Of a DNA stretch of 64,000 bases, positions 1 to 64,000 are shown in pieces. A model generated the notes under the pieces. That model ran no database searches, was not told where the DNA came from, and was given only the letters and a program-made list of their open reading frames with translations. Both the position numbers and the translations under genes were made by a program. Every line of letters starts with the position of its first letter. The stretch's first letter is position 1. The DNA lies in contig NZ_CP119677.1 in assembly GCF_029318685.1 (NCBI RefSeq), positions 744,001-808,000 of the forward strand, written 5' to 3'. This DNA is from Ruminiclostridium papyrosolvens DSM 2782 (lineage in GTDB: Bacteria; Bacillota; Clostridia; Acetivibrionales; DSM-1351).

Positions 1-884
1 ACATATTTGTTGGAATTCGGTATTGCTCTTAATGAATTCTGCATCATAGGAACGTTTTTCCACCATTCATCCCCGGAGTTAGGGTAATTTAGCGTAATAG
101 CTCTCGCATCAAGACCGTCGGGAGTGGTTATCCATGCAGAATGAGGATGAGTGGCACCTCTGTCCACGTAGTCCCAACGAGTGTAAACAATCATACCGTT
201 GTTATCAACACAGGGACTCCATTCATTAGTTTCATGGTAACTTATGCATCTTATATTGCTCCCGTCTGCATTCATTGTATGCAGATTAAAGGTGGGAACC
301 GTACGCTGATGACAACGTCCGTATCCGCCTCTTCTTTCTGATATAAATACAATCCTTCCGTCGGGAAGCCAGCGAGGATCAAAATCATTTACACTCCCGT
401 CGGTAAGCTGTGTGAGATTTGTCCCGTCCACATTTACCTTGAAAATGTGGTAAGTAGTGTTTTGATTCCAAACGCCGTAGGAATTTTGAGCATCTGTGTA
501 GGCGAATACAATTTCCTTTGCATCGTAACTCACATCAAAGGAATAGAAGGCTCCTCCTGTAAGCTTCTTTCCTGCGTAACGCCCATTTTTGCAGATAGAA
601 TTCTGTAAAACATCGGTTACGGTGGGATTGCCTGAAAAGGCATTGTTCAGAATATACAGTCCACCACCTTTTACTCCTGTAAATCCGAAGTTTCCATCAA
701 TCATATGGTTCTCAACACCTGAATATGGCTGATGTTTAGTAAAAACGATTTTGTCAAAGTTAAACTCTGACTTTTTAAGATCAACACTTCCCGAAAATAC
801 AACAGAAATCTGAGTAGCCAATAAAACTGCGGTTATTAACATAACTGCAATAATCTTGAGAGATAGTTTTGATGCTTTTGTCAT
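1..884 (-). CDS. HzsA-related beta-propeller (PD40) exported protein, partial
   Basis: Runs off the left edge; 294 codons from the start are visible. The ATG at 884 follows AGGAGG at 8 bases. Residues 6-30 form a hydrophobic signal or anchor segment. The visible part has TolB/PD40-type propeller repeats, with blade motifs such as DGTNLTQLTDG, FDPRWLPDGRIVFISER and MIVYTRWDYVDRG. The YTRWDYVDR signature is what I recall from proteins annotated as HzsA-related (hydrazine synthase alpha-like), many of which carry c-type haem. No CxxCH is seen in the visible part, so haem binding is inference from the CcmF gene ending two bases upstream. It is probably extracytoplasmic and co-transcribed with ccmF. 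The alternative is a generic TolB-like surface protein. Confidence 0.7.
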   Translation of the reverse strand, partial: MTKASKLSLKIIAVMLITAVLLATQISVVFSGSVDLKKSEFNFDKIVFTKHQPYSGVENHMIDGNFGFTGVKGGGLYILNNAFSGNPTVTDVLQNSICKNGRYAGKKLTGGAFYSFDVSYDAKEIVFAYTDAQNSYGVWNQNTTYHIFKVNVDGTNLTQLTDGSVNDFDPRWLPDGRIVFISERRGGYGRCHQRTVPTFNLHTMNADGSNIRCISYHETNEWSPCVDNNGMIVYTRWDYVDRGATHPHSAWITTPDGLDARAITLNYPNSGDEWWKNVPMMQNSLRAIPNSNKY

Positions 885-886
885 TT

Positions 887-2788
887 TCAAACCTCCTGTT
901 CTAAATTATTTTTTATTACTATTTTTGTTTTTTTATTTTCAAAAACGTAATACAGAATCGTGAATACAATCAATAAAATGCTTCCGGCCCATACAAGGTT
1001 AACCCATTTTACTACCTTAACTTTTAAGGATATATTGTCCTTCTCGTCTATACCTTCGAAAATTATGTATAAATCTTCTTTCAATCCTGATTTTATTACT
1101 GCTCTGGAGTGAGAGGTTTTCATTTTTTGATAATACGAAAGTTCCGGCTTTAACTGGAATTTTCCGGCAGGGCCACTGACCCCCAAAACGGAAACAGCGG
1201 TAGTTTTTCCTGTTTCTTCTTTCCAAAAGAGGTTTCTGTATTTCACTTCATATTCTCCGAAAACCATGGTGCTTCCCTTTTCCAGAGTCTTATCCGTAGA
1301 TTGAAGCATTCCCATGGACCCTGCAAAGCCAACTGCCATTAATATCAATGCGGCATGTAGTAATAGAACTGCCATTTTTTTCGGATTCAATATAAGCTTT
1401 TTATAGTTTATTACAACGTTTATAATCAAATTTACTGCCAGCATAGTACAAACTGCCAGAGACAATTTTGTAAGTAAGCCGTAATCAGAAAGAAATAGCA
1501 TTAGTCCCAATACTGTTAAGCCACATACGGCGCCGGGAATCAAAAGCATTTTTCTAGAAAAAATACTTGGATTAATTGAAAGAAATAAAAGCATCAGAAT
1601 ACCATATATTCCGAATACGTACTGGTAAAAACTTATGGGTGCAGCCGATGGATTTTTGATAAACAGTCCTCCAAACAAAGGGAAGGTTGTACCGCCAAAA
1701 ATTAAAACAGCTGTTATAATGCTTATTGCAGTAAACAAGTTGCCGGGTTTAATTATATTTGGAAGCAGCTTTTTAGGTGCTGCTTCACCGGAGTTATTTA
1801 TTACGTCCTTTCCATGTGCTTTTCTAATTTTGAAGTAATAGAAAATAAAAAGCAGGACCAGGGCCAGTAATACCACTCCGAAAACCACGGTGACACCACG
1901 GCTGCTGTAAGCATGTACCGATTCCAATACACCGCTTCTTGCAATGTAGGTACCCACAAGTATGGTAAATGAAGTTAAAAAAATCAAAAGAAAATTCATT
2001 CTTTTATTGTTATTACCTTCTCTTCGCAAACCATGAAGAAAAGTTGTTGCAAATAACCAGTTAACCAGAGATGAATTCTCTATGGGGTCCCATGCCCAAT
2101 AACCTCCCCAGCCAAGCTCGGTATATGCCCAAATGCCCCCGGTAACAATTCCAAAGGTAAGAAGAATCCAGCCCCACATAGCCCATTTCCATGTAATATT
2201 TACGTGTTCTTCAGTGTTTTTTCTGATATCAAATAATTGATATCCAAAAGCAATGAAGAAGAAAGAAAAGGCAATAATTATAACAGGGGGATGAAAGACC
2301 ATACCCAGACTTTGGAGGGCAGGATTAAGACCAAACCCGTCGCTTTGTGACGAAACCTGTTTAAATGGGTTTTTTATAAAGGTTACTACAAACATAAAAA
2401 GTGTCATAACAAATAATAAAACACCGCTGATGGTTTTTGTTGAGCTTTTTTCTTTGTTCCTGAAACAGACAACTATAAGAAGTACCGCCAGTACAGAAGT
2501 CCAAAAAAGCATCGAACCTGAGCTGCCAGACCAGAACGCCGAAATTTTATATATTAATGGAAGTGATTTTTCTGTATTATGATATACATACTCAACTGAA
2601 TAGTTCCCGCTTACAAGCGAATAAAGCAAAAAAAGTGAAGATAACAGAACTCCAGAGCTTGCAACTATACCTGTCAGAATTCCCAGATTTTTGTTTTCCT
2701 CTTTTTCATTTTTAAAGGCAATGAGCAATAACGATATAAGACCACATGTAAAAGCAAATCGCAGCATCCATGTACCCAAAAAGTTCAT
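887..2788 (-). CDS. ccmF: CcmF/NrfE-family cytochrome c haem lyase subunit
   Basis: A 633-aa polytopic membrane protein of usual CcmF length. It carries the tryptophan-rich haem-handling motif WGGYWAWDPIENSSLVNWL (about residues 228-246), many transmembrane helices, a periplasmic loop near the C-terminus and a final helix. CcmF joins haem covalently to apocytochrome c on the outer face of the membrane. It is first in the minus-strand operon; the next gene starts two bases after its stop. CcmC, CcmE and CcmH are not in view, and if present they must lie left of the window. The gene is unusual for a fermentative clostridium and implies at least one c-type cytochrome, perhaps the neighbouring propeller protein. 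Confidence 0.9.
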   Translation of the reverse strand: MNFLGTWMLRFAFTCGLISLLLIAFKNEKEENKNLGILTGIVASSGVLLSSLFLLYSLVSGNYSVEYVYHNTEKSLPLIYKISAFWSGSSGSMLFWTSVLAVLLIVVCFRNKEKSSTKTISGVLLFVMTLFMFVVTFIKNPFKQVSSQSDGFGLNPALQSLGMVFHPPVIIIAFSFFFIAFGYQLFDIRKNTEEHVNITWKWAMWGWILLTFGIVTGGIWAYTELGWGGYWAWDPIENSSLVNWLFATTFLHGLRREGNNNKRMNFLLIFLTSFTILVGTYIARSGVLESVHAYSSRGVTVVFGVVLLALVLLFIFYYFKIRKAHGKDVINNSGEAAPKKLLPNIIKPGNLFTAISIITAVLIFGGTTFPLFGGLFIKNPSAAPISFYQYVFGIYGILMLLFLSINPSIFSRKMLLIPGAVCGLTVLGLMLFLSDYGLLTKLSLAVCTMLAVNLIINVVINYKKLILNPKKMAVLLLHAALILMAVGFAGSMGMLQSTDKTLEKGSTMVFGEYEVKYRNLFWKEETGKTTAVSVLGVSGPAGKFQLKPELSYYQKMKTSHSRAVIKSGLKEDLYIIFEGIDEKDNISLKVKVVKWVNLVWAGSILLIVFTILYYVFENKKTKIVIKNNLEQEV

Positions 2789-3152
2789 TTAAAATTCCCC
2801 CGTTTAGTATTTAATTTTTATATTAAAAGCCATTTGGCTTACTTTTCTGACATCAGAAAATAAAAATACTGTATCGATTCTATTAAGATTATCTTGGCAA
2901 GAATGATTTTTTTGAATAAGTACAATTGAACAGCCTATGTTGATAGAAATGAATGTATTTGATATAAATAAATTTTGCGGTTATTTATTACTATTTTATA
3001 TATTTATATTGTATATGTCAATAAATGACAGAGGTACTTGGACACCCTAAGAATTTTTCGTACCTTTTCCGTAAAAAATTTCCGGCTTGTGTTTAAACAG
3101 ATGAATCATCCTATTAACAACGTATCCGTTGTTAAGGAACGCTCTCTATAAT
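2789..3152. other. Intergenic, no gene recognised
   Basis: AT-rich DNA between the ccmF start and the bidirectional terminator. It should hold the ccmF promoter, but I found no -10/-35 pair that stands out and no conserved small ORF. Confidence 0.4.
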
Positions 3153-3213
3153 AAAAAGCCAGACCACCTGTAAGACACTGTATAAGCGACTTACAGGTGG
3201 TCTGGCTTTTTTT
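3153..3213. terminator. Long bidirectional intrinsic terminator
   Basis: A near-perfect inverted repeat: AAAAAGCCAGACCACCTGTAAG pairs with its complement across a 15-base loop, flanked by A5 on the left and T7 on the right. It can therefore stop transcription in both directions. Its main client is the minus-strand regulator ending at 3237. Confidence 0.85.
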
Positions 3214-3236
3214 GTACGGTTAAAGCTTGAGGCTGC

Positions 3237-4193
3237 TTATGTCTCATCTACAATTTTGCCTATATCCGTAAGGTCATAACCGCCGATTCCTTCCAGTTCC
3301 ATTTTGAATTCCTGAGAACGCAGAATTTCAAGAACAGCTTGATAAGGTGCTTTTTCTATATCTTCCTTTTTAATAACAAGCTCATACCTCTCTGATTGAA
3401 GAGGTATAAAATCAATACCTTTTACTTGCAGACCGGATTTCTCATTACCGATACCAATATCTGCGCCTCCACGGGCAACTGTACTGGCTATGGCAAGGTG
3501 AGAAGTGCTTTCCCGTTCGTAACCTTTTATATTCTTTGCAGAAATACCGAGCTTTCTCAGATGCTCATCTAAAAGAACTCTGGTTCCGCTGCCTTTCTCA
3601 CGATTTATTATAGTTAATTCCTTTCTCTTCAAATCTTCCCAGCCTTTTATACCTTTAGGATTTCCTTTTGCCACATAAAAGCCTTGGAGTCGACAGGCAA
3701 GATGAATAATTACTGCGGGAACACCCGGCAGCATTCTCCTGACAAAAGGTATGTTGTATTGTCCGGTATCTCCATCCCATAAGTGTGCTGTGGCCATTTG
3801 AACGTTGCCTTGGTATAAGGCATAAAGGCCATTATAGCTTCCTACATATGAACGGAGTGCCTGTATACCATTAGGATGCAATTGCAGATATCTGGAAAGG
3901 ATATCAAGAAGAATATCTTGTCCGCATATTACAAAGCCGTTGTTTCTAACCAATTCTTCCTCTGAAAAAGAGTTTAATTTATTATTCACTGTAAAACTAT
4001 CAGGCTGATTGGTGCTTTTTACACTCTTTGTTTTATTTCTATATTCATCAACATCTTTTAAATCGACTCTTATTTTTTTACCTACTCTATAGGAGTTCAA
4101 TTCTCCTCGTTTGATTAATTCATAAACGGTATTTTTGGCTATTTTCAATATATCTGCGACTTCCTGAGGTGTTAATGCTGAATTGTCATTCAT
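3237..4193 (-). CDS. Excisionase-type HTH fused to COG1910-like molybdate/tungstate-binding domain; regulator
   Basis: A 318-aa protein. The start is the ATG at 4193, because AAAGGAG lies 8 bases upstream; an earlier in-frame start at 4238 has no such site. Residues 1-55 form an excisionase/MerR-like helix-turn-helix (LTPQEVADILKIAKNTVYEL, then RVGKKIRV). Residues from about 85 form a periplasmic-binding-protein fold without signal peptide (e.g. NREKGSGTRVLLDEHL, GGADIGIGNEKSG), the COG1910 type known as a molybdate/tungstate-sensing domain. It is divergent from the MolABC-like operon and most likely senses intracellular oxyanion and controls that operon and itself. The ligand (Mo or W) cannot be told from sequence. 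Confidence 0.8.
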   Translation of the reverse strand: MNDNSALTPQEVADILKIAKNTVYELIKRGELNSYRVGKKIRVDLKDVDEYRNKTKSVKSTNQPDSFTVNNKLNSFSEEELVRNNGFVICGQDILLDILSRYLQLHPNGIQALRSYVGSYNGLYALYQGNVQMATAHLWDGDTGQYNIPFVRRMLPGVPAVIIHLACRLQGFYVAKGNPKGIKGWEDLKRKELTIINREKGSGTRVLLDEHLRKLGISAKNIKGYERESTSHLAIASTVARGGADIGIGNEKSGLQVKGIDFIPLQSERYELVIKKEDIEKAPYQAVLEILRSQEFKMELEGIGGYDLTDIGKIVDET

Positions 4194-4225
4194 GGTGATT
4201 CTCCTTTGGGCTAATACTTTATTTC

Positions 4226-4248
4226 TTAGTACGTACAAGAAGTACTAA
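4226..4248. promoter_or_regulatory. Inverted repeat TTAGTAC-N9-GTACTAA, candidate operator
   Basis: A perfect 7-bp inverted repeat just upstream of the regulator gene. A related TTTAGTACTG occurs near 4338-4347. The position fits autoregulation by the divergent HTH protein, which is inference. Confidence 0.45.
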
Positions 4249-4393
4249 ACATCTCAAAACAATATAAAACACAATAAAAAGATACTATTGCTATGTATTA
4301 TATAATAAACCCATTATAAAAGTAAATATTAATAGTATTTAGTACTGTTTATTTAAAATAATATGCTAATTAACTAAAAATATTTATTTGCTA

Positions 4394-4422
4394 TTGATTT
4401 TTAATTTAAATCCACGTATAAT
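4394..4422 (+). promoter_or_regulatory. Sigma-A-type promoter for the molybdate/tungstate operon
   Basis: TTGATT at 4394-4399, a 17-base spacer and a perfect TATAAT at 4417-4422. It is about 200 bases before the first gene of the operon, leaving room for a long leader. Confidence 0.6.
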
Positions 4423-4429
4423 AAAACGT

Positions 4430-4496
4430 AATATAACATAACAAAAAGTTATTAAAATATTAATACGTGTCACGTTACGTTCTCTTATGTTATATT
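4430..4496. promoter_or_regulatory. Paired inverted repeats downstream of the promoter, candidate regulator sites
   Basis: AATATAACATAA (4430-4441) is repeated in inverse orientation as TTATGTTATATT (4485-4496). Between them is the odd palindrome ACGTG-T-CACGT (4465-4475). The AT-rich half-sites preceded by CGT resemble ModE-type CGTTATAT sites only loosely. Their place at the transcription start would suit repression when the oxyanion is plentiful. Confidence 0.45.
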
Positions 4497-4511
4497 GAAG
4501 GTTTAGCAGTC

Positions 4512-4584
4512 GGGTAAAGAAACTCAATGATGAGATTGTAGCATTCAAGGATGAATGCTATGGTTTTATCATTTTTTTTTACCC
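4512..4584 (+). promoter_or_regulatory. Structured 5' leader, possible three-way junction
   Basis: GGGTAAA (4512-4518) can pair with TTTACCC (4578-4584), enclosing a short hairpin (CTCA-ATGA-TGAG, 4523-4534) and a perfect 9-bp hairpin (TAGCATTCA-AGGA-TGAATGCTA, 4539-4560). The enclosed part ends in a T8-9 run, so it could act as an attenuator. It is shorter than the Moco riboswitch and does not match it as I remember that motif. Confidence 0.4.
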
Positions 4585-4617
4585 AATTTATTATCCCAAC
4601 GAAAGGAGATGATTTAT

Positions 4618-5757
4618 ATGAAATACAAGTTATTCAATACTCCAGTAACTAGAAATAGAATTTTGAGCCTGTTGATTTCAGTTGGCATTATTTTTAGCTT
4701 AACTTCATGTGGTAATAAGAATGTAAACGAGCATCCAACAGCATTAGAGAATAGCAGCTCTTCCGGAAACAGAATCTTTACAGATACTGCCGGAAGAACA
4801 CTTACGATACCGGAAAATATCAAGAAGGTGTATTCTTTAAGCCCTGTAGGTAACATTATGATGTACACCTTAGCGCCTGAAAAAATTGCAGGGTTAAGCA
4901 GCAAGGTTGAGAAGGATGACAAAAGGTTTCTTATGCAAAGCTATAATGAACTCCCAGTACTAAGCGGAAATTTCGGGCAAAGCAATACCATGAATACGGA
5001 AGAAATTCTGAAAATTAAGCCAGATGTGATTATCAACATGGGAAATGTTGACCACACAACAATTGAGGGCGCACAAAAAATACAGGAACAACTGGGTATA
5101 CCTGTTGCAGTTATAAATTTTGACTTAAAAACCATGGGCAGAGCATATGAAATGCTTGGAGAGCTTACAGGAGATAAAGTAAGAGCAAAGGAGCTCGGGA
5201 ATTATTGTACAAAGGTAGTAAATGAGATAAATGAGGCTGCAGCAAAAATTCCTGATGAAAAAAGAGTACGGGTTTATTATGCGGAGGGAGATAAGGGATT
5301 GCAGACAGACCCCAAAGGGTCTCCCCATACAGAGGTGCTGGAGTTGGTGCGAGGTATAAATGTTGCTGATGTAGCAATGCAGAAGGGCTACGGACGTTCG
5401 AACGTTTCCCAAGAGCAGCTTATGAAGTGGAATCCCGACAGAATTATTGTGTGCATTGATGCCGGAACGCAAAAAGGAAACAATCCATATCAATACATAA
5501 TAAATGACAGTACAATGAAAAATCTTGATGCAGTTAAAAACAAAAAAGTGTCTGCCGTACCCTACCATCCTTTTAATTGGTTTGACAGGCCTCCATCAGC
5601 CAATCGCATCATTGGAGTTAAGTGGCTTGCGAACCTACTGTATCCTGATATTTTCAATTACGATATCAGGAAGGACACAAAGGAGTTTTATGAAAAGTTT
5701 TACCACATAAAACTCACGGACACAGATGTAGATGAAATATTGGAGAATGCAGGGTAA
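4618..5757 (+). CDS. MolA-like substrate-binding lipoprotein 1 (molybdate/tungstate class III)
   Basis: A 379-aa protein starting at 4618, with AAAGGAGATG 6-8 bases upstream. It has a lipoprotein signal peptide with lipobox LTSC (Cys31), then a TroA/BtuF-type two-lobe binding fold joined by a long helix. Conserved blocks include FTDTAGRTLTIPENIKKVYS, YYAEGDKGLQTDPKGSPHTE and FNWFDRPPSANRIIGVKWL. The WFDRPPSxNR block is what I associate with MolA-type proteins that carry molybdate or tungstate to FecCD-type permeases, rather than with cobalamin or siderophore proteins. It is about half identical by eye to the lipoprotein at 9180, so the operon holds two paralogues for one permease. Confidence 0.8.
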   Translation: MKYKLFNTPVTRNRILSLLISVGIIFSLTSCGNKNVNEHPTALENSSSSGNRIFTDTAGRTLTIPENIKKVYSLSPVGNIMMYTLAPEKIAGLSSKVEKDDKRFLMQSYNELPVLSGNFGQSNTMNTEEILKIKPDVIINMGNVDHTTIEGAQKIQEQLGIPVAVINFDLKTMGRAYEMLGELTGDKVRAKELGNYCTKVVNEINEAAAKIPDEKRVRVYYAEGDKGLQTDPKGSPHTEVLELVRGINVADVAMQKGYGRSNVSQEQLMKWNPDRIIVCIDAGTQKGNNPYQYIINDSTMKNLDAVKNKKVSAVPYHPFNWFDRPPSANRIIGVKWLANLLYPDIFNYDIRKDTKEFYEKFYHIKLTDTDVDEILENAG

Positions 5758-5778
5758 CAGCTAAAAGGAGGGAGCAAA

Positions 5779-6408
5779 ATGCAAAGTAAAGCTTATGAAT
5801 TTGATGAAATTGCAAACGGACCGTTTTTACCGATATATTCCGTTATTGCACAGCAAATTATTGAAAAGACAGGTATAAAGGCTGGCACATGTCTTGACAT
5901 CGGCAGCGGAGGGGGACATTTAGGACTTTCATTGGCACAAATTACAGAGATGAAGGTTATCCTTCTGGACAAAGCGGGAGATGCACTTACCATAGCAAAT
6001 AATAGAGCGGGTAACTGGGGACTGTCAAATCGAACGACTACAGTACTTGGTGATGTACAAAGAATGCCCTTGGAGGATGGAACCATAGATTTGTGTGTCA
6101 GCAGAGGTTCGGTTTGGTTTTGGGAAGACCAGAAAAAGGGGTTTGAAGAGATTAATAGAGTACTTGCTGCGGGTGGTATAGCATATGTTGGCGGGGGATT
6201 TGGCAACCTGAAACTGAAAGAGCAGGTTGATAAAAAGATGAAAGAACGTGACAGCGAATGGCCCAAAAGAAGGGAAAAATTCGTTGAGGGTAATAACATA
6301 GGCCATTTTACTGAAATATTACAACAAACAGGTATATCGAATTTTGAAATAACAGATGATGAAAAGGGCATATGGGTAATTTTCCAGAAGGCAAGGAATG
6401 TGGAGTGA
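5779..6408 (+). CDS. Class I SAM-dependent methyltransferase
   Basis: 209 aa; ATG preceded by AAAGGAGGG. It has the Rossmann SAM-binding motif I LDIGSGGGHLGLSLAQ (about residues 40-55), an acidic motif II (LLDKAGDAL) and GDVQRMPLEDGTIDLCVSRG, so it is a small Methyltransf_11-type enzyme. The substrate is unknown. Its fixed place between a metal-oxyanion lipoprotein and signal-less binding proteins suggests a role in metal handling or synthesis of a small carrier, but nothing in the sequence proves it. Gaps to its neighbours are 21 and 12 bases, so it is co-transcribed. Confidence 0.8.
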   Translation: MQSKAYEFDEIANGPFLPIYSVIAQQIIEKTGIKAGTCLDIGSGGGHLGLSLAQITEMKVILLDKAGDALTIANNRAGNWGLSNRTTTVLGDVQRMPLEDGTIDLCVSRGSVWFWEDQKKGFEEINRVLAAGGIAYVGGGFGNLKLKEQVDKKMKERDSEWPKRREKFVEGNNIGHFTEILQQTGISNFEITDDEKGIWVIFQKARNVE

Positions 6409-6420
6409 GGTGATGTAAAA

Positions 6421-7452
6421 ATGAATATAAAAAATGATAATGAGATTATTGAGCCGGATGTCTGTCAAAAATCAAACTTTATCGGATATACCTATTGTCC
6501 GCTAAAGCTTACCTTTAAAGAGTGCATTGAGGAGACAGTAAAAAACTACCAATCAGAAACAGGGGATAAGGATTTCAGGTATTATGTACCTTCCGGCTGT
6601 AGCACTGAAGACCCCTATGACGATATATGGAAGTCACAGAATATAGAACAACTTCCTGAGGTAATTGCAAGTGTTGGCTTCGGAGATTTTTTCAGGAAAG
6701 AATTTGTAGAGAGATTTATACATAAAGGCTATTTTAAGGCTGTACCGCAGCCTGAAATTCATAGTTCCTTTTCAGCAGCCGGGTTAGTTGACCCAAATGG
6801 CTGGTATACGATTTACTCTGTATTTCCATTGGTTATTCTCATTGACAAAAAAAAGCTGGGAAAGCTGCCTGAACCAAAACGTTGGAGTGATCTTTTAAGT
6901 CCGGTTTACAAAAATAATATCATTATAGGTGCCTCTCATGGAGAGTTTCACGAAGATTTGTTTCTTTATATGTACAAAGATTATGGTGATGAGGGAGTTG
7001 TAAAGATATCCAATAACATTAAGAGCGGCTGTCATGCCTCACAGATGGCGAAGCTGGCAGGAACCAACAGCAATGAAGGAGCTGCAATATATGTTATACC
7101 ATGGATGTTTGCAAAAGCCTGTCCAAGGCATGAAGCAACTAAAGTCATCTGGCCTGAGGACGGTGCACTGGTAACTCCATTGTACTTACTGGTAAAGGAA
7201 ATCGCTTATGAAAAATACAAACCAATCGTTGAGTGTATAACGGGATATGACTATGGACAAAAATCTGCACATAATTATTTTCCTGTCATGAATGCACAGG
7301 TTGATAACAGACTTCCGGAAGGAGCAGTCTTTAAATGGCTGGGTTGGGATTACATAAGAAGTCATTCCATACATCAACGAATGGAATACGTTATGAATAT
7401 TTTTAAAGAGGTTTGGAGCGGAAAGTTTGAAGACAGGGAGATGTTGCTATGA
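6421..7452 (+). CDS. Cytosolic ABC-type substrate-binding protein 1 (no signal peptide)
   Basis: A 343-aa COG1840-like (Fe3+/polyamine type) binding-protein fold that starts directly with charged residues and has no signal peptide or lipobox, so it should stay in the cytosol. Notable blocks are YCPLKLTFKECI near residue 25, HASQMAKLAGTNSNEG, YVIPWMFAKACP and VIWPEDGALVTPLYLLVK. The same blocks recur in the protein at 13111, so the two are paralogues. Several cysteines (YCPLK, CHASQ, ACPRHE) could bind metal. It overlaps the next gene by four bases (ATGA), which suggests translational coupling with the GTPase. A role as an intracellular oxyanion or metal carrier is inference. Confidence 0.7.
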   Translation: MNIKNDNEIIEPDVCQKSNFIGYTYCPLKLTFKECIEETVKNYQSETGDKDFRYYVPSGCSTEDPYDDIWKSQNIEQLPEVIASVGFGDFFRKEFVERFIHKGYFKAVPQPEIHSSFSAAGLVDPNGWYTIYSVFPLVILIDKKKLGKLPEPKRWSDLLSPVYKNNIIIGASHGEFHEDLFLYMYKDYGDEGVVKISNNIKSGCHASQMAKLAGTNSNEGAAIYVIPWMFAKACPRHEATKVIWPEDGALVTPLYLLVKEIAYEKYKPIVECITGYDYGQKSAHNYFPVMNAQVDNRLPEGAVFKWLGWDYIRSHSIHQRMEYVMNIFKEVWSGKFEDREMLL

Positions 7453-8144
7453 GATTCATTACAGTATCAGGTCCGCCCTCATCCGGGAAAACCTCAGTCA
7501 TATTAAAGACACTGGAAGCTATAAGAACAGAAACTCATAGAGTTGGCATTGTCAAGTTTGACTGTCTTTCAACCTATGATGATCAATTGTATATGAAGGC
7601 AGGATTTCCGGTGAAGGTGGGACTTTCAGGCAATTTGTGTCCGGATCACTTCTTTATCAGCAATGTGGAAGCCTGTATTGATTGGGCTTACCGTAAGAAA
7701 CTTGATTTTTTGATTAGTGAAAGTGCCGGGTTATGCAACCGTTGCTCTCCACATATAAAAGAAGTTCTGGCAGTATGTGTCATAGATTGTCTCTCAGGCG
7801 TGAACACGCCAAAGAAGGTAGGCCCAATGCTCAAGCTTGCAGATATTGTTGTCATAACCAAGGGAGATATTGTATCTCAGGCTGAAAGAGAAGTTTTCTG
7901 CTTCAAAGTAAAGCAGGCAAATCCTAAGGCTTTCATTACTTTTGTTAATGGTATAACAGGGCAGGGCGCTTTTGATTTAGCTGTCAAGCTTAAGGGAGCA
8001 CCCGACGTGTTTAATCTTGAAGGAAAGCGTCTGAGGTTTTCAATGCCGGCAGCACTGTGCTCTTATTGCTTGGGTGAGACAAGGATAGGAGAGGATTACC
8101 AGACCGGTAATCTCAAAAAGATGGATTTTGAGGATGTGGTCTAA
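7449..8144 (+). CDS. SIMIBI GTPase of HypB/UreG type with two CxxC motifs
   Basis: 231 aa. The P-loop is GPPSSGKTS (residues 8-16); a Walker-B-like strand is LDFLISESAG, and the guanine motif is TKGD in VVITKGDIV. CxxC pairs occur in LCNRCSPH (directly after the Walker B strand) and LCSYCLGE near the C-terminus. HypB, UreG and CobW relatives use GTP hydrolysis to drive metal insertion into enzymes, with cysteines near the G domain binding the metal. It is coupled at both ends: ATGA overlap with the binding protein and TAATG overlap with the ABC ATPase. The metal and target are unknown. Confidence 0.75.
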   Translation: MRFITVSGPPSSGKTSVILKTLEAIRTETHRVGIVKFDCLSTYDDQLYMKAGFPVKVGLSGNLCPDHFFISNVEACIDWAYRKKLDFLISESAGLCNRCSPHIKEVLAVCVIDCLSGVNTPKKVGPMLKLADIVVITKGDIVSQAEREVFCFKVKQANPKAFITFVNGITGQGAFDLAVKLKGAPDVFNLEGKRLRFSMPAALCSYCLGETRIGEDYQTGNLKKMDFEDVV

Positions 8145-9175
8145 TGAAGGAATATATATTGTCCACAGCACTGAGGGAGATATTCAGAGAACATAACTAT
8201 GCGCAGGATTTCTTTAGCTCTATAGGAATATCGGATGCCTCTGTAGGACTTGGCATTGAAGCTTTTCTGAATACTCTTGATGACAGCTGCCTTGATGATT
8301 GTGGAATGGAACGTGAACAGATTGTAAGCCACTTTATTTTGTTTATGGAAAAGATGGCAGAGCTTAAAGAAAAGCCTGATTTTACAATAAGTGAAATTGC
8401 GGTGGTAGGAGGCCATGATAAATCGGGAAATAGTGAAAATATCACTTTGACTATGAAGCCCGGGGAGATTATATCCATTGTGGGACCCACGGGCTCAGGA
8501 AAAAGCAGACTGCTGGCAGATATAGAGTGTCTTGCTCAAGGAGATACTCCTACAGGCAGGCATGTTCTTTTAAACGGAAAAGCACCAGCCTATGATAAGA
8601 GATTTTCTGTAGAGCATAAGCTTGTGGCTCAGCTGTCTCAAAATATGAATTTTATTATGGATTTGACAGTGGGAGAATTCTTAGCCATGCATGCTGAAAG
8701 CCGTATGGCCCCGGATATTGAATATATTGTGAAAACTATTGCACAATGTGCAAATGAGCTGGCGGGAGAAAAGTTTACCATGAAAACGGCAGTTACAGCC
8801 TTAAGCGGAGGGCAATCCAGAGCCCTTATGATAGCAGATACTGCACTTCTGAGCAGATCTCCCATTGTATTGATTGATGAGATTGAGAATGCCGGAGTTG
8901 ACCGTAAGAAAGCCTTGGAGCTTCTTGTTAAAAAGGAAAAAATAGTATTGATGGCTACCCACGACCCCATTCTTGCCTTGATGGGCAATAAAAGAATTGT
9001 GATTCGCAACGGCGGAATGAGTAAGATTATAGAAACCGGCAATGTGGAGAGAGAGAATCTTGAACTGCTGCAGCATATGGATGCAAGAATAGTGGAGCTT
9101 CGCAACAGGCTTAGAAATGGTGGGAAAATAGACTTTAATGTAGGTGATTTTTTTGAATTAGAGAAAGTAAGGTGA
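8144..9175 (+). CDS. Orphan ABC ATPase with N-terminal helical extension
   Basis: 343 aa. The first ~85 residues are helical and unlike a normal ABC subunit, recalling the short DUF1858/ScdA_N-type domains in a loose way (EIFREHNYAQDFFSSIGI). The ABC domain follows: Walker A GPTGSGKS near residue 114, signature LSGGQSRALM, Walker B SPIVLIDEIENAG, and H-loop MATHDP. The expected D-loop SALD is replaced by AGVD. The FecCD permease downstream has its own ATPase, so this one has no clear membrane partner. It starts on the stop codon of the GTPase. It may power a soluble complex or remodel the cytosolic binding proteins (inference). Confidence 0.75.
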   Translation: MKEYILSTALREIFREHNYAQDFFSSIGISDASVGLGIEAFLNTLDDSCLDDCGMEREQIVSHFILFMEKMAELKEKPDFTISEIAVVGGHDKSGNSENITLTMKPGEIISIVGPTGSGKSRLLADIECLAQGDTPTGRHVLLNGKAPAYDKRFSVEHKLVAQLSQNMNFIMDLTVGEFLAMHAESRMAPDIEYIVKTIAQCANELAGEKFTMKTAVTALSGGQSRALMIADTALLSRSPIVLIDEIENAGVDRKKALELLVKKEKIVLMATHDPILALMGNKRIVIRNGGMSKIIETGNVERENLELLQHMDARIVELRNRLRNGGKIDFNVGDFFELEKVR

Positions 9176-9179
9176 GCTA

Positions 9180-10316
9180 ATGAAAAATAAAGTATTTTTA
9201 AAAACTATTACTTTTATACTGACAGCAGCTTTTATGCTTGCAGGCTGTGGAGGTACGGATAAAAATAAGTATGAACAGCCTGCCTCTTCTGCAATCAGTC
9301 AGGAGAATGAGGTTAAAGCTGAAAAAAGCAAAGAGATACTTGATATGGCAGGACGAAGAGTAAAGGTTCCAAGTGAAATCAAAAAGGCTTATGCCACAAG
9401 TCAGATAGGAATTATTGCGCTATACACCCTCAACCCTGACAAGCTCGCCGGATGGGGATTCGCTTTATCGGAATCGGATAAACAGTTTATATCAGAAAAG
9501 TATTATGAGTTACCCGTGCTGGGAGTATGGTCAGGAAAGAACGGAACAGGAAATGTAGAAGAAATCATTAAGGTACATCCTGACATTATTTTTTCAATAG
9601 GTACAATCGACAGCTCTCAAAAAGATTTGTCCGATAAAATACAGGTGCAAACAGGAATACCCGTTGTAATGCTGGATGCTCCGCTTGAAAAACTCGATAT
9701 AATGTATGAGAAATTGGGAGATATCATGGGTGAAAAAGACCGTGCTAAAGAGCTTGGAGATTATTGTGCAAAGACGATTGCCGATATTAACAAGTTCAAG
9801 CTCAAAATTCCTCATGGAAAACAGCTTAAGGTGTATTACGCAGAAGGAGCCAAAGGACTTGAAACTGATCCGAAAGGTTCTTTCCATACAGAGGTACTTG
9901 ATTTTGCAGGCGGAATAAACGTTGCAGAGGTTCCTAAGCAGAGTGGCTTTGGCAGGTCGGCAGTTTCATTGGAGCAACTGCTGAAATGGAATCCTGAGGT
10001 TATTGTTGTAGGTTATGACAAGGATGCGAAGTCCGGCTTTTTCAAAGACATATATACTACGCCTGAATGGAAGAGTATCAAAGCTGTAAAGGATAAAAAA
10101 GTTTATGCTATACCCAATAAGCCCTTTGACTGGTTTGACAGGCCGCCGTCTGTTAATCGTATCTTAGGTGTAAAGTGGCTGGCTAACCTACTGTATCCTG
10201 AGTATGTAAACCTGAATATTGATAATGAAGTAAAGGATTTTTACGATAAATTTTATCACAAGAAGCTTACAGAACAAGAGGTTAAGAACCTGCTGACAGA
10301 GGCTCGCGGCAGATAA
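9180..10316 (+). CDS. MolA-like substrate-binding lipoprotein 2
   Basis: 378 aa; the signal peptide ends in lipobox LAGC (Cys23). It has the same TroA/BtuF-type fold and signature blocks as the lipoprotein at 4618 (MAGRRVKVPSEIKKAY, VYYAEGAKGLETDPKGS, FDWFDRPPSVNRILGVKWL). It sits 12 bases before the FecCD-type permease, so it is the cognate binding protein by position. By homology to the MolA family it should bind molybdate or tungstate outside the membrane. Iron-siderophore or cobalamin binding is less likely given ModD and the COG1910-type regulator in the same locus. Confidence 0.8.
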   Translation: MKNKVFLKTITFILTAAFMLAGCGGTDKNKYEQPASSAISQENEVKAEKSKEILDMAGRRVKVPSEIKKAYATSQIGIIALYTLNPDKLAGWGFALSESDKQFISEKYYELPVLGVWSGKNGTGNVEEIIKVHPDIIFSIGTIDSSQKDLSDKIQVQTGIPVVMLDAPLEKLDIMYEKLGDIMGEKDRAKELGDYCAKTIADINKFKLKIPHGKQLKVYYAEGAKGLETDPKGSFHTEVLDFAGGINVAEVPKQSGFGRSAVSLEQLLKWNPEVIVVGYDKDAKSGFFKDIYTTPEWKSIKAVKDKKVYAIPNKPFDWFDRPPSVNRILGVKWLANLLYPEYVNLNIDNEVKDFYDKFYHKKLTEQEVKNLLTEARGR

Positions 10317-10328
10317 AGGGGTGATACC

Positions 10329-11414
10329 ATGGGATTTGTTAATGAAATTATAGTAAAGAAGAATGTAAAAACGTTTAGTATCCACAATGAAGAAAAATCC
10401 GGAGCAAGAGTAGGTTATATTACAATTGTTTTAGCTGTCATGCCCATTGTAGCATTTGTCATATCCTTTACTTTAGGAAGATACGGGATATCATTGAGTG
10501 AAATTTTAAACATGTTTTTTTCTAAAATTTTCGGGAAGGAAGTTACTTGGACAGCTACAACAGAAACAGTTATATTTAATGTCAGACTTCCAAGAATACT
10601 TGCAGCTATGCTGGTAGGAGGAGCATTATCTGTCTCAGGTGCCTCATATCAGGGCTTGTTTAAAAATCCAATGGTATCTCCCGACATACTTGGAGCATCT
10701 GCAGGAGCCGGGTTTGGAGCAGCAGTAGGAATTCTCTTGTCCTTGGGTATTGCAGGAATACAAGTAACTTCCTTCCTTTTTGGGCTAGGGGCCGTGGCTT
10801 TAACATTTATCATCAGTACTATAATTGGAAAAGGGAACAATGCAGTTTTGGTATTGGTACTGACAGGAATGGTGGTTTCCACGTTGTTTACTTCCTTTAT
10901 TTCAATGACGAAATATCTGGCAGACCCGTACAGCAAGCTTCCCGCAATAACCTTCTGGCTCATGGGAGGGTTGTCCACCATAAGTATGAATGACATAAAT
11001 ATTATTATTTTCCCTCTTTTACTTGGAGCTGTACCCATAATTCTTCTAAGATGGAAACTCAATGTTTTATCCTTTGGTGAAGAGGAGGCAAAAGCATTAG
11101 GAATTGATACCTCGGTAATCAGAGTAATTATAATCATCTGTTCTACCTTGTTAACGGCTGCTTCTGTTTCCATATGCGGTATGATTGGATGGGTGGGACT
11201 CATCATACCACATCTTGCCAGAATGCTTGTGGGACCCAACTATAAGGTTCTGCTGCCGGCGTCGTTTTTTATTGGAAGTACATATCTTCTTATTGTAGAT
11301 GATGTGGCCAGAAGCAGCTTTGCTTTGGAGATTCCGCTGGGCATACTTACCTCCTTAATAGGTGCTCCATTTTTCATTTATCTTTTGATTAAAGGAAAGA
11401 GGGGATGGATATGA
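10329..11414 (+). CDS. FecCD/MolB-type ABC transporter permease
   Basis: A 361-aa BtuC-type permease of usual size, with about ten transmembrane helices. Family landmarks are FNVRLPRILAAMLVGGALSV near residue 80, YQGLFKNPMVSPDILGASAG, and GMIGWVGLIIPHLARMLVG near residue 280 (the coupling region). The start at 10329 has a weak GGGGTG upstream site. It exchanges substrate with the MolA-like lipoproteins and couples to the ATPase whose gene begins inside its last codons. The substrate is most likely molybdate or tungstate by context. Confidence 0.88.
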   Translation: MGFVNEIIVKKNVKTFSIHNEEKSGARVGYITIVLAVMPIVAFVISFTLGRYGISLSEILNMFFSKIFGKEVTWTATTETVIFNVRLPRILAAMLVGGALSVSGASYQGLFKNPMVSPDILGASAGAGFGAAVGILLSLGIAGIQVTSFLFGLGAVALTFIISTIIGKGNNAVLVLVLTGMVVSTLFTSFISMTKYLADPYSKLPAITFWLMGGLSTISMNDINIIIFPLLLGAVPIILLRWKLNVLSFGEEEAKALGIDTSVIRVIIIICSTLLTAASVSICGMIGWVGLIIPHLARMLVGPNYKVLLPASFFIGSTYLLIVDDVARSSFALEIPLGILTSLIGAPFFIYLLIKGKRGWI

Positions 11415-12193
11415 GACTGGAAGTAAAAAATGCCGTTTGTGGTTACGGAGCAAAAAAAGTAGTAGAAAACATATCCTTAAGCGTTGAAACCGGGGAGATT
11501 CTGTGCCTGCTTGGGCCTAATGGTGTTGGAAAAACAACCTTCTTTAAGAGTATTCTGGGTTTTTTGAAGCTTATGGATGGAGAAGTACTGCTAAATGGGG
11601 ATAACATTAATAGTCTTACTAAAAGAAAGGTTGCAAAACTTATCGGATATGTTCCTCAGGCTCATACTCCTCCATTTCCTTTTACTGTTTTGGATGTTGT
11701 GGTGATGGGAAGGACTGCTCATATGGGCATGTTCGCTTCTCCTTCAACAAAGGATATAGAGATTGCAGAAAAAGCATTGAATACTCTGGGTATTTCGTCT
11801 TTAAAAAATTGTATTTATACGGAAATCAGTGGTGGAGAGCGGCAAATGGTGCTGATTGCACGTGCTCTGACACAACAGCCCAAGATACTCATTATGGATG
11901 AGCCGACTTCCAGTCTGGATTTTGGAAACCAAATCAGGGTGCTGGAGCAAATTAATAGACTTTCAAGAAAGGGTATAGGAGTCATAATGACTTCCCATTT
12001 TCCAAACCACGTTTTTCTATGTTCTTCTAAGGTAGCCTTGTTGCAGAGAAATCAGATTTTTACAGTTGGAAGCGTTGACGAGGTTGTCACGGAAGAAAAT
12101 CTGAGGTCCGCATATGGAATAAATGTGAGAATAACCGGTATAGAGGATTCGAAAGGAAGTATTATTAAAGCCTGTATTCCTCTTATTAGTTAG
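11411..12193 (+). CDS. FecE/MolC-type ABC transporter ATPase
   Basis: I chose the ATG at 11411, which lies 6 bases after GAGGGG; the ATG at 11405 abuts that site. Motifs: Walker A GPNGVGKTT, signature ISGGERQMVLIARAL, Walker B PKILIMDEPTSSLDFG, H-loop SHFP. It is a BtuD/FecE-type ATPase of normal length that overlaps the permease gene by four bases, so the pair is translated together. It energises import through the 10329 permease. Confidence 0.88.
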   Translation: MRLEVKNAVCGYGAKKVVENISLSVETGEILCLLGPNGVGKTTFFKSILGFLKLMDGEVLLNGDNINSLTKRKVAKLIGYVPQAHTPPFPFTVLDVVVMGRTAHMGMFASPSTKDIEIAEKALNTLGISSLKNCIYTEISGGERQMVLIARALTQQPKILIMDEPTSSLDFGNQIRVLEQINRLSRKGIGVIMTSHFPNHVFLCSSKVALLQRNQIFTVGSVDEVVTEENLRSAYGINVRITGIEDSKGSIIKACIPLIS

Positions 12194-12254
12194 AGCAAAA
12201 AATTATTGAGAGGTAATGTGTGAGACTTTTTAGTGGAAAGAAAGTGAGAAATAT

Positions 12255-13097
12255 ATGTATATAAGTGATGAAATGATTGAACGTTTTATAAAGGAAGATA
12301 TACCTTATTTGGATTTAACGACTCTTGTATTGGGTATTGGAAGTAAATTAGGTCAGATCCGTTTTATGGCAAGGGAGGATATGGTCTTGTCTGCTGCAGA
12401 AGAGGTTAGGAGGATATTTGGAAAACTTGGAATAAACGTAAGCCGATTATTGCCAACAGGTACCTTGGTTAAGAAAGAAGAAACTTTTATCATAGCAGAT
12501 GGATTGGCAACCAATCTTCATATGGCTTGGAAGGTTTCCTTGAACCTTCTGGAATACTGTTGTGGCATAGCAACAAAAACAAAAAATCTTGTTGATAAGG
12601 CAAAGTCAATTAATCCTGATGTAGCGATTGTTGCCACAAGAAAATCATTTCCCGGAACAAAGGAGCTGGCAGTAAAATCTGTTGTAGCCGGGGGTGGTTA
12701 CCCCCACAGGCTTGGATTGTCTGAAACCATATTGATTTTTAAGCAGCATATGAACTTTATGGGTGGTTTGGAGGAGTTGCCAAAAGAGATAAAGCAAATA
12801 AGAAGTAATGCTTATGAAAAGAAAATAATAGTTGAAGTTGAGAATAAGGCAGAGGCTATTATGCTTGCAGAGGCAGGAGTAGACGGTATTCAGTTTGATA
12901 AGGTACCTGCTTCAGATTTAAAACAAATAGTTGATAGTATTAGAAGAATCAACCCAAATATTACTTTAATAGCTGCCGGTGGGATAAATGGGGGTAATGT
13001 GCAGGAGTACGCAGACACAGGTGTTGATACTATCGCAACTACCTCCGTCTATTTTGGAAAACCTGCTGACATTAAGGTTACTATGGAAAGATTATGA
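12255..13097 (+). CDS. modD: ModD, quinolinate-phosphoribosyltransferase-like protein of molybdate loci
   Basis: 280 aa with the NadC/ModD alpha-beta fold. The blocks RKSFPGTKELAVKSVVAGGG, YPHRLGLSETILIFKQH and LIAAGGINGGNVQEYADTGV are typical of ModD. The family is homologous to nicotinate-nucleotide pyrophosphorylase and is found beside molybdate transporters, but its reaction is not established. There is a 61-base gap after the ATPase gene and a GAGAAAT upstream site. No nadA/nadB are nearby, which supports ModD over NadC. Its presence is one of the strongest signs that the operon concerns molybdate or tungstate. Confidence 0.85.
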   Translation: MYISDEMIERFIKEDIPYLDLTTLVLGIGSKLGQIRFMAREDMVLSAAEEVRRIFGKLGINVSRLLPTGTLVKKEETFIIADGLATNLHMAWKVSLNLLEYCCGIATKTKNLVDKAKSINPDVAIVATRKSFPGTKELAVKSVVAGGGYPHRLGLSETILIFKQHMNFMGGLEELPKEIKQIRSNAYEKKIIVEVENKAEAIMLAEAGVDGIQFDKVPASDLKQIVDSIRRINPNITLIAAGGINGGNVQEYADTGVDTIATTSVYFGKPADIKVTMERL

Positions 13098-13110
13098 GGC
13101 AGGTGAATCT

Positions 13111-14121
13111 ATGAATACAATAAGCAAAAACAATTTTATGAGTGATATTTTAAAAAGTTATCCGGAAACAACGGATAGAATGAACTTGCTGGCATTGCTG
13201 CCGTGTCCTTTAAAGCTACCGTTGCAGGAGGCCTTTAGTAAATTTGTTCAGAAAAATAACTTAAAGAATCTGGAATATTTAATTGAAGGTAATGCGAACA
13301 ACCAATACTCATATTACAGTTTTGTAGAGCAGTTGGAGGATATTGATGAAATACCTGATATTGTTATATCGCCGGGTATAAATAGTTTTTATTATAAAAA
13401 TTTTGTTGATAAATTTATAGACAAAGGCCTTTTTGTCAGTGTATCACAAAACACACCCAATAATCTGTTGTCCCAAATTGGAGTTAATGACCCTGGAGGG
13501 AATTATACTGTTATTGCTATGAATCTGCTTGTAATGGTTGTTGACAAGCTTAAAATTGGGAATCAATCAATTCCGCAATCATGGGGTGATTTGCTGCAGC
13601 CTGAATTTGAAAAAAAAGTTGCAATACGAGGGCAGAATAATTCTTTTTGTGAGACAACATTGCTTACTTTATTCAAGCAGTTTGGATTTGAGGGAGTCAG
13701 AAAACTCGGCAAGGCAGTTAAGTATGGTTGGCACCCTTCGCAAATGGCAAAGTTAGCAGGAAGCAATAGTAACGATTCACCTGTCATAAGTGTTATGCCA
13801 TATTTTTTCACCAAAACCATAAAGCACAAAGAAAATGTTGAAGTAGTCTGGCCAAAAGACGGCGCAATCATTAGCCCGGTTACTATGCTTGTGAAAGCTG
13901 ATAAGGCAAAAGAATTAAAGCAGATAACAGAGTTTTTTACCGGGGCTGAAGTGGGGCGTATTTGTGCAGCTGCCAGCTTTCCAACAATGCATCCGGAGAT
14001 TGATAATAAGCTGCCGCAAAGTGCCAACTTAAACTGGATTGGGTGGGAATTTATTAAGGAATATGACATAGGCGGGCTAATGACAGATTTAAACCGACAA
14101 TTTCTTAAAGCTTTTATATAA
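13111..14121 (+). CDS. Cytosolic ABC-type substrate-binding protein 2 with DUF1858-like N-terminus
   Basis: 336 aa from the ATG at 13111, after AGGCAGGTG; an in-frame start at 12988 lies inside modD and is rejected. It has no signal peptide. The first 30 residues (SDILKSYPETTDRM) recall DUF1858, then LLPCPLKLPLQEAF aligns with the CPLK block of the paralogue at 6421. Shared blocks are HPSQMAKLAGSNSND, VVWPKDGAIISPVTMLVK and the C-terminal WIGWEFI. The paralogue's internal cysteines are mostly absent here, so the two probably differ in ligand or partner. It is last in the operon, followed by a strong terminator. Confidence 0.7.
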   Translation: MNTISKNNFMSDILKSYPETTDRMNLLALLPCPLKLPLQEAFSKFVQKNNLKNLEYLIEGNANNQYSYYSFVEQLEDIDEIPDIVISPGINSFYYKNFVDKFIDKGLFVSVSQNTPNNLLSQIGVNDPGGNYTVIAMNLLVMVVDKLKIGNQSIPQSWGDLLQPEFEKKVAIRGQNNSFCETTLLTLFKQFGFEGVRKLGKAVKYGWHPSQMAKLAGSNSNDSPVISVMPYFFTKTIKHKENVEVVWPKDGAIISPVTMLVKADKAKELKQITEFFTGAEVGRICAAASFPTMHPEIDNKLPQSANLNWIGWEFIKEYDIGGLMTDLNRQFLKAFI

Positions 14122-14147
14122 TAGCGCATTACTCCTATTTTTCTGTA

Positions 14148-14184
14148 AACCCTTTTTGTCAGACAAAAAGGGTTCATTTTTTTT
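14148..14184 (+). terminator. Intrinsic terminator of the molybdate/tungstate operon
   Basis: AACCCTTTTTGTC and GACAAAAAGGGTT form a 13-bp inverted repeat separated by one base, followed by a T8 run. Confidence 0.85.
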
Positions 14185-14292
14185 ATATCCCAAAAGATGC
14201 AAGAGAGAGTTTAATAATATCAGTTAATTAGTATAATAATGATATAGAATTTTTTGGCGATGATTCAAAATAACAAAAGTGAGGTAAATATT

Positions 14293-15750
14293 ATGACAGA
14301 CATACTTAAAAACATACAACCTGTTGAGGTGTTTAAATACTTTGAAAAGCTTACGCAAATTCCAAGAGGGTCGGGGAATGAAAAAGAGGTCAGCGATTAT
14401 CTGGTATCCTTTGCAAAAGAACATAATCTGGAGTATGTACAGGATTCGGCACTAAATGTTGTTATAAGAAAGAAGGCAGCACAGGGATTTGAAAACAGCC
14501 CTGCTGTTGTTTTGCAAGGACATATGGATATGGTGTGTGAAAAAAATAAAGCTATAGAGCATGATTTTGCCAAAGACCCACTAAAGTTAAGAATAATTGA
14601 TGACATGCTATATGCCACGGATACAACTTTAGGAGCTGATAATGGAATAGCGGTTGCCATGGGATTGGCAATTCTGGCTTCTGACGAATATCAACATCCG
14701 CCAATAGAATTACTAGTCACCACTTCCGAAGAAACAGGAATGGGTGGAGCTATGGCATTGGAACCTGAAAATTTAGAAGGAAGAATACTTATTAACATAG
14801 ATTCAGAAGAAGAGGGTACTCTTTTGGTGAGCTGTGCAGGCGGACGCACAGTCAGAACAACAATTCCTGCAGTGAGGGAAGCTGTAGACGAGAACCTTGT
14901 TCCATATATGGTGAAAATCAGCGGGTTAAAAGGCGGACACTCGGGAATGGAGATAGATAAAGAGAGAGGAAACTCAAATAAACTGATGGGTCGTATACTT
15001 ATGTCTGTTTTATATGAAACGGATTTTAGACTCAGCTCATTAAACGGAGGCTCAAAACATAACGCAATTCCACGTGAGTCAGACGCTGTTATTTTAGTAA
15101 GAACTAATGATAAAGCCTTAGTTGAGAAAAAAATATCTGAATGTGAAAAAATGTTTAAAACTGAACTGAGAACCTCGGACCCCGATGTAAGAGTGGAATT
15201 TGAGATTTTGCCGGACCGCCCGGATGAAATGTTTTCAAAACAATCAACTATTAACACAGTTAACTATTTGTATCTGCTGATAAATGGGGTAACTTCCATG
15301 AGCATGGATATTAAGGGGTTAGTGGAAAGCTCCTTGAACCTTGGGGTAATTACGACTTTAAAAGATAGTATAGAATTTATAAGCTCAATCAGAAGTTCAG
15401 TTAGAAGCTTAAAGGAGGAATTAACTAATAGGCTTATTGTGACTGCCAAACTAAATGGAGGAAGTGTTGCAACAGAATCAGATTACCCTGAATGGGCATA
15501 TAATCCCACTTCAAAAATCAGAGCAGCTTTTGAAGCTGTATATGAAAAAATGTATAAAAAGAAGCCTGAAATAACAGCGATACATGCAGGACTTGAGTGT
15601 GGGCTGTTTGCTGAGAAATTTGAGGAACTGGATGCAATTTCATTCGGCCCAAATCTATATGACGTTCACACGCCAAATGAGCATATGAGTATTTCTTCGG
15701 TTCAGAGGATGTGGGAATATTTATTGGCGGTACTAAAGAATATAAAATAA
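14293..15750 (+). CDS. pepD: Aminoacyl-histidine dipeptidase (PepD-type, M20)
   Basis: 485 aa. The ATG at 14293 follows GTGAGGTAAA; the upstream in-frame ATG at 14254 lacks a site. M20 metal ligands are visible: VVLQGHMDMVCEK (His and catalytic Asp), TLGADNGIAVAMG, TTSEETGMGG (catalytic Glu) and the C-terminal HAGLECG. The dimerisation domain contains GLKGGHSGMEI. It cleaves X-His dipeptides such as carnosine, with broad cytosolic dipeptidase activity. It is a single-gene unit. Confidence 0.92.
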   Translation: MTDILKNIQPVEVFKYFEKLTQIPRGSGNEKEVSDYLVSFAKEHNLEYVQDSALNVVIRKKAAQGFENSPAVVLQGHMDMVCEKNKAIEHDFAKDPLKLRIIDDMLYATDTTLGADNGIAVAMGLAILASDEYQHPPIELLVTTSEETGMGGAMALEPENLEGRILINIDSEEEGTLLVSCAGGRTVRTTIPAVREAVDENLVPYMVKISGLKGGHSGMEIDKERGNSNKLMGRILMSVLYETDFRLSSLNGGSKHNAIPRESDAVILVRTNDKALVEKKISECEKMFKTELRTSDPDVRVEFEILPDRPDEMFSKQSTINTVNYLYLLINGVTSMSMDIKGLVESSLNLGVITTLKDSIEFISSIRSSVRSLKEELTNRLIVTAKLNGGSVATESDYPEWAYNPTSKIRAAFEAVYEKMYKKKPEITAIHAGLECGLFAEKFEELDAISFGPNLYDVHTPNEHMSISSVQRMWEYLLAVLKNIK

Positions 15751-15803
15751 TAGCAATATGACGGTATGTTTAGGGCTTGTTGCAAAACAGATAAAGCTTA
15801 GTT

Positions 15804-16072
15804 TTACGACGGGCCCTTTAAAGCTTCTAACAAATCTTCGGTTACCTTCTTTTCACTTTCATACATTTTATGTAAAGCTTCAAGTATTCCAGACGGGACA
15901 CCATAGTTTTTTTATGTTCATACATTAAATGAAAATGCCTAATATTTACCTTTTGTTCAGAACCATTTTTGAGGATATCCTCGTAATATTTTATCAGTTC
16001 ATCATATACAGAAATTCCATATACTAAATTGTTTGGAGTTCCTATAATACCAAAATTATAAATAATTATCAA
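15804..16072 (-). pseudogene. Small helical protein gene broken by a +1 shift in a poly-A run
   Basis: The open frame from 16072 (TTG) to 15842 gives 76 residues ending in a basic tail. Reading one base out of frame after the A7 run (about 15908-15914) continues sensibly as YGVPSGILEALHKMYESEKK and then KVTEDLLEALKGPS, ending at 15804. One extra A would join the halves into a helical protein of about 89 residues. I do not recognise the family. It may be a true pseudogene, a sequencing error or homopolymer slippage. Confidence 0.4.
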
Positions 16073-16099
16073 TAATCCGATTAAATTGTGTTAGAAATT

Positions 16100-16117
16100 A
16101 TTGTAATTATTTACAAT
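16100..16117. promoter_or_regulatory. Inverted repeat ATTGTAA-N4-TTACAAT
   Basis: A perfect 7-bp inverted repeat in the region upstream of the peptide precursor gene; a further TTACAATTTACAG follows near 16153. This is a candidate operator of the peptide locus. Confidence 0.35.
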
Positions 16118-16182
16118 TGTATTATAAAATTTGAATAATATAACAATATATGTTACAATTTACAGTAATGTATATTCTGTTT

Positions 16183-16211
16183 TTATGACATACCATTTAA
16201 AGAGGTCATAA
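16183..16211. repeat. Inverted repeat TTATGAC-N15-GTCATAA
   Basis: A perfect 7-bp inverted repeat upstream of the peptide precursor gene. It could be an operator or leader hairpin; no family is recognised. Confidence 0.3.
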
Positions 16212-16271
16212 TTTTAAAAGTAAAATATCCAAAAGAAAATCACTATTTATTTGTAAATACAAATTTTTAAT

Positions 16272-16298
16272 TAATTTAAACTCATAAGGTTTAAATTA
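16272..16298. promoter_or_regulatory. 10-bp inverted repeat in the peptide leader
   Basis: TAATTTAAAC (16272-16281), 7 bases, then GTTTAAATTA (16289-16298), a perfect match 67 bases before the precursor ATG. No U tract follows, so it suits an operator or leader hairpin better than a terminator. Confidence 0.4.
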
Positions 16299-16365
16299 GG
16301 AATCTTTGTGAGTTCAAATAAAATAATCAGGCTGATAAGCATGAAAATGAAAGCGAGGTGATAAT

Positions 16366-16500
16366 ATGAAAAAGCTAGGTAAAAAAATACATAGTTGTCA
16401 CAGAACTATAGAGGCATATGCTGGCTGTGATTGGTATGGCTACACATGTGGTCGTAGGACTGCAGATTATGTGTATGATTATCAAAATAAGAATAGGTAA
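16366..16500 (+). CDS. Cys-containing RiPP precursor peptide (Clo7bot-like)
   Basis: A 44-aa ORF with GCGAGGTGATA before its ATG. The N-terminal part is basic (MKKLGKKIHSCHRT) and the C-terminal part rich in Tyr/Cys (AGCDWYGYTCGRR, then DYVYDYQ). Cysteines fall at 11, 21 and 28. It lies directly before a radical SAM maturase of the CcpM type and two peptide-maturation proteins, the arrangement known for the clostridial Clo7bot Cys-rich peptides. Cysteine sulfurs are the likely sites of radical crosslinking (thioether, inferred from SCIFF/ranthipeptide chemistry). There is no GG-type leader cleavage site and no dedicated exporter next to it. Confidence 0.7.
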   Translation: MKKLGKKIHSCHRTIEAYAGCDWYGYTCGRRTADYVYDYQNKNR

Positions 16501-16509
16501 TTCATAAAA

Positions 16510-16550
16510 AATAACCGGAATACAGACTTTCTATATTCCGGTTATTTTTA
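16510..16550 (+). terminator. Terminator/attenuator between precursor and maturase
   Basis: A 13-bp perfect stem (AATAACCGGAATA / TATTCCGGTTATT) with an 11-base loop followed by TTTT. This placement is common in RiPP operons, giving more precursor mRNA than maturase mRNA. Confidence 0.75.
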
Positions 16551-16574
16551 ATCAATAAGGAGGAAGTGATAGTT

Positions 16575-18023
16575 TTGAATTCTTTCATACATCTGTTTAA
16601 AACTCCGGGAGGGCATTATTTTTATGATGTCAATAAAAACGTGATTCTTAGCTTATCAGAAGAACAATATAAGATACTCGAGTACTACAGAAAAAGTGAT
16701 GAAACTGATAAATGTACCTCGGAATTTAACGCACAAGCGATAGAGTCAATTAAGCATTTGCGTGATTTGGGTTTCTTGTCGGAAAAAAGACCAAAGGAAA
16801 TGTACCATCCATTAAATGATACGATTCTAAGTCACCTTAATAATAAAGTTAGTAAGATTACACTACAAATAACAAAGCAATGTAATCTCAGGTGTAAATA
16901 CTGCATATATTCGGGAGATTATGAGAATAGGGTTCATTCAAACGAGAAAATGACTCTTGATACAGCCAGAAAGGGAATAGATTTTTATATTGAGCATTCA
17001 AAGGATAATGAGAAAGCCTTGCTGGCATTTTATGGTGGTGAGCCGCTGCTTGAATTTGAATTCATAAAAAATTGTGTTGAGTATTTTGAAGAAAAAGCTG
17101 AAGGAAAAAATATTTACTTTTCATTGACTACAAATGCAACCCTTTTAAATGAAGAAATTGTAGAATATTTTCAAAAGCATAGTGTACATTTACTAATAAG
17201 TCTTGATGGTTCTTCTGAAATACATAACAGAAATAGGGTATATAGAGACGATAAAGGGACCTTTGAAAAGGTACTGGAAAACCTGGAGATGATTAAAACT
17301 AAATTTCCTGATTTTTTAAGTAAAAATATTGCTTTTAATGCTGTGTTAGATCCTCAGAACGAGTTTAGCTGTGTAAATAATTTTTTTACTGATTTTGAAT
17401 TAGCAAAAGAAGCAAGTGTTATGGCATCACAAATATCTAATTTATACAGAAAAGATACTGTAAAGGCATCTAAAGAATATATATCTGAAATTGAATATGA
17501 AATTTTTAAGATATTTTTATCAGAGCTTGGCTATTTGGATGAAAAATACACATCTAAACTACTGTCAAAGGAATATGTGGAAAGAAAAGTTAGATACAGC
17601 CGATTGCAGATGAGAGATGAACTACCTGATAGAATTCATCATGGAGGGCCATGCGTAGCAGGAGTTCAAAGATTGTTCGTAGATGTTGACGGTAATTTCT
17701 ATCCTTGTGAAAGGGTTAGTGAATCATCGCCCCAAATGAAAATAGGAAATATAAATGATGGTTTTGATGTTAATAAAATTAAAACTTTGCTAAATATAGG
17801 GAAATTAAGTGAAAATAAGTGTGTAGACTGTTGGGCACTTATGTTTTGTGATTTATGTGCAGCGGCAGCAGATGATATAGATGGCCTGTCAACAGAAAAA
17901 AAGGTTTCAAAATGCAGTGGTGTAATAGACACAGCTGATAGTATGTTTAAGGATATTTGTACTTTAAGGGAATTTGGGGCTGAATTAGGCAAAGAGATTT
18001 ATGCTTTGGATATGATCGAGTGA
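16575..18023 (+). CDS. ccpM: Cys-rich peptide radical SAM maturase, CcpM type
   Basis: About 482 aa. The GTG at 16566 is only 2 bases after GGAGG, so the TTG at 16575 (11-base gap) is likelier. Residues 1-90 look like a peptide-recognition (RRE-like) region. The radical SAM cluster motif CNLRCKYC is near residue 103, followed by FYGGEPLLEF. The C-terminal SPASM-type region has Cys in GGPCVAGVQRL, FYPCERV and CVDCWALMFCDLC. Such enzymes bind extra Fe-S clusters and crosslink Cys sulfur to carbon in a precursor peptide. It is the first gene after the precursor and its attenuator. Confidence 0.82.
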   Translation: MNSFIHLFKTPGGHYFYDVNKNVILSLSEEQYKILEYYRKSDETDKCTSEFNAQAIESIKHLRDLGFLSEKRPKEMYHPLNDTILSHLNNKVSKITLQITKQCNLRCKYCIYSGDYENRVHSNEKMTLDTARKGIDFYIEHSKDNEKALLAFYGGEPLLEFEFIKNCVEYFEEKAEGKNIYFSLTTNATLLNEEIVEYFQKHSVHLLISLDGSSEIHNRNRVYRDDKGTFEKVLENLEMIKTKFPDFLSKNIAFNAVLDPQNEFSCVNNFFTDFELAKEASVMASQISNLYRKDTVKASKEYISEIEYEIFKIFLSELGYLDEKYTSKLLSKEYVERKVRYSRLQMRDELPDRIHHGGPCVAGVQRLFVDVDGNFYPCERVSESSPQMKIGNINDGFDVNKIKTLLNIGKLSENKCVDCWALMFCDLCAAAADDIDGLSTEKKVSKCSGVIDTADSMFKDICTLREFGAELGKEIYALDMIE

Positions 18024-18049
18024 CAGCTGTAATAATGAAGGAGGTTAAT

Positions 18050-19177
18050 ATGGAAAAAAACGAGAGACTTTTGATTTATCCGTACGATATGGAATTTACT
18101 CCGGTATTGAGGCACAGGTCTTTGCTTACGGAATATGACATATCGTGCCTTGTATCTCCGAATGGATGGGGCTTTACAGGAAAAGATGCAGGTATTGCAG
18201 ATAGAGGGCCGGATATAGGTATCACAGTGTCTTCTGATTTTGAAAAAGCATTGGACTTATGCGATACCGTGATGATTGTTGAATCGCATCTGCCGTTTGA
18301 TTTCGAAAAATATATATTTAAAAAAATTATATCTGCAGTAAAATCCAAAAAGAACATAATATGCTCATTAAGTTTGAATAAAGAAGCTATTGAAAAAATA
18401 TCGTCCATGTGTAATTGTGAGGGAGTGTATTTCAAATATTTTGATGGAAATCAGAGTTTTCTGTCTGAGGATATAGTTATTGAGGACGAAAGTATTGAAG
18501 AAATAGACATACCTGTTATTTTGACAGTTGGAATAGATGAGAAAACTAATAAATTTGAAATACAGCTTGCCCTAAGAGACAAAATTCAAAAATCAGGATA
18601 TAAAATAAGTCAGATAGGCACCAGACCGTACTGTGAGATGCTGGGGTTTCATCCCTTTCCTTCATTCATGTATGGAAATGAAATTTCTGATGTCAATAAA
18701 GTATTGATGTTCAATAGATATATCAAGAATATTGAAAAGACAGAAGAGCCGGATGTAATAATAATCGGGGTACCAGGGGGCGTAATGCCATATAACAGAA
18801 TGATTACCAACAAATTTGGATTGCTTGCCTTTGAAGTCTCACAGGCTGTGATTCCGGATGTTGTAATAGCAAGCCTACTGTATGAAGATTGTAAGCCTGA
18901 GGGATTTGATGAGTATACAAATTTGTTTAAATATAAGCTTGGATTTGAGGTTGATTTCTTCAACATTTCAAACATGCAATTCGATTGGTTAAAAGCAAAT
19001 GAGGAATATGTGAAGTCTTATATTTCATTGGATTACAAGTTTATTGATGAGAAGAAAGAGAAATACATCAGTAATAAAATACCTGTACTTAATATACTTA
19101 ACAAAGACGATTCCAACCGTATGGCAGACCAAACTATTGATAAGCTTATCGGGTATGCTGATGTCCAAATAGTTTAG
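18050..19177 (+). CDS. Peptide maturation system protein, TIGR04066-like
   Basis: 375 aa from the ATG at 18050 (GAAGGAGG, 6-base gap). It belongs, as far as I recognise it, to a clostridial family named for its place in CcpM peptide loci. It has no clear catalytic motif. VVIIGVPGGVMPYNR-like text (DVIIIGVPGGVMPYNRMI) is a glycine-rich turn after a strand, and the N-terminus (LLIYPYDMEFTPVLRHRSLL) is typical. It is predicted cytosolic. The order maturase, this protein, carrier-like protein matches the known system, so it probably helps modify or hand over the peptide. Confidence 0.7.
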   Translation: MEKNERLLIYPYDMEFTPVLRHRSLLTEYDISCLVSPNGWGFTGKDAGIADRGPDIGITVSSDFEKALDLCDTVMIVESHLPFDFEKYIFKKIISAVKSKKNIICSLSLNKEAIEKISSMCNCEGVYFKYFDGNQSFLSEDIVIEDESIEEIDIPVILTVGIDEKTNKFEIQLALRDKIQKSGYKISQIGTRPYCEMLGFHPFPSFMYGNEISDVNKVLMFNRYIKNIEKTEEPDVIIIGVPGGVMPYNRMITNKFGLLAFEVSQAVIPDVVIASLLYEDCKPEGFDEYTNLFKYKLGFEVDFFNISNMQFDWLKANEEYVKSYISLDYKFIDEKKEKYISNKIPVLNILNKDDSNRMADQTIDKLIGYADVQIV

Positions 19178-19192
19178 AGGAGAAAACTTACT

Positions 19193-19477
19193 ATGGATAA
19201 TTTAATGTCAGATAAAATAAAAGAAAGGCTTTTAAATATTTTTAATCAAAGGTTTAATATTGATTTTACTAAATGGGACAAGGACTATTACACTAAGAAT
19301 CTTTTAGGAGAAGATATAAAGCTGAGTGCCAGAGATTTGCTATACATATACTTTGATGTAAAGAGTCAATTCAATATTACAATTCCTCAAGAGGAAATTG
19401 CCAACGGAAAGTTTATTACCTTTGGGGGGATATATGATGTTGTTGAAAGTCAAGTGAAACTAAAGAATATATCATAA
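19193..19477 (+). CDS. Peptide maturation system acyl-carrier-related protein
   Basis: A 94-aa four-helix ACP-like protein. The helix that normally begins with the phosphopantetheine Ser (DSL) reads GEDIKLSARDLLYIYFDV here, with no clear DSL, so it may not be charged. It is the third gene of the CcpM set, 15 bases after its neighbour. It probably acts as a protein-interaction scaffold in peptide maturation (inference). Confidence 0.7.
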   Translation: MDNLMSDKIKERLLNIFNQRFNIDFTKWDKDYYTKNLLGEDIKLSARDLLYIYFDVKSQFNITIPQEEIANGKFITFGGIYDVVESQVKLKNIS

Positions 19478-19498
19478 TTTTTATTGGATAGGCATTTT

Positions 19499-19530
19499 AA
19501 CTCTTACCATAACCTTGGTAAGAGTTTTTT
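19499..19530 (+). terminator. Terminator of the peptide operon
   Basis: AACTCTTACC and GGTAAGAGTT form a 10-bp stem with an 8-base loop; the T6 run begins inside the 3' arm. Confidence 0.85.
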
Positions 19531-19607
19531 AATGAGAATCCCCCCCTTTCTATGTTATAATACTACTTGTTGTTAATTCACAAGAAAATGGAAAAAGGAT
19601 ACTAGAA

Positions 19608-20354
19608 ATGTTAACTAAGCAAGAGAAAGTATTACATAGCAAGCACACAGCATTACACGATTTCATTGACGGTTCAAAACAAAGTCTCCCTATAGCCCTG
19701 GGATATTTTCCCGTTTCCTTTACCTTCGGGCTTATGGCTGTAAAGGGGGGGATACCTGTTTGGATAGTTATACTAATATCAATGACAAACCTTACTTCGG
19801 CTGGACAGTTTGCAGGGACTAACCTGATTATAGCAGGAGCAGGCCTTGCTGAAATTACCATTACTACCTTTGTCATAAATATCAGATACATGCTTATGTC
19901 CCTGTCATTATCACAGAAAATAGTTGAGGGCATACCGGGATATAAACGGTGGATAATGTCTTTTGGAATCACCGATGAAACCTTTACGGTAGCTGCCATG
20001 CAAAAAAGAGATATAACCTTTTCCTTTATGACAGGACTTGAAGTGCTGCCCTATATCGGGTGGGCAGCAGGCACTGCAGCAGGTGCCATAGTGTGTACCA
20101 TACTGCCGGAATCCTTGCAGAATTCAATGGGTATTGCTTTATACGCAATGTTTATTGCCCTTGTAATTCCGGCTGCTAAAAAATCAAAAGCTGCTCTGAT
20201 TGTGGCAGGCTGTGCAATATTTATAAGTTCTCTTATAAAATGGGTACCTGTCTTTTCTTCCGTATCAGGGGGATGGAGAATAATCGTAGCTACATTTATT
20301 GCATGTACAGTAGGAGCAAAGCTTTTTCCAATGGAGGATACGGCAAATGACTAA
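19608..20354 (+). CDS. azlC: AzlC-family branched-chain amino acid export subunit
   Basis: A 248-aa membrane protein with about six helices. Family blocks are PIALGYFPVSFTFGLMAVKG and SAGQFAGTNLIIAGAGLAEI, with NIRYMLMSLSLSQKI downstream. AzlC and AzlD together export branched-chain amino acids or analogues. The downstream azlD gene overlaps by 8 bases. There is no Lrp-type AzlB regulator beside it. Confidence 0.9.
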   Translation: MLTKQEKVLHSKHTALHDFIDGSKQSLPIALGYFPVSFTFGLMAVKGGIPVWIVILISMTNLTSAGQFAGTNLIIAGAGLAEITITTFVINIRYMLMSLSLSQKIVEGIPGYKRWIMSFGITDETFTVAAMQKRDITFSFMTGLEVLPYIGWAAGTAAGAIVCTILPESLQNSMGIALYAMFIALVIPAAKKSKAALIVAGCAIFISSLIKWVPVFSSVSGGWRIIVATFIACTVGAKLFPMEDTAND

Positions 20355-20658
20355 TACATTGATTGCAGTATTTCTTATGGCATTGGTTACATATATTCCA
20401 AGAGTGCTTCCCATGGCTGTTTTCAAAAATAAAATAAAGTCCCGGTTTATAACTGCATTTCTGGGATACGTACCTTATGCGGTTCTGGGAGCTATGATAT
20501 TTCCTGATATACTTACAGCTACAGGACATCTTTGGTCTGCTGTTACAGGACTTGGAGTTGCAGTTATACTTGCTTACTTTGAAAAGAGCTTATTGAAGGT
20601 AGCTGTGTGTGCAATTGCCGTTGTTTACATTTGTGAGATGATAATTTCCAGAGTGTAG
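20347..20658 (+). CDS. azlD: AzlD-family transporter small subunit
   Basis: A 103-aa small membrane protein with four hydrophobic segments and the typical TYIPRVLPM motif near residue 20, then FLGYVPYAVLGAMIFPDIL. It partners AzlC in branched-chain amino acid export. It is translationally coupled to azlC through the overlap. Confidence 0.9.
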   Translation: MTNTLIAVFLMALVTYIPRVLPMAVFKNKIKSRFITAFLGYVPYAVLGAMIFPDILTATGHLWSAVTGLGVAVILAYFEKSLLKVAVCAIAVVYICEMIISRV

Positions 20659-20698
20659 AAATATGCTACCTCGGCTGCGACCGAAACGCACATGGGCA

Positions 20699-20734
20699 AT
20701 TATAACATTAATTTTTGCAAATTCATGTTATAAT
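20699..20734. promoter_or_regulatory. 10-bp inverted repeat upstream of glpK
   Basis: ATTATAACAT (20699-20708) and ATGTTATAAT (20725-20734) are perfect complements, 16 bases apart. The second arm contains TATAAT, so a bound regulator would cover the -10 box of glpK. Confidence 0.45.
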
Positions 20735-20791
20735 GTTGTTAACTAAAATGAAAAGAAAGCAACATTGTTATGTACTAAGGGGACAGGATTT

Positions 20792-22288
20792 ATGCATAAG
20801 AGATACATTTTATCCCTTGATCAGGGGACTACCAGCTCCAGAGCAGTAATATTTGACAGCTTGAACGGTAACATAGCGGGAATAAAGAGTGTTCCGCTAA
20901 AGCAGTATTACCCTCAGCCCGGATGGGTTGAACATGATGCTGAAGATATTTTCAGAGACCAGATGGCTGCTATAACCGGAGCAATAAAAATGGCTGGTAT
21001 AAGTGCTGATGCAATAGCTTGCATTGGTATCACAAATCAGAGGGAAACCGTAGTCGTCTGGGACAAAAACACAGGAAAACCTTTACATAGAGCCATCGTG
21101 TGGCAGTGCAGGAGAAGTTCCGAAATTTGTGATAGTTTAAAGATGGCTGGTTTGAGAGATAAAATCAAAAGTAAAACCGGATTGGTAATAGATGCATATT
21201 TTTCGGGAACCAAGATAAAATGGCTTCTGGATAATGTAGAGGGAGCAAGGGAAAAGGCAAATAAGGGAGAGCTTCTTGCCGGAACCATTGATTCCTGGCT
21301 TATCTGGAATTTAACCGGAGGCAAAAAGCATATAACTGATTATTCAAATGCCTCCAGAACCATGTTATATAACGTAAATGAATTAAAATGGGATGAAGAA
21401 CTCCTAAAAGAACTGGAAATACCGGCGTGTATGTTGCCGGAGGTAGTTTCCTCATCGGGAGCATGTGCATACTCTAACGAAAAAGTGTTAGGTGAAAAAA
21501 TCCCTATTTCCGGTATAGCGGGGGACCAACATGCCTCTCTTTTCGGTCAGGCCTGCTTTAAACAGGGTGATGCTAAAAATACGTATGGAACGGGTTGTTT
21601 CATACTAATGAATACCGGCAAAAAACCCGTGTCTTCAAGAAACAATCTTCTTACTACAATTGCATGGGCCATAGATAATCAGGTTGAATATGCCCTTGAA
21701 GGCAGTGTGTTCAATGCGGGAGCAGCCATTCAATGGTTAAGGGATGAATTAGGTATAATAAAGACTGCACATGAAAGTGATATAGAAGCAGGAAAAGTCC
21801 CCGACACGGGCGGGGTATATGTTGTTCCTGCATTTACGGGATTAGGAGCACCATACTGGGATATGTATGCTCGTGGTACGATTCTGGGGATAACAAGAGG
21901 TACAAACAAAAAACATATAATTAGAGCTACTCTGGAATCCATAGCCTATCAGAGCAGAGATGTACTGGAGGCTATGGAACTGGATTCAGGTATAGAGCTG
22001 AACGCCCTGAAGGTAGACGGAGGTGCAAGTGCAAGTGACTTCCTTATGCAGTTTCAGGCAGATATACTGGATATACCTGTTCAAAGGCCTGTAATAAGGG
22101 AAACAACAGCACTTGGCTCTGCATTTCTGGCGGGACTGGGTGTTGGAATCTGGACATCCAAGGAAGAGATTGAAAAAGCATGGAATCTTGACAAGACATA
22201 CATACCCTTAGGAAATAAAAATTACTTTGACGGTCTATACTTAAAGTGGAAGAAAGCAGTTGAAAAATCAATGAAATGGGATATTTAG
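20792..22288 (+). CDS. glpK: Glycerol kinase
   Basis: 498 aa. The ATG at 20792 follows GGGGACAGG. It has FGGY-family blocks: [15 protein letters not shown] (N-terminal ATP/substrate loop), [39 protein letters not shown], and the C-terminal [20 protein letters not shown]. It phosphorylates glycerol to glycerol 3-phosphate in the cytosol. No glpF or glpD is adjacent. The next gene, proA, is 9 bases away, so the two may be co-transcribed, though their pathways are unrelated. Confidence 0.95.
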
Positions 22289-22297
22289 GAGGTATAA

Positions 22298-23596
22298 ATG
22301 GACATAAGACAATTGTGTGAAAATGCTGGTGAGGCATCTGTAAAAATGGCTGCACTGAGCGGAGAAGTTAAGAATAATGCACTATTAAAAATATCTGAAG
22401 CACTGCTTGCAAACAGTAAAAGAATTATCGAAGCAAATCAACATGACCTTGAAAGAAGCGAAAAGGACAATCTGGCTTCACCCCTTCTAAAAAGGCTTAA
22501 ATTTGATGAAAAGAAATTAAATGATGTGGTAGAAGGAATTAAAAGTCTCATGTCTCTGGAAGAACCTGTAGGGAAAACACTCTTCTCAAATATGTTGGAC
22601 GATGACCTTGAGCTGTTTAAAGTTACCTGCCCGATAGGTGTTATAGGTATTATTTTTGAGTCAAGGCCGGACGCACTTGTGCAGATATCAACCCTATGCC
22701 TTAAAAGCGGAAACTGTGTTCTTCTTAAAGGCGGTTCTGAGGCAAAGGAAACAAACCGTGTTCTGACGGATGTTATAGAAGAAGCTACTGTAGCAGCGGG
22801 ACTGCCAAAGGGCTGGATAAGTCTTCTTGAAAGCAGGGACGACGTAAGTGAAATGCTGAAAATGGATGAATACATTGATTTGGTAATTCCGAGAGGCTCA
22901 AATGAATTTGTACGTTATATAATGGATAATTCGAGGATACCCGTAATGGGTCATGCAGATGGTATTTGCCATGTATATGTGGATTCAGGTGCAGACTTGG
23001 AAATGGCAAAGAAAATCACTGTAGATTCAAAGACTCAGTACGTTGCAGTGTGCAATGCTACAGAAACCCTTTTGGTGGACAGCGCTGTGGCAAAGGAATT
23101 TCTGCCGGGATTGAAGGCTGAACTTGATAAAAAGAATGTTGAGATATTCGGAGATGAAGAAACAGCTAAAATCATAGAAGTTAAGCCTGCCAGTGATAAA
23201 GACTGGGCAACGGAGTACCTTGATTACATTATATCCATAAAGATTGTTTCTGGTGTGGATGAAGCAATAAAACATATCAATACTTATGGCTCAGGGCATA
23301 CTGACAGCATAGTGACAAAGGATAAAACAACAGCGGTTAAATTTATGAATCTTGTTGATTCAGGCAATGTTTTCTGGAATGCATCCACAAGATTTAGCGA
23401 TGGTTTCAAATATGGCTTTGGTGCCGAGGTAGGAATAAGCACAAGCAAGCTTCATGCAAGAGGCCCTGTAGGTTTGGACGGCTTATTAAGCTACAAATAC
23501 ATGCTGATTGGCAAAGGGCAGATTGTTGATGATTATGCCACAAACAAGAGACAATTTAAACATGTAAAAATGAATAAGCAGATTGAAGAGATATAA
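22298..23596 (+). CDS. proA: Gamma-glutamyl phosphate reductase
   Basis: 432 aa, full length for ProA (aldehyde-dehydrogenase superfamily). Catalytic Cys is in YVAVCNATETLLVD; other landmarks are VIGIIFESRPDALVQI, LVIPRGSNEFVRYI and VFWNASTRFSDGF. It makes glutamate semialdehyde in proline synthesis. proB is not adjacent. RBS TTAGGAGGT precedes the ATG. Confidence 0.95.
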   Translation: MDIRQLCENAGEASVKMAALSGEVKNNALLKISEALLANSKRIIEANQHDLERSEKDNLASPLLKRLKFDEKKLNDVVEGIKSLMSLEEPVGKTLFSNMLDDDLELFKVTCPIGVIGIIFESRPDALVQISTLCLKSGNCVLLKGGSEAKETNRVLTDVIEEATVAAGLPKGWISLLESRDDVSEMLKMDEYIDLVIPRGSNEFVRYIMDNSRIPVMGHADGICHVYVDSGADLEMAKKITVDSKTQYVAVCNATETLLVDSAVAKEFLPGLKAELDKKNVEIFGDEETAKIIEVKPASDKDWATEYLDYIISIKIVSGVDEAIKHINTYGSGHTDSIVTKDKTTAVKFMNLVDSGNVFWNASTRFSDGFKYGFGAEVGISTSKLHARGPVGLDGLLSYKYMLIGKGQIVDDYATNKRQFKHVKMNKQIEEI

Positions 23597-23617
23597 AATA
23601 TTAAGGAGTGATAAAAG

Positions 23618-23998
23618 ATGGATTTGCAAATTATATCAACTGATAAGGCACCTGCCGCTATAGGCCCGTATTCACAAGCGGTAAAATGCGGAAACGTTAT
23701 ATATACCTCTGGGGCAATTCCCATAGACCCGAATAGCGGAAATGTTGTTGCCGGAGGTGCTGCCCAACAGGCAGAGCAAGCAATTAAAAACCTTGCAGAG
23801 GTTCTCAAAGGAGCCGGTGCAGGTCTGGGGAACGTTGTAAAAACTACTGTATTCATAAAAGACATGAATGACTTTACAGCAATAAACGATGTATACAAAA
23901 GCTTCTTTACCGACAATTATCCTGCAAGGTCATGCGTTGAGGTTGCAAGACTTCCAAAGGATGTCTTAGTGGAGATAGAATGTATTGCAGTATTGTAG
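23618..23998 (+). CDS. ridA: RidA-family 2-iminobutanoate deaminase
   Basis: 126 aa, usual RidA length. Signature blocks are KAPAAIGPYSQAVKCGNVIY, GNVVKTTVFIKDMNDF and ARSCVEVARLPKDVLVEIEC, including the Arg of RSCVEV that contacts the ligand. It hydrolyses reactive enamines and imines released by PLP enzymes. It is 21 bases after proA behind AAGGAGTG. Confidence 0.93.
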   Translation: MDLQIISTDKAPAAIGPYSQAVKCGNVIYTSGAIPIDPNSGNVVAGGAAQQAEQAIKNLAEVLKGAGAGLGNVVKTTVFIKDMNDFTAINDVYKSFFTDNYPARSCVEVARLPKDVLVEIECIAVL

Positions 23999-24013
23999 AT
24001 GAGATAATGGTAT

Positions 24014-24042
24014 AAAAAGGGGTTTTACAACAACCCCTTTTA
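24014..24042. terminator. Bidirectional terminator between convergent genes
   Basis: AAAAGGGGTT and AACCCCTTTT form a 10-bp stem with a 7-base loop, with A residues before and T residues after, serving ridA and the convergent gene at 24056. Confidence 0.8.
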
Positions 24043-24055
24043 GTTTATAAACTTA

Positions 24056-26518
24056 TTACAAATCTCTGTAGAAAATCAGATTTGCTTCCATATCCTCGTC
24101 CATAGGACCGTTCTTGAATAATTTATTATATCGGTTGGTAAGAGACTTTGCCGTCTTGGCTCTGGTGGTATTCAACTGCATACACAGGTCTGCGAAGGCA
24201 GGCTGCTTTGCAAGATTTGTCCTTTGCTCTATAGGAAGAGGACAATGCCTGAATAATATTGATCTTGCTATTTTGTTGAGTCTGAGGATACCCTTTGATT
24301 CATAATTTATCCAAATATCATAATCACTTGTGAAAATATCCTTCATCATGTTCCTGTTTTTCTGTATTTGTACCTTGATTTTTCCCTTGGCTTCTTCTGA
24401 GAGATCATGATTTTTCTTATAGAACTGAATGTAATCAGTGTACTCTGAGGTCAGAGATTTTTCAGTAATATCATTCCATGCCACGCCCATCATAGTTCTG
24501 CACAGTTCCCATCTGAAGGTACCCATAAGCTTCAGTACCATATCATATATGTTTTCATCCGTAAATGCAGGGAATATGAATCTTCCGGGTGTGTTTCTGC
24601 CTCTTCCCGTAATTTCCTGCCACATAGATGCACGGGAACCGAAGGTAGGCACTATAATAATGTCAGGAAGAATCTCTTTCATTATCGGTTCTTTTTCAAT
24701 ATTCTTCTTTTCATTTTTATACCAGATTTCTCTATAGAATACTGAAAAATCAGTCTCAAGTATATTCATAATAGCATCAGTAATCTTGTGAGGAGTTACA
24801 ACTGCTTTCTCAAGGTCACGAGTGATAATATCCCTGTGCAGAATAGGAAAGTAGCTGCTCATGTGACCATGGCATACTTTCTGATTTGTTTTTAACATGT
24901 TGTTTATTTCAAAGCTTATCTTTGCATTAAAGTCCTTTTCATATGCCGGCTTATCAAGATCTGTAACGATTTTTCTTTTCTTCATATCCCTGAAAACATC
25001 ATAGTAATCCTGTCCGAAATCATTAATAGAAGGTTCTTTTTTGTTACTATAAATTTCCTGAAGCCACTTTGTTGAATTATATATATTGAATCTTGATTTT
25101 TGATATTCCTTATCGCACAGTCTGTACAAAGCAATCGCCTGTTCTTTTGTTACAAGACGTTCATCCATATATCCAAAATTTAAGAACATGCTTATAATTT
25201 TGGGGTATTGTTCGCTTTCCTGTGCTTTTTTAAAAGCGGCTTCATAAACAGTAAAGAAATCGCCTGTAAGTGAAGATCTGAGTTCTCTTGCTTCAGAGTC
25301 GCTGGCGGATTTATCCTTTAGAGCTCTGAAATGACAGAGCCGTTTATTGAAACTGTCTTTGAAATCCATAGTGCAGCCGCATATTGTTAATATCTTATCA
25401 AGACTGTTTTCAAGTTCCTTTGGAAGCTCATTTCCTGAATATGTACCATCATCATTTTGGGTTATACGGTTTATGAATGCCTTATCCTTCACAGCTTCAA
25501 CCATTTCATTAATCTTTGAAACAGTAATGGAGCTGAAACAGTCAAACTCATTCTGAAGTCTGCTAATACAATTTGCAATAACTACAGCCGATTGCTCCAT
25601 AATTCCATAAATAGTCAGTGCTGCTTCTTTATCATCTTTTGAATCTACGGTAATTTTTGCGTAGGAAGACATGAGGTTTACGGGAGCAGTATAGAGACAG
25701 TTGATATTGCTGTATAGTTTGGATAGCTTGTTCTTAATTTCACCTACAAGAGACTCCATAAGTTCAGAGCCATTTTTAATATGGTATTCGCATACATAGC
25801 TTTCGCTGTTGAAAAAACCCTTTCTCTGCTCAAGAGGTACATTAAGCAGCTTTGAAAAATAGTCGAAATCCGCACCGTCTATTTCATCCTCGGCTTCGCT
25901 GCAATTTTCACATATATATGTATTTGATAAGGAATCAGTATCAACAGGAAAGATATGTACTCCATTATCTTTTGCTTCCTGATAAGCGTTTTTGTAATAA
26001 TCCAGATTCTCTATCTCAGGAGAATATTTAAAATAGTACTTATCCTTTATAGCCCAGTAATATACGGATAGGTTCTTTACTAATATATCCAAACTCCTGC
26101 ATATAGGGAGAAGCTTCTGATATGAATCATAGCTCAGGTCGATGAGTGTTGCCAGAGAAGAGACAATATATGTTGAATAATCCTTTTGTGTATTCATGAT
26201 ATCTCTGATGCCATTTGCAGATGAGGCAGGAAAACAGTATAAATTACAAGCTTCCCGGGATCTTAAACTAAAGGAGTTCTTACCGCTTTTCAAAATGTCA
26301 TTAATGCTTAAAAAAGTATTCTGATCCAAGGTGAAAAGACGGCAGCTGTCATCAGCTGTGCATTCTCCACCATTTGGTGCTTTATCAAAGGGCGACAGTA
26401 AGACATCTAACTTCCCCTGAAGCATTAAAATAACTGATGATACTCTGTTACCTTCATAAATAATCGTTTCATTCTGACCGGTCAAATATTGGCCTGCATA
26501 ATCTGATTTTATGCCCAT
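24056..26518 (-). CDS. Large protein with N-terminal cyclic-nucleotide-binding-like domain, function unknown
   Basis: 820 aa. Residues ~10-120 look like a Crp/CAP-type effector beta-barrel (GNRVSSVILMLQGKLDVLL, with a late FSLRSREACNLYCFPAS strand). The rest is mostly helical and charged, with a C-cluster (YICENCSEAEDE) near residue 210. A late conserved-looking block, IIVPTFGSRASMWQEITGRG, is followed by FRWELCRTMMGVAW. There is no HTH, membrane helix or kinase motif. Rather than a transcription factor it is probably a clostridial signalling protein of unknown role. It is transcribed alone. Confidence 0.6.
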   Translation of the reverse strand: MGIKSDYAGQYLTGQNETIIYEGNRVSSVILMLQGKLDVLLSPFDKAPNGGECTADDSCRLFTLDQNTFLSINDILKSGKNSFSLRSREACNLYCFPASSANGIRDIMNTQKDYSTYIVSSLATLIDLSYDSYQKLLPICRSLDILVKNLSVYYWAIKDKYYFKYSPEIENLDYYKNAYQEAKDNGVHIFPVDTDSLSNTYICENCSEAEDEIDGADFDYFSKLLNVPLEQRKGFFNSESYVCEYHIKNGSELMESLVGEIKNKLSKLYSNINCLYTAPVNLMSSYAKITVDSKDDKEAALTIYGIMEQSAVVIANCISRLQNEFDCFSSITVSKINEMVEAVKDKAFINRITQNDDGTYSGNELPKELENSLDKILTICGCTMDFKDSFNKRLCHFRALKDKSASDSEARELRSSLTGDFFTVYEAAFKKAQESEQYPKIISMFLNFGYMDERLVTKEQAIALYRLCDKEYQKSRFNIYNSTKWLQEIYSNKKEPSINDFGQDYYDVFRDMKKRKIVTDLDKPAYEKDFNAKISFEINNMLKTNQKVCHGHMSSYFPILHRDIITRDLEKAVVTPHKITDAIMNILETDFSVFYREIWYKNEKKNIEKEPIMKEILPDIIIVPTFGSRASMWQEITGRGRNTPGRFIFPAFTDENIYDMVLKLMGTFRWELCRTMMGVAWNDITEKSLTSEYTDYIQFYKKNHDLSEEAKGKIKVQIQKNRNMMKDIFTSDYDIWINYESKGILRLNKIARSILFRHCPLPIEQRTNLAKQPAFADLCMQLNTTRAKTAKSLTNRYNKLFKNGPMDEDMEANLIFYRDL

Positions 26519-26580
26519 TTTGATCTCCTTTGCCTGTACGAAAATTGAACACTAACATATGGTATAAATTTGAACATAAC

Positions 26581-26606
26581 AAAAAAGCTAGGTTGTTCAC
26601 CTAGCT
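26581..26606 (-). terminator. Terminator of asd
   Basis: AGCTAGGT and ACCTAGCT form an 8-bp stem with a 5-base loop; on the minus strand a T6 run follows the hairpin, downstream of the asd stop. Confidence 0.85.
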
Positions 26607-26667
26607 CAAATATCGGCATATTATACTAAATTATTTACCTATTCTTAATAAAAATAGGTAATATTGC

Positions 26668-27753
26668 TTATTTTGCATGGATATATCCTTGGGACTTTAG
26701 GTACTCTGCCATTAGTACTCCGCCGCCTGCAGCACCACGTACAGTATTATGTGAGAGGCAAACAAATTTATAGTCATAAAGAGTGTCTTCACGGAGTCTT
26801 CCGGCAGTTATACCCATTCCGTTCTCGGCATCTCTGTCCAATTTGGTTTGTGGTCTGTTGTCTTCTTCGAAATATTTAATGAACTGCTTTGGAGCACTTG
26901 GCAAATCTAAAAGCTGAGGTTCACCCTTGAAGTCTTTCCACAACTCAAGTATCTCTTCTTTTGAAGGTTTGTTTTCAAAGGAAACAAATACTGCGGCAAG
27001 ATGACCGTCAGTTACAGGTACTCTTATACACTGTGTAGTTATAAGAGGTGAAGAAGTCTTTACGATTTCTCCGTTCTCAACTTTACCCCAGATTTTCAAT
27101 GGTTCCTGTTCGCTTTTTTCTTCTTCTCCGCCTATATAAGGTATTACATTATCGAGCATTTCAGGCCAGTCTGTGAAATTCTTTCCTGCGCCGGAAATTG
27201 CCTGGTAAGTAGTTGCAACAACATTTTTAATACCGTATTTCATTAAAGGAGTAAGAGCAGGAACATAGCTTTGGATTGAACAATTTGGCTTAACGGCAAT
27301 GAAGCCGTATTTTGTTCCCAGTCTTTTTCTCTGAGCATCTATTGCCTTTACATGATCTGCATTGATTTCAGGTATTAGCATAGGTACGTCAGGAGTCCAC
27401 CTGTGTGCAGAATTGTTTGAAACTACAGGAGTTTCATTTTTTGCATATTCTTCCTCAAGCTTCTTTATCTCATCCTTTTTCATATCAACTGCACAGAAAA
27501 CGAAATCCACTTCATCACAAATTTCTTTAACTTGCTCTGTTGCATTTTTTACTACAATATTCTTAACGTTTTCAGGCATAGGTGTAGACATCTTCCATCT
27601 ATTACCTACTGCTTCATCGTATCTCTTTCCTGCAGATTTTTCACTGGCAGCAATGGAAACAACTTCGAACCATGGATGGTTTTCAAGAAGTGAAATAAAT
27701 CTTTGTCCAACCATTCCAGTACCACCGATTATACCAACTTTTAGCTTAGACAT
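26668..27753 (-). CDS. asd: Aspartate-semialdehyde dehydrogenase (yeast/archaeal type)
   Basis: 361 aa. NADP-binding VGIIGGTGMVGQRFISLL is at the N-terminus, the catalytic Cys is in AVKPNCSIQSYVPAL, and the catalytic His region is TTQCIRVPVTDGHLAAVFV. Length and the PNCS motif place it in the archaeal/fungal branch rather than the E. coli branch. It reduces aspartyl phosphate for lysine, threonine and methionine synthesis. It is monocistronic, with its own terminator. Confidence 0.93.
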   Translation of the reverse strand: MSKLKVGIIGGTGMVGQRFISLLENHPWFEVVSIAASEKSAGKRYDEAVGNRWKMSTPMPENVKNIVVKNATEQVKEICDEVDFVFCAVDMKKDEIKKLEEEYAKNETPVVSNNSAHRWTPDVPMLIPEINADHVKAIDAQRKRLGTKYGFIAVKPNCSIQSYVPALTPLMKYGIKNVVATTYQAISGAGKNFTDWPEMLDNVIPYIGGEEEKSEQEPLKIWGKVENGEIVKTSSPLITTQCIRVPVTDGHLAAVFVSFENKPSKEEILELWKDFKGEPQLLDLPSAPKQFIKYFEEDNRPQTKLDRDAENGMGITAGRLREDTLYDYKFVCLSHNTVRGAAGGGVLMAEYLKSQGYIHAK

Positions 27754-27921
27754 CTTTTATGCCTCCTACTCGTAGATTTTCATATTATTGAAAGGATATT
27801 GAATGGGTTTAGTCAAATAAAACAATAAAGTGTCCACCATTCGATGACATTTGTATTTGTATTGTGTATTTTATCACAATGACGTTTAAAATTCAATAAT
27901 AAAAATTTTCTACGAGACTTG

Positions 27922-28836
27922 CTATTTGAACTGAGGTTGAGTGATGCTCCAGTTCTTTAGCTCGGTCTGAGTACCTACCCAGACAGGTGCCTTCATAGGA
28001 ACCAGAGGATACAGTTCTTCCACACAGTAATTTGACATTCTCATGCATCCATGTGATATGTATTTTCCAATAGAATAAAATGAATTTGTGCCATGTATCC
28101 CATAGGAACCGTCAGTTCTGTTTATCCCCATCCAACGGGTTCCCAAAGGATTTTGCGGTGTTCCGCCTCTTACTGGTTTTGCAAATCCTCCTCCTCCCCA
28201 ATCAGGGTCAATAAGCTTACAGTTAACGACATACTTGCCTGATTTAGTAAGGGTAGCGGGATTACCTACTGCAACAGCATATTTTTTCAAAACCTTTTTA
28301 CCTTCATATAATGTAAGAACTCTGGTGGTCTTGTTTACTGCAATCCATCTTCCTTTAGTGGGGGCTTTTATAACATTGTCAAGATAAGCAAACTTGTTGC
28401 TTGAGAGTCTTTGTACAAGCATATTTTTTGTTGCCGTGTCGTATGTACCGGTTACACTCATATTATGATTACTTTGAAATAAAAGAAGTGCATTTCTGAT
28501 ATTCAGTTTTTCATCATTTTTATAAGCTTTTTTGTAGTAGCCAAGCTGCTTAATGTAATTCATGTATGTATTGGCCGTAATACTTTTTTGCAGTTGGGCT
28601 ATTTTTTTCTGTAGTTTTTCCTTGGCAGCAGCCTCTTCCTTTTTCTTCTGGGCTTCCTGCTGTTTTTTTTGAGTATCAAGGGTTTTATCAAGTACGGTGG
28701 TATCAATTTTCACTGCCGACTGTGACACTTCCGGATACTGTTTTTTGTCTTTTGCATCGGCTGCACCACATACAGCTGTACTTTCAAATAGTATGGCAAT
28801 CATTAGTGTGCCAATCAATAAAAGTTTTTTTATCAT
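27922..28836 (-). CDS. Exported L,D-transpeptidase (YkuD) with peptidoglycan-binding domain
   Basis: 304 aa from the ATG at 28836 (AGAGGTGG, 8-base gap). The signal peptide ends near CGAADA. A Lys/Glu/Gln-rich coiled coil follows (residues 50-85), then a short PGB-like domain (LLLFQSNHNMSVTGTYDTAT) and the YkuD catalytic domain with HGTN and the nucleophile motif SHGCMRM. It forms 3-3 crosslinks or attaches proteins in the cell wall. The spore or envelope role cannot be told from sequence. Confidence 0.9.
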   Translation of the reverse strand: MIKKLLLIGTLMIAILFESTAVCGAADAKDKKQYPEVSQSAVKIDTTVLDKTLDTQKKQQEAQKKKEEAAAKEKLQKKIAQLQKSITANTYMNYIKQLGYYKKAYKNDEKLNIRNALLLFQSNHNMSVTGTYDTATKNMLVQRLSSNKFAYLDNVIKAPTKGRWIAVNKTTRVLTLYEGKKVLKKYAVAVGNPATLTKSGKYVVNCKLIDPDWGGGGFAKPVRGGTPQNPLGTRWMGINRTDGSYGIHGTNSFYSIGKYISHGCMRMSNYCVEELYPLVPMKAPVWVGTQTELKNWSITQPQFK

Positions 28837-29106
28837 TATACAATCCACCTCTGATTTTTAATTATTACTATATTATAATTGGAAAAATATAGTACCGCAT
28901 TAGTTCATTATATTAATATTACTGTTAAAATGAAAATTTCATTACTGTTACATTTTTTGCGATTAAAACGATTAGCACAGATAGGGGCTATCTAGCGGTG
29001 TCTCATCAAATATCTTCAAATAAAATATTTCCTGAAATCAGAGAATAAAGGAAATTTACATACACTGTAAGAAAATTACGATAGAACGAAATATTTATGC
29101 ATTGTA
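28837..29106. other. Intergenic between divergent genes
   Basis: AT-rich spacer between the divergent transpeptidase and amino-acid transporter genes. Only the promoter at 29107 is clearly recognisable; no small ORF with a good start was found. Confidence 0.4.
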
Positions 29107-29135
29107 TTGAATTTTTATGCATAATAATTTATAAT
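29107..29135 (+). promoter_or_regulatory. Sigma-A promoter of the amino-acid ABC operon
   Basis: TTGAAT (29107-29112), a 17-base spacer, TATAAT (29130-29135), 50 bases upstream of the first start codon. Confidence 0.75.
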
Positions 29136-29185
29136 TGTACACATCGATGTTTTATTATGTAGAAAAATAATAGGGGGATTTCAAA

Positions 29186-29998
29186 ATGAAGAAAGGATTA
29201 TTAAAGAGGATATTCTGCTTGCTTATTGTTGCAACTATCGGAATATCCATTGCAGGTTGCGGTGGCGGAGAAACAATGAAGAGAATAGAAAAGACCGGCA
29301 AATTGGTTGTAGGTACCAGCGGAGATTATGCGCCGTATGAATATCACATGCTGGTAGATGGAAAGGATACTATAGTAGGTATCGATATTTCCATAGTAGA
29401 GGAGATTGCAAAAGACATGGGCGTTCAGTTCCAGATTGTGGATGCTGATTTCAACGGACTATTGTCATCGCTTAACACAAACAAGGTGGACATTGTAATA
29501 GCGGGTATGAATCCAGACGAAAAGAGAAAAAAATCAGTTGATTTTTCAAAGATTTATTATGAAGCAAAACAAGGTGTAATGGTAAGAGCTGAGGACAAAG
29601 ACAAATATAAAACTGTTGCTGACTTAAAGGATAAAAAGGTTGGTGCACAGCTGGGAACTACACAGGAAAAAATAGTACAAGAACAGATTAAGGGTGCAAA
29701 CCTTGTTTCATTAGGCAAGATACCTGATTTGGTTATGGAATTAAAGAACAAAAAAATAGATGCATTGGTGGTAGAACTTCCGGTTGCAAGCGGTTATGTT
29801 AAAAACAACAACGATTTGGCACTTACTAATGTTCCTGTAAAGGATGACACAGGAGGATCTGCTATAGCAGTTAAAAAAGGTAATTCAAACTTAGTGGACA
29901 AAATTAACAAAACCCTTGACAGACTTATGAAGGACGGATTAATAGAAAAGTTTGTTCAGGAAGCTAATGAAAAGAATGTAACATCAAAATCGAAATAA
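29186..29998 (+). CDS. Polar amino acid ABC transporter substrate-binding lipoprotein
   Basis: 270 aa. The lipobox is SIAGC near residue 24, then a family-3 solute-binding fold: GKLVVGTSGDYAPYEYH, IVGIDISIVEEIAKDMG, VDIVIAGMNPDEKRKKSVDF, and VGAQLGTTQEKIV. It binds glutamine, histidine or a similar polar amino acid outside the membrane. It is first in an operon with permease and ATPase; a hairpin after it may favour its own expression. Confidence 0.92.
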   Translation: MKKGLLKRIFCLLIVATIGISIAGCGGGETMKRIEKTGKLVVGTSGDYAPYEYHMLVDGKDTIVGIDISIVEEIAKDMGVQFQIVDADFNGLLSSLNTNKVDIVIAGMNPDEKRKKSVDFSKIYYEAKQGVMVRAEDKDKYKTVADLKDKKVGAQLGTTQEKIVQEQIKGANLVSLGKIPDLVMELKNKKIDALVVELPVASGYVKNNNDLALTNVPVKDDTGGSAIAVKKGNSNLVDKINKTLDRLMKDGLIEKFVQEANEKNVTSKSK

Positions 29999-30024
29999 TT
30001 GACATTATATGAAGGTCAAAGCTA

Positions 30025-30060
30025 AGGGGATGTCCATGGGCACCCCTGTGTTTTGTTTTT
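30025..30060 (+). terminator. Attenuator-like hairpin between binding protein and permease
   Basis: AGGGGATG.CC and GG.CACCCCT can form a GC-rich imperfect stem, followed by TGTGTTTTGTTTTT. Partial termination here would yield more binding protein than permease. Confidence 0.55.
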
Positions 30061-30091
30061 CGGAGAATTTTTATAATAGGGAGGGTTTAGC

Positions 30092-30759
30092 TTGGATTTC
30101 AGCTTTTTAAGTGAATATTGGTACTATTTTGTAAGCGGTACCGCAAACACAATAGTAATTGCAATTCTTACCGTAATACTTGGCGTTATTATAGGTACAG
30201 TTATTGCATTAATGAAGATATCTCATAACAAGGTTTTAAAGGCAGTTGCATCATCCTATATTGAGTTTATAAGGGGAACACCACTTCTAGTTCAGATAAC
30301 ACTTTTTTTCTATCTGATATCACTTCCGGAATTTCATATATTCGGTTTAGAATTGGAGCGATTTATCCCCGGTGTTATAGCCATGTCCGTAAACAGCGGT
30401 GCATATGTGGCTGAAATAATTCGGGCAGGTATTCAGGCAGTGGACAAAGGTCAGATGGAGGCGGCAAGGTCCATCGGTTTTACTCATGGACAGGCAATGA
30501 GATACATTGTATTGCCCCCCAGGCATTAAGAAACATTCTTCCTGCTTTAGGAAATGAGTTTGTTGTTGTAATTAAGGAATCTTCCGTATTGTCTGTTATC
30601 AGTATAAGTGAACTTATGAGAAACACAAATATTATACAAGGTGCTATTTACAGGCCTTTTGAGCCATTGGCAATTACGGCTATTATATATTTCCTATTGA
30701 CCTTCAGTCTTACAAGGCTTCTGGGATATGCTGAAAGGAGGATGAGGACAAGTGATTAA
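30092..30759 (+). pseudogene. Amino acid ABC transporter permease, frameshifted at a C6 run
   Basis: The first frame (TTG at 30092, GGGAGGG upstream) gives 145 residues with the N-terminal helices, EFIRGTPLLVQITLFFYLI and the EAA loop start GQMEAARSIGFTHGQAM, then a stop at 30527. The rest reads on in the +1 frame from the C run at 30515-30520: LRNILPALGNEFVVVIKESS to the stop at 30757. One extra C restores a normal permease of about 222 residues. This may be a real mutation, a slippage site or a sequencing error. The ATPase gene overlaps its true end by 8 bases. Confidence 0.8.
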
Positions 30760-31474
30760 TGTTAAGAATCTTCATAAGAAATTTGGTAGCCTTCATGTGC
30801 TGCAGGGTATAGATGTAACCATTGAAAAGGGCGAGGTTGTAGTTGTAATCGGCCCCAGCGGTTCCGGTAAGAGTACTTTCCTCAGATGTTTGAACTTATT
30901 GGAGCAGCCTACCGGCGGTGAAATTATTTTAGAAGGAATAAATATAACTGACAAGAACAATGATATAAACAAACAAAGGCAAAAAATGGGGATGGTTTTT
31001 CAAAATTTCAACCTATTTCCACATTTATCTATTATTGACAACATAACTCTCGGGCCTGTAAAACTCAAAAATCAGACTCCTGAACAGGCAAAAGAGAATG
31101 CTATGGCACTTTTGAAGCGTATAGGATTAGAGGAAAAGGCAAATAACTATCCTGCACAGCTTTCTGGAGGACAGAAACAACGTATAGCTATTGTACGTGC
31201 CCTTGCTATGTCCCCTGATGTAATGCTTTTTGACGAGCCTACTTCAGCCCTTGACCCGGAAATGGTAGGAGAAGTTCTTGAAGTAATGAAAGAGCTTGCT
31301 GCAGAAGGAATGACAATGGTGGTTGTTACTCATGAAATGGGCTTTGCAAAAGAGGTTGGAACCAGAGTTCTATTTATGGATGAAGGTAAAATCAAGGAAG
31401 AAGCAACGCCAAATGAAATTTTTACTAATCCTAAAGATGACAGAACAAAGGAATTTTTAAGTAAGATACTATAA
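30752..31474 (+). CDS. Polar amino acid ABC transporter ATPase
   Basis: 240 aa from a GTG preceded by AAAGGAGG. Motifs: Walker [11 protein letters not shown]-loop [13 protein letters not shown], signature [15 protein letters not shown], Walker [17 protein letters not shown]-loop VVTHEMGFA. It is a GlnQ/HisP-type ATPase, coupled to the permease gene by overlap. It works only if the permease reading frame is intact in the cell. Confidence 0.93.
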
Positions 31475-31513
31475 ATAATAATAGTAAATTCTTAAAAATT
31501 GTTGGAGGCACAT

Positions 31514-32644
31514 ATGTTCAAGCTGTTAAAGGATGCAACAGTATATTCTCCGGAATTTATTGGTAATAAAGACATATTGCTTTGCTTTGACAAGGTGGCT
31601 TTAATTGAAGACAATATAAACCCTACAGGGTTTAAAGATGTTGAGATAGTTAACTGTGACGGCAAAATAGTGTTTCCGGGCTTTATAGACCTTCACGTCC
31701 ATATAACAGGTGGAGGCGGTGAAGGCGGTTTTACTACAAGGACTGAGGAAGCAAAGGCAGAGGACATACTCAAGTACGGCATAACTACAGTTGTAGGAGT
31801 TCTTGGAGCAGACGGCGTTACCAGAAATATGCCCAATCTTTATGCAAAAGCACGCCAGCTGGAACTGGAGGGCCTTTCAACTTATATATATACCGGTTCA
31901 TATCAGGTTCCGGTAATAACACTAACGGGAAACATACAAAACGACATGGTTTTTGTTGATAAGGTTATCGGGGTGGGTGAAATTTGTCTTGCAGACAGCA
32001 GGGCTTTTGAACCGTCTTTTGATGAAATAAGCAGAATTGCAGCTCAAACCAGAAACGGTGCCATTATTTCAGGAAAAGCCGGATTGGTGCATTTCCATCT
32101 TGGACTGGGTGAAAGTGCAATGGAGTATATGTTCAGGCTTTCAAATGAGACTTTAATACCCAAACAGCACATTCTTCCTACACATGTTAACCGTACCAAA
32201 GTACTCTTTAACAGGGCTTTGGAGTATTTAAAACAAGGCGGCAATATTGACTTGACAGCGGGTTTTATTCCATCAGACAGCGATTTGGAATGTGTTGCTA
32301 CCTATGATGCATTAAGGACTGTCTTAGACAGAAATCTCGACTTTTCAGGAATCACAATCAGCTCAGATGCCTACGGAAGTGTACCAACTTTTGATGAAAA
32401 CGGAAACGTGGTTTCCTCGGAGACTGTAAGCTGCAAGATTCTTTTTGACGAAGTCCGTACAGCTATTAAACACAGGGGAATTCCTGTGGAAACGGCAATA
32501 GGCATTATCACAAAAAATGCCGCTCAGAGGCTAAAAATAGACGATAGAAAGGGTACTTTGGAAGTGGGGAAAGATGCGGATTGTGTTATATGCGATAGTG
32601 CCCTGAATATAGTAAATGTTATTTCAAAGGGAAAAATGTACTAA
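31514..32644 (+). CDS. iadA: Isoaspartyl dipeptidase (M38)
   Basis: 376 aa from the ATG at 31514 (TTGGAGG, 6-base gap). Metal ligands of the amidohydrolase fold: FIDLHVHITGGGGEGG (HxH), GLVHFHLGLG, and HILPTHVNRT; the catalytic Asp is in SSDAYGS. It removes beta-aspartyl residues from dipeptides made by isomerisation of Asn/Asp. It is 39 bases after the amino-acid ABC ATPase gene, so probably the same operon, which hints at dipeptide or amino acid salvage. Confidence 0.9.
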   Translation: MFKLLKDATVYSPEFIGNKDILLCFDKVALIEDNINPTGFKDVEIVNCDGKIVFPGFIDLHVHITGGGGEGGFTTRTEEAKAEDILKYGITTVVGVLGADGVTRNMPNLYAKARQLELEGLSTYIYTGSYQVPVITLTGNIQNDMVFVDKVIGVGEICLADSRAFEPSFDEISRIAAQTRNGAIISGKAGLVHFHLGLGESAMEYMFRLSNETLIPKQHILPTHVNRTKVLFNRALEYLKQGGNIDLTAGFIPSDSDLECVATYDALRTVLDRNLDFSGITISSDAYGSVPTFDENGNVVSSETVSCKILFDEVRTAIKHRGIPVETAIGIITKNAAQRLKIDDRKGTLEVGKDADCVICDSALNIVNVISKGKMY

Positions 32645-32734
32645 AAAAGCTGAGTTAATACATTAAAATGCGTGGTACAATCATATAATTAACAGGTGGA
32701 CATATTCCTAATAGTTAATTGGAGGTTGAGTACA

Positions 32735-34057
32735 TTGACCAAGGATTTTCGCAAGATAATAATAGTATTTATCAGCCTGTTTGTATTATTTGCAGCAGCT
32801 GTAACAGTATCTGAAATAGTAAATTACAACCATATTCTCAGAACATACCCCCAAAGCGGGCAAATAGCCGTACCTGACACTGTTCAGGTAACAATGCCTA
32901 CACAGGCGGCTTTTAATTTTCAGAAAAGCAAGGTAACAACATGGCTGATAAGACTTTTTCTCAGCTTTGCAGTGCCTGCTTTTTTTATATTTTCAAAGCT
33001 GTCTATTCACATTAGAAATTGGGCAGCGGGAAGAGCCCGTCGTTGGATTTCAATAATTATTCTATATTTCATTGTGTATTCAGTTATTGAAACACTTATC
33101 TACCTGCCTCTGGATATATATACGGGTTTTTTCAGAATGCATCAATATGGTTTGTCAAACCAGACTTTTGTTCAATGGCTGACAGATACAATCAAAAATT
33201 TCATTGTAAATACGGTTTTAACCGGGGCGATTATATGGGTTCCGTTTCTTATAATCAAAAAGTCTCCAAAGCGTTGGTGGCTATACATAGCACTAATATC
33301 AATCCCGTATCTGTTTATAGTTTCGTATATACAGCCTGTGGTAATCGACCCTATATTCAATCATTATAAGCCTGTTGAAGACAGTCAGCTAGCCTTGAAA
33401 ATAGAAGATTTGCTCCATAAAACACCAATAGGTGACTGTCAGGTTTATCAGGTGGATAAAAGCAAGGAAACAAACCAGATGAATGCTTATATGACAGGGG
33501 TATTCAATACAAAGAGAATTGTCCTGTGGGACACAACAATTAATTATCTGGACACAGATGAAGTGCTGGGGGTTACAGCTCATGAAATGGGGCATTATCT
33601 TATGGGGCATGTTTGGAAATCAATAGTTTTCGGGGGCTTGGGAAGTATTCTTATTTTGTACCTAATATATAGGCTGATGGGGTATATACTTAGAAAAGCA
33701 AAAGGAAGGCTTGGTTTTGGCAAAGTCTCGGATATAGCAGCCTTTCCGCTTATAATACTTCTTATAAACATGATGATGTTTTTTACGGCACCTATAACCA
33801 ATGCATACTCACGTAGTATGGAAACTGAGGCAGACCGCTTTGAACTGGAGCTTACAAGGAATAACTTTGCTACTGCAACAGCAACTGTGAAACTTCATCA
33901 GCAAAGTCTTACAATGCCTGAACCCGGTTCTGTTTATATGCTTTGGACTTATGACCACCCTACTTTTAAATCCAGAGTTGATTTTGCCAATAATTATAGA
34001 CCTTGGGAAAACGGGCAGCCTCTGAAATATCAGAAATTCATCAAAGAAGGAAAATAA
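32735..34057 (+). CDS. M48 membrane metalloprotease (Ste24/CAAX protease 1 type)
   Basis: 440 aa starting at TTG 32735 (GGAGG 8 bases upstream), which replaces a weaker upstream start. It has several transmembrane helices, the zinc motif AHEMGHYLMGH near residue 285, and the third ligand in SRSMETEADRFEL. It is an integral-membrane zinc protease like Ste24/HtpX relatives; in bacteria the role is quality control or maturation of membrane proteins. It stands in a run of co-directional unlinked genes. Confidence 0.88.
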   Translation: MTKDFRKIIIVFISLFVLFAAAVTVSEIVNYNHILRTYPQSGQIAVPDTVQVTMPTQAAFNFQKSKVTTWLIRLFLSFAVPAFFIFSKLSIHIRNWAAGRARRWISIIILYFIVYSVIETLIYLPLDIYTGFFRMHQYGLSNQTFVQWLTDTIKNFIVNTVLTGAIIWVPFLIIKKSPKRWWLYIALISIPYLFIVSYIQPVVIDPIFNHYKPVEDSQLALKIEDLLHKTPIGDCQVYQVDKSKETNQMNAYMTGVFNTKRIVLWDTTINYLDTDEVLGVTAHEMGHYLMGHVWKSIVFGGLGSILILYLIYRLMGYILRKAKGRLGFGKVSDIAAFPLIILLINMMMFFTAPITNAYSRSMETEADRFELELTRNNFATATATVKLHQQSLTMPEPGSVYMLWTYDHPTFKSRVDFANNYRPWENGQPLKYQKFIKEGK

Positions 34058-34119
34058 CAGGTAGTGGTAGAAGTAATAAAAGGTTTTTGATTTTTACGTT
34101 TCGGAGGAGAAAATAAATA

Positions 34120-34494
34120 ATGGAAATTTTAAAGGGACTTGGTATTTTAAACGCATCTTTCTTGGTTCCGGTTATTGTGGTGGTTCTTGTTATACTTATT
34201 ATTGCAAAGGTAGCGAAAAGTCTGCTGAAGCTTGGCATACTTATTGCAGTCATAGCAATCGGAGTGGTAATCTATTTTAATCTTCCCAGCTTTACGGTAG
34301 ATAACGGTACAGCTACCCTAAAGCTCATGGGACAGGAGCATACAATAAATGCTAAAACTGCAAAGGTTATTACCGAGGATAAGGATGGCAAAAAACAGAC
34401 AGTGCTTGTTTCAGGAACAGAAAGGATTGTTCTGCCGTTCAGTAAAGACTTTGCAGAGAAATTTATAATTGAAAAGCTTAAAGACAGTAAATAA
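34120..34494 (+). CDS. Small membrane protein of unknown function
   Basis: 124 aa; AGGAGA before the ATG. Two hydrophobic helices (residues ~12-60) are followed by an extracytoplasmic or cytosolic domain of short beta strands (TATLKLMGQEHTINAKTAKV, VLVSGTERIVLPFS). I do not recognise a family. It lies 62 bases after the M48 protease gene, so it may be co-transcribed. Confidence 0.6.
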   Translation: MEILKGLGILNASFLVPVIVVVLVILIIAKVAKSLLKLGILIAVIAIGVVIYFNLPSFTVDNGTATLKLMGQEHTINAKTAKVITEDKDGKKQTVLVSGTERIVLPFSKDFAEKFIIEKLKDSK

Positions 34495-34624
34495 TTGCTT
34501 AATCAAAAACTATTAAGTATGCGGTTTTGATGATTGATACATGGGCGCAGTGGATGCGAGGACACCCGGCAGAGCATCCTTTAGTGGTATATATTATGGC
34601 ACCAGAATATAGAAAGGTAAACGT

Positions 34625-35308
34625 ATGATTATAGACATAAATAGAGAAACTGACAGGATAAAGACGATTCTGTTATCTCTTGGGGCTGATGATTGCGGGT
34701 TTGTTTCACTTGAGGAGCAGTCTTCCATTTCATGGCACATGAGGGCTGACGATGTTTTACCGGGTGTAAAAACGATTATAGTATTTTATAAAAAATTCCC
34801 CAGGTACTTCTATACTGCCGAAGACAGGGAATGCTATAACAAGGATTTCTGCAAAATGATTTCTTCCGTGGATATGATATCACAGATGTTAGCCCAAGAA
34901 ATCATATCCAAGGGGTTTCAAGCAATAGCCATTGCTGCAGACGATGAGGTGGAGCCGGACTGGGGAGCAGTTTCTCTCAGGCATTATGCCGTTCTTGCCG
35001 GACTGGGCAGCATCGGCAAAAATAAGCTGTTGCTAACTCCACGCTTTGGAAGTATGGTGGAACTTGGTGCGGTCATGACTGATATGCCTCTTCATGGAGA
35101 TGCTCCTATCGAAAAAGAAATTTGTATTTCCGGCTGTGCCCGGTGTATACAGGCATGTCCTCAACAGGCTTTAGGCGGTGGCGAAACAAAAGCAGACCAC
35201 TGCAAAGAAACTGTATATTTAAATGAAGACGGGGACTCTATAAGCGGGTGTTGGCTATGTCGGTCTTCATGCCCGCTAAATATCAGTTTTGGAAAAAACA
35301 ATATATAG
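34625..35308 (+). CDS. Short QueG-like 4Fe-4S protein
   Basis: 227 aa; GAAAGGTAAACGT before the ATG. The N-terminal part has the epoxyqueuosine-reductase fold (DDCGFVSLEE, RHYAVLAGLGSIGKNKLLLT). The C-terminal double 4Fe-4S region has CISGCARCIQACP and GCWLCRSSCPLNI. QueG itself is longer (about 310-380 aa) with a HEAT-repeat C-terminus that is missing here, so this is probably a clostridial QueG-like reductase of unknown substrate rather than true QueG. Confidence 0.8.
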   Translation: MIIDINRETDRIKTILLSLGADDCGFVSLEEQSSISWHMRADDVLPGVKTIIVFYKKFPRYFYTAEDRECYNKDFCKMISSVDMISQMLAQEIISKGFQAIAIAADDEVEPDWGAVSLRHYAVLAGLGSIGKNKLLLTPRFGSMVELGAVMTDMPLHGDAPIEKEICISGCARCIQACPQQALGGGETKADHCKETVYLNEDGDSISGCWLCRSSCPLNISFGKNNI

Positions 35309-35349
35309 AGTTCTGTGAGGATATGACCTCAATAGCTGAAGGTAAAAAA

Positions 35350-35569
35350 ATGAAAGCTCAAAATATTAAAATTAACAGCATCCCTGCAATCATTTGGGGC
35401 GATGAATCAGACAAGTTATATATTCATGTTCACGGAAAAATGTCTTGTAAAGAACATGCAGAGAGCTTTGCTGAAATAGAAGTTGACAGTAGCTGAAAAC
35501 AGCGAGCATCCTTTTATGGAAAAAGAGGATATAAATATAGTGCATACATGGCTTGAAGAAAACATATAA
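35350..35569 (+). pseudogene. Alpha/beta-hydrolase remnant with internal deletion
   Basis: The first 48 codons give an N-terminal hydrolase segment (INSIPAIIWGDESDKLYIHV, HGKMSCKEHAESFAEI). The frame then ends at 35496, while an overlapping frame gives a typical hydrolase C-terminus with the catalytic-His region (LTVAENSEHPFMEKEDINIV, then HTWLEENI) to 35569. The middle (~150 residues with nucleophile and Asp) is gone, and the junction near 35478 is out of frame. It is therefore a deletion pseudogene. Confidence 0.65.
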
Positions 35570-35706
35570 GTGATAGTCGCAGTGCTGTCATATCAGAATT
35601 ATCGAAATAGCTGGTGGGATATATTAATGTGTTATTAGATGTAGTAAAATAATGGTATAAATACAAAAAAAGTTTGGAAATTAAGTTTGTGTTGGAGGTG
35701 TTAGTA

Positions 35707-36891
35707 TTGAAATTATCGAAATGCTTAATCACGGCTGTTACTCTTTTAATTGTATTGCTTTGCTTGACCTGCAGAAATGTATATGCAGACGATACTTGCC
35801 TTGGAAGAATGCCTGACGGGGTATTCCCCATAGGAGAAGACGATATAAGAATGGAGGAGGAAACAGTAGTTGTTGATTTGAAAAATAACACGGCTCAGTG
35901 TGAATTCCATTTTTATAATTCAGGAAAGCACAAAACAATATTGATGGGATTTCCAAGTGTACTAACAGATGATAATGACATTTCACAACCCGTCAATCTT
36001 GAAGTTCATAATTTTAAGGCATACATCGGGGGTAAAAAGATTGCTGTAAAAAAAGAAAAGAATACTCCCAAAAAAGACTCGGATAAACCATATGATAAGT
36101 TCAGCCAATGGTATACTTTTAAAGTGAATATAAAACCCGGCCAAAGAATCATTGTTAAAAATACATATTCGTTTAACCCGACATATGATTCTATATCAAA
36201 TATTTTTTCGGGCTATGTAATACGTACGGGTGCGGCTTGGAAAGGCACAATAGGCAAGGCAAAAGTAACATTTAAACTGGGAGACATGCAGCCGTATTAC
36301 ATTACTGATCTGTATCCCGGTAATTATAAATTTGTAGGAAATGAACTTGTTTGGGAAAACTCAAATTTTGAACCAACCTATGATTTGAGCGTTATATATA
36401 ATGAAAGCCGCTTCAAAAACAGCAAGAAGTATTTGGATAATTATGGCGGTGACATTGAAGACATAAACAAAATAGTAAAGCAGTTCAAGGAAGCAGACCA
36501 ATTGGCTAAACAAAAAAATAATAAAGAGTTGATAAAACGTTATAATGAGGCAATAGCAGCCCATCAGAACGTTCTGGCTGTGTATATAAAAAGTAAACTT
36601 CCTGATGGTTTGGTTAAAGAAAAAACATCAATAGGTGACATACATATTGAGAAGAGAGAAGATGGGGATTTTTATATCGGATGTGACATTTTGGGTATAC
36701 CTGAACAGCAGTCTAAAATAACCGTTACTCATATTGATAAAAATGGTAAAAAAATCGTTGATGCAGAGAGCAGTAACTATTTTATCTGTCATTTAGAAGC
36801 ATCGGTTAATTATGAGATTTTGTGCCAGGTTACGGACTGGAAGGGTAAAATTATAGAGAAAAGCACTAAATATTTTGCACCTCCGTCATAG
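35707..36891 (+). CDS. Exported protein, DUF4424-like, function unknown
   Basis: 394 aa from TTG 35707 (GGAGG, 8-base gap). The signal peptide spans residues 1-27 (LITAVTLLIVLLCLTC) with a likely cleavage after VYA. The mature part is beta-rich: MEEETVVVDLKNNTAQCEFH, MGFPSVL, YSFNPTYDSISN, and LVWENSNFEPTYDLSVIYNE, the last block being why I compare it to DUF4424. A helical linker follows (about residues 250-290). It is secreted or wall-associated; no enzymatic motif is seen. Confidence 0.6.
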   Translation: MKLSKCLITAVTLLIVLLCLTCRNVYADDTCLGRMPDGVFPIGEDDIRMEEETVVVDLKNNTAQCEFHFYNSGKHKTILMGFPSVLTDDNDISQPVNLEVHNFKAYIGGKKIAVKKEKNTPKKDSDKPYDKFSQWYTFKVNIKPGQRIIVKNTYSFNPTYDSISNIFSGYVIRTGAAWKGTIGKAKVTFKLGDMQPYYITDLYPGNYKFVGNELVWENSNFEPTYDLSVIYNESRFKNSKKYLDNYGGDIEDINKIVKQFKEADQLAKQKNNKELIKRYNEAIAAHQNVLAVYIKSKLPDGLVKEKTSIGDIHIEKREDGDFYIGCDILGIPEQQSKITVTHIDKNGKKIVDAESSNYFICHLEASVNYEILCQVTDWKGKIIEKSTKYFAPPS

Positions 36892-36977
36892 GAAGGCATA
36901 CCTGATACCAAGCATATTAAATAAATTACATATATGGGTGATATTGACAATAATCTAGGCAATAGATAAACTCAAAA

Positions 36978-37039
36978 AGTACAGTGTTTAGTCACAATGT
37001 AAGTCTTGCAACGAAGGGAGGGTGCTGTACTGCTTTTTT
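36978..37039 (+). terminator. Possible terminator
   Basis: AGTACAG (36978-36984) and CTGTACT (37025-37031) are perfect complements around a 40-base loop, followed by GC and T6. The long loop makes this uncertain. Confidence 0.4.
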
Positions 37040-37078
37040 ATATTTGCTAAATAAAGTTTTTTCCTCATAACTTCAAGA

Positions 37079-37092
37079 TAGTCGGACGACTA
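37079..37092. promoter_or_regulatory. Palindrome TAGTCG-GA-CGACTA
   Basis: A perfect 6-bp inverted repeat with a 2-base centre, 28 bases before the start of the secreted PPC-domain protein. This is a candidate operator in its leader. Confidence 0.4.
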
Positions 37093-37119
37093 ACTATATA
37101 CAACAAGGAGAGATTTTAT

Positions 37120-38586
37120 ATGAACTTTAGTAAAAAGAAATTGCTGTCATTGCTGATGGTTGTTTCAATGTCATTAGCCATTGTTTGCCCAATGAATGTA
37201 CTTGCAGCAGAAAATACGGATGCAAAAATGCATGTTGAGTATTCGCCAAATAAAGAAATAAAGAGTCAGGAAGCTGTACAGGTTACAAATTTAGCTTCTG
37301 CTGAAAATATGGCCGTGCCCAATAAGCTGGAGAAGAAAGTTGATATTTCACGTATCAAGAAGGGAAGACTGCAGAGTGCTGCTGGGAAAGCAGCAACTTC
37401 AGATTCAGAAGTTGCTGCCCAATCAACAGTTGTGGCAGGTACTGTAAGCGGAACTTTATCTGCAACAGGTGACGCAAAAATATATTCTCTGAATTTACAG
37501 CCGGGAATATACCTTCAAGCACAGTTGACAACTCCTGCAAATCCTAATTTGGATTATGATTTATATTTGCTGGATTCACAAGGAAATATTCTGCGTGGCT
37601 CAGAATACTTCACACAGATTAACGGAACCAGCGGAACCTTGCCGGAAGCTCTGGGGTATATAACCTCAGGTGATGCAACGGCTACATATTATTTATATGT
37701 TCACTCTTCAAACGGCGGAAGTGTAAGTGAAACATTTAAATTAGATTATTCAGTAAGCAGTGCTTGTGATAACTACGAAATAGATGAGCATGCAAGTCAG
37801 GCGCTTGCATTTACATATGGAACAGCTGGGGCATATGTAAACACAAGAAACTTGAGTTCACCGATAGACAACGATTGGTACGCTATCACAGTACCAAGCA
37901 GCAGAATATATGACAAATTACAGATTACAGCCACTACTGCGTCTGCCAATACCTGTTCAGTTCAGGTATATAAGAATGCTTCAACATCAGGACTTGCTAT
38001 GCAGATGGTAAATCCAAGCGGTAATAATTTCTCTGTTGGCACCGGAACATATTATATAAGGGTGTGCAATGCAAAAACCATGGAAGAATATAACGATGCA
38101 GATATTCAGAACTATACATTGACAGTTACTCCCATATTAAGAGCAGACACTATTACAATTACAGATTTAAACGGAACAGAAGGCTTGAATTATGTAGTTA
38201 ACTATCCAGGCTATGGAGCACATTTCAGGACAGGCACAGGAACGTTAACAATTTCAGGTGTTGCAACTGTAAAAGACCCTGCTACAAATGTTACATATGC
38301 CGTTGCAGGAGTGGGAGTTACAGGAATGTACTATAATCCGTACTGGGACAGAAATAACACACCTTCAAATGCTGTCAGAACCGGTACCGGTATAACTGAT
38401 TCGTCAGGCAGATTTAATATTTCAATTGGTTTGCCTTCGGGAGTGGGTGGTGAAATGCACGATTCAGGTGTTTCCTATCAGTATTTCGATGTATGCGGAG
38501 TTCAGGCGTATATGAGCGATAATACAAACGTAAGAGACGAGGAGACCATTTTTCACCTTGCATATTCAATGTATCATGGTTTTTAG
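37120..38586 (+). CDS. Secreted protein with PPC-like repeats
   Basis: 488 aa; ACAAGGAGAG precedes the ATG. The signal peptide runs to about residue 29 (MVVSMSLAIVCPMNVLAA). Two beta-sandwich units resemble bacterial pre-peptidase C-terminal (PPC) domains (YSLNLQPGIYLQAQLTTPAN; DNDWYAITVPSS), followed by a C-terminal beta domain (TITDLNGTEGLNYVVNYPGY). No protease domain, dockerin or SLH repeat is present, so it is unclear how it is used. Perhaps it is a carbohydrate- or protein-binding extracellular protein. Confidence 0.7.
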   Translation: MNFSKKKLLSLLMVVSMSLAIVCPMNVLAAENTDAKMHVEYSPNKEIKSQEAVQVTNLASAENMAVPNKLEKKVDISRIKKGRLQSAAGKAATSDSEVAAQSTVVAGTVSGTLSATGDAKIYSLNLQPGIYLQAQLTTPANPNLDYDLYLLDSQGNILRGSEYFTQINGTSGTLPEALGYITSGDATATYYLYVHSSNGGSVSETFKLDYSVSSACDNYEIDEHASQALAFTYGTAGAYVNTRNLSSPIDNDWYAITVPSSRIYDKLQITATTASANTCSVQVYKNASTSGLAMQMVNPSGNNFSVGTGTYYIRVCNAKTMEEYNDADIQNYTLTVTPILRADTITITDLNGTEGLNYVVNYPGYGAHFRTGTGTLTISGVATVKDPATNVTYAVAGVGVTGMYYNPYWDRNNTPSNAVRTGTGITDSSGRFNISIGLPSGVGGEMHDSGVSYQYFDVCGVQAYMSDNTNVRDEETIFHLAYSMYHGF

Positions 38587-38684
38587 TCTAAAATATATTA
38601 AGCGACATTAAGTCCCAAATGAGTTAAATAGGAATAAGCAGATATTAAAAGCAGAATATTTATTGCTGAAAAAGCATCTAAAGT

Positions 38685-38733
38685 GAGTATCGCCAGACTA
38701 CTTGAGAAGTGGTGGGTGATACTCTTCTTTTTT
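38685..38733 (+). terminator. Terminator after the secreted protein gene
   Basis: GAGTATCGCC pairs with GGTGATACTC (one mismatch), followed by TTCTTTTTT. Confidence 0.65.
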
Positions 38734-38866
38734 AGGAGAAAGTTAAATTGAGTAAAGTAATAGTCATAATTTCATGAAAGTGTTGCTCTTTAAGGATTGC
38801 TAATTTTACATAAATTCTATTAAATGTTAAACTTTAACTAAAATATCAGTGTGAAAGGAATACTTT

Positions 38867-39184
38867 ATGAATTACATATTTATTTTTTCCGGGATAGCTT
38901 TTTTAATAGCTTTAATACATTCGTTAGTCAAGGTTTTCTTTTTAGAAGAAAAATGGGAGACACTAATCTTTTCTAATGGATTTGATAATAAAAATATGTT
39001 AGAAATATACTCTTATTTAACGTCTGAAGGTATAAAATGTATAATTGTAAACTTAGAAAGTTCTTCTTCAAGGGAGGTTGCAAGTACTAGAAACATTGTG
39101 CCACAAAGACTTGATATTCATAAAAGCCATATACAAAAAGCCCGTCAACTGATATACAAAAAGTATGGAAATACCTTGGGATAG
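38867..39184 (+). CDS. Small membrane-anchored protein, DUF2007-like
   Basis: 105 aa; AAAGGAATAC before the ATG. One N-terminal transmembrane helix (residues 3-25) is followed by a small alpha/beta domain: LIFSNGFDNKNMLEIYSYLT, then EGIKCIIVN and RLDIHKSHIQKARQLIYKKY. The arrangement of a helix-rich half and a final helix after a hydrophobic strand recalls DUF2007 (putative signal-transducing proteins). Function unknown. Confidence 0.55.
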   Translation: MNYIFIFSGIAFLIALIHSLVKVFFLEEKWETLIFSNGFDNKNMLEIYSYLTSEGIKCIIVNLESSSSREVASTRNIVPQRLDIHKSHIQKARQLIYKKYGNTLG

Positions 39185-39319
39185 TCAGTTTGATGTTTTG
39201 TCATAATAATATGTTACATCTATTTTTAACCGTGCTAATAATTCCCAGTAATTTTGTTGGTTTTCACTTCTTATTTTGGGTATAAATATAATAACACAAT
39301 ATAAAAAGAGGTGTTTACA

Positions 39320-41548
39320 ATGGACGCATGGAGATATTTCAAAAACGGAAATTGGTCCGAGGAAATAGATGTAAGGGATTTTATAGTAAATAATTATACA
39401 CCATATGAGGGGGATGCTTCCTTTTTAAAGGGTCCGACGGAAAGGACACAAAAACTTTGGAAGAAAGTCAGTGACAAACTGGAGGAGGAAAGAAAGAACG
39501 GAGGAGTTCTTGATGTTGATACAAAAATAATATCAACAATGACTTCTCATGACCCCGGGTATATAGATAAAGAACTGGAAAAAATTGTAGGATTACAGAC
39601 TGACCAACCTTTGAAAAGGGGTATAATGCCATTTGGTGGAATCAGAATGGTGGTAAAGGGCGGTGAGGCTTATGGTAAAAAGATTGATGAAAGTGTTGTT
39701 AAGCTTTTTACTGAGTACCGCAAAACTCATAATGATGGTGTCTACGATGTATATACTCCTGAAATGATGAGAGCAAAAAAAGCAGGAATTATAACCGGGC
39801 TGCCGGATGCATACGGTAGAGGAAGAATAATCGGGGATTACAGAAGGGTTGCACTGTATGGGGTTGACAGACTTATTGACGATAAACAGAAGCAGCTGAC
39901 AAGTCTTGAAATGGATTATATGGACAGTGAGACCATTCAGGAGAGGGAAGAAACAAAAAGTCAGATAAAAGCCCTTGAGTACTTAAAACAAATGGCAGAA
40001 ATGTATGGCTTTGATATTTCAAGGCCTGCTGAAACCGCACAGGAAGCCTTCCAATGGTTGTATTTTGGTTTCTTGGGAGCAGTAAAGGAGCAGAACGGTG
40101 CCGCTATGAGTCTCGGCAGAGTTTCAACCTTCCTTGATATTTATATAGAGAGGGATATAAAGGAGGGCGTACTTACGGAGGAGGAGGCTCAGGAACTTGT
40201 GGACCACTTTGTTATGAAACTCAGATTAGTAAGATTTCTAAGGACTCCCGAATACGAAAAACTGTTTTCCGGCGACCCTACATGGGTAACTGAGAGTATA
40301 GGAGGTATGGGCCTTGACGGACGTACGCTGGTAACCAAGAATTCCTTTAGGATGCTGCATACCTTGTTTAATCTGGGACACGCACCTGAACCAAATTTAA
40401 CGGTTCTATGGTCAGTACATCTTCCTGACGGTTTTAAAAAATACTGCTCATATGTTTCCATTAACACAAGCTCTATTCAATATGAGAGCGACGACATAAT
40501 GAGGTATTACTGGGGCGATGACTATGGTATAGCATGCTGTGTTTCGGCTATGAGAATTGGAAAGCAGATGCAGTTCTTCGGAGCCCGTTGCAATATGGCA
40601 AAAGCTTTGCTGTATGCAATTAACGGAGGCCGTGACGAAAAATCAGGGGTTCAGGTAGGGCCTATAATGCAGGCAGTTGAGACTGAATATCTTGATTATG
40701 ATGATGTAATGAAGAGATTCGATGCAGTACTTACATGGGTTGCAAAGCTTTACATCAACACTCTGAATATTATACACTATATGCACGACAAGTATGCATA
40801 TGAAAGACTACAGATGTCTTTGCATGACAAGGATATATTAAGAACTATGGCATGTGGAATAGCAGGATTATCAGTAGTTGCAGACTCACTGAGCGCTATC
40901 AAGTATGCAAAGGTAAAGGTAATAAGGAATGAAGATGGGCTTGCTACCGACTATGATATAGAAGGAGATTACCCGAAGTTTGGAAACAATGACGACCGTG
41001 TAGACAATATAGCAGTAATGCTGGTTAAACGTTTTATGGAAAAATTGGAAAAACAGAGGACTTACAGACATTCTGTTCCAACTCTTTCAGTACTCACTAT
41101 TACATCAAATGTTGTATACGGAGCGAAGACAGGAAATACACCTGACGGAAGAAAAGCAGGAGAACCCTTCGGACCGGGTGCAAACCCAATGCACGGAAGG
41201 GACTTGAATGGAGCACTTGCAGTACTTCAGTCAATTTCAAAGCTGCCTTACCAGTTTGCACAGGACGGTATATCTTATACATTCTCCATAATCCCAAAAG
41301 CACTGGGAAGAGAGGAAGATACCAGGATAAGTAACCTTTCGTCAATGTTAGACTCCTACTTTAAGGAAGGCGGACATCACATTAATATTAATGTTTTTGA
41401 AAGGGAAATGCTTATGGATGCAATGGAGCATCCTGAAAAGTATCCTCAGCTTACAATAAGGGTTTCCGGTTATGCGGTAAACTTTATAAAATTGACAAGA
41501 GAACAGCAGCTTGATGTAATTAACAGAACTATACACGAAAATATATAG
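39320..41548 (+). CDS. pflB: Pyruvate formate-lyase (formate C-acetyltransferase)
   Basis: 742 aa from the ATG at 39320 (AAAGAGGTG). Catalytic cysteines are in [12 protein letters not shown] near residue 400, and the glycyl radical site is RVSGYAVNF near the C-terminus. It converts pyruvate and CoA to acetyl-CoA and formate under anaerobic conditions. The activating enzyme lies downstream. Confidence 0.96.
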
Positions 41549-41583
41549 TTTCAGCCGGACAGGTTCCGAGGGATAAGAGTGAC

Positions 41584-41620
41584 AAATTAATTTCCTTGGA
41601 ATCTGCTAAGGATTAATTTT
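41584..41620 (+). terminator. Attenuator-like hairpin between pflB and pflA
   Basis: AAATTAAT..CCTT and AAGG.ATTAATTTT form a long imperfect stem ending in TTTT, in the 107-base gap. It may lower activase mRNA relative to PflB. Confidence 0.5.
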
Positions 41621-41655
41621 CATACGGGGTTGCAAGTTTTAAGGAGGTAATTCTG

Positions 41656-42378
41656 ATGGAAATCAAAGGAAGAGTACACTCATTTGAAACCTTCGGGACT
41701 GTAGATGGTCCCGGAATAAGATTTATAGTATTTTTAAAAGGTTGTCCCCTGAGATGCAAGTACTGTCATAACAGAGACGCATGGAGCTCCGAGGGAGCAA
41801 AACTGTATACCCCTCAGGAGGTTATGAAGGAATTACTCAAATACAAGAACTTTATAGAAGCCTCACATGGAGGAATAACAGTCAGCGGAGGAGAGCCGTT
41901 AATACAGCAGGATTTTGTAAGGGAGCTGTTTAAGCTGTGCCGTGAAGCGGGGATACATACTGCTGTGGACACTTCCGGCTATGTCAATGTTGAAGATGTA
42001 AAGGAAACACTTGAATATACAGACCTTGTACTTCTGGACTTAAAACAGGCAAATGCAAAGAAGCATTTGGACTTGACAGGTGTTGAAAATGAGCGAATAA
42101 AGCTGTTTACAAGCTATCTCGGTGAAATAGGAAAACCGGTCTGGATAAGATACGTCCTTGTTCCGGGTTATACCGACAATGAAGAAGACTTGCTGGCGGC
42201 ATACAATTATTTAAAGGGATTCAAAAATATAGAAAAAATAGAGGTTCTTCCGTACCACTCAATGGGAAAAGTGAAATGGGAGAAGCTGAATGTTGAGTAC
42301 CCTCTGGAAGGAGTGCCCTCCCCTTCACAAGAAGAAGTGGACAGAGCAAAAAACATTCTGACCACGGGAAAACCGTAG
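41656..42378 (+). CDS. pflA: Pyruvate formate-lyase activating enzyme
   Basis: 240 aa; AAGGAGGT before the ATG. The N-terminus SFETFGTVDGPGIRFIVFLKG leads into the radical SAM motif CPLRCKYCHN, followed by GGITVSGGEPL. It is a short PflA-type enzyme without an extra ferredoxin domain, and installs the glycyl radical on PflB. Its last codons form one arm of a hairpin shared with the convergent gene. Confidence 0.95.
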   Translation: MEIKGRVHSFETFGTVDGPGIRFIVFLKGCPLRCKYCHNRDAWSSEGAKLYTPQEVMKELLKYKNFIEASHGGITVSGGEPLIQQDFVRELFKLCREAGIHTAVDTSGYVNVEDVKETLEYTDLVLLDLKQANAKKHLDLTGVENERIKLFTSYLGEIGKPVWIRYVLVPGYTDNEEDLLAAYNYLKGFKNIEKIEVLPYHSMGKVKWEKLNVEYPLEGVPSPSQEEVDRAKNILTTGKP

Positions 42379-42407
42379 AAATTTTACATCTGTTTTCTTA
42401 CGGTTTT
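42369..42407. terminator. Hairpin built from the ends of two convergent genes
   Basis: AAAACCGTA (42369-42377, the pflA end) and TACGGTTTT (42399-42407, inside the 42384 gene) are perfect complements. The short T4 tract makes it a modest bidirectional terminator. Confidence 0.5.
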
Positions 42408-42566
42408 GTATTCATCATTAAATTGAAAGTAGGGGCAGCTGTTAAAGGCTTTTGTCATAAACCTTAGCATTTCATCCTCGTCCAGATTTACCTGACAGTA
42501 ATAAGAGCTGTATTCTTCGTCGTACAGGTAATTTATACAGCAATCACAGTTTGATTTAGTTTTCAT
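42384..42566 (-). CDS. Small Cys protein, DUF6472-like
   Basis: 60 aa from the ATG at 42566 (AGGAGG, 8-base gap). It reads KSNCDCCINYLYDEEYSSYY, then CQVNLDEDEMLRFM and NSCPYFQ, with four to five cysteines placed to bind a metal. It matches a small clostridial family that I recall as DUF6472. Role unknown; it is convergent with pflA. Confidence 0.75.
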   Translation of the reverse strand: MKTKSNCDCCINYLYDEEYSSYYCQVNLDEDEMLRFMTKAFNSCPYFQFNDEYKTVRKQM

Positions 42567-42605
42567 CAGCAAAATCCTCCTATAATATAGTTAGATAGTC
42601 CACTG

Positions 42606-42645
42606 GCAAAATGTCTCATGATTTAAAATCATTGAGGCATTTTGC
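42606..42645. repeat. Long hairpin spanning the thioesterase stop codon
   Basis: GCAAAATG..CTCA.GATTT pairs with AAATC..TGAG..CATTTTGC with few mismatches. There is no clear U tract on either strand. It probably stabilises the mRNA 3' end or acts as a weak terminator. Confidence 0.4.
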
Positions 42646-43084
42646 TTAGTACAGGGTAATCGTTTTCGCAAAAATTACCAGTTACAAAATATGATGCCTG
42701 AGAACGGACAAGAAGCTGGTTATCTTCATTGAATATCTGGCCGGAAGCTCTCATAATGGTTTTACCATTGCTTACTACCTCGCCTACCGCAGTCAGGCTG
42801 CAACCTACGGGTGAATTTTTAATATAGCTGTTGCTCATATCAATTGTTACAACCCGCTTTTTAAGCGTAATACAGGAAACACCCATAACTATATCAGATA
42901 ATGAAGCCAGAGTACCTCCATGAACAAAGCCATAGATATTACAGTGCTTGTCTGTGATTTTTGTTTTACATGTAAATCTCCCTTCAGACAAATCAACTAT
43001 TTCAAGCTTAAGGAAATTTTCAAGTATGGGACTTTTGTATGTTTCCAATAAATATTTATATAGCCATGAAAGATGTTCCTGCAT
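42629..43084 (-). CDS. PaaI-type hotdog thioesterase
   Basis: 151 aa with the hotdog-fold motif NIYGFVHGGTLASLSDIVMG (catalytic Asp in the helix), then VTIDMSNSYIKNSPVG and VVSNGKTIMRASGQIFNEDN. It hydrolyses acyl-CoA thioesters of unknown acyl group. It is transcribed alone. Confidence 0.88.
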   Translation of the reverse strand: MQEHLSWLYKYLLETYKSPILENFLKLEIVDLSEGRFTCKTKITDKHCNIYGFVHGGTLASLSDIVMGVSCITLKKRVVTIDMSNSYIKNSPVGCSLTAVGEVVSNGKTIMRASGQIFNEDNQLLVRSQASYFVTGNFCENDYPVLSKMPQ

Positions 43085-43193
43085 TATGTGCCTCCATTAA
43101 ATTGTTAAGTTTTAATAGCTAACTATTACCATATATTAAAAAATGCTTTATTGTCAAGAAGCTATGGTGTAAAGAAAATAAAATGATGCAATA

Positions 43194-44561
43194 TTATTTG
43201 CCTATATATTTTTTCCTATGTATTGGGAAATACAAGGACACTGAAGTTCCATGTCCTACATTGCTTGATATTTCTAAGAAGCCGTTATGCTTTTTCATTA
43301 CATTATAGCAGTAGGAAAGGCCAAGACCAAAATTTGAATCTTTGTTCTTAGTGGTAAAGAATGGTAAAATTACACTTGAAATTTTATTAGAGGGTATTCC
43401 AATTCCCGTATCTTGAATTTTTATGAAAATAAATTTTTTACTAGTACCCGTTGAAACTCTTATTTCACCATTTTCTCCAATGGCCTCAATGGAGTTTCTG
43501 AGTACATTATTTATTACTTCTATTGTATGTGTTTCATCGCAAAGAAGCTGGATATTGCTGTCGTAATTCTTGAAAATATCGATACTGGCTTGTTTTATAT
43601 CAATTTCATTTAAATTGATTGCAGAGTCAATTATATCTTTAAGAGATACTAATTTTTTACTTAATATAATATCCCTTGTGTTTTTCATTGTTCTATTCAT
43701 CAAATTGGATAAATGCGAAAGTGAGTTTCTAATAATTATAACGCTTTTTTCTATAATATCATTCTGCGTGATGTTGTTTTCTTGTATGGAATCAGCACAC
43801 ATAGAAATCTTTGAAATTTCACTTTTCAATGAATGATTAATTATACTGATTCCCGGATAAGCAGGTTTCATTGAAGTTTCAATATCTTTTTTTTCAATTT
43901 TGATTTTTATTCCCATAATCCCATGCTTCATAGCTAAAAATATAGCAATGAGCACTGAAACGAAAGCAATTAAATCATGATAATTCCAGATTGAGAAGTT
44001 CTTACAAAGTACCAGAATATAGTCTGTATAGACTGTTAGGGAGGTTCCCGGAATCAAAGTGATGCAGACAATAAGAGCTTCTGCTTTTATATCGGCTTTT
44101 ATATAGGAGTAAATAAGGAATGAATTGGATAATATTATATAAATGCCGGCCCATACTACAATAATTATCAAACTGGGATTTACCTTGGGGTAGACATTAA
44201 AGATGAGGTAAAAAAGTATGATTGGCATTAAAAAAATAAGATAAATTTTTCTTTTATGCTTTAAAAAAAATGCATTTGCGGACAGGGCGTGGGTCATGCT
44301 AAACATTAAAAAGGAATATGGAAAGAAATAAAAAGAATAGGTATCAAGGAGATAGAGCGGTAAATATTTCACACTTGAGGATTTAAAGTATTCTTTCGGA
44401 AGCATATTGCTGCCAAAAGTTTCTTTTACATAATGAGCTACCAGTCCGCCAATAACACAAGTAAACAGTGCAAAGCATATCCATCGATACTTACTATCTT
44501 TTGGATTTAAACTTAGAAATATAAGACCAAATACCAGCATTAATGAATATACGATAAACAC
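43194..44561 (-). CDS. Membrane sensor histidine kinase
   Basis: 455 aa. Residues 1-215 hold about seven transmembrane helices (7TM-type sensor). A short H-box follows (SIINHSLKSEISKI, His near residue 248). The HATPase has N-box VINNVLRNSIEAIGE, G1 IQDTGIGIPS, F-box LPFFTTK and G2 NFGLGLSYC. No HAMP or PAS domain is seen. It works with the response regulator transcribed just before it; the signal may be a hydrophobic ligand or peptide, which is inference from the 7TM type. Confidence 0.85.
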   Translation of the reverse strand: MFIVYSLMLVFGLIFLSLNPKDSKYRWICFALFTCVIGGLVAHYVKETFGSNMLPKEYFKSSSVKYLPLYLLDTYSFYFFPYSFLMFSMTHALSANAFFLKHKRKIYLIFLMPIILFYLIFNVYPKVNPSLIIIVVWAGIYIILSNSFLIYSYIKADIKAEALIVCITLIPGTSLTVYTDYILVLCKNFSIWNYHDLIAFVSVLIAIFLAMKHGIMGIKIKIEKKDIETSMKPAYPGISIINHSLKSEISKISMCADSIQENNITQNDIIEKSVIIIRNSLSHLSNLMNRTMKNTRDIILSKKLVSLKDIIDSAINLNEIDIKQASIDIFKNYDSNIQLLCDETHTIEVINNVLRNSIEAIGENGEIRVSTGTSKKFIFIKIQDTGIGIPSNKISSVILPFFTTKNKDSNFGLGLSYCYNVMKKHNGFLEISSNVGHGTSVSLYFPIHRKKYIGK

Positions 44562-44581
44562 AGTCCATGCCTCTTAACTCT

Positions 44582-45220
44582 TTAAGATTTGTTTTTGTAA
44601 AAACCTCTCATAGTTATTTTTTCAACGGCTTCCTTACTACTGCTTACCCCAAATTTTTTAATTATTTTATTGATTTGACATCGCAGAGTTCCCTGTGATT
44701 TATATAGAATTTTTGCAATTTTTGACTGAGTATATCCTTGTTGTATTAAATTTATGATTTCTCTTTCGGATTTGGTTAGAATATCCAGCATTTTCTCCTC
44801 TTGTTGTTTTGCAAAGCTTTTAGCAAGTATTTCAGTGGGGCAGCACCGATTAAAAACAGTTCTTATTGTGTAGGGAATTTGCTTATAATCGGTTTTAAGG
44901 ACATAATTTATTGCACCTGCAGTAAAAGAATCAATTATTGACTTTTCTTCATTCAAACATGTAAGCATAATTATTTTTAAGTTTTCATAGAGATGTAAAA
45001 TTTCAGCTGCTATGTATATTCCATCGTATTTGTTTTGATTTAAAATAATATCTAAAAGCACTATGTCAATATCTTTTCTCTCTTGCAATAGTTCACTCAA
45101 ATCCTGGCGGTTTACGGCGGTTCCTACAATTGATATATCTTCACAACTATTTAAATACAATTTTATAGATTCAATCCAGTCTATATCGTCGTCAAGTATT
45201 GCAATTTTTATTTTACACAT
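44582..45220 (-). CDS. NarL/LuxR-type response regulator
   Basis: 212 aa. The receiver has acidic pocket LDDDIDW, phospho-acceptor Asp in DIVLLDIIL, and conserved Lys in YVLKTDY. The C-terminal LuxR HTH reads LTKSEREIINLIQQGYTQSK followed by IAKILYKSQGTLRCQINKII. The gene lies 20 bases before the kinase gene and is divergent from the glycoside cluster, so that cluster is a plausible target. Confidence 0.88.
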   Translation of the reverse strand: MCKIKIAILDDDIDWIESIKLYLNSCEDISIVGTAVNRQDLSELLQERKDIDIVLLDIILNQNKYDGIYIAAEILHLYENLKIIMLTCLNEEKSIIDSFTAGAINYVLKTDYKQIPYTIRTVFNRCCPTEILAKSFAKQQEEKMLDILTKSEREIINLIQQGYTQSKIAKILYKSQGTLRCQINKIIKKFGVSSSKEAVEKITMRGFYKNKS

Positions 45221-45404
45221 AACATGAAGTTTGACTCCTTCTTAATATACTAATAAATACAAATAAATACTAATATATACACAATATAGCATATGTTGGT
45301 TAATTTTGTAATCATCCAAATTCATAAATTATGACTTTCCGGTTTAAATTTGTAAGGCACACTTAAAAATATAATATTCATGGGGGGTATATAAAAAATA
45401 TATG

Positions 45405-45433
45405 TTACATTTTGGAAATTTTACTTATATAAT
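45405..45433 (+). promoter_or_regulatory. Promoter of the glycoside cluster
   Basis: TTACAT (45405-45410), a 17-base spacer, TATAAT (45428-45433), 78 bases before the first GT gene. The weak -35 would suit activator control. Confidence 0.6.
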
Positions 45434-45511
45434 TTGTTTATCGAAAACACCTGATTGCGTTTGGTGTTGAATGGACGTAAGTCCAGAAAAGTCAGGTTAG
45501 GTGGATCAATT

Positions 45512-47020
45512 ATGGATATTATTAATATAGTCTCAGCTTGTGATAATAATTATGCCCAGCATCTGGGAGTAATGATAACATCTCTTTTGGAGAATACGGC
45601 AGTAAGAGAAAATGTGGATTTTTTTGTGATAGATGGAGGCATCAGTAGTCGGAATAAGGAATGTCTGCGTGCTTGTGTTGAAAAGTATGGCTCACGAATT
45701 AGATTTTTAGAACTTAAACCTGAATTGTATCAGGATTTTAAAACACAATCATACTTTGGCTATGTGACATATTTTCGCATATTTATACCTGAAATTGTTG
45801 AGGCTTCGGTCAGGAAAGTCATATACCTTGATTGTGATATAGTCATTAAAGGTGACATCCGCAAACTATGGGAAAATGACATTTCCGAATACTTTGTGGC
45901 GGCGGTTGAGGATGTTGGCATTGATATTGGCGGAAATTTCGCAACCATGGTGAAAAAACACATTGGTATTCCGAGAAAAGGTAAATATTTTAATGCCGGG
46001 GTTTTATTAATTAATCTGGACAAATGGCGGGCTGACAAAACTACTGAGACAATAAGAAAATACTTGATTGAAAACAGGGAAAAAATATACTTTGCGGATC
46101 AGGATGGTCTAAATGCTGTTTTCAAAGACAGATGGCTGAAATTACCCATAGAGTGGAATCAACAGGCGGATATTCTGGAGCTTTTAAAAAGAAATAGAAT
46201 TGACAGGCCTGACGTGATGAAGGCGGCTCTCAATCCCATGATTATTCACTATACAAAGCAGGTTAAGCCATGGCAATATAAAGATTGTCATCCATTAAAG
46301 GAGGAATATCACAGGTATCTTCGCCTAACTCCATGGAATGATACTGCTCCAAAGGTTACTATTGTAGATGTACTTGGAAAATTCCTTGGGAAGACTCCGA
46401 TTGGAAGGGGTTTCTACCTGTATAAGAAGAAAATTAGAGATTACTTTATTATAGACAAGAGTTATTTTTCGGATAAATTGGTTGAATCCAAATTATTCAA
46501 GCTGATATACTCTTTGCTTTTTCCATTAATTTACACATATCTAAGACTTTTCTCAAGGCTTACGGTCCGTTCTTATTACATCCAAAATGAAAAACCTGCG
46601 GAAAATATAGCATCTGCCCTGGGAAGGCTGATTTGTGCAGCTCTTATTCCTGTCAGGTACACAATTCCTCGAGCCTTGAAGGAAGCCTCCCGAAAATACG
46701 CACTCTCTGATAAGTATACATGCCCCTGTTGTGGCTACAAATCATTTACAAAAGAGGCAATAGAGTCACATGAAGCCTGTAGAGTCTGCTACTGGGAGTA
46801 TGACTCCCAACAGCATGAAAATCCCTATTTTGACGGAGGCGCAAATGAAGTATCTCTGGTGCAGGCTCAGCATAATTTCATCCAGTTTGGGGCGACGGAA
46901 AGAAGGTTTACACATTTAATTTATTATTATAACCACGCACCATATTTGTTTTACAAAAAGGATAAGAACTGGCATCTTGTAGCCGGAAACTTAATGGAAA
47001 AGCAGAATCAGGGATATTAA
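45512..47020 (+). CDS. GT8 glycosyltransferase with C-terminal CPCC zinc-type domain (1)
   Basis: 502 aa from the ATG at 45512. Residues 1-275 are a GT8 (galactosyltransferase/LgtC-like) domain: NIVSACDNNYAQHLGVMITS, metal-binding DxD in VIYLDCDIVIKGD, FNAGVLLINL and ADQDGLNAVF. A hydrophobic helical stretch follows, then a C-terminal CPCC domain: TCPCCGYKSFTKEAIES, CRVCYWEYDSQQ, with GANEVSLVQAQHNF. It is paralogous to 54041. It transfers a sugar from an NDP-sugar, probably NDP-hexose or the heptose made by this cluster. The CPCC fusion is unusual and may bind the acceptor or a partner. Confidence 0.82.
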   Translation: MDIINIVSACDNNYAQHLGVMITSLLENTAVRENVDFFVIDGGISSRNKECLRACVEKYGSRIRFLELKPELYQDFKTQSYFGYVTYFRIFIPEIVEASVRKVIYLDCDIVIKGDIRKLWENDISEYFVAAVEDVGIDIGGNFATMVKKHIGIPRKGKYFNAGVLLINLDKWRADKTTETIRKYLIENREKIYFADQDGLNAVFKDRWLKLPIEWNQQADILELLKRNRIDRPDVMKAALNPMIIHYTKQVKPWQYKDCHPLKEEYHRYLRLTPWNDTAPKVTIVDVLGKFLGKTPIGRGFYLYKKKIRDYFIIDKSYFSDKLVESKLFKLIYSLLFPLIYTYLRLFSRLTVRSYYIQNEKPAENIASALGRLICAALIPVRYTIPRALKEASRKYALSDKYTCPCCGYKSFTKEAIESHEACRVCYWEYDSQQHENPYFDGGANEVSLVQAQHNFIQFGATERRFTHLIYYYNHAPYLFYKKDKNWHLVAGNLMEKQNQGY

Positions 47021-47047
47021 TTTAAAAGCTATCTGGGGGAATAGAAA

Positions 47048-49072
47048 ATGGAAGCTAAAAAGCAGATAAAATATTGTATTATAACAAATGATGATGATAT
47101 GCATACTCAAAAAAAAGAAATAGAAGCTGTCGGGTTCTATCAGTGGCTGAATGTATTCCAAGGACATATTTTCAAGGCAGGCCAAATAATAAGCCGTCTC
47201 AAAGACACTGATTTTGATATAATTCATGTACAATTAACACCAGAAAACCTTCCTGTTATACATTCAATAAGGGGCAGAATCGGTTATAGGTCAAAGACCA
47301 AGCTTGTTGTCAGTATGGATATTCCGGTAAAATGCTGGAAAAAATACTTCATTGATTTTTTAGAATTGACTGATGCTGTACAAAAAGCGGATTTTGTTTT
47401 TGCAACGGAATACAGCATATCAAGAAGACTGGAAGCATTAACAGGCGCACAGGTATATGAACTGGCATACCCGGCAGATATACAAAAAATCAAGACATAC
47501 TGCTCCGGGAATAATTCTCAAAAAAATAAGTATATAAATGTTATACATTCAGGCAAGCTAAATAACCTTTTCAGGGTTAAGAGGTTTGTAAAGAAATATA
47601 ATATGAGGCTCAGGGTGGTTTTTTATAAGAACGGGAACAAAAAATTAATTCGGAAATTAATGAAATATAATATTGAAACTGTTCAATGCAATAACGAAGA
47701 GGAATACTGCAAAGCATTAAATGAAAGTGCAGCACTTATAGATACCAATAGGTATCCCAACTATGGTAAGAGCATTATTTATGCTGCTGCCATGGGGATA
47801 ATAGTAATCGGGAATCAATTATCGGATGCATCCAGACGCTGCTATCCCTTTACATGGACCAAAAGAAATTTACTGACAGCATTAAAAGTAGTGTTAGATA
47901 TGCAAAAACATAACGGTGAAATGCTGAATTTCGTTTCAGAGAACGCACGTTCAAAAGTAGAATGTTACAATTGGTATAATATAGGAGAACGCTTTCTTCA
48001 GATGCTTTCCGGTAAGACTCAAGACAAAAAATTCTTAAAGCATGTCCGTAATTTCGGCACCGACCCTGACAGAACTGTATTTTACAGAGATATCCCTCAC
48101 ATGTTTGGAGACAAAGCCATTAATTTGGAAAAGAATGAGTTGGCTGTGGTTTGTCTTCTCAAAGACGGAATGGATTATTTGGAAGATTTTTTGGAGCATT
48201 ATAATAATCTGGGGGTAAAACATTTTGTATTTATTGATGATAATTCTACCGATGGTACCGTAGAGTTTCTAAAAGGCAAACCCAATGTTACCGTTTATCA
48301 GGTAAATATAAAGCCTTCTATGGTATATGAAAGTGAAATAAGGAGAGCCATTATACAGAGCCTCTTTGATAACTGCTGGTGTCTGTGCGTGGATGTGGAT
48401 GAGCTGTTTGACTACCCCTATTCTGATAGGATTTCTCTGGCACAATTTTTAGACTATCTTAACAAAAACGAATATACCGCAGTTGTTGCCTATATGCTGG
48501 ATATGTTTTCAAAAAACAGCAGGGTTTTAGATACGAACTATACAGATCGACTTGCAGATAAATATTGTTATTATGATATTTCTCAAGTCAAAAAGGGAAA
48601 ATATTTTAAGCACAACCTCAACTTTTGCAACTATAACGTACTTTCGGACAAGGGAATGAAATATTATTACGGAGGTATACGCAGAAAGCTGTTTGGAAAA
48701 ATCGTAATCAATAAAAAGGAAATTCCTCGTTATTTACTGATAAAGCATCCGTTGATGTTCATAGACCGTAAAATTGAGCCCATAACAAATCCTCATTTTT
48801 GTAACAAAGCACATATCGCAGATGTAAATGGACTTTTAAAACACTATAAATTCACAGATTCATTTATAGACAAGCTTAATGCAGAGCGGGATTACAGTTT
48901 TTTCGGAAGAATAGAGCACAATGAGTACTCGAAAATACTGCAAGGGAAAGAAAACATAAATTTCTATTCTAGTGATTCAAAAAAATTGGAGGATATGGAA
49001 TATTTAATTAAATCACACTTTTTACAGGTTTCGGGGAGATACTTGAATTATGTAAAGCAACAGGGGACTTAG
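47048..49072 (+). CDS. Two-domain glycosyltransferase (GT4-like plus GT2/GT92-like)
   Basis: 674 aa; GGGGGAATAGAAA before the ATG. The first ~330 residues look like a GT-B (GT4-like) fold: FDIIHVQLTPENLPVIHSIR and YGKSIIYAAAMGIIVIGNQL. The second half (from about residue 360) is a GT-A domain: VVCLLKDGMDYLEDFLEHYN, FIDDNSTDGT and CVDVDELFDYP with DVDELF as the metal site. Having two active domains in one chain suggests two successive sugar transfers. Genes on both sides are co-directional. Confidence 0.78.
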   Translation: MEAKKQIKYCIITNDDDMHTQKKEIEAVGFYQWLNVFQGHIFKAGQIISRLKDTDFDIIHVQLTPENLPVIHSIRGRIGYRSKTKLVVSMDIPVKCWKKYFIDFLELTDAVQKADFVFATEYSISRRLEALTGAQVYELAYPADIQKIKTYCSGNNSQKNKYINVIHSGKLNNLFRVKRFVKKYNMRLRVVFYKNGNKKLIRKLMKYNIETVQCNNEEEYCKALNESAALIDTNRYPNYGKSIIYAAAMGIIVIGNQLSDASRRCYPFTWTKRNLLTALKVVLDMQKHNGEMLNFVSENARSKVECYNWYNIGERFLQMLSGKTQDKKFLKHVRNFGTDPDRTVFYRDIPHMFGDKAINLEKNELAVVCLLKDGMDYLEDFLEHYNNLGVKHFVFIDDNSTDGTVEFLKGKPNVTVYQVNIKPSMVYESEIRRAIIQSLFDNCWCLCVDVDELFDYPYSDRISLAQFLDYLNKNEYTAVVAYMLDMFSKNSRVLDTNYTDRLADKYCYYDISQVKKGKYFKHNLNFCNYNVLSDKGMKYYYGGIRRKLFGKIVINKKEIPRYLLIKHPLMFIDRKIEPITNPHFCNKAHIADVNGLLKHYKFTDSFIDKLNAERDYSFFGRIEHNEYSKILQGKENINFYSSDSKKLEDMEYLIKSHFLQVSGRYLNYVKQQGT

Positions 49073-49125
49073 TTTTCAATTTTAATATTATTCAAAAATA
49101 TATTTAATAGGAAGGGAGCATCAAA

Positions 49126-50277
49126 GTGACAAAAACAATTGAAGCTTATCTCACGAAAGCATCAAAACTTACAGCTTCCGTTGAGCAATCCGCTTTTTAT
49201 ACTATTTTAGATGAAATTAAGCGAGTTTTAAAGAGAAGGCATACTGTATTTATTATCGGTAATGGCACAAGTGCTGCTACAGCCTGTCATTTTGCAAATG
49301 ACTTAATGAAAAATGCAGGAGGGATAATAGCCGGCAAGCTTGGATTTGGTATTAAAGTCATTGCACTACCGGAGAATATGCCATTTTTCACGGCAGTATC
49401 CAACGACATATGTTTGGAGCAGACATATACTCAATATCTGCGTGCGTATGCTTCGGCAGGTGATCTGGTTATGATATTTTCTTCCGGTACTCCACACAGA
49501 AATTTGATAGAAGCAGCAAAATTCAGTTATACAAGGGGGCTGCGAGTTGTTTCAATTACAGGGCAAGTACCGGGGACACTGGAAGAAAACTCCCATGTGC
49601 TGTATCACATTGGGAGCAGTATACCGGAACATGTTGAAGACATGCAGGAATTTTTGTGCCATAGTTGGGCAATCCTGCTGCGGGAAGAACTCACCCAGCC
49701 GGTAGTATTTCTTGACAGGGATGGAGTTATCAATGAGGACAGACCTGATTACATAAAGAGCTGGAATGAATTTAATTTTCTTCCCGGAGTGGCAGATGCA
49801 ATTAACAAGCTTAATGAAAAAGGTTATGCAGTAGTAGTCGTAACGAATCAGTCTGCAATTGGGCAAAAAATTATCAGTGAAGAAACGTTGGAGGAAATTC
49901 ATAAAAGAATGTGCGAAGCTTTGTTACAACAAGGTGCAATTATCAGCAAAATATACTATTGCCCACATACCTCCTCTGAAAACTGTACTTGCCGAAAACC
50001 GCAAAACGGATTGATTACAAAGGCATTTGATGAACTGCCGTTGGATATGGAAAATGGCATTTTAATAGGAGACAGGCTTACAGATATCGAAGCAGGTCTT
50101 AAATCTTCACTTACCACAATTTTATTGACACACGGCCGGAAGCACCGGGACATTATAAAGGCAACACCCCATTATTCGGCAAGGGATTTGACAGGGGCAG
50201 TTCAGTTAATACTTAGTGATGAATTCAAACCAAATATCAATAAGGAGGGGATATGCAAAGTAAGTCAGTTATTATGA
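49126..50277 (+). CDS. GmhA-GmhB fusion: sedoheptulose-7-P isomerase and heptose bisphosphatase
   Basis: 383 aa from GTG 49126 (GGAAGGGAG). The N-terminal SIS domain (FIIGNGTSAATACHFANDLM, FSSGTPHRNLIEAA) resembles phosphoheptose isomerase GmhA. The C-terminal HAD phosphatase (VVFLDRDGVINEDRPDYIK, VVTNQSAIGQKI, zinc loop CPHTSSENCTCRKPQ, LIGDRLTDIEAG) is GmhB-like. Together they catalyse the first and third steps from sedoheptulose 7-phosphate to heptose 1-phosphate. GmhB can be specific for alpha or beta anomers. The fusion is uncommon. Confidence 0.85.
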   Translation: MTKTIEAYLTKASKLTASVEQSAFYTILDEIKRVLKRRHTVFIIGNGTSAATACHFANDLMKNAGGIIAGKLGFGIKVIALPENMPFFTAVSNDICLEQTYTQYLRAYASAGDLVMIFSSGTPHRNLIEAAKFSYTRGLRVVSITGQVPGTLEENSHVLYHIGSSIPEHVEDMQEFLCHSWAILLREELTQPVVFLDRDGVINEDRPDYIKSWNEFNFLPGVADAINKLNEKGYAVVVVTNQSAIGQKIISEETLEEIHKRMCEALLQQGAIISKIYYCPHTSSENCTCRKPQNGLITKAFDELPLDMENGILIGDRLTDIEAGLKSSLTTILLTHGRKHRDIIKATPHYSARDLTGAVQLILSDEFKPNINKEGICKVSQLL

Positions 50278-50363
50278 AACCCGGATTGAGTGGTTAGCAG
50301 ACAACAGTAGTATCTCAGCTCATTGCTGCAGAGGTGCACGATGATGAAAAGGGAGGAGAGATT

Positions 50364-51353
50364 TTGGTTATTTCAAAAACACCGCTAAGAATTAGCTTTT
50401 TTGGCGGAGGTACTGATATGCAACAGTTCTGGAGGGAAGAAGAAGGGTGTGTTCTTAGCTGCTCTATAAACAAATACATCCATGTCATTGTTAATAAAAG
50501 CTTTGACCGGTTAATACACATTAAATATTTTGAACAAGAGGATGTTGATTCCATAGATAAAATAAAACATGATTTGGTACGTGAAACAATGCGTAAAGCG
50601 GGAATTAAAGGTGGAGTCGAAGTTGTGATTCTATCGGATATCCCTCATACCGGGAGTGGTTTAGGGTCTTCCAGCACTTTAACAGTGGGACTGCTTAATG
50701 CATTCTATACATATTGCGGAAAGAAGGTTTCTAAAGAGATCTTGGCGCAGCAGGCATGCGAAATTGAAATTGATATCCTTGGCAAGCCTATCGGAAAACA
50801 GGATCAATATATAGCTGCATATGGGGGATTGAACAAAATAGTATTTAAACCCAATGGGAGTGTACAGGTGCAACAAGTTGAACCTATATATAACATGTTA
50901 CCGGCTTTACGAAAGTATTTACTGTTGTTCTATACCGGAATCGGACATAAATCAGAAGATATTCTTGAAGAACAAACAAGACTTATTACCCACACAAGGC
51001 CTGTTTTGAGGAAAATAAAAGAACAGGTTAATGATGCTTTGAAAATTTTGTCCGGGGAAGACCTTGAGAAACTGGGAACATTAATGCAGGAGGGTTGGAG
51101 ATTAAAATGCCAACTTGCAAGCAAAATAAGCAACAACTTTCTTAACGAGTTAATTGAAAGAGCTTTCAAGGCAGGGGCTATGGGTGCAAAGATTACAGGG
51201 GCAGGTGGAGGCGGATTCCTTCTCCTTATCTGCAAACCGGAATTACAGGATTCTGTTCGCAATAAACTGGGTGATTTAAAAGAATTCAGCTTCGATTTGG
51301 AAGCAGGTGGAACCGAGATATTGATGGATAGTGAAAACTTGCGGTTTGCATAA
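50364..51353 (+). CDS. HddA-like heptose-7-phosphate kinase (GHMP family)
   Basis: About 329 aa from TTG 50364 (GGGAGGAG, 5-base gap); the GTG at 50334 lacks a site. The N-terminus ISKTPLRISFFGGGTDM is characteristic of HddA and related D-glycero-D-manno-heptose 7-phosphate 1-kinases. The GHMP ATP motif is GSGLGSSSTLTVGLLNAF, and the C-terminal GAKITGAGGGGFLLLICKP is present. It makes heptose 1,7-bisphosphate, the GmhB substrate. Confidence 0.87.
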   Translation: MVISKTPLRISFFGGGTDMQQFWREEEGCVLSCSINKYIHVIVNKSFDRLIHIKYFEQEDVDSIDKIKHDLVRETMRKAGIKGGVEVVILSDIPHTGSGLGSSSTLTVGLLNAFYTYCGKKVSKEILAQQACEIEIDILGKPIGKQDQYIAAYGGLNKIVFKPNGSVQVQQVEPIYNMLPALRKYLLLFYTGIGHKSEDILEEQTRLITHTRPVLRKIKEQVNDALKILSGEDLEKLGTLMQEGWRLKCQLASKISNNFLNELIERAFKAGAMGAKITGAGGGGFLLLICKPELQDSVRNKLGDLKEFSFDLEAGGTEILMDSENLRFA

Positions 51354-51382
51354 AAGTAATCGAGAGAAAAGAGGTAAATGCA

Positions 51383-51934
51383 ATGACCTTGTCAACAATG
51401 ATTGAAGACTTTAAAAAGCCTTTACATGCCATAGAACAAGTGCAAATTGAGAATTCTGCCCGGTATGTTCTGGAGGCATTGAAAAAAAACTGTAGTGTTT
51501 TTATTTGCGGAAATGGAGGAAGCGGTGCTAATGCCAATTTGTTTGCCGCTTCCATGTCAAAAATTGTAATGGATAGCTGTAATATTCGTGTAATAAGCTT
51601 AAATTCCAATATGGCAATCATTACTCATGTGGCTGAAAGTATGAATTATATTAATATATTCAGCAAGCAAATTGCAAACCTGGCACATGACTCAGACCTG
51701 CTGATTGCCATAAGCGGAAGCGGGAATTCTCCAAACATTTTGGAGGCAGTAGCCACTGCGAAGGCCTTGGGAATGTATACTATAGGTTTAACCGGGATGG
51801 GTGGCGGAAAGCTGTCTTCCATGGTGGATTTCCCAATTGCCGTGAATTCAGACAGCATGGAAATAATTGAAACAATACATACCGTGATTCTCCATGCCAT
51901 TTCTGTCTGGGTGGCGGAAAAGGTAGCCGAATGA
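51383..51934 (+). CDS. SIS-domain phosphoheptose isomerase (GmhA-like, second copy)
   Basis: 183 aa; AGAGGTAAATG before the ATG. Motifs VFICGNGGSGANANLFAASM and AISGSGNSPNILEAVATAKA are typical of GmhA (D-sedoheptulose 7-phosphate isomerase). It duplicates the function of the N-terminal half of the 49126 protein, so one copy may have a different substrate or be regulatory. It lies 29 bases after the kinase gene. Confidence 0.85.
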   Translation: MTLSTMIEDFKKPLHAIEQVQIENSARYVLEALKKNCSVFICGNGGSGANANLFAASMSKIVMDSCNIRVISLNSNMAIITHVAESMNYINIFSKQIANLAHDSDLLIAISGSGNSPNILEAVATAKALGMYTIGLTGMGGGKLSSMVDFPIAVNSDSMEIIETIHTVILHAISVWVAEKVAE

Positions 51935-51965
51935 AAATGTCATTTTCGATATCATGGAGGTAAAT

Positions 51966-52976
51966 GTGAATACAGATTATGAAAAAGGTACTGCAACCTT
52001 TGTAATGGCACATTGGAGTCAAAACCACGAAGAAAGCAGGGAACATCTGAAACAAGCCGTAGATGGAATACTAAGCCAAACCAACGATAATTGGCAAATT
52101 GTTATTGTGGACGATTTGTCTCCTTCCCTTGAAGCCAGAGAATACTTAAAAAAAATAAAAGAGCTTAAACCTGAAAAGATTCATCTAATATTTAAAGCAA
52201 CAAACGATGGACCGGGTATAAGCCGTAATATTGGTATTGAATGGGCATATAAAAATAATTCGCCTATTATCCTCTTCAATGATGCTGATGATGTATCCCA
52301 CCCAAAAAGACTGGATACTGTCAGAAGAATTTTTATGGGAGACCCCGAAGCCGGAGTTGTATATTCTACATTCAAAGTGATTGACGAAAATATGAAACCT
52401 GTTCCGGATAAAGCGTTGACTCCTTCCATACTTGAAATTCTTGAAGGGCACAGGGAGAACCCGGTGCAAGGAAAAGATGCGTGGATACAAATAGGTACTG
52501 TTAAGGGATATACCAATCTTACTTCATCAACGGCTGTAAAAACCCAGATAGCATATAAATATCCCTTCCCGGAAGTTATAGTATCAGAAGATCAGCATGC
52601 ATGGCTAAGGTATTCTGCAGGAGGAGGAAAGTTTGTATATGCCGCAGATATTCCCTCATTATATAGAATTCCTCAAGGCATTTCTACAGCTTCCCGGGCA
52701 AGGAGAGAAGACTTCTATTCAGAGAAAGCTGTTGTTGACACAGATGGCTTTTTAGAGGCAATCAGAATTTATGACAAAGCCATAGGTCTATGTCCTGAAG
52801 ACAGGGACAGCCTATTGATAAAATTTTATCTTAAACTGGCTGAGACACTTGGAAGAGAAGACCAAAACAGTTTAGCCAGAGCTCAAGTTGTCAAAGCTGC
52901 CGGGATTTCAAGAATCAAGACTGAGGAACAGATAGCTCTGAGGGGATTGCAGAGCCATCTATGGGCTAAAATATAA
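51966..52976 (+). CDS. Family 2 glycosyltransferase
   Basis: 336 aa from GTG 51966 (GGAGG, 5-base gap). It has a GT-A fold: AVDGILSQTNDNWQIVIVDD, DGPGISRNIGIEWAYKN and the metal site FNDADDVSHPKRLD. The acceptor region has SEDQHAWLRYSAGGGKFVYA. There is no membrane helix. A C-terminal helical tail (EDRDSLLIKFYLKLAETLG) resembles a TPR-like unit. It probably transfers the cluster sugar to the growing glycoside. Confidence 0.82.
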   Translation: MNTDYEKGTATFVMAHWSQNHEESREHLKQAVDGILSQTNDNWQIVIVDDLSPSLEAREYLKKIKELKPEKIHLIFKATNDGPGISRNIGIEWAYKNNSPIILFNDADDVSHPKRLDTVRRIFMGDPEAGVVYSTFKVIDENMKPVPDKALTPSILEILEGHRENPVQGKDAWIQIGTVKGYTNLTSSTAVKTQIAYKYPFPEVIVSEDQHAWLRYSAGGGKFVYAADIPSLYRIPQGISTASRARREDFYSEKAVVDTDGFLEAIRIYDKAIGLCPEDRDSLLIKFYLKLAETLGREDQNSLARAQVVKAAGISRIKTEEQIALRGLQSHLWAKI

Positions 52977-53004
52977 ATTTATTTACATAAAGGCAGGTAT
53001 TATT

Positions 53005-53991
53005 ATGGCAGAACTACGGTGGAATCCTTTATTAAAAGACTGGGTAATCATTGCACCAAAACGGCAGGGAAGACCTGTAATATCAAAGGAGCAATGCCCT
53101 TTTTGTGTGAGTTCGGGGAAGGTACCGAAGGATTATGATGTATACAGCTTTGAAAATGACTTTCCCGCCTTGTCTCAAAATTTACCGGACGAAACTTTAC
53201 CTTCCTATGATGTTCATGAAGTTAATAAAATTAAGGGCGCCTATGGCAAATGCGAGGTTATCTTGTATTCACCCGAGCATAAGGCAAGCCTCCATCAATT
53301 GTCGGTGGAGCATCTGAAGAAGTTGGTGGAGTTGTGGATAGAAAGGTTTAATGCCTTAAAAGCAGATGAAAGAATAAAGTATATTTACATATTTGAAAAT
53401 CGGGGCGAGCTTGTAGGGGCTACCATTTCACATCCTCATGGACAAATATACGGTTATTCATATATACCCAAAAGGGCAATGCTAGAGCTTGAATCCTGTG
53501 AAGAATATTTCAGAACACAGAATACCTGTCTGATATGTGAGATGCTAAAAAATGAAATAAATAACAGAGACAGAATGATTTTAGAAAATGACAGCTTTGC
53601 AGCCTTTATACCATTCTTTAGCGAATGCCCTTATGGAGTATATATTGTCAGTAAGAGCCACAAAAATAATCTGGGACAGTTCAACGCTCGTGAGAGGTCT
53701 GATTTAGCAGGTATATTAAAGGATATTACAGGAAGTCTCGATATGTTGTTCCATTATCCCTTCCCGTACATGATGTGCATGCAACAGGGGCCTGTAAACA
53801 GCGGGGATTTTGGAGCACATTCCCACTTTCATATTGAATTTTTTTCTCCTATGAGGTCAAAGGATAGCCAAAAGTTTAATGCATCCGGTGAAACTGGTGC
53901 ATGGGCTCACATTAACCCTACCAGACCTGAGGAGAAAGCTTTGGAGCTACGTAGAGCATATATGCAATATAGAGATGGAATTCAGGGGTGA
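53005..53991 (+). CDS. GalT-like nucleotidyltransferase (HIT superfamily)
   Basis: 328 aa; AAAGGCAGG before the ATG. Zinc site CPFCVSSGK is near residue 32; the catalytic site HPHGQIYGYSYIP (nucleophile His) and the C-terminal HSHFHIEFFSP are intact. GalT normally exchanges UDP-glucose and galactose 1-phosphate. No galK or galE is here, and the cluster has no HldE/HddC-type enzyme, so it may activate heptose 1-phosphate (inference). Its gene sits between two glycosyltransferase genes. Confidence 0.88.
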   Translation: MAELRWNPLLKDWVIIAPKRQGRPVISKEQCPFCVSSGKVPKDYDVYSFENDFPALSQNLPDETLPSYDVHEVNKIKGAYGKCEVILYSPEHKASLHQLSVEHLKKLVELWIERFNALKADERIKYIYIFENRGELVGATISHPHGQIYGYSYIPKRAMLELESCEEYFRTQNTCLICEMLKNEINNRDRMILENDSFAAFIPFFSECPYGVYIVSKSHKNNLGQFNARERSDLAGILKDITGSLDMLFHYPFPYMMCMQQGPVNSGDFGAHSHFHIEFFSPMRSKDSQKFNASGETGAWAHINPTRPEEKALELRRAYMQYRDGIQG

Positions 53992-54040
53992 AACTACGGC
54001 GGTAAATATAATCAAACCACTTATTGTGAGGGAGGATAGT

Positions 54041-55399
54041 ATGGAAACAGTCAAGATAGTTTCTGCATGTGACAGCCATTATGTACAGCATTTGGGGGTC
54101 ATGATTACTTCATTGCTTGAGAATACTTCCATGAAGACAAGTCTGGAATTTTACGTTATTGATGGAGGTATAACAGATGCTGATAAGGAGTTGCTTTGTT
54201 CATGTACCTGCTTATATGGCTGTAAAATTAACTTTATAACTATCCAAGCAGACTTTTATGCCAGATTTGGAGAAAGCCCCTCAGCAAGTGATGCTACATA
54301 TTTCCGGATATTTGTTTCGGAGCTGCTTGACACAAGTGTTGAAAAAGTAATTTATCTTGATTGTGACATCGTAGTAATAAAAGATATAGCCGAACTATGG
54401 AAAACAGATGTATCAGAGTATTTTTTAGCGGCTGTTGCGGATTGTGGAGTTGAATACTCGGGTGAGTATGCTGTAACTCTTAAAAGAAAACTGGGTATGA
54501 AAAGGAAAGACTGCTACTTTAATGCCGGAGTCCTGTTAATTAATCTGGTCAAATGGAGGGAAGAGAGTATTTCTAAAAGCATCTGCAAGTTTCTTTTTGA
54601 GAATAAAGGAAAGATTGATTTTGCTGATCAGGACGGGTTAAATGCAGTATTATGTAACCGTTGGTTGCCGCTGGACTCTCGATGGAATCAGCAGGTTGCA
54701 CATTGTGAGTTTTACGAACAGGAGAAAGTAGTATGGGAAAATGTGACCAGAGCAGTCAGGGAACCGTGGATAATTCATTATACAACCAGTTATTTTTCAG
54801 GAACTAAGCCGTGGAATTATTTGGACATGCATCCGTACAGACAGGAATATTACAGATATCTTCATATGACACCATGGAAGAGTTTTATTCCTCCAGACCG
54901 TACAATTTGGAATATACTTTTGAAAATCATTTATGAAGCATATGCAGGAAGGCTTTTAATCAATTATTACAGACGAAGCATAAAACCCACATACCGATAT
55001 GAGACCGCACGGCTGCCCAAAAAATTGACCTTATCCTTATGGTTTAAACTGTTGTACCTTATTGTCCATCCATTTATTTTTTATTACAAAAGCATGACAC
55101 GGAAAAAGGAAAAGTTGAAAAGTCAAAAACACATTTGTCCTTGTTGTGGTTATAAAACACTGGAACAAAGGCCCCCAAAGACTGAGGAAGTGTGTGAAAT
55201 CTGCGGATGGGAGTACGACTTTTATCAATTGTGCTACCCGGATGAAAGCAATGGCGCCAATGAGGTTGCATTGAATCAGGCAAGAAAAAATTATATGGAA
55301 TTTGGTGCATCTGAAGAAAAATACAGGTATGTGGTCAGAAGACCCGACCGTTATGATAAGAAAAAAATGGAGGCTGTTAAATATGCTGCTAGATATTAG
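54041..55399 (+). CDS. GT8 glycosyltransferase with C-terminal CPCC domain (2)
   Basis: 452 aa from the ATG at 54041 (GGGAGGA, 5-base gap); the longer frame overlapping galT is rejected. GT8 blocks: KIVSACDSHYVQHLGVMITS, VIYLDCDIVVIKDIAELW, YFNAGVLLINLVKW and FADQDGLNAVLCNRW. It ends in a CPCC domain: HICPCCGYKTLEQRPPK, CEICGWEYDFYQ, GANEVALNQARKNYMEFGA. It is a paralogue of 45512, so two related sugars or two positions may be added. Its last 17 bases overlap the next gene. Confidence 0.83.
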   Translation: METVKIVSACDSHYVQHLGVMITSLLENTSMKTSLEFYVIDGGITDADKELLCSCTCLYGCKINFITIQADFYARFGESPSASDATYFRIFVSELLDTSVEKVIYLDCDIVVIKDIAELWKTDVSEYFLAAVADCGVEYSGEYAVTLKRKLGMKRKDCYFNAGVLLINLVKWREESISKSICKFLFENKGKIDFADQDGLNAVLCNRWLPLDSRWNQQVAHCEFYEQEKVVWENVTRAVREPWIIHYTTSYFSGTKPWNYLDMHPYRQEYYRYLHMTPWKSFIPPDRTIWNILLKIIYEAYAGRLLINYYRRSIKPTYRYETARLPKKLTLSLWFKLLYLIVHPFIFYYKSMTRKKEKLKSQKHICPCCGYKTLEQRPPKTEEVCEICGWEYDFYQLCYPDESNGANEVALNQARKNYMEFGASEEKYRYVVRRPDRYDKKKMEAVKYAARY

Positions 55400-56945
55400 C
55401 TTGAAGCAGGAAAAGGATATGTATTGTGTTGAAAGTGAGATTGCAACCGTAGCAACTTTTTACAAGCGAAGGTATGAAATGGCATTTCTTGATGCTTGGA
55501 AGTTTGATTTCCTTCCCCCGGAGCAAAGTCCTGAGGGAACATTGGGAGGCAGGATATATACCGGTTTTATTGAGGATTGGTGGATGTGGGGACATTTGGA
55601 GGAGTTCCACGGTATTAGGGTTTTGTGGAACGAGGACTATGTGGGGAAGGACATTATGTACGTTGTAAAGACCGAGCTGGAACAAAATCGTCCAATATCA
55701 GTAATGATGGACTCCTTCTATCTGCCGTGGGCACATCAGTATGAAAAAGATACCCACTATGAGACATTAATGATGGTAGTTGGTATGGAAGAAAATGGGG
55801 TTTACTGTATAGACATACATTCTCTTAAACGGGTCGTATTATTGCCGTTAGACGCCTTTCTCAAGGGACATAAGCAATATACCGTTTTTTTACCCATGAG
55901 GGATGAGACAAAGGAAATAAACTGGCGAAAACTTTTCGGAGACAGGGCAAAAAGGCTCCTTGGAGAAGGGTATTCGATAAATTCCTTTGACAGCATGAGA
56001 GCTTTAGCTGACTGCGTGAGGGATACAATGGATTTCTCTATGGAGATAAAAGGGCATCATCATCCACTTAACGCAGGTATCATAAGAAATATTGAAACCC
56101 TTGGCAGGGGCAGATTCTTGTTTTCTTCTGCAATAAAGTATGTTGATGAGCTTTATCATATAAACAATTTTGATAAATTGTATGAAAATTTTAAAACCGT
56201 ATCCAACATGTGGCATTTAGTAAAGTACCAAATGATTAGGCACTTCTATACGGGTAGTCCGGATAAGGCGGCCTGCAAAATGATTGGGGAAAAAATCGAG
56301 GAGGCCTCAGTGTTAGAGGAGAAAATGGCACACTTAATCCTTGAATGCACAGAGAAAGGTATCGTGGCAGACACGGTGAAATTACCCTCAAAAACAGCTC
56401 CATCGGAAGAAAAAGTTAAGGATTTTGTTTTTGTCGAGTTGAAGGATTATCTGAATAATAAAGGTACCGGTGAAATGACGGAAACATATAACTTTAACAC
56501 TCTGGATTTTGAAGGGATGAAAGCTGCAGGCCCTGACAAATTACATTTCAGCCTTCCCTGTATACTTGAGGAAACCTATGATAATATCTCCTGCACCGGT
56601 CAGACCATTAAGATTCCTTCAGGTAAGTACAAGAGCATTATGCTTGTGGGGTGCTCTTTCTGGGGCAGCTTTTCGGAGAAAATGAGTGTAACATACTCGG
56701 ATGGACAAAAAAAGGAATTTTACATAGGCTTTACATGTTTCGACTCAGGAGTACCGTTATTTGGGGAGTCAGTATTTTACTCCGGAAATCTTATTGAAGT
56801 CAGGAAAGATATAGTCAGAAGAGGGGAGAATAAAGGACATTTGTTTCTGAGGGAACATGCTTTAGATGCAAACAAGGAAGTTACTGAAATACAGCTTCCT
56901 AATTACCCTAATATTCTCATATATGGAATTTCAATGGGAAAATAA
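55383..56945 (+). CDS. BtrH-type acyltransferase-like protein with C-terminal beta-sandwich
   Basis: 520 aa from the ATG at 55383 (GGAGG upstream). N-terminal ~200 residues resemble BtrH_N: putative nucleophile in DMYCVESEIATVATFY, then MMDSFYLPWAHQYEKD and THYETLMMVVGME with a His. In butirosin synthesis BtrH moves an acyl group from an acyl carrier protein to an amino sugar. A helical middle part follows, then a C-terminal domain (ISCTGQTIKIPSGKYKSIML, MSVTYSDGQKKEF) resembling carbohydrate-binding beta-sandwiches. The ACP gene lies two genes downstream. Confidence 0.72.
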   Translation: MLLDISLKQEKDMYCVESEIATVATFYKRRYEMAFLDAWKFDFLPPEQSPEGTLGGRIYTGFIEDWWMWGHLEEFHGIRVLWNEDYVGKDIMYVVKTELEQNRPISVMMDSFYLPWAHQYEKDTHYETLMMVVGMEENGVYCIDIHSLKRVVLLPLDAFLKGHKQYTVFLPMRDETKEINWRKLFGDRAKRLLGEGYSINSFDSMRALADCVRDTMDFSMEIKGHHHPLNAGIIRNIETLGRGRFLFSSAIKYVDELYHINNFDKLYENFKTVSNMWHLVKYQMIRHFYTGSPDKAACKMIGEKIEEASVLEEKMAHLILECTEKGIVADTVKLPSKTAPSEEKVKDFVFVELKDYLNNKGTGEMTETYNFNTLDFEGMKAAGPDKLHFSLPCILEETYDNISCTGQTIKIPSGKYKSIMLVGCSFWGSFSEKMSVTYSDGQKKEFYIGFTCFDSGVPLFGESVFYSGNLIEVRKDIVRRGENKGHLFLREHALDANKEVTEIQLPNYPNILIYGISMGK

Positions 56946-56974
56946 TCTCGTATTATTTATAAGTCAGGAGCTTA

Positions 56975-58495
56975 ATGATGATTATTGATTTGCTTGAAGA
57001 ATCAGTTGAAAAATACCGTGGCAAAATCGCCGTATGCTGTGACGAACGTAATATGACCTACGGAGAATTGTATATAAGAATTCTGAAGCTTTCTGAGGAA
57101 TTAACCGCAAAAGGTGTTAAAAAAGGGGATCACGTGGCACTGCTTCTGGCGAATTCAATAGAATTCATACTGTCATTTTTTGCGGTTAACCGCTGCGGAG
57201 GTATTATTATTCCGGTTTATGTGAATACCGGTGCAAACAAATTGGTGAGTATAGTAAATTTCTGTGATATCAAGTTTATCATTAGTTCAAAGCAATATCA
57301 GGATGTGTATAACGCAGTAACACGGGAAGTTTGTTTGAAAATGCAGAGTATATTCAGCGTCAATGAGGATGGTATCACAGAATGTATTACACTGGCAGAA
57401 GCTCCGCCATTGCAGGAAAAGGTGTATGAATCAAGTGAATGCAGTAATTGCCACGATTTGGCAGTTATACTTTTTTCGTCCGGCACCACAGGCATACCAA
57501 AAGGGGTTATGCTTTCAAATAACAATATTACCAGCAATGCAAAGGCGATTTCCGATTATCTGAGGTTATCACCCGACGACAAGGTGCTTCTGGTAAAAAA
57601 TATAAACCATGCCTCCAGTATAACGGGGGAAATGCTAATTTCATTATATAATGGGTGTTCATTGTACTTAACAGGAGATTTACCAACTCCTTCACTAATC
57701 CTACAACTAATGAGAAAAAAAGGGATTACCGTATTTTTTGCTGTTCCTTCCATATTATTTACATTGGTGAGACACAGGGACTTTAAAAGCTGCTGTTTTG
57801 AAAAGCTGAGAATTATGAACTTTTATGGAGCCTGCATAGGGTGTGAAGAGATTAAAATGCTCCATGAAAAATTCCCTAGGGTAAACCTGATTTATTCCTA
57901 CGGACTAACAGAGGCGTCTCCAAGAGTAACCTATCTGGAAGGTGAAGAGCTTATCAAAAGGCAAGGCTCGTCAGGAAAAGCCATTAAGGATATTGAACTT
58001 TTTATAGTTGATGAAGCCGGAAATTTTCAAGGCCCGGGAAGTGTTGGTGAAATCGCCGTCAAAGGCCCCAATGTGATGCTGGGATACTACAAAAACAGCG
58101 AATTGACTAAAAAAGTACTGGGGGATGGATTACTGCATACGGGTGATTACGGGTACAGGGATGAAGAAGGTTTTCTGTATGTGATGGGAAGGAAAGATAA
58201 CTTGATTATTCAATCAGGAAAAAATGTATATCCCGAGGAAATTGAAAAAGTACTGGGGAGCTGTTCCGGAATTGCTGAAGCTCTGGTAAGGGGAGAGAGC
58301 GACAGCTTCCTCGGTCAGAAAATCACAGCGTATTTGGTTGCGGAGGATGAATCCTCGACGGAGCTTAGGGAAGTGCTGCTGCATTGCAGGCAAAATCTTG
58401 AGGATTACAAGGTTCCGAGAGAAGTGTACTTTGTAGCCGCACTGGAAAAGAACCCCAACGGCAAAACTGTAAGAAATCAGGAAATAAAAATATAG
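56975..58495 (+). CDS. AMP-forming acyl/aminoacyl ligase
   Basis: 506 aa in the ANL superfamily. A3-like motif LFSSGTTGIPKGVMLS, then YSYGLTEASPRVTY, LLHTGDYGYRDEEGFLYVMG and the C-terminal catalytic Lys region KNPNGKTVRN. It activates a carboxylic or amino acid as an adenylate and should load the ACP encoded 6 bases downstream. The substrate cannot be read from the sequence. Confidence 0.88.
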   Translation: MMIIDLLEESVEKYRGKIAVCCDERNMTYGELYIRILKLSEELTAKGVKKGDHVALLLANSIEFILSFFAVNRCGGIIIPVYVNTGANKLVSIVNFCDIKFIISSKQYQDVYNAVTREVCLKMQSIFSVNEDGITECITLAEAPPLQEKVYESSECSNCHDLAVILFSSGTTGIPKGVMLSNNNITSNAKAISDYLRLSPDDKVLLVKNINHASSITGEMLISLYNGCSLYLTGDLPTPSLILQLMRKKGITVFFAVPSILFTLVRHRDFKSCCFEKLRIMNFYGACIGCEEIKMLHEKFPRVNLIYSYGLTEASPRVTYLEGEELIKRQGSSGKAIKDIELFIVDEAGNFQGPGSVGEIAVKGPNVMLGYYKNSELTKKVLGDGLLHTGDYGYRDEEGFLYVMGRKDNLIIQSGKNVYPEEIEKVLGSCSGIAEALVRGESDSFLGQKITAYLVAEDESSTELREVLLHCRQNLEDYKVPREVYFVAALEKNPNGKTVRNQEIKI

Positions 58496-58516
58496 ACTCA
58501 GTTGGAGGTACGCATA

Positions 58517-58807
58517 ATGGATAATACTGTTGAAGCAAAATTAAAAGAACTGATTATTAAAAATCTGCTGATGAAGGTGTCGGCACAAGATATAACTGAT
58601 GAAACGGATCTTGTAAGGGATTTCGTACTGGATTCCTTACAAATGCTGAGACTTGTATGGGATATAGAAATTGCATTCGGAATAAGTATTCAAAATCAGG
58701 ATTCTATGGTGAAGCTGGTTGCGAAGTATAAGCTGCTTAAAGAATATGTTTTGAAAAGGGTATCAGAAAGTACAGCAATGCCGGCAGGAACAGAAAAAAA
58801 TGTCTGA
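58517..58807 (+). CDS. Acyl carrier protein
   Basis: 96 aa from the ATG at 58517 (TTGGAGG, 8-base gap). The phosphopantetheine Ser is in FVLDSLQMLRL (Ser40). It carries the acyl or aminoacyl group between the ligase and the BtrH-like transferases. It overlaps the frame of the next gene slightly and is co-transcribed. Confidence 0.9.
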   Translation: MDNTVEAKLKELIIKNLLMKVSAQDITDETDLVRDFVLDSLQMLRLVWDIEIAFGISIQNQDSMVKLVAKYKLLKEYVLKRVSESTAMPAGTEKNV

Positions 58808-58832
58808 ATCCAAGGGGGGGAGATATACTGTG

Positions 58833-60017
58833 ATGAAATCCGAACAGCGGGAAAAGCTAACTGAACTTCTTTGGTATCTGAATGAGAATAATGATTTTTA
58901 CAGAGAACTTATGGGAAAGTTGCATATTGCATTAAACGGGGATGTGGAAAACAGCCTGAGAAAATTCCCGATATTACATAAAAAAGATATACGAGATAAT
59001 TACAATACCTATTTTTCCAAAACTAGCGAAATTAAGATAGAGGAATTTACCAGCGGATCCTCGGGGGTTCCCCTCAAGTGCCAGAAAACACGATATGAAA
59101 GGCTTATGGCTACGGCTAATATCTGGAAACAGAGATATATGCATGATCCGAAAGTAACTCTGGACAATTATTTTTCTTTTCATGACCTGAAAACTTATAA
59201 ACAGATTGGGAATTTGTTTTTATATGATCCCCCAAATATGAAGAAATGCTTTGAAAAAATGTGCAGTTTGGAACCAAGGTGGATTTCAGGCCCTATTTCA
59301 GCCATTGAAAAGTATGCAAGGTTAGTTGAAGAGGGATATTTAAGCTATGAAAATAAAACTATCCGCGTTTTTGAGAATATGGGGGAATTTGCAGAACCGG
59401 AACAGAGAGAGTATGTAGAAAAAATACTTGGATGTAAAACCATAAACCATTACGGCTGCATAGAATCATGGTGCATTGCGTATGAGTGCCCCCATGGCAG
59501 TATGCATGTACAGGACTCTATGATGTATGTTGAGCAGCTACCCTCCAATGCATGGACAGAGGAAAACGCAGGGGAGATTGTAATAACGAGCCTGTATAAT
59601 AAACTGATGCCTTTGATAAGGTATAATACCCACGATTTGGGCACTGTTGATTATTGCACCTGCAAATGCGGAAAAACTTCTCAGGTTATCAAGCTTCTTG
59701 GTGGGCGTACCACTGACATGATTCAGAACAGTAAAAACATTCCGGGAGAATTGTTTTTTAAACGCGGAGTTTATAAGCTCATCCGAAAGGGGTTTGATTG
59801 TATTGAAGGCTTCAAGGTTATGCAAACAACACCAAAGGATTTTATATTTTACATTGCAATGCAGGGCGACTATAAAGAAAATGTAACCAACTTTTTTACA
59901 GAATATATACAAAATGGATTAGGAGCAGACATCCGTATTCAATTCCAATTTGTTGACAGCTTACCGCCGCTTCCCTCCGGAAAGACAAAAATATTTCACT
60001 CCTTGATAAATATATAA
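58833..60017 (+). CDS. PaaK/CapK-like adenylate-forming enzyme
   Basis: About 394 aa; I chose the ATG at 58833 because AAGGGGGGAG lies about 7 bases upstream, over an earlier ATG at 58800. It has the phenylacetate-CoA-ligase/CoF-synthetase fold: FTSGSSGVPLKCQKTRYERL (ATP loop), NHYGCIESWCIAYECPHG (adenine/metal region), and LLGGRTTDMIQNSK. Possible metal Cys are in CTCKCGK. It may activate a second acyl group or load the ACP. Its C-terminus PPLPSGKTKIF keeps the catalytic Lys region. Confidence 0.8.
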   Translation: MKSEQREKLTELLWYLNENNDFYRELMGKLHIALNGDVENSLRKFPILHKKDIRDNYNTYFSKTSEIKIEEFTSGSSGVPLKCQKTRYERLMATANIWKQRYMHDPKVTLDNYFSFHDLKTYKQIGNLFLYDPPNMKKCFEKMCSLEPRWISGPISAIEKYARLVEEGYLSYENKTIRVFENMGEFAEPEQREYVEKILGCKTINHYGCIESWCIAYECPHGSMHVQDSMMYVEQLPSNAWTEENAGEIVITSLYNKLMPLIRYNTHDLGTVDYCTCKCGKTSQVIKLLGGRTTDMIQNSKNIPGELFFKRGVYKLIRKGFDCIEGFKVMQTTPKDFIFYIAMQGDYKENVTNFFTEYIQNGLGADIRIQFQFVDSLPPLPSGKTKIFHSLINI

Positions 60018-60052
60018 AAGAGTACTGCAAATCATAAGGAGGTGACATTAAT

Positions 60053-61804
60053 TTGATTAAAATAAAATCAAAACCCGTCAACACAATACTGGGATTTATG
60101 AAACCGTATACCGTATGTTTTGTAAATCTGTTTCTGACCATACTGGCGGCATCTTTTGTATATCTGATATATCCATACATTTTTGCGTTTATGATTGACA
60201 GAGTATTTTACAAGGGTGACTGGCAGCTATTCAAAATAGTGGTTATTGCATATACCATTATTTTTATCGGAGAACAGGCAATTCAGATTATTCTGAATAT
60301 GGAATGGGCATATCTTGTGACAAAATTCGTATTTGACATACGAAAGAAGCTTTTTGAAAGGATATTCAAGATAAAGGCAGCATTTTTAAGCAATGCGCAA
60401 ACAGGAGAGCTGATTGCTCGGGTAAACAATGATCCCCCACAGGTTATGGAGCTTTTGCACTGGCATGTATTTTTTACTGCATCAAATGTTATAAGACTGA
60501 TAATTTCTTTTGTTATTGTATTCTTTATTAATATAAAGCTGGCAGTGTTAATGCTGGTTGTTATACCATCTTCGGTTTATCTGTCACTGTATTTCAGCAA
60601 TAAAATTAAAAACATATATGAGCAATACCGCAAGGAATACGGCAAATACATCAGCTGGGTATACGAGATGCTGCAGGGGATGAGGGAAATCCAGCTGTTT
60701 GCGGCAGAGAGAAGCGTGGCCAGAAAGTTTGTGAAATTCAGTAAAAAAATGGTGCATGCAAGGGTCAAGGCAAGTAATATTGAGTTTATATCACAAACGG
60801 CCAATTCATTAATCACACTGTTGTCGGATTTGTTTCTCTATATTGCCTCCGCCATCCTTATTTCCCGCAAGGAATTGAGTATCGCAGGCTTCATAGCAAC
60901 CATGGAGTATTTCGGAATGTGCAACTACCTGTTAAGGGCTATTAATGATTCGAATTTTATGAGGCAGAACAATAAGGTGTCCATTAAGAAGGTATTGGAT
61001 ATATTGGATGAGGATATAGAGGATACGAGAAAAAACATGCCACCAATCAATATATCCCAAGGTGAGATAGAGTTTTCAGAGGTTTCATTTTGCTACGATA
61101 AAGATTTGCCTGTATTAAAAAATATTAATCTTCATATCAAAAAGGGAGAAAAAATATCCCTTGTCGGCATCAGCGGAGCAGGAAAAAGCACCATGGTGGG
61201 TTTATTGCAAAGATTTTACGAACCCATGGAAGGGTGCATAAAAATAGATGGAACAGATATATCCCAATGCGATTTAAAGTCCCTGAGAAGGAGTATTGGA
61301 GTTGTAAATCAGGAATCCATACTGTTTGACGGAACAATCAGGCAGAATCTTAAGCTGGGAAACCGCAAATCCTCGGAGGAGGAAATGTGGGAAGCATGTA
61401 AAAAAGCAAACATTGACGATTTTATAAGAAGTCTTCCCGATAAGCTTGATACTGTCATCGGCAGTGAAGGAATGAATATTTCGGGGGGACAAAGGCAAAG
61501 AATCGCAATCGCCAGGGTATTTCTAAAAAATCCTAAAATTATTGTTTTTGATGAAGCGACCTCTGCATTGGATTTTGAAGCCGAAACAGCTGTGAAAAAG
61601 GCCTGGCAGGAGCTAAGCGCAGGAAAGACATCTATTATTATTGCCCATAGGCTTTCTACTATTATGGATTCGGACCGGGTGGCCGTGCTTCACGGTGGGG
61701 AGATTGTATCCTTTGATACCCACAAGAGGCTTTTGGACTCCTGTGAACATTATAACAGGCTTTTTAGGGATCAATATCTGATTGAAGGATGTGCGACTGC
61801 ATGA
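60053..61804 (+). CDS. ABC exporter half-transporter 1
   Basis: 583 aa from TTG 60053 (AAGGAGGTG). There are six transmembrane helices in the first ~320 residues, then an ABC domain: Walker A GISGAGKST, signature ISGGQRQRIAIARVF, Walker B IIVFDEATSALDFE, H-loop IIAHRLST. Canonical catalytic residues suggest it is active. The next gene overlaps by four bases, so the two halves are probably a heterodimer that exports the cluster product. Confidence 0.9.
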   Translation: MIKIKSKPVNTILGFMKPYTVCFVNLFLTILAASFVYLIYPYIFAFMIDRVFYKGDWQLFKIVVIAYTIIFIGEQAIQIILNMEWAYLVTKFVFDIRKKLFERIFKIKAAFLSNAQTGELIARVNNDPPQVMELLHWHVFFTASNVIRLIISFVIVFFINIKLAVLMLVVIPSSVYLSLYFSNKIKNIYEQYRKEYGKYISWVYEMLQGMREIQLFAAERSVARKFVKFSKKMVHARVKASNIEFISQTANSLITLLSDLFLYIASAILISRKELSIAGFIATMEYFGMCNYLLRAINDSNFMRQNNKVSIKKVLDILDEDIEDTRKNMPPINISQGEIEFSEVSFCYDKDLPVLKNINLHIKKGEKISLVGISGAGKSTMVGLLQRFYEPMEGCIKIDGTDISQCDLKSLRRSIGVVNQESILFDGTIRQNLKLGNRKSSEEEMWEACKKANIDDFIRSLPDKLDTVIGSEGMNISGGQRQRIAIARVFLKNPKIIVFDEATSALDFEAETAVKKAWQELSAGKTSIIIAHRLSTIMDSDRVAVLHGGEIVSFDTHKRLLDSCEHYNRLFRDQYLIEGCATA

Positions 61805-63564
61805 AAAGTACAATTGCCAAGAGAATTGAAGTTGTTAAGGCCCTGAGGCCCATCGTGAAAAATATGAAAAACCAGTTGCTGCTCTTTGGAACATTAAAAA
61901 TCTGCCTGCTTGTGCTGGGGCTGACTGCCCCATACTTGTACAAGCTGCTGGTGGATGAAGTGCTGACCAAAGGAAGGTTTAGTTTATTAAGATGGATTTG
62001 TGCCGGATATATTACGATTTTTATCATTTCCAGTGGACTTATGTTCATACAAAGGATTAAGGGAAACAAATTCTTTTTCAAATTGCTGTTTGATATCAGG
62101 TACCGTATTTGGAATAACTATTTAAAAATGTATGTATACAAATACTCCAACTGCAACATCGGAGACCTTAAAAACCGTGTTGACGATGATACCAATGCAT
62201 TTGAGAAGTTTTTGGGACAGCATATTATTGATTATACCTACAACTGGGTATATGCGGTATTAAACGGAGCAGTCCTTTTGTTTCTCAACTGGAAACTGGC
62301 CCTGTTCGGATTTATTATGGTACCCTTTCCCTTCCTGATGTCCAATTGGATCGGAAAAAGGGTGCAAAACGCAAATGATAAGCAAAAGGTATTATGGGTT
62401 AAGTATGAAAAATGGATCTATTCCTGTATTCAGGGATGGAAGGAAATAAAAACCTTTACGGCGGAGAAAGTGAGCAGCATGAACTTTACCCACCACTGGA
62501 AAGAGATTGGGAAAAATTTCTTCGTTGTACAGATGCTTTTTAATATCAGCCGAACCTTTTGGGTTATAAAGGATGTATTTATTACAAAGGTAAGCCTTTA
62601 TTTCATAGGCGGTGTCCTCATTATGAATGGTGAAATAACTATCGGCAGCCTTTTGGTATTTATGAAATATTATCAGGGATTATTTGACGGAGTCAGTGAA
62701 GTTAACCGTCTGGATATAGATTTATACAATGATATACCTTCTATAGACCGGGTTCTGGAAGTCTTGATTCAGAAGGATGAAATAAAGAGGGGAACTCTCC
62801 GGCCGGAGCGATTCATGCCCGGTATAGAGTTCAGAAATGTCACGTTTGCATACGACGGAAACAATAAGGATGTACTGAAAAAGCTTTCCCTTGAAATCAA
62901 ACCTGATGAACGGATTGCCATTGTTGGAAGAAGCGGTTCAGGGAAAACTACCCTTGTAAAATTGATTCTTGGGTTGTGCCATGCACGGGAAGGGAATGTC
63001 ATCATAAGCGGGATTGATATTAAAGAGCTTCACCCCTCGTTTCTGCACCATCATGTGGGAGCTGTAATGCAGGACAATTACCTTTTCAATCTTTCAATAC
63101 GTGAAAATCTGCTTATGGCTAAGCCGACTGCAACAGAGGCTGAAATCCGAAAGGCATGCGAATTGGCGTACATAGCTGAGTTTATTGAGAGTTTGTCGGA
63201 GGGCTATGAAACCATTATAGGTGAGAAGGGAATCAGGCTTTCGGGAGGACAGAAGCAAAGATTGTCTATAGCCAGAACTTTTCTTGCTGATCCCAAGATT
63301 ATCATTTTTGATGAGGCTACTTCTGCTCTGGACCACGAATCCGAAAAGGTTATCCATAAGGCCATAGAAAATATCTCCCGTAACAGGACCGTTATCATAA
63401 TAGCCCACAGGCTTTCTTCAATTCTCTCGGCAAACCGGGTTCTTGTACTGGATAATGGCGAGATTGTAGGAGAAGGGCATCATTCGGATTTGTACGGAAA
63501 AAACGGAGTCTATGACATATTATTTAAGCAACAGTATGAAATTCAGAAGCTGACAGCATCGTAA
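61801..63564 (+). CDS. ABC exporter half-transporter 2
   Basis: 587 aa from the ATG at 61801 (GAAGGA, 10-base gap; ATGA overlap with the previous gene). Same layout: six helices, then Walker A GRSGSGKTT, signature [15 protein letters not shown], Walker B IIIFDEATSALDHE, H-loop IIAHRLSS. There is no C39 peptidase domain, so export does not include leader removal. It pairs with the 60053 protein. Confidence 0.9.
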   Translation: MKSTIAKRIEVVKALRPIVKNMKNQLLLFGTLKICLLVLGLTAPYLYKLLVDEVLTKGRFSLLRWICAGYITIFIISSGLMFIQRIKGNKFFFKLLFDIRYRIWNNYLKMYVYKYSNCNIGDLKNRVDDDTNAFEKFLGQHIIDYTYNWVYAVLNGAVLLFLNWKLALFGFIMVPFPFLMSNWIGKRVQNANDKQKVLWVKYEKWIYSCIQGWKEIKTFTAEKVSSMNFTHHWKEIGKNFFVVQMLFNISRTFWVIKDVFITKVSLYFIGGVLIMNGEITIGSLLVFMKYYQGLFDGVSEVNRLDIDLYNDIPSIDRVLEVLIQKDEIKRGTLRPERFMPGIEFRNVTFAYDGNNKDVLKKLSLEIKPDERIAIVGRSGSGKTTLVKLILGLCHAREGNVIISGIDIKELHPSFLHHHVGAVMQDNYLFNLSIRENLLMAKPTATEAEIRKACELAYIAEFIESLSEGYETIIGEKGIRLSGGQKQRLSIARTFLADPKIIIFDEATSALDHESEKVIHKAIENISRNRTVIIIAHRLSSILSANRVLVLDNGEIVGEGHHSDLYGKNGVYDILFKQQYEIQKLTAS

Positions 63565-63585
63565 CAGATTGGGAGGATTTTTATT

Positions 63586-64000
63586 ATGAGATTAGAAATA
63601 GAGCCGGTTCATGGTGCTTACCGCAATTGTCTGGAAGACATCTTGGCTACAACCGCAACATACTTCCAAAATGACTTTGAGCTGATGTTTGCAGAATCCT
63701 GGGGGTTTACTTTTTATCCAGCAATGAGGAATTTAAATACAATACTGGGAAAACGTCTGGATGCAGGGAAAAACGACTATTTTGGCAATTTGGAGAGATT
63801 TCATGGGATTAGGACGCAATGGCACTTTAAAAAGACAATTGATGAGTACGAGATGATGATAAAGGAAGAACTTTTGGCGGGGAATCCCGTTGCAGTTTTC
63901 ATGGATGCTTACTGGCTGCCATGGACGAAAACCTACAAAGTTTATCATGCTCCCCATTACTGCCTTATTATAGGAAAAGATGACAATTCTGATTTTCTGT
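63586..64000 (+). CDS. Second BtrH-type protein, partial
   Basis: Runs off the right edge; 138 codons visible. The ATG at 63586 follows TTGGGAGGA. RNCLEDILATTATYFQND aligns with YCVESEIATVATFYKRR of the 55383 protein around the putative catalytic Cys, and FMDAYWLPWTKTYKVYH with APHYCLIIG parallels DSFYLPWAHQYEKDTHYETL. It is therefore a second BtrH_N-type acyltransferase-like protein. The cluster continues beyond the window. Confidence 0.75.
   Translation, partial: MRLEIEPVHGAYRNCLEDILATTATYFQNDFELMFAESWGFTFYPAMRNLNTILGKRLDAGKNDYFGNLERFHGIRTQWHFKKTIDEYEMMIKEELLAGNPVAVFMDAYWLPWTKTYKVYHAPHYCLIIGKDDNSDFL

Follow-up and report, generated by a model that had tools for sequence, protein, structure and literature searches.

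The 64,000-nucleotide stretch of the Ruminiclostridium papyrosolvens DSM 2782 chromosome analyzed here (the window) carries at its right end the left third of a ~50-kb presence/absence island, which in our judgment probably encodes one pathway, for a heptose-bearing PK-NRP with a GalT-activated sugar, BtrH-type transfer, and ABC export. Judged from the gene content, the most likely product is a PK–NRP glycoside that contains thiazoline and heptose, is acylated and exported, and leaves the assembly line through BtrH-type transacylases rather than a thioesterase. The island spans window-equivalent positions 43167–92938 (chromosome coordinates G000:C1:787167-836938; ~49.8 kb) and comprises a two-component pair and 25 co-directional genes; its left part alone (43167..64000) lies in the window, and the rest follows to the right on the same chromosome. 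The original prediction covered 45512..64000, the leftmost ~18.5 kb of the gene run. All the gene types it listed are present, in frame, in one co-directional run from 45512 (Pfam, NCBIfam), but the run continues past 64000, and its last gene ends at window-equivalent 92908.

The island is missing exactly from one relative (G022), whose flanks are ~89-92% identical; in the genome alignment, the match to G022 stops at our own 43166 and resumes at 92939, with 75 bp in between. The distance from pflA to the downstream glucan-synthase-like gene is <2 kb in nine of the ten other genus genomes. The junctions share no words of 10 bases or more, and no tRNA genes were found in the window, L008, or L197. 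Base composition (0.402 in the island, 0.377 in the window left of it, and 0.388 in the right flank) does not set the island apart, so gain here and loss elsewhere are both possible. Within the window, the island holds the following genes:

43194-44561, - strand: histidine kinase, within the island limits (Pfam)
44582-45220, - strand: LuxR-type response regulator, within the island limits (Pfam)
45512..47020, + strand: GT8a, GT8 glycosyltransferase with a C-terminal CPCC domain (Pfam PF01501, PF14206)
47048..49072, + strand: glycosyltransferase with Glyco_tranf_2_4 in its C-terminal half (Pfam)
49126..50277, + strand: SISHAD, fusion of a SIS domain and a GmhB-type phosphatase (SIS_2; NCBIfam NF006506 at cut-off)
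50334..51353, + strand: HddA-like GHMP kinase, putative heptose kinase (best NCBIfam NF049969, below cut-off)
51383..51934, + strand: GmhA-like SIS isomerase (NCBIfam; His180 equivalent kept, Glu65 equivalent missing)
51954..52976, + strand: GT2, candidate heptosyltransferase (Pfam; same place in four other loci)
53005..53991, + strand: GalT-type nucleotidylyltransferase, candidate heptose 1-phosphate uridylyltransferase (TIGR00209 above cut-off; tree; diagnostic columns)
54041..55399, + strand: GT8b, second GT8-CPCC protein, 41% identical to GT8a (Pfam)
55395..56945, + strand: BtrL, long BtrH-like protein with an AziU2-like C-terminal part (Pfam below cut-off; alignment)
56975..58495, + strand: AMPL, acyl-activating AMP ligase (Pfam PF00501)
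58514..58807, + strand: ACP1, carrier protein (Pfam PF00550; its ORF opens at 58502)
58800..60017, + strand: PaaK-like adenylate-forming enzyme (NCBIfam PaaK-like families; all NCBIfam matches below cut-off, no Pfam match at E 0.001)
60053..61804, + strand: ABC1, exporter protein (Pfam)
61789..63564, + strand: ABC2, exporter protein (Pfam)
63586..64548, + strand: Btr2, BtrH-type protein of 320 aa, cut by the window at 64000 (Pfam)

The histidine kinase and the LuxR-type response regulator, which are divergent from the operon, are likely its regulators. Gaps between the 25 operon genes range from -32 to 56 nt with a single exception of 188 nt; inside 45512..64000, where all genes are in frame and in one direction, they range from -16 to 56 nt. 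Right of the window, Btr2 is followed by Btr3, Btr4, a serine hydrolase, NRPS1, NRPS2, PKSN, p111, PKS2, PKS3, and ACP2.

These downstream genes include a hybrid NRPS–trans-AT PKS in which the domain scan found no AT and no thioesterase; AT places number 0 in the island and 15 elsewhere in the genome. The KS modules lack an AT, carry trans-AT-type linkers, and have intact KS motifs. The NRPS starter is organized as C-A-T-E with the A code DVANFALVY, and the remaining A-domain codes are DILQMGMVW and DILQIGVVW, which we take to be Gly-like, and DLYNLSLIW, presumably Cys-like, with a Cy motif also present. If colinear, the line would build an acyl-D-X-Gly-thiazoline-(ketide)-Gly-(alkene ketide)-(ketide) chain. 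Because the operon continues into this line, the acylated heptose glycoside with its own exporter proposed earlier is too small a product class, although heptose genes, carrier-based acyl activation, BtrH-type proteins, and the ABC pair do stand in one operon. The NRPS is preceded by a PF00144 serine hydrolase, which among PDB entries matches 2qmi best (E 2.6e-38) and ClbP less well (E 2.1e-19). ClbP/ZmaM-type prodrug systems pair a C-A-T-E starter of Asn code with a membrane-bound PF00144 peptidase. An N-acyl-D-Asn prodrug system of this type was considered and rejected, as DVANFALVY does not resemble an Asn code and inspection by eye shows no N-terminal signal.

The original prediction named two BtrH-type proteins, of which BtrL alone lies wholly in the window, but the island has four: BtrL, Btr2, and, right of the window, Btr3 and Btr4. 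Btr2, Btr3, and Btr4 all retain the conserved Cys, both His, and Asp/Glu, which we take to be catalytic residues. BtrL (516 aa) scores 20.3 bits against the BtrH Pfam cut-off of 29.7; it retains the Cys but has Thr in place of the second His, a residue conserved in 16 of the 18 members aligned. Toward its C-terminus it shows a weak match to AziU2/Azi28 (E 1.3e-5 to 1.5e-5), and the model of BtrL folded alone is unusable (mean pLDDT 33.7). Btr2 matches nothing among PDB sequences at E 0.1. In all five fusion proteins scanned, the C-terminal BtrH-type domain comes after the carrier domain (for fusion L128_01, the place of the last carrier was taken from a separate scan of the locus). With no thioesterase, the papain-like BtrH-type transacylases would pass either the chain on its carrier or a side acyl group loaded on ACP1 to an acceptor, and the ABC pair would export the product. 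The earlier proposal that an ACP-borne acyl group is placed on a heptose-containing glycoside is only partly supported: instead of acylating an amino sugar, the ACP may prime the NRPS, and BtrL lacks the conserved His.

Butirosin side-chain transfer is carried out by BtrH, BtrI, and BtrJ. The island resembles that system in combining a papain-like BtrH-type domain, a free carrier protein, and an adenylate-forming enzyme in one cluster, and differs from it in having four BtrH-type proteins, one without the second His, and a full NRPS-PKS; the Pfam scan found no aminocyclitol or 2-deoxystreptamine acceptor families among the 25 genes. Leinamycin-type clusters are trans-AT hybrid NRPS-PKS systems, and the KS modules without AT and the Cy domain followed by PKS are reminiscent of them, whereas the BtrH-type proteins, the heptose module, and the missing thioesterase are points of difference.

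The GmhA/GmhB/HddA-type enzymes named earlier were found, but just one model named for a heptose enzyme, GmhB NF006506, attains its cut-off (178.6 versus 178). GmhA TIGR00441 gives 113 versus 209 bits, and the kinase's best family, HddA NF049969, 141 versus an equivalog cut-off of 600 bits; the best PDB match of the kinase is 3k85, named heptose kinase (E 1.2e-36). Glu65 and His180 are, we assume, the catalytic residues of GmhA. In the stand-alone SIS, the Glu is replaced in all five modules (S, V, I, A, L) and the His is retained in all five, and SISHAD has Asp at the Glu position in three of three copies, with Gln for His in our own copy. On this residue pattern, SIS and SISHAD, each short of some GmhA active-site residues, may combine into a single mixed isomerase. 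The set otherwise recalls the GDP-heptose pathway (GmhA-HddA-GmhB-HddC) in its SIS isomerase, GHMP kinase, and GmhB-type phosphatase, and departs from it in the missing HddC and GmhA-type Glu, the fusion of GmhB to a second SIS, and the GalT homolog. The island has no PF00483 place and no HddC-like signature (10 PF00483 places lie elsewhere in the genome); the original prediction did not mention this absence of HddC. NTP-using heptose nucleotidyltransferases are presumably of HldE type, and rfaE_dom_II gave nothing above cut-off in the whole genome. The enzyme activities, chain order, sugar, and export are as we infer them from the genes: SIS-HAD, GHMP kinase, and SIS would convert sedoheptulose 7-phosphate to heptose 1-phosphate, a specialized GalT would turn this into NDP-heptose, probably UDP-heptose via UDP-glucose exchange, and GT2 with the two GT8 enzymes would build the glycoside.

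The heptose module recurs at 51-68% identity in G001, G013, G029, and Anaerobacterium chartisolvens. SISHAD is 60-63% identical to the copies in G001 and A. chartisolvens, and GT2 is 64-68% identical to counterparts at the equivalent position in the four other loci. Three of these four have adenylation-carrier and BtrH-type genes alongside, two of them with PKS as well: in G001 and G013 the module sits inside an NRPS-PKS locus, and in G029, on a 9.5-kb contig, it lies beside an A-T-BtrH protein, an A-T pair with no full NRPS. This recurrence indicates that the chemistry of heptose and that of carrier proteins go together. Scanned with the GT2 alignment, genome contigs yielded five loci and viral contigs none; L184 (35% over residues 32-116) was left out of the locus comparison. 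GT2 homologs at 54-55% also occur in two MAGs, where heptose genes are absent from the stretches seen; these, the missing SIS residues, the missing BtrL His, the lone A-T pair of G029, and the A. chartisolvens module without an adjacent GalT count against the explanation favored here. SISHAD reached E 1e-25 in 33 of 398 genomes of the phylum sample, our own included, the best other match being a partial one at 32%, with an internal stop, and the remainder mainly covering the HAD half. Single-protein scans with the kinase gave nothing in genome or viral contigs, with patterns that were not conserved stretches.

The GalT homolog has the HPHGQ active site and scores above the GalT family cut-off. 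In the tree, it forms a separate branch with three other module GalTs (support 100/99), apart from galactose-pathway GalTs, and the module GalTs share 12 fixed diagnostic columns versus <=3 in 495 control subsets, with changes next to the catalytic His and within the sugar loop. From this we propose, tentatively, that a GalT related to galactose-pathway enzymes makes UDP-heptose by UDP-glucose exchange, with no NTP, for a heptosylated trans-AT PK-NRP released by BtrH proteins. It is also quite possible that the enzyme just supplies the GT8s with UDP-galactose, made from UDP-glucose and galactose 1-phosphate, and that heptose is not made or is activated by the product of a gene elsewhere. The TIGR00209 galT score fits such a role, as do a galactokinase at 1443 kb in this genome, the PF00483 places outside the island as possible substitutes, and the module of A. 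chartisolvens, which has no adjacent GalT; the sole GalT found in that genome adjoins galactokinase- and galE-like genes. The separate branch and the altered residues speak against it, as does the setting: the island GalT has heptose genes, not galactose genes, as neighbors, the two adjoin in four of five modules, and at E 1e-20 the other genus genomes have GalT in 0 of 10 and galactokinase in 9 of 10.

We consider it unlikely that two pathways lie side by side here, one in which the heptose, GT, and ABC genes make a glycolipid for the surface or for export and one in which the NRPS-PKS at right makes an unrelated compound. The halves do meet at the widest gap, the 188 nt that separate Btr4 from the serine hydrolase, and A. 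chartisolvens has no PKS near its heptose module within the 21 kb seen; yet both halves are on a single strand and covered by one insertion, no + strand terminator-like or promoter-like site was called in the gap, and the module is joined with A-T/NRPS and BtrH genes in three other loci. Distinctly improbable is a role of the heptose genes in a cell-wall or S-layer glycan with a surface-bound product. Distant kinase homologs (28-43% identity) are indeed present in 24 of the 397 other genomes in the phylum sample, and at least 6 of the 12 loci examined, out of 25 matches, have an HddC-like signature nearby, like ordinary GDP-heptose loci. The GalT motif, however, is found at 0 of these 12 in the stretches seen, the close homologs (51-68%) adjoin A-T/NRPS and BtrH genes in three of four other loci, and Pfam assigns none of the 25 genes to an S-layer or wall-anchoring family.

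Manno-heptose is known from cell-wall components, protein heptosylation, and natural products such as septacidin, and NDP-heptose nucleotidyltransferases fall into three NTP-using types (mono-, di-, and tridomain), according to the available part of PMC11573728. The island would share with septacidin a heptose in a natural product, and none of the NTP-using types described in that part was found at cut-off in this genome. Closthioamide of R. cellulolyticum, probably of the same genus, is likewise assembled on carrier proteins, by an NRPS-independent route with the AANH thioamide synthetase CtaC (PMC6772006, available part). The earlier view that the cluster is not that of closthioamide agrees with our scan, which shows a modular NRPS and, at E 0.001, no AANH family in the 25 genes. 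In the open-licence literature, we recognized no paper treating the cluster itself and found nothing on the combination of GalT, heptose, and biosynthetic gene cluster.

In anaerobes, a conserved heptose-GalT module next to BtrH and NRPS/PKS genes would offer a testable UDP-heptose enzyme. If the proposal is true, it would give a defined use to UDP-heptose, whose role, like that of CDP-heptose, is called elusive in the available part of PMC11573728. The recurrent carrier-BtrH fusions suggest a thioesterase-free way of ending NRPS/PKS chains, and the island marks a compound that would be traceable by mass spectrometry with one gene deletion.

The run of co-directional genes that begins at 45512 passes the end of the window. 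In the genome of R. papyrosolvens (5.03 Mb, one contig) it comprises 25 genes, all on the + strand and separated, save in one place, by gaps of at most 56 nt. Its right-hand part, with coordinates continuing the numbering of the window beyond 64000, consists of the following genes:

Ends 64548, + strand: Btr2, BtrH-type protein
64575-65549, + strand: Btr3, BtrH-type protein
65557-66588, + strand: Btr4, BtrH-type protein
66777-68123, + strand: PF00144 serine hydrolase
68116-72663, + strand: NRPS1
72686-78961, + strand: NRPS2
78983-85192, + strand: PKSN
Ends 85528, + strand: 111-aa protein (p111)
85538-90304, + strand: PKS2
90304-92670, + strand: PKS3
92639-92908, + strand: free carrier protein

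The one wider gap separates Btr4 from the serine hydrolase by 188 nt. It contains a short ORF whose peptide looks hydrophobic by eye, and a consensus scan of its + strand returned neither terminator-like nor promoter-like sites. Together with the divergent two-component pair to its left, the run forms one 49.8-kb presence/absence block, as is evident from two comparisons. The flanking genes, encoding a pfl-activating enzyme (41656-42378) and, on the right, a large glucan-synthase-like protein, are present in all 10 other genomes of the genus, where they lie less than 2 kb apart in nine and 14.5 kb apart in G024, against 50.7 kb here. In the alignment with G022, the left flank stops at 43166 and the right flank restarts at 92939, with 75 bp between them in G022. 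Different small ORFs occupy the site in three other genomes (G017, G020, and G021). The island has no unusual base composition, its two junctions have no 10-base words in common, and no tRNA genes were found in the stretches scanned.

Pfam and motif matches outline a hybrid assembly line. NRPS1 is a C-A-T protein with a second condensation-type domain bearing HHLVVDGVSW, which we take to be an epimerization-type motif, and NRPS2 is C-A-T followed by a condensation-type domain with DMLIADASS, presumably a Cy motif, and then A-T. By Pfam, PKSN is KS-T-C-A-T plus ~200 additional residues, PKS2 is KS-DH-KR-T, and PKS3 is KS-T; the Cys, His, and His motifs are intact in all three KS domains, and the DH motif is present. 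Because RhiE-like and CurL-like linkers follow the KS domains and AT domains are absent from the island (15 places elsewhere in the genome), the PKS is of the trans-AT type. Among the nine-letter A-domain codes, we read DILQMGMVW and DILQIGVVW as Gly-like and DLYNLSLIW as Cys-like, and assign no substrate to DVANFALVY. The original prediction, an acylated heptose-bearing glycoside with its own exporter, is borne out in its gene content and in the association of acyl activation, heptose, and export, but not in its product class: what the cluster makes is most likely a polyketide-peptide that bears heptose and contains thiazoline.

The small p111 protein corresponds to the last ~100 aa at the C-terminus of longer proteins found elsewhere; since the front part of one of these (L171_03) is an acyltransferase, the island piece stands without an AT. 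Elsewhere in the same genome (G000:C1:4551735-4615506, L161-L167) lie very large PKS-type frames with AT domains, of up to 6938 aa, with p111-like and BtrL-like genes ~30 kb past them (L106).

Pfam detects no thioesterase among the 25 genes. Each of the five fusion proteins scanned ends in a carrier domain followed by a BtrH-type domain, in the position expected for a thioesterase, the partners being NRPS, PKS, a ligase-carrier protein, and an A-T pair (in one fusion, L132_02, BtrH_N falls below the cut-off and Peptidase_C39_2 above it). Together with a row of PKS, Btr4-like, carrier, and BtrL-like genes in G032, these fusions support a role for Btr2, Btr3, and Btr4 as putative transacylase or release enzymes. 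All 18 aligned members keep the Cys, and 16 keep the second His; in its place BtrL, the long BtrH-like protein of the window, has Thr, and the best homologue of BtrL in one search, L102_11, has Tyr. BtrL may be structural or may use its other His. In a published account (PMC10318531), BtrH_N is positioned near families C39 and C70, and BtrH is described as an ACP:aminoglycoside acyltransferase. Two ~520-aa proteins elsewhere in the genome (L107, G000:C1:902001-922000), found with AMP-ligase-like and carrier-like proteins, match BtrL solely in its C-terminal, AziU2-like part. At L139 (G032:C83, 12013-19693), a 1046-aa PF00144-like protein combines a signal-like start with hydrophobic stretches and an ABC part, and adjoins a C-A-T-E NRPS with the A code DLTKIGEVG. 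We take this to be an Asn-type code, and the locus resembles a ZmaM-type N-acyl-D-Asn prodrug system.

The heptose module reads SISHAD (a fusion of SIS and GmhB-type phosphatase), GHMP kinase, SIS, GT2, and GalT. The order recurs in G001 (60, 61, 55, 67, and 63% identity, respectively) and, in frameshifted draft sequence, in G013, both with an additional NAD-dependent epimerase inserted behind SISHAD; in G029, SIS, GT2, and GalT are visible up to the end of a 9498-bp contig. Anaerobacterium chartisolvens has SISHAD, epimerase, GHMP kinase, SIS, and GT2 at 53-68% identity. There, an acyl ligase and a carrier protein are encoded nearby, GalT is missing beside the module, and the 21 kb covered include no PKS. 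GalT thus adjoins the module in four of five cases, ours included, and A-T/NRPS plus BtrH genes likewise do so in four of five. PKS/NRPS genes flank the module on one side in G001 and G013; on the other side are an A-T-BtrH protein, of which G029 also has one, and a BtrH protein that weakly matches a dehydratase. GT2 on its own is a less telling marker: homologues (54-55% identity) also occur in two MAGs, one of Limisphaerales and one of Chitinispirillaceae, and the stretches covered there contain no heptose genes. At L181:9989-12100 and L182:3876-6077, these homologues adjoin a protein starting ILAGDIGGTNTT, which we take to be a glucokinase-like start. Also encoded at the G001 locus are an aldolase of the ADH-synthase type and a 3-dehydroquinate-synthase-II protein (L171:16131-16946 and L172:3317-4411); both have sub-cut-off matches to bagremycin/ferroverdin 3,4-AHBA models as well, possibly indicating an aminohydroxybenzoate unit there.

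At the position of GmhA Glu65, a catalytic residue together with His180, the stand-alone SIS has Ser here and Val, Ile, Ala, and Leu in G001, G013, A. chartisolvens, and G029, with His180 kept in all five modules. SISHAD has Asp at the Glu65 position in three of three, with a different phosphate loop, and at the His180 position Gln in our copy and His in the other two. Possibly the two proteins form a mixed isomerase, or the pathway would give a different heptose epimer.

Ordinary heptose loci require a nucleotidyltransferase. All 10 PF00483 places in the genome lie outside the island, and one of them could conceivably serve it; rfaE_dom_II has one match, below cut-off. Among 12 kinase loci examined (of 25 others), at least six carry an HddC-type signature, a lower bound because at least one visible case (L096_08) escaped the strict pattern, and none carries a GalT motif in the stretches covered. 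In an unrooted tree of 18 GalT rows (16 different), the four module GalTs fall on one side of a branch (support 100/99). Twelve columns are fixed in these four and absent from 12 comparison GalTs, and each of 495 control subsets of the others gave at most three such columns. They include A139 and I141, which immediately precede the HPHGQ site; another is G295, aligned with Tyr316 of the E. coli enzyme, the neighbor of Glu317. Beside nine of the 12 distinct comparison GalTs lies an ORF whose start resembles that of a galactokinase (judged in L143 from part of the sequence). At E 1e-20, GalT is found in none of the 10 other genus genomes; with galactokinase in nine of these and in our own (e.g., G000:C1:1443407-1444573), 10 of 11 in all, galactose 1-phosphate is apparently processed in this genus by a route other than GalT. 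Against a GalT-catalyzed heptose step, the single GalT of A. chartisolvens adjoins galactokinase- and galE-like genes and not the module (neighbors read in G026, which has the same coordinates and is taken as the same genome). On balance, we consider a role for GalT in heptose activation tentative and somewhat unlikely. The cluster probably represents a variant within a known kind, the hybrid NRPS-PKS glycoside clusters, with what is possibly a new route to NDP-heptose.
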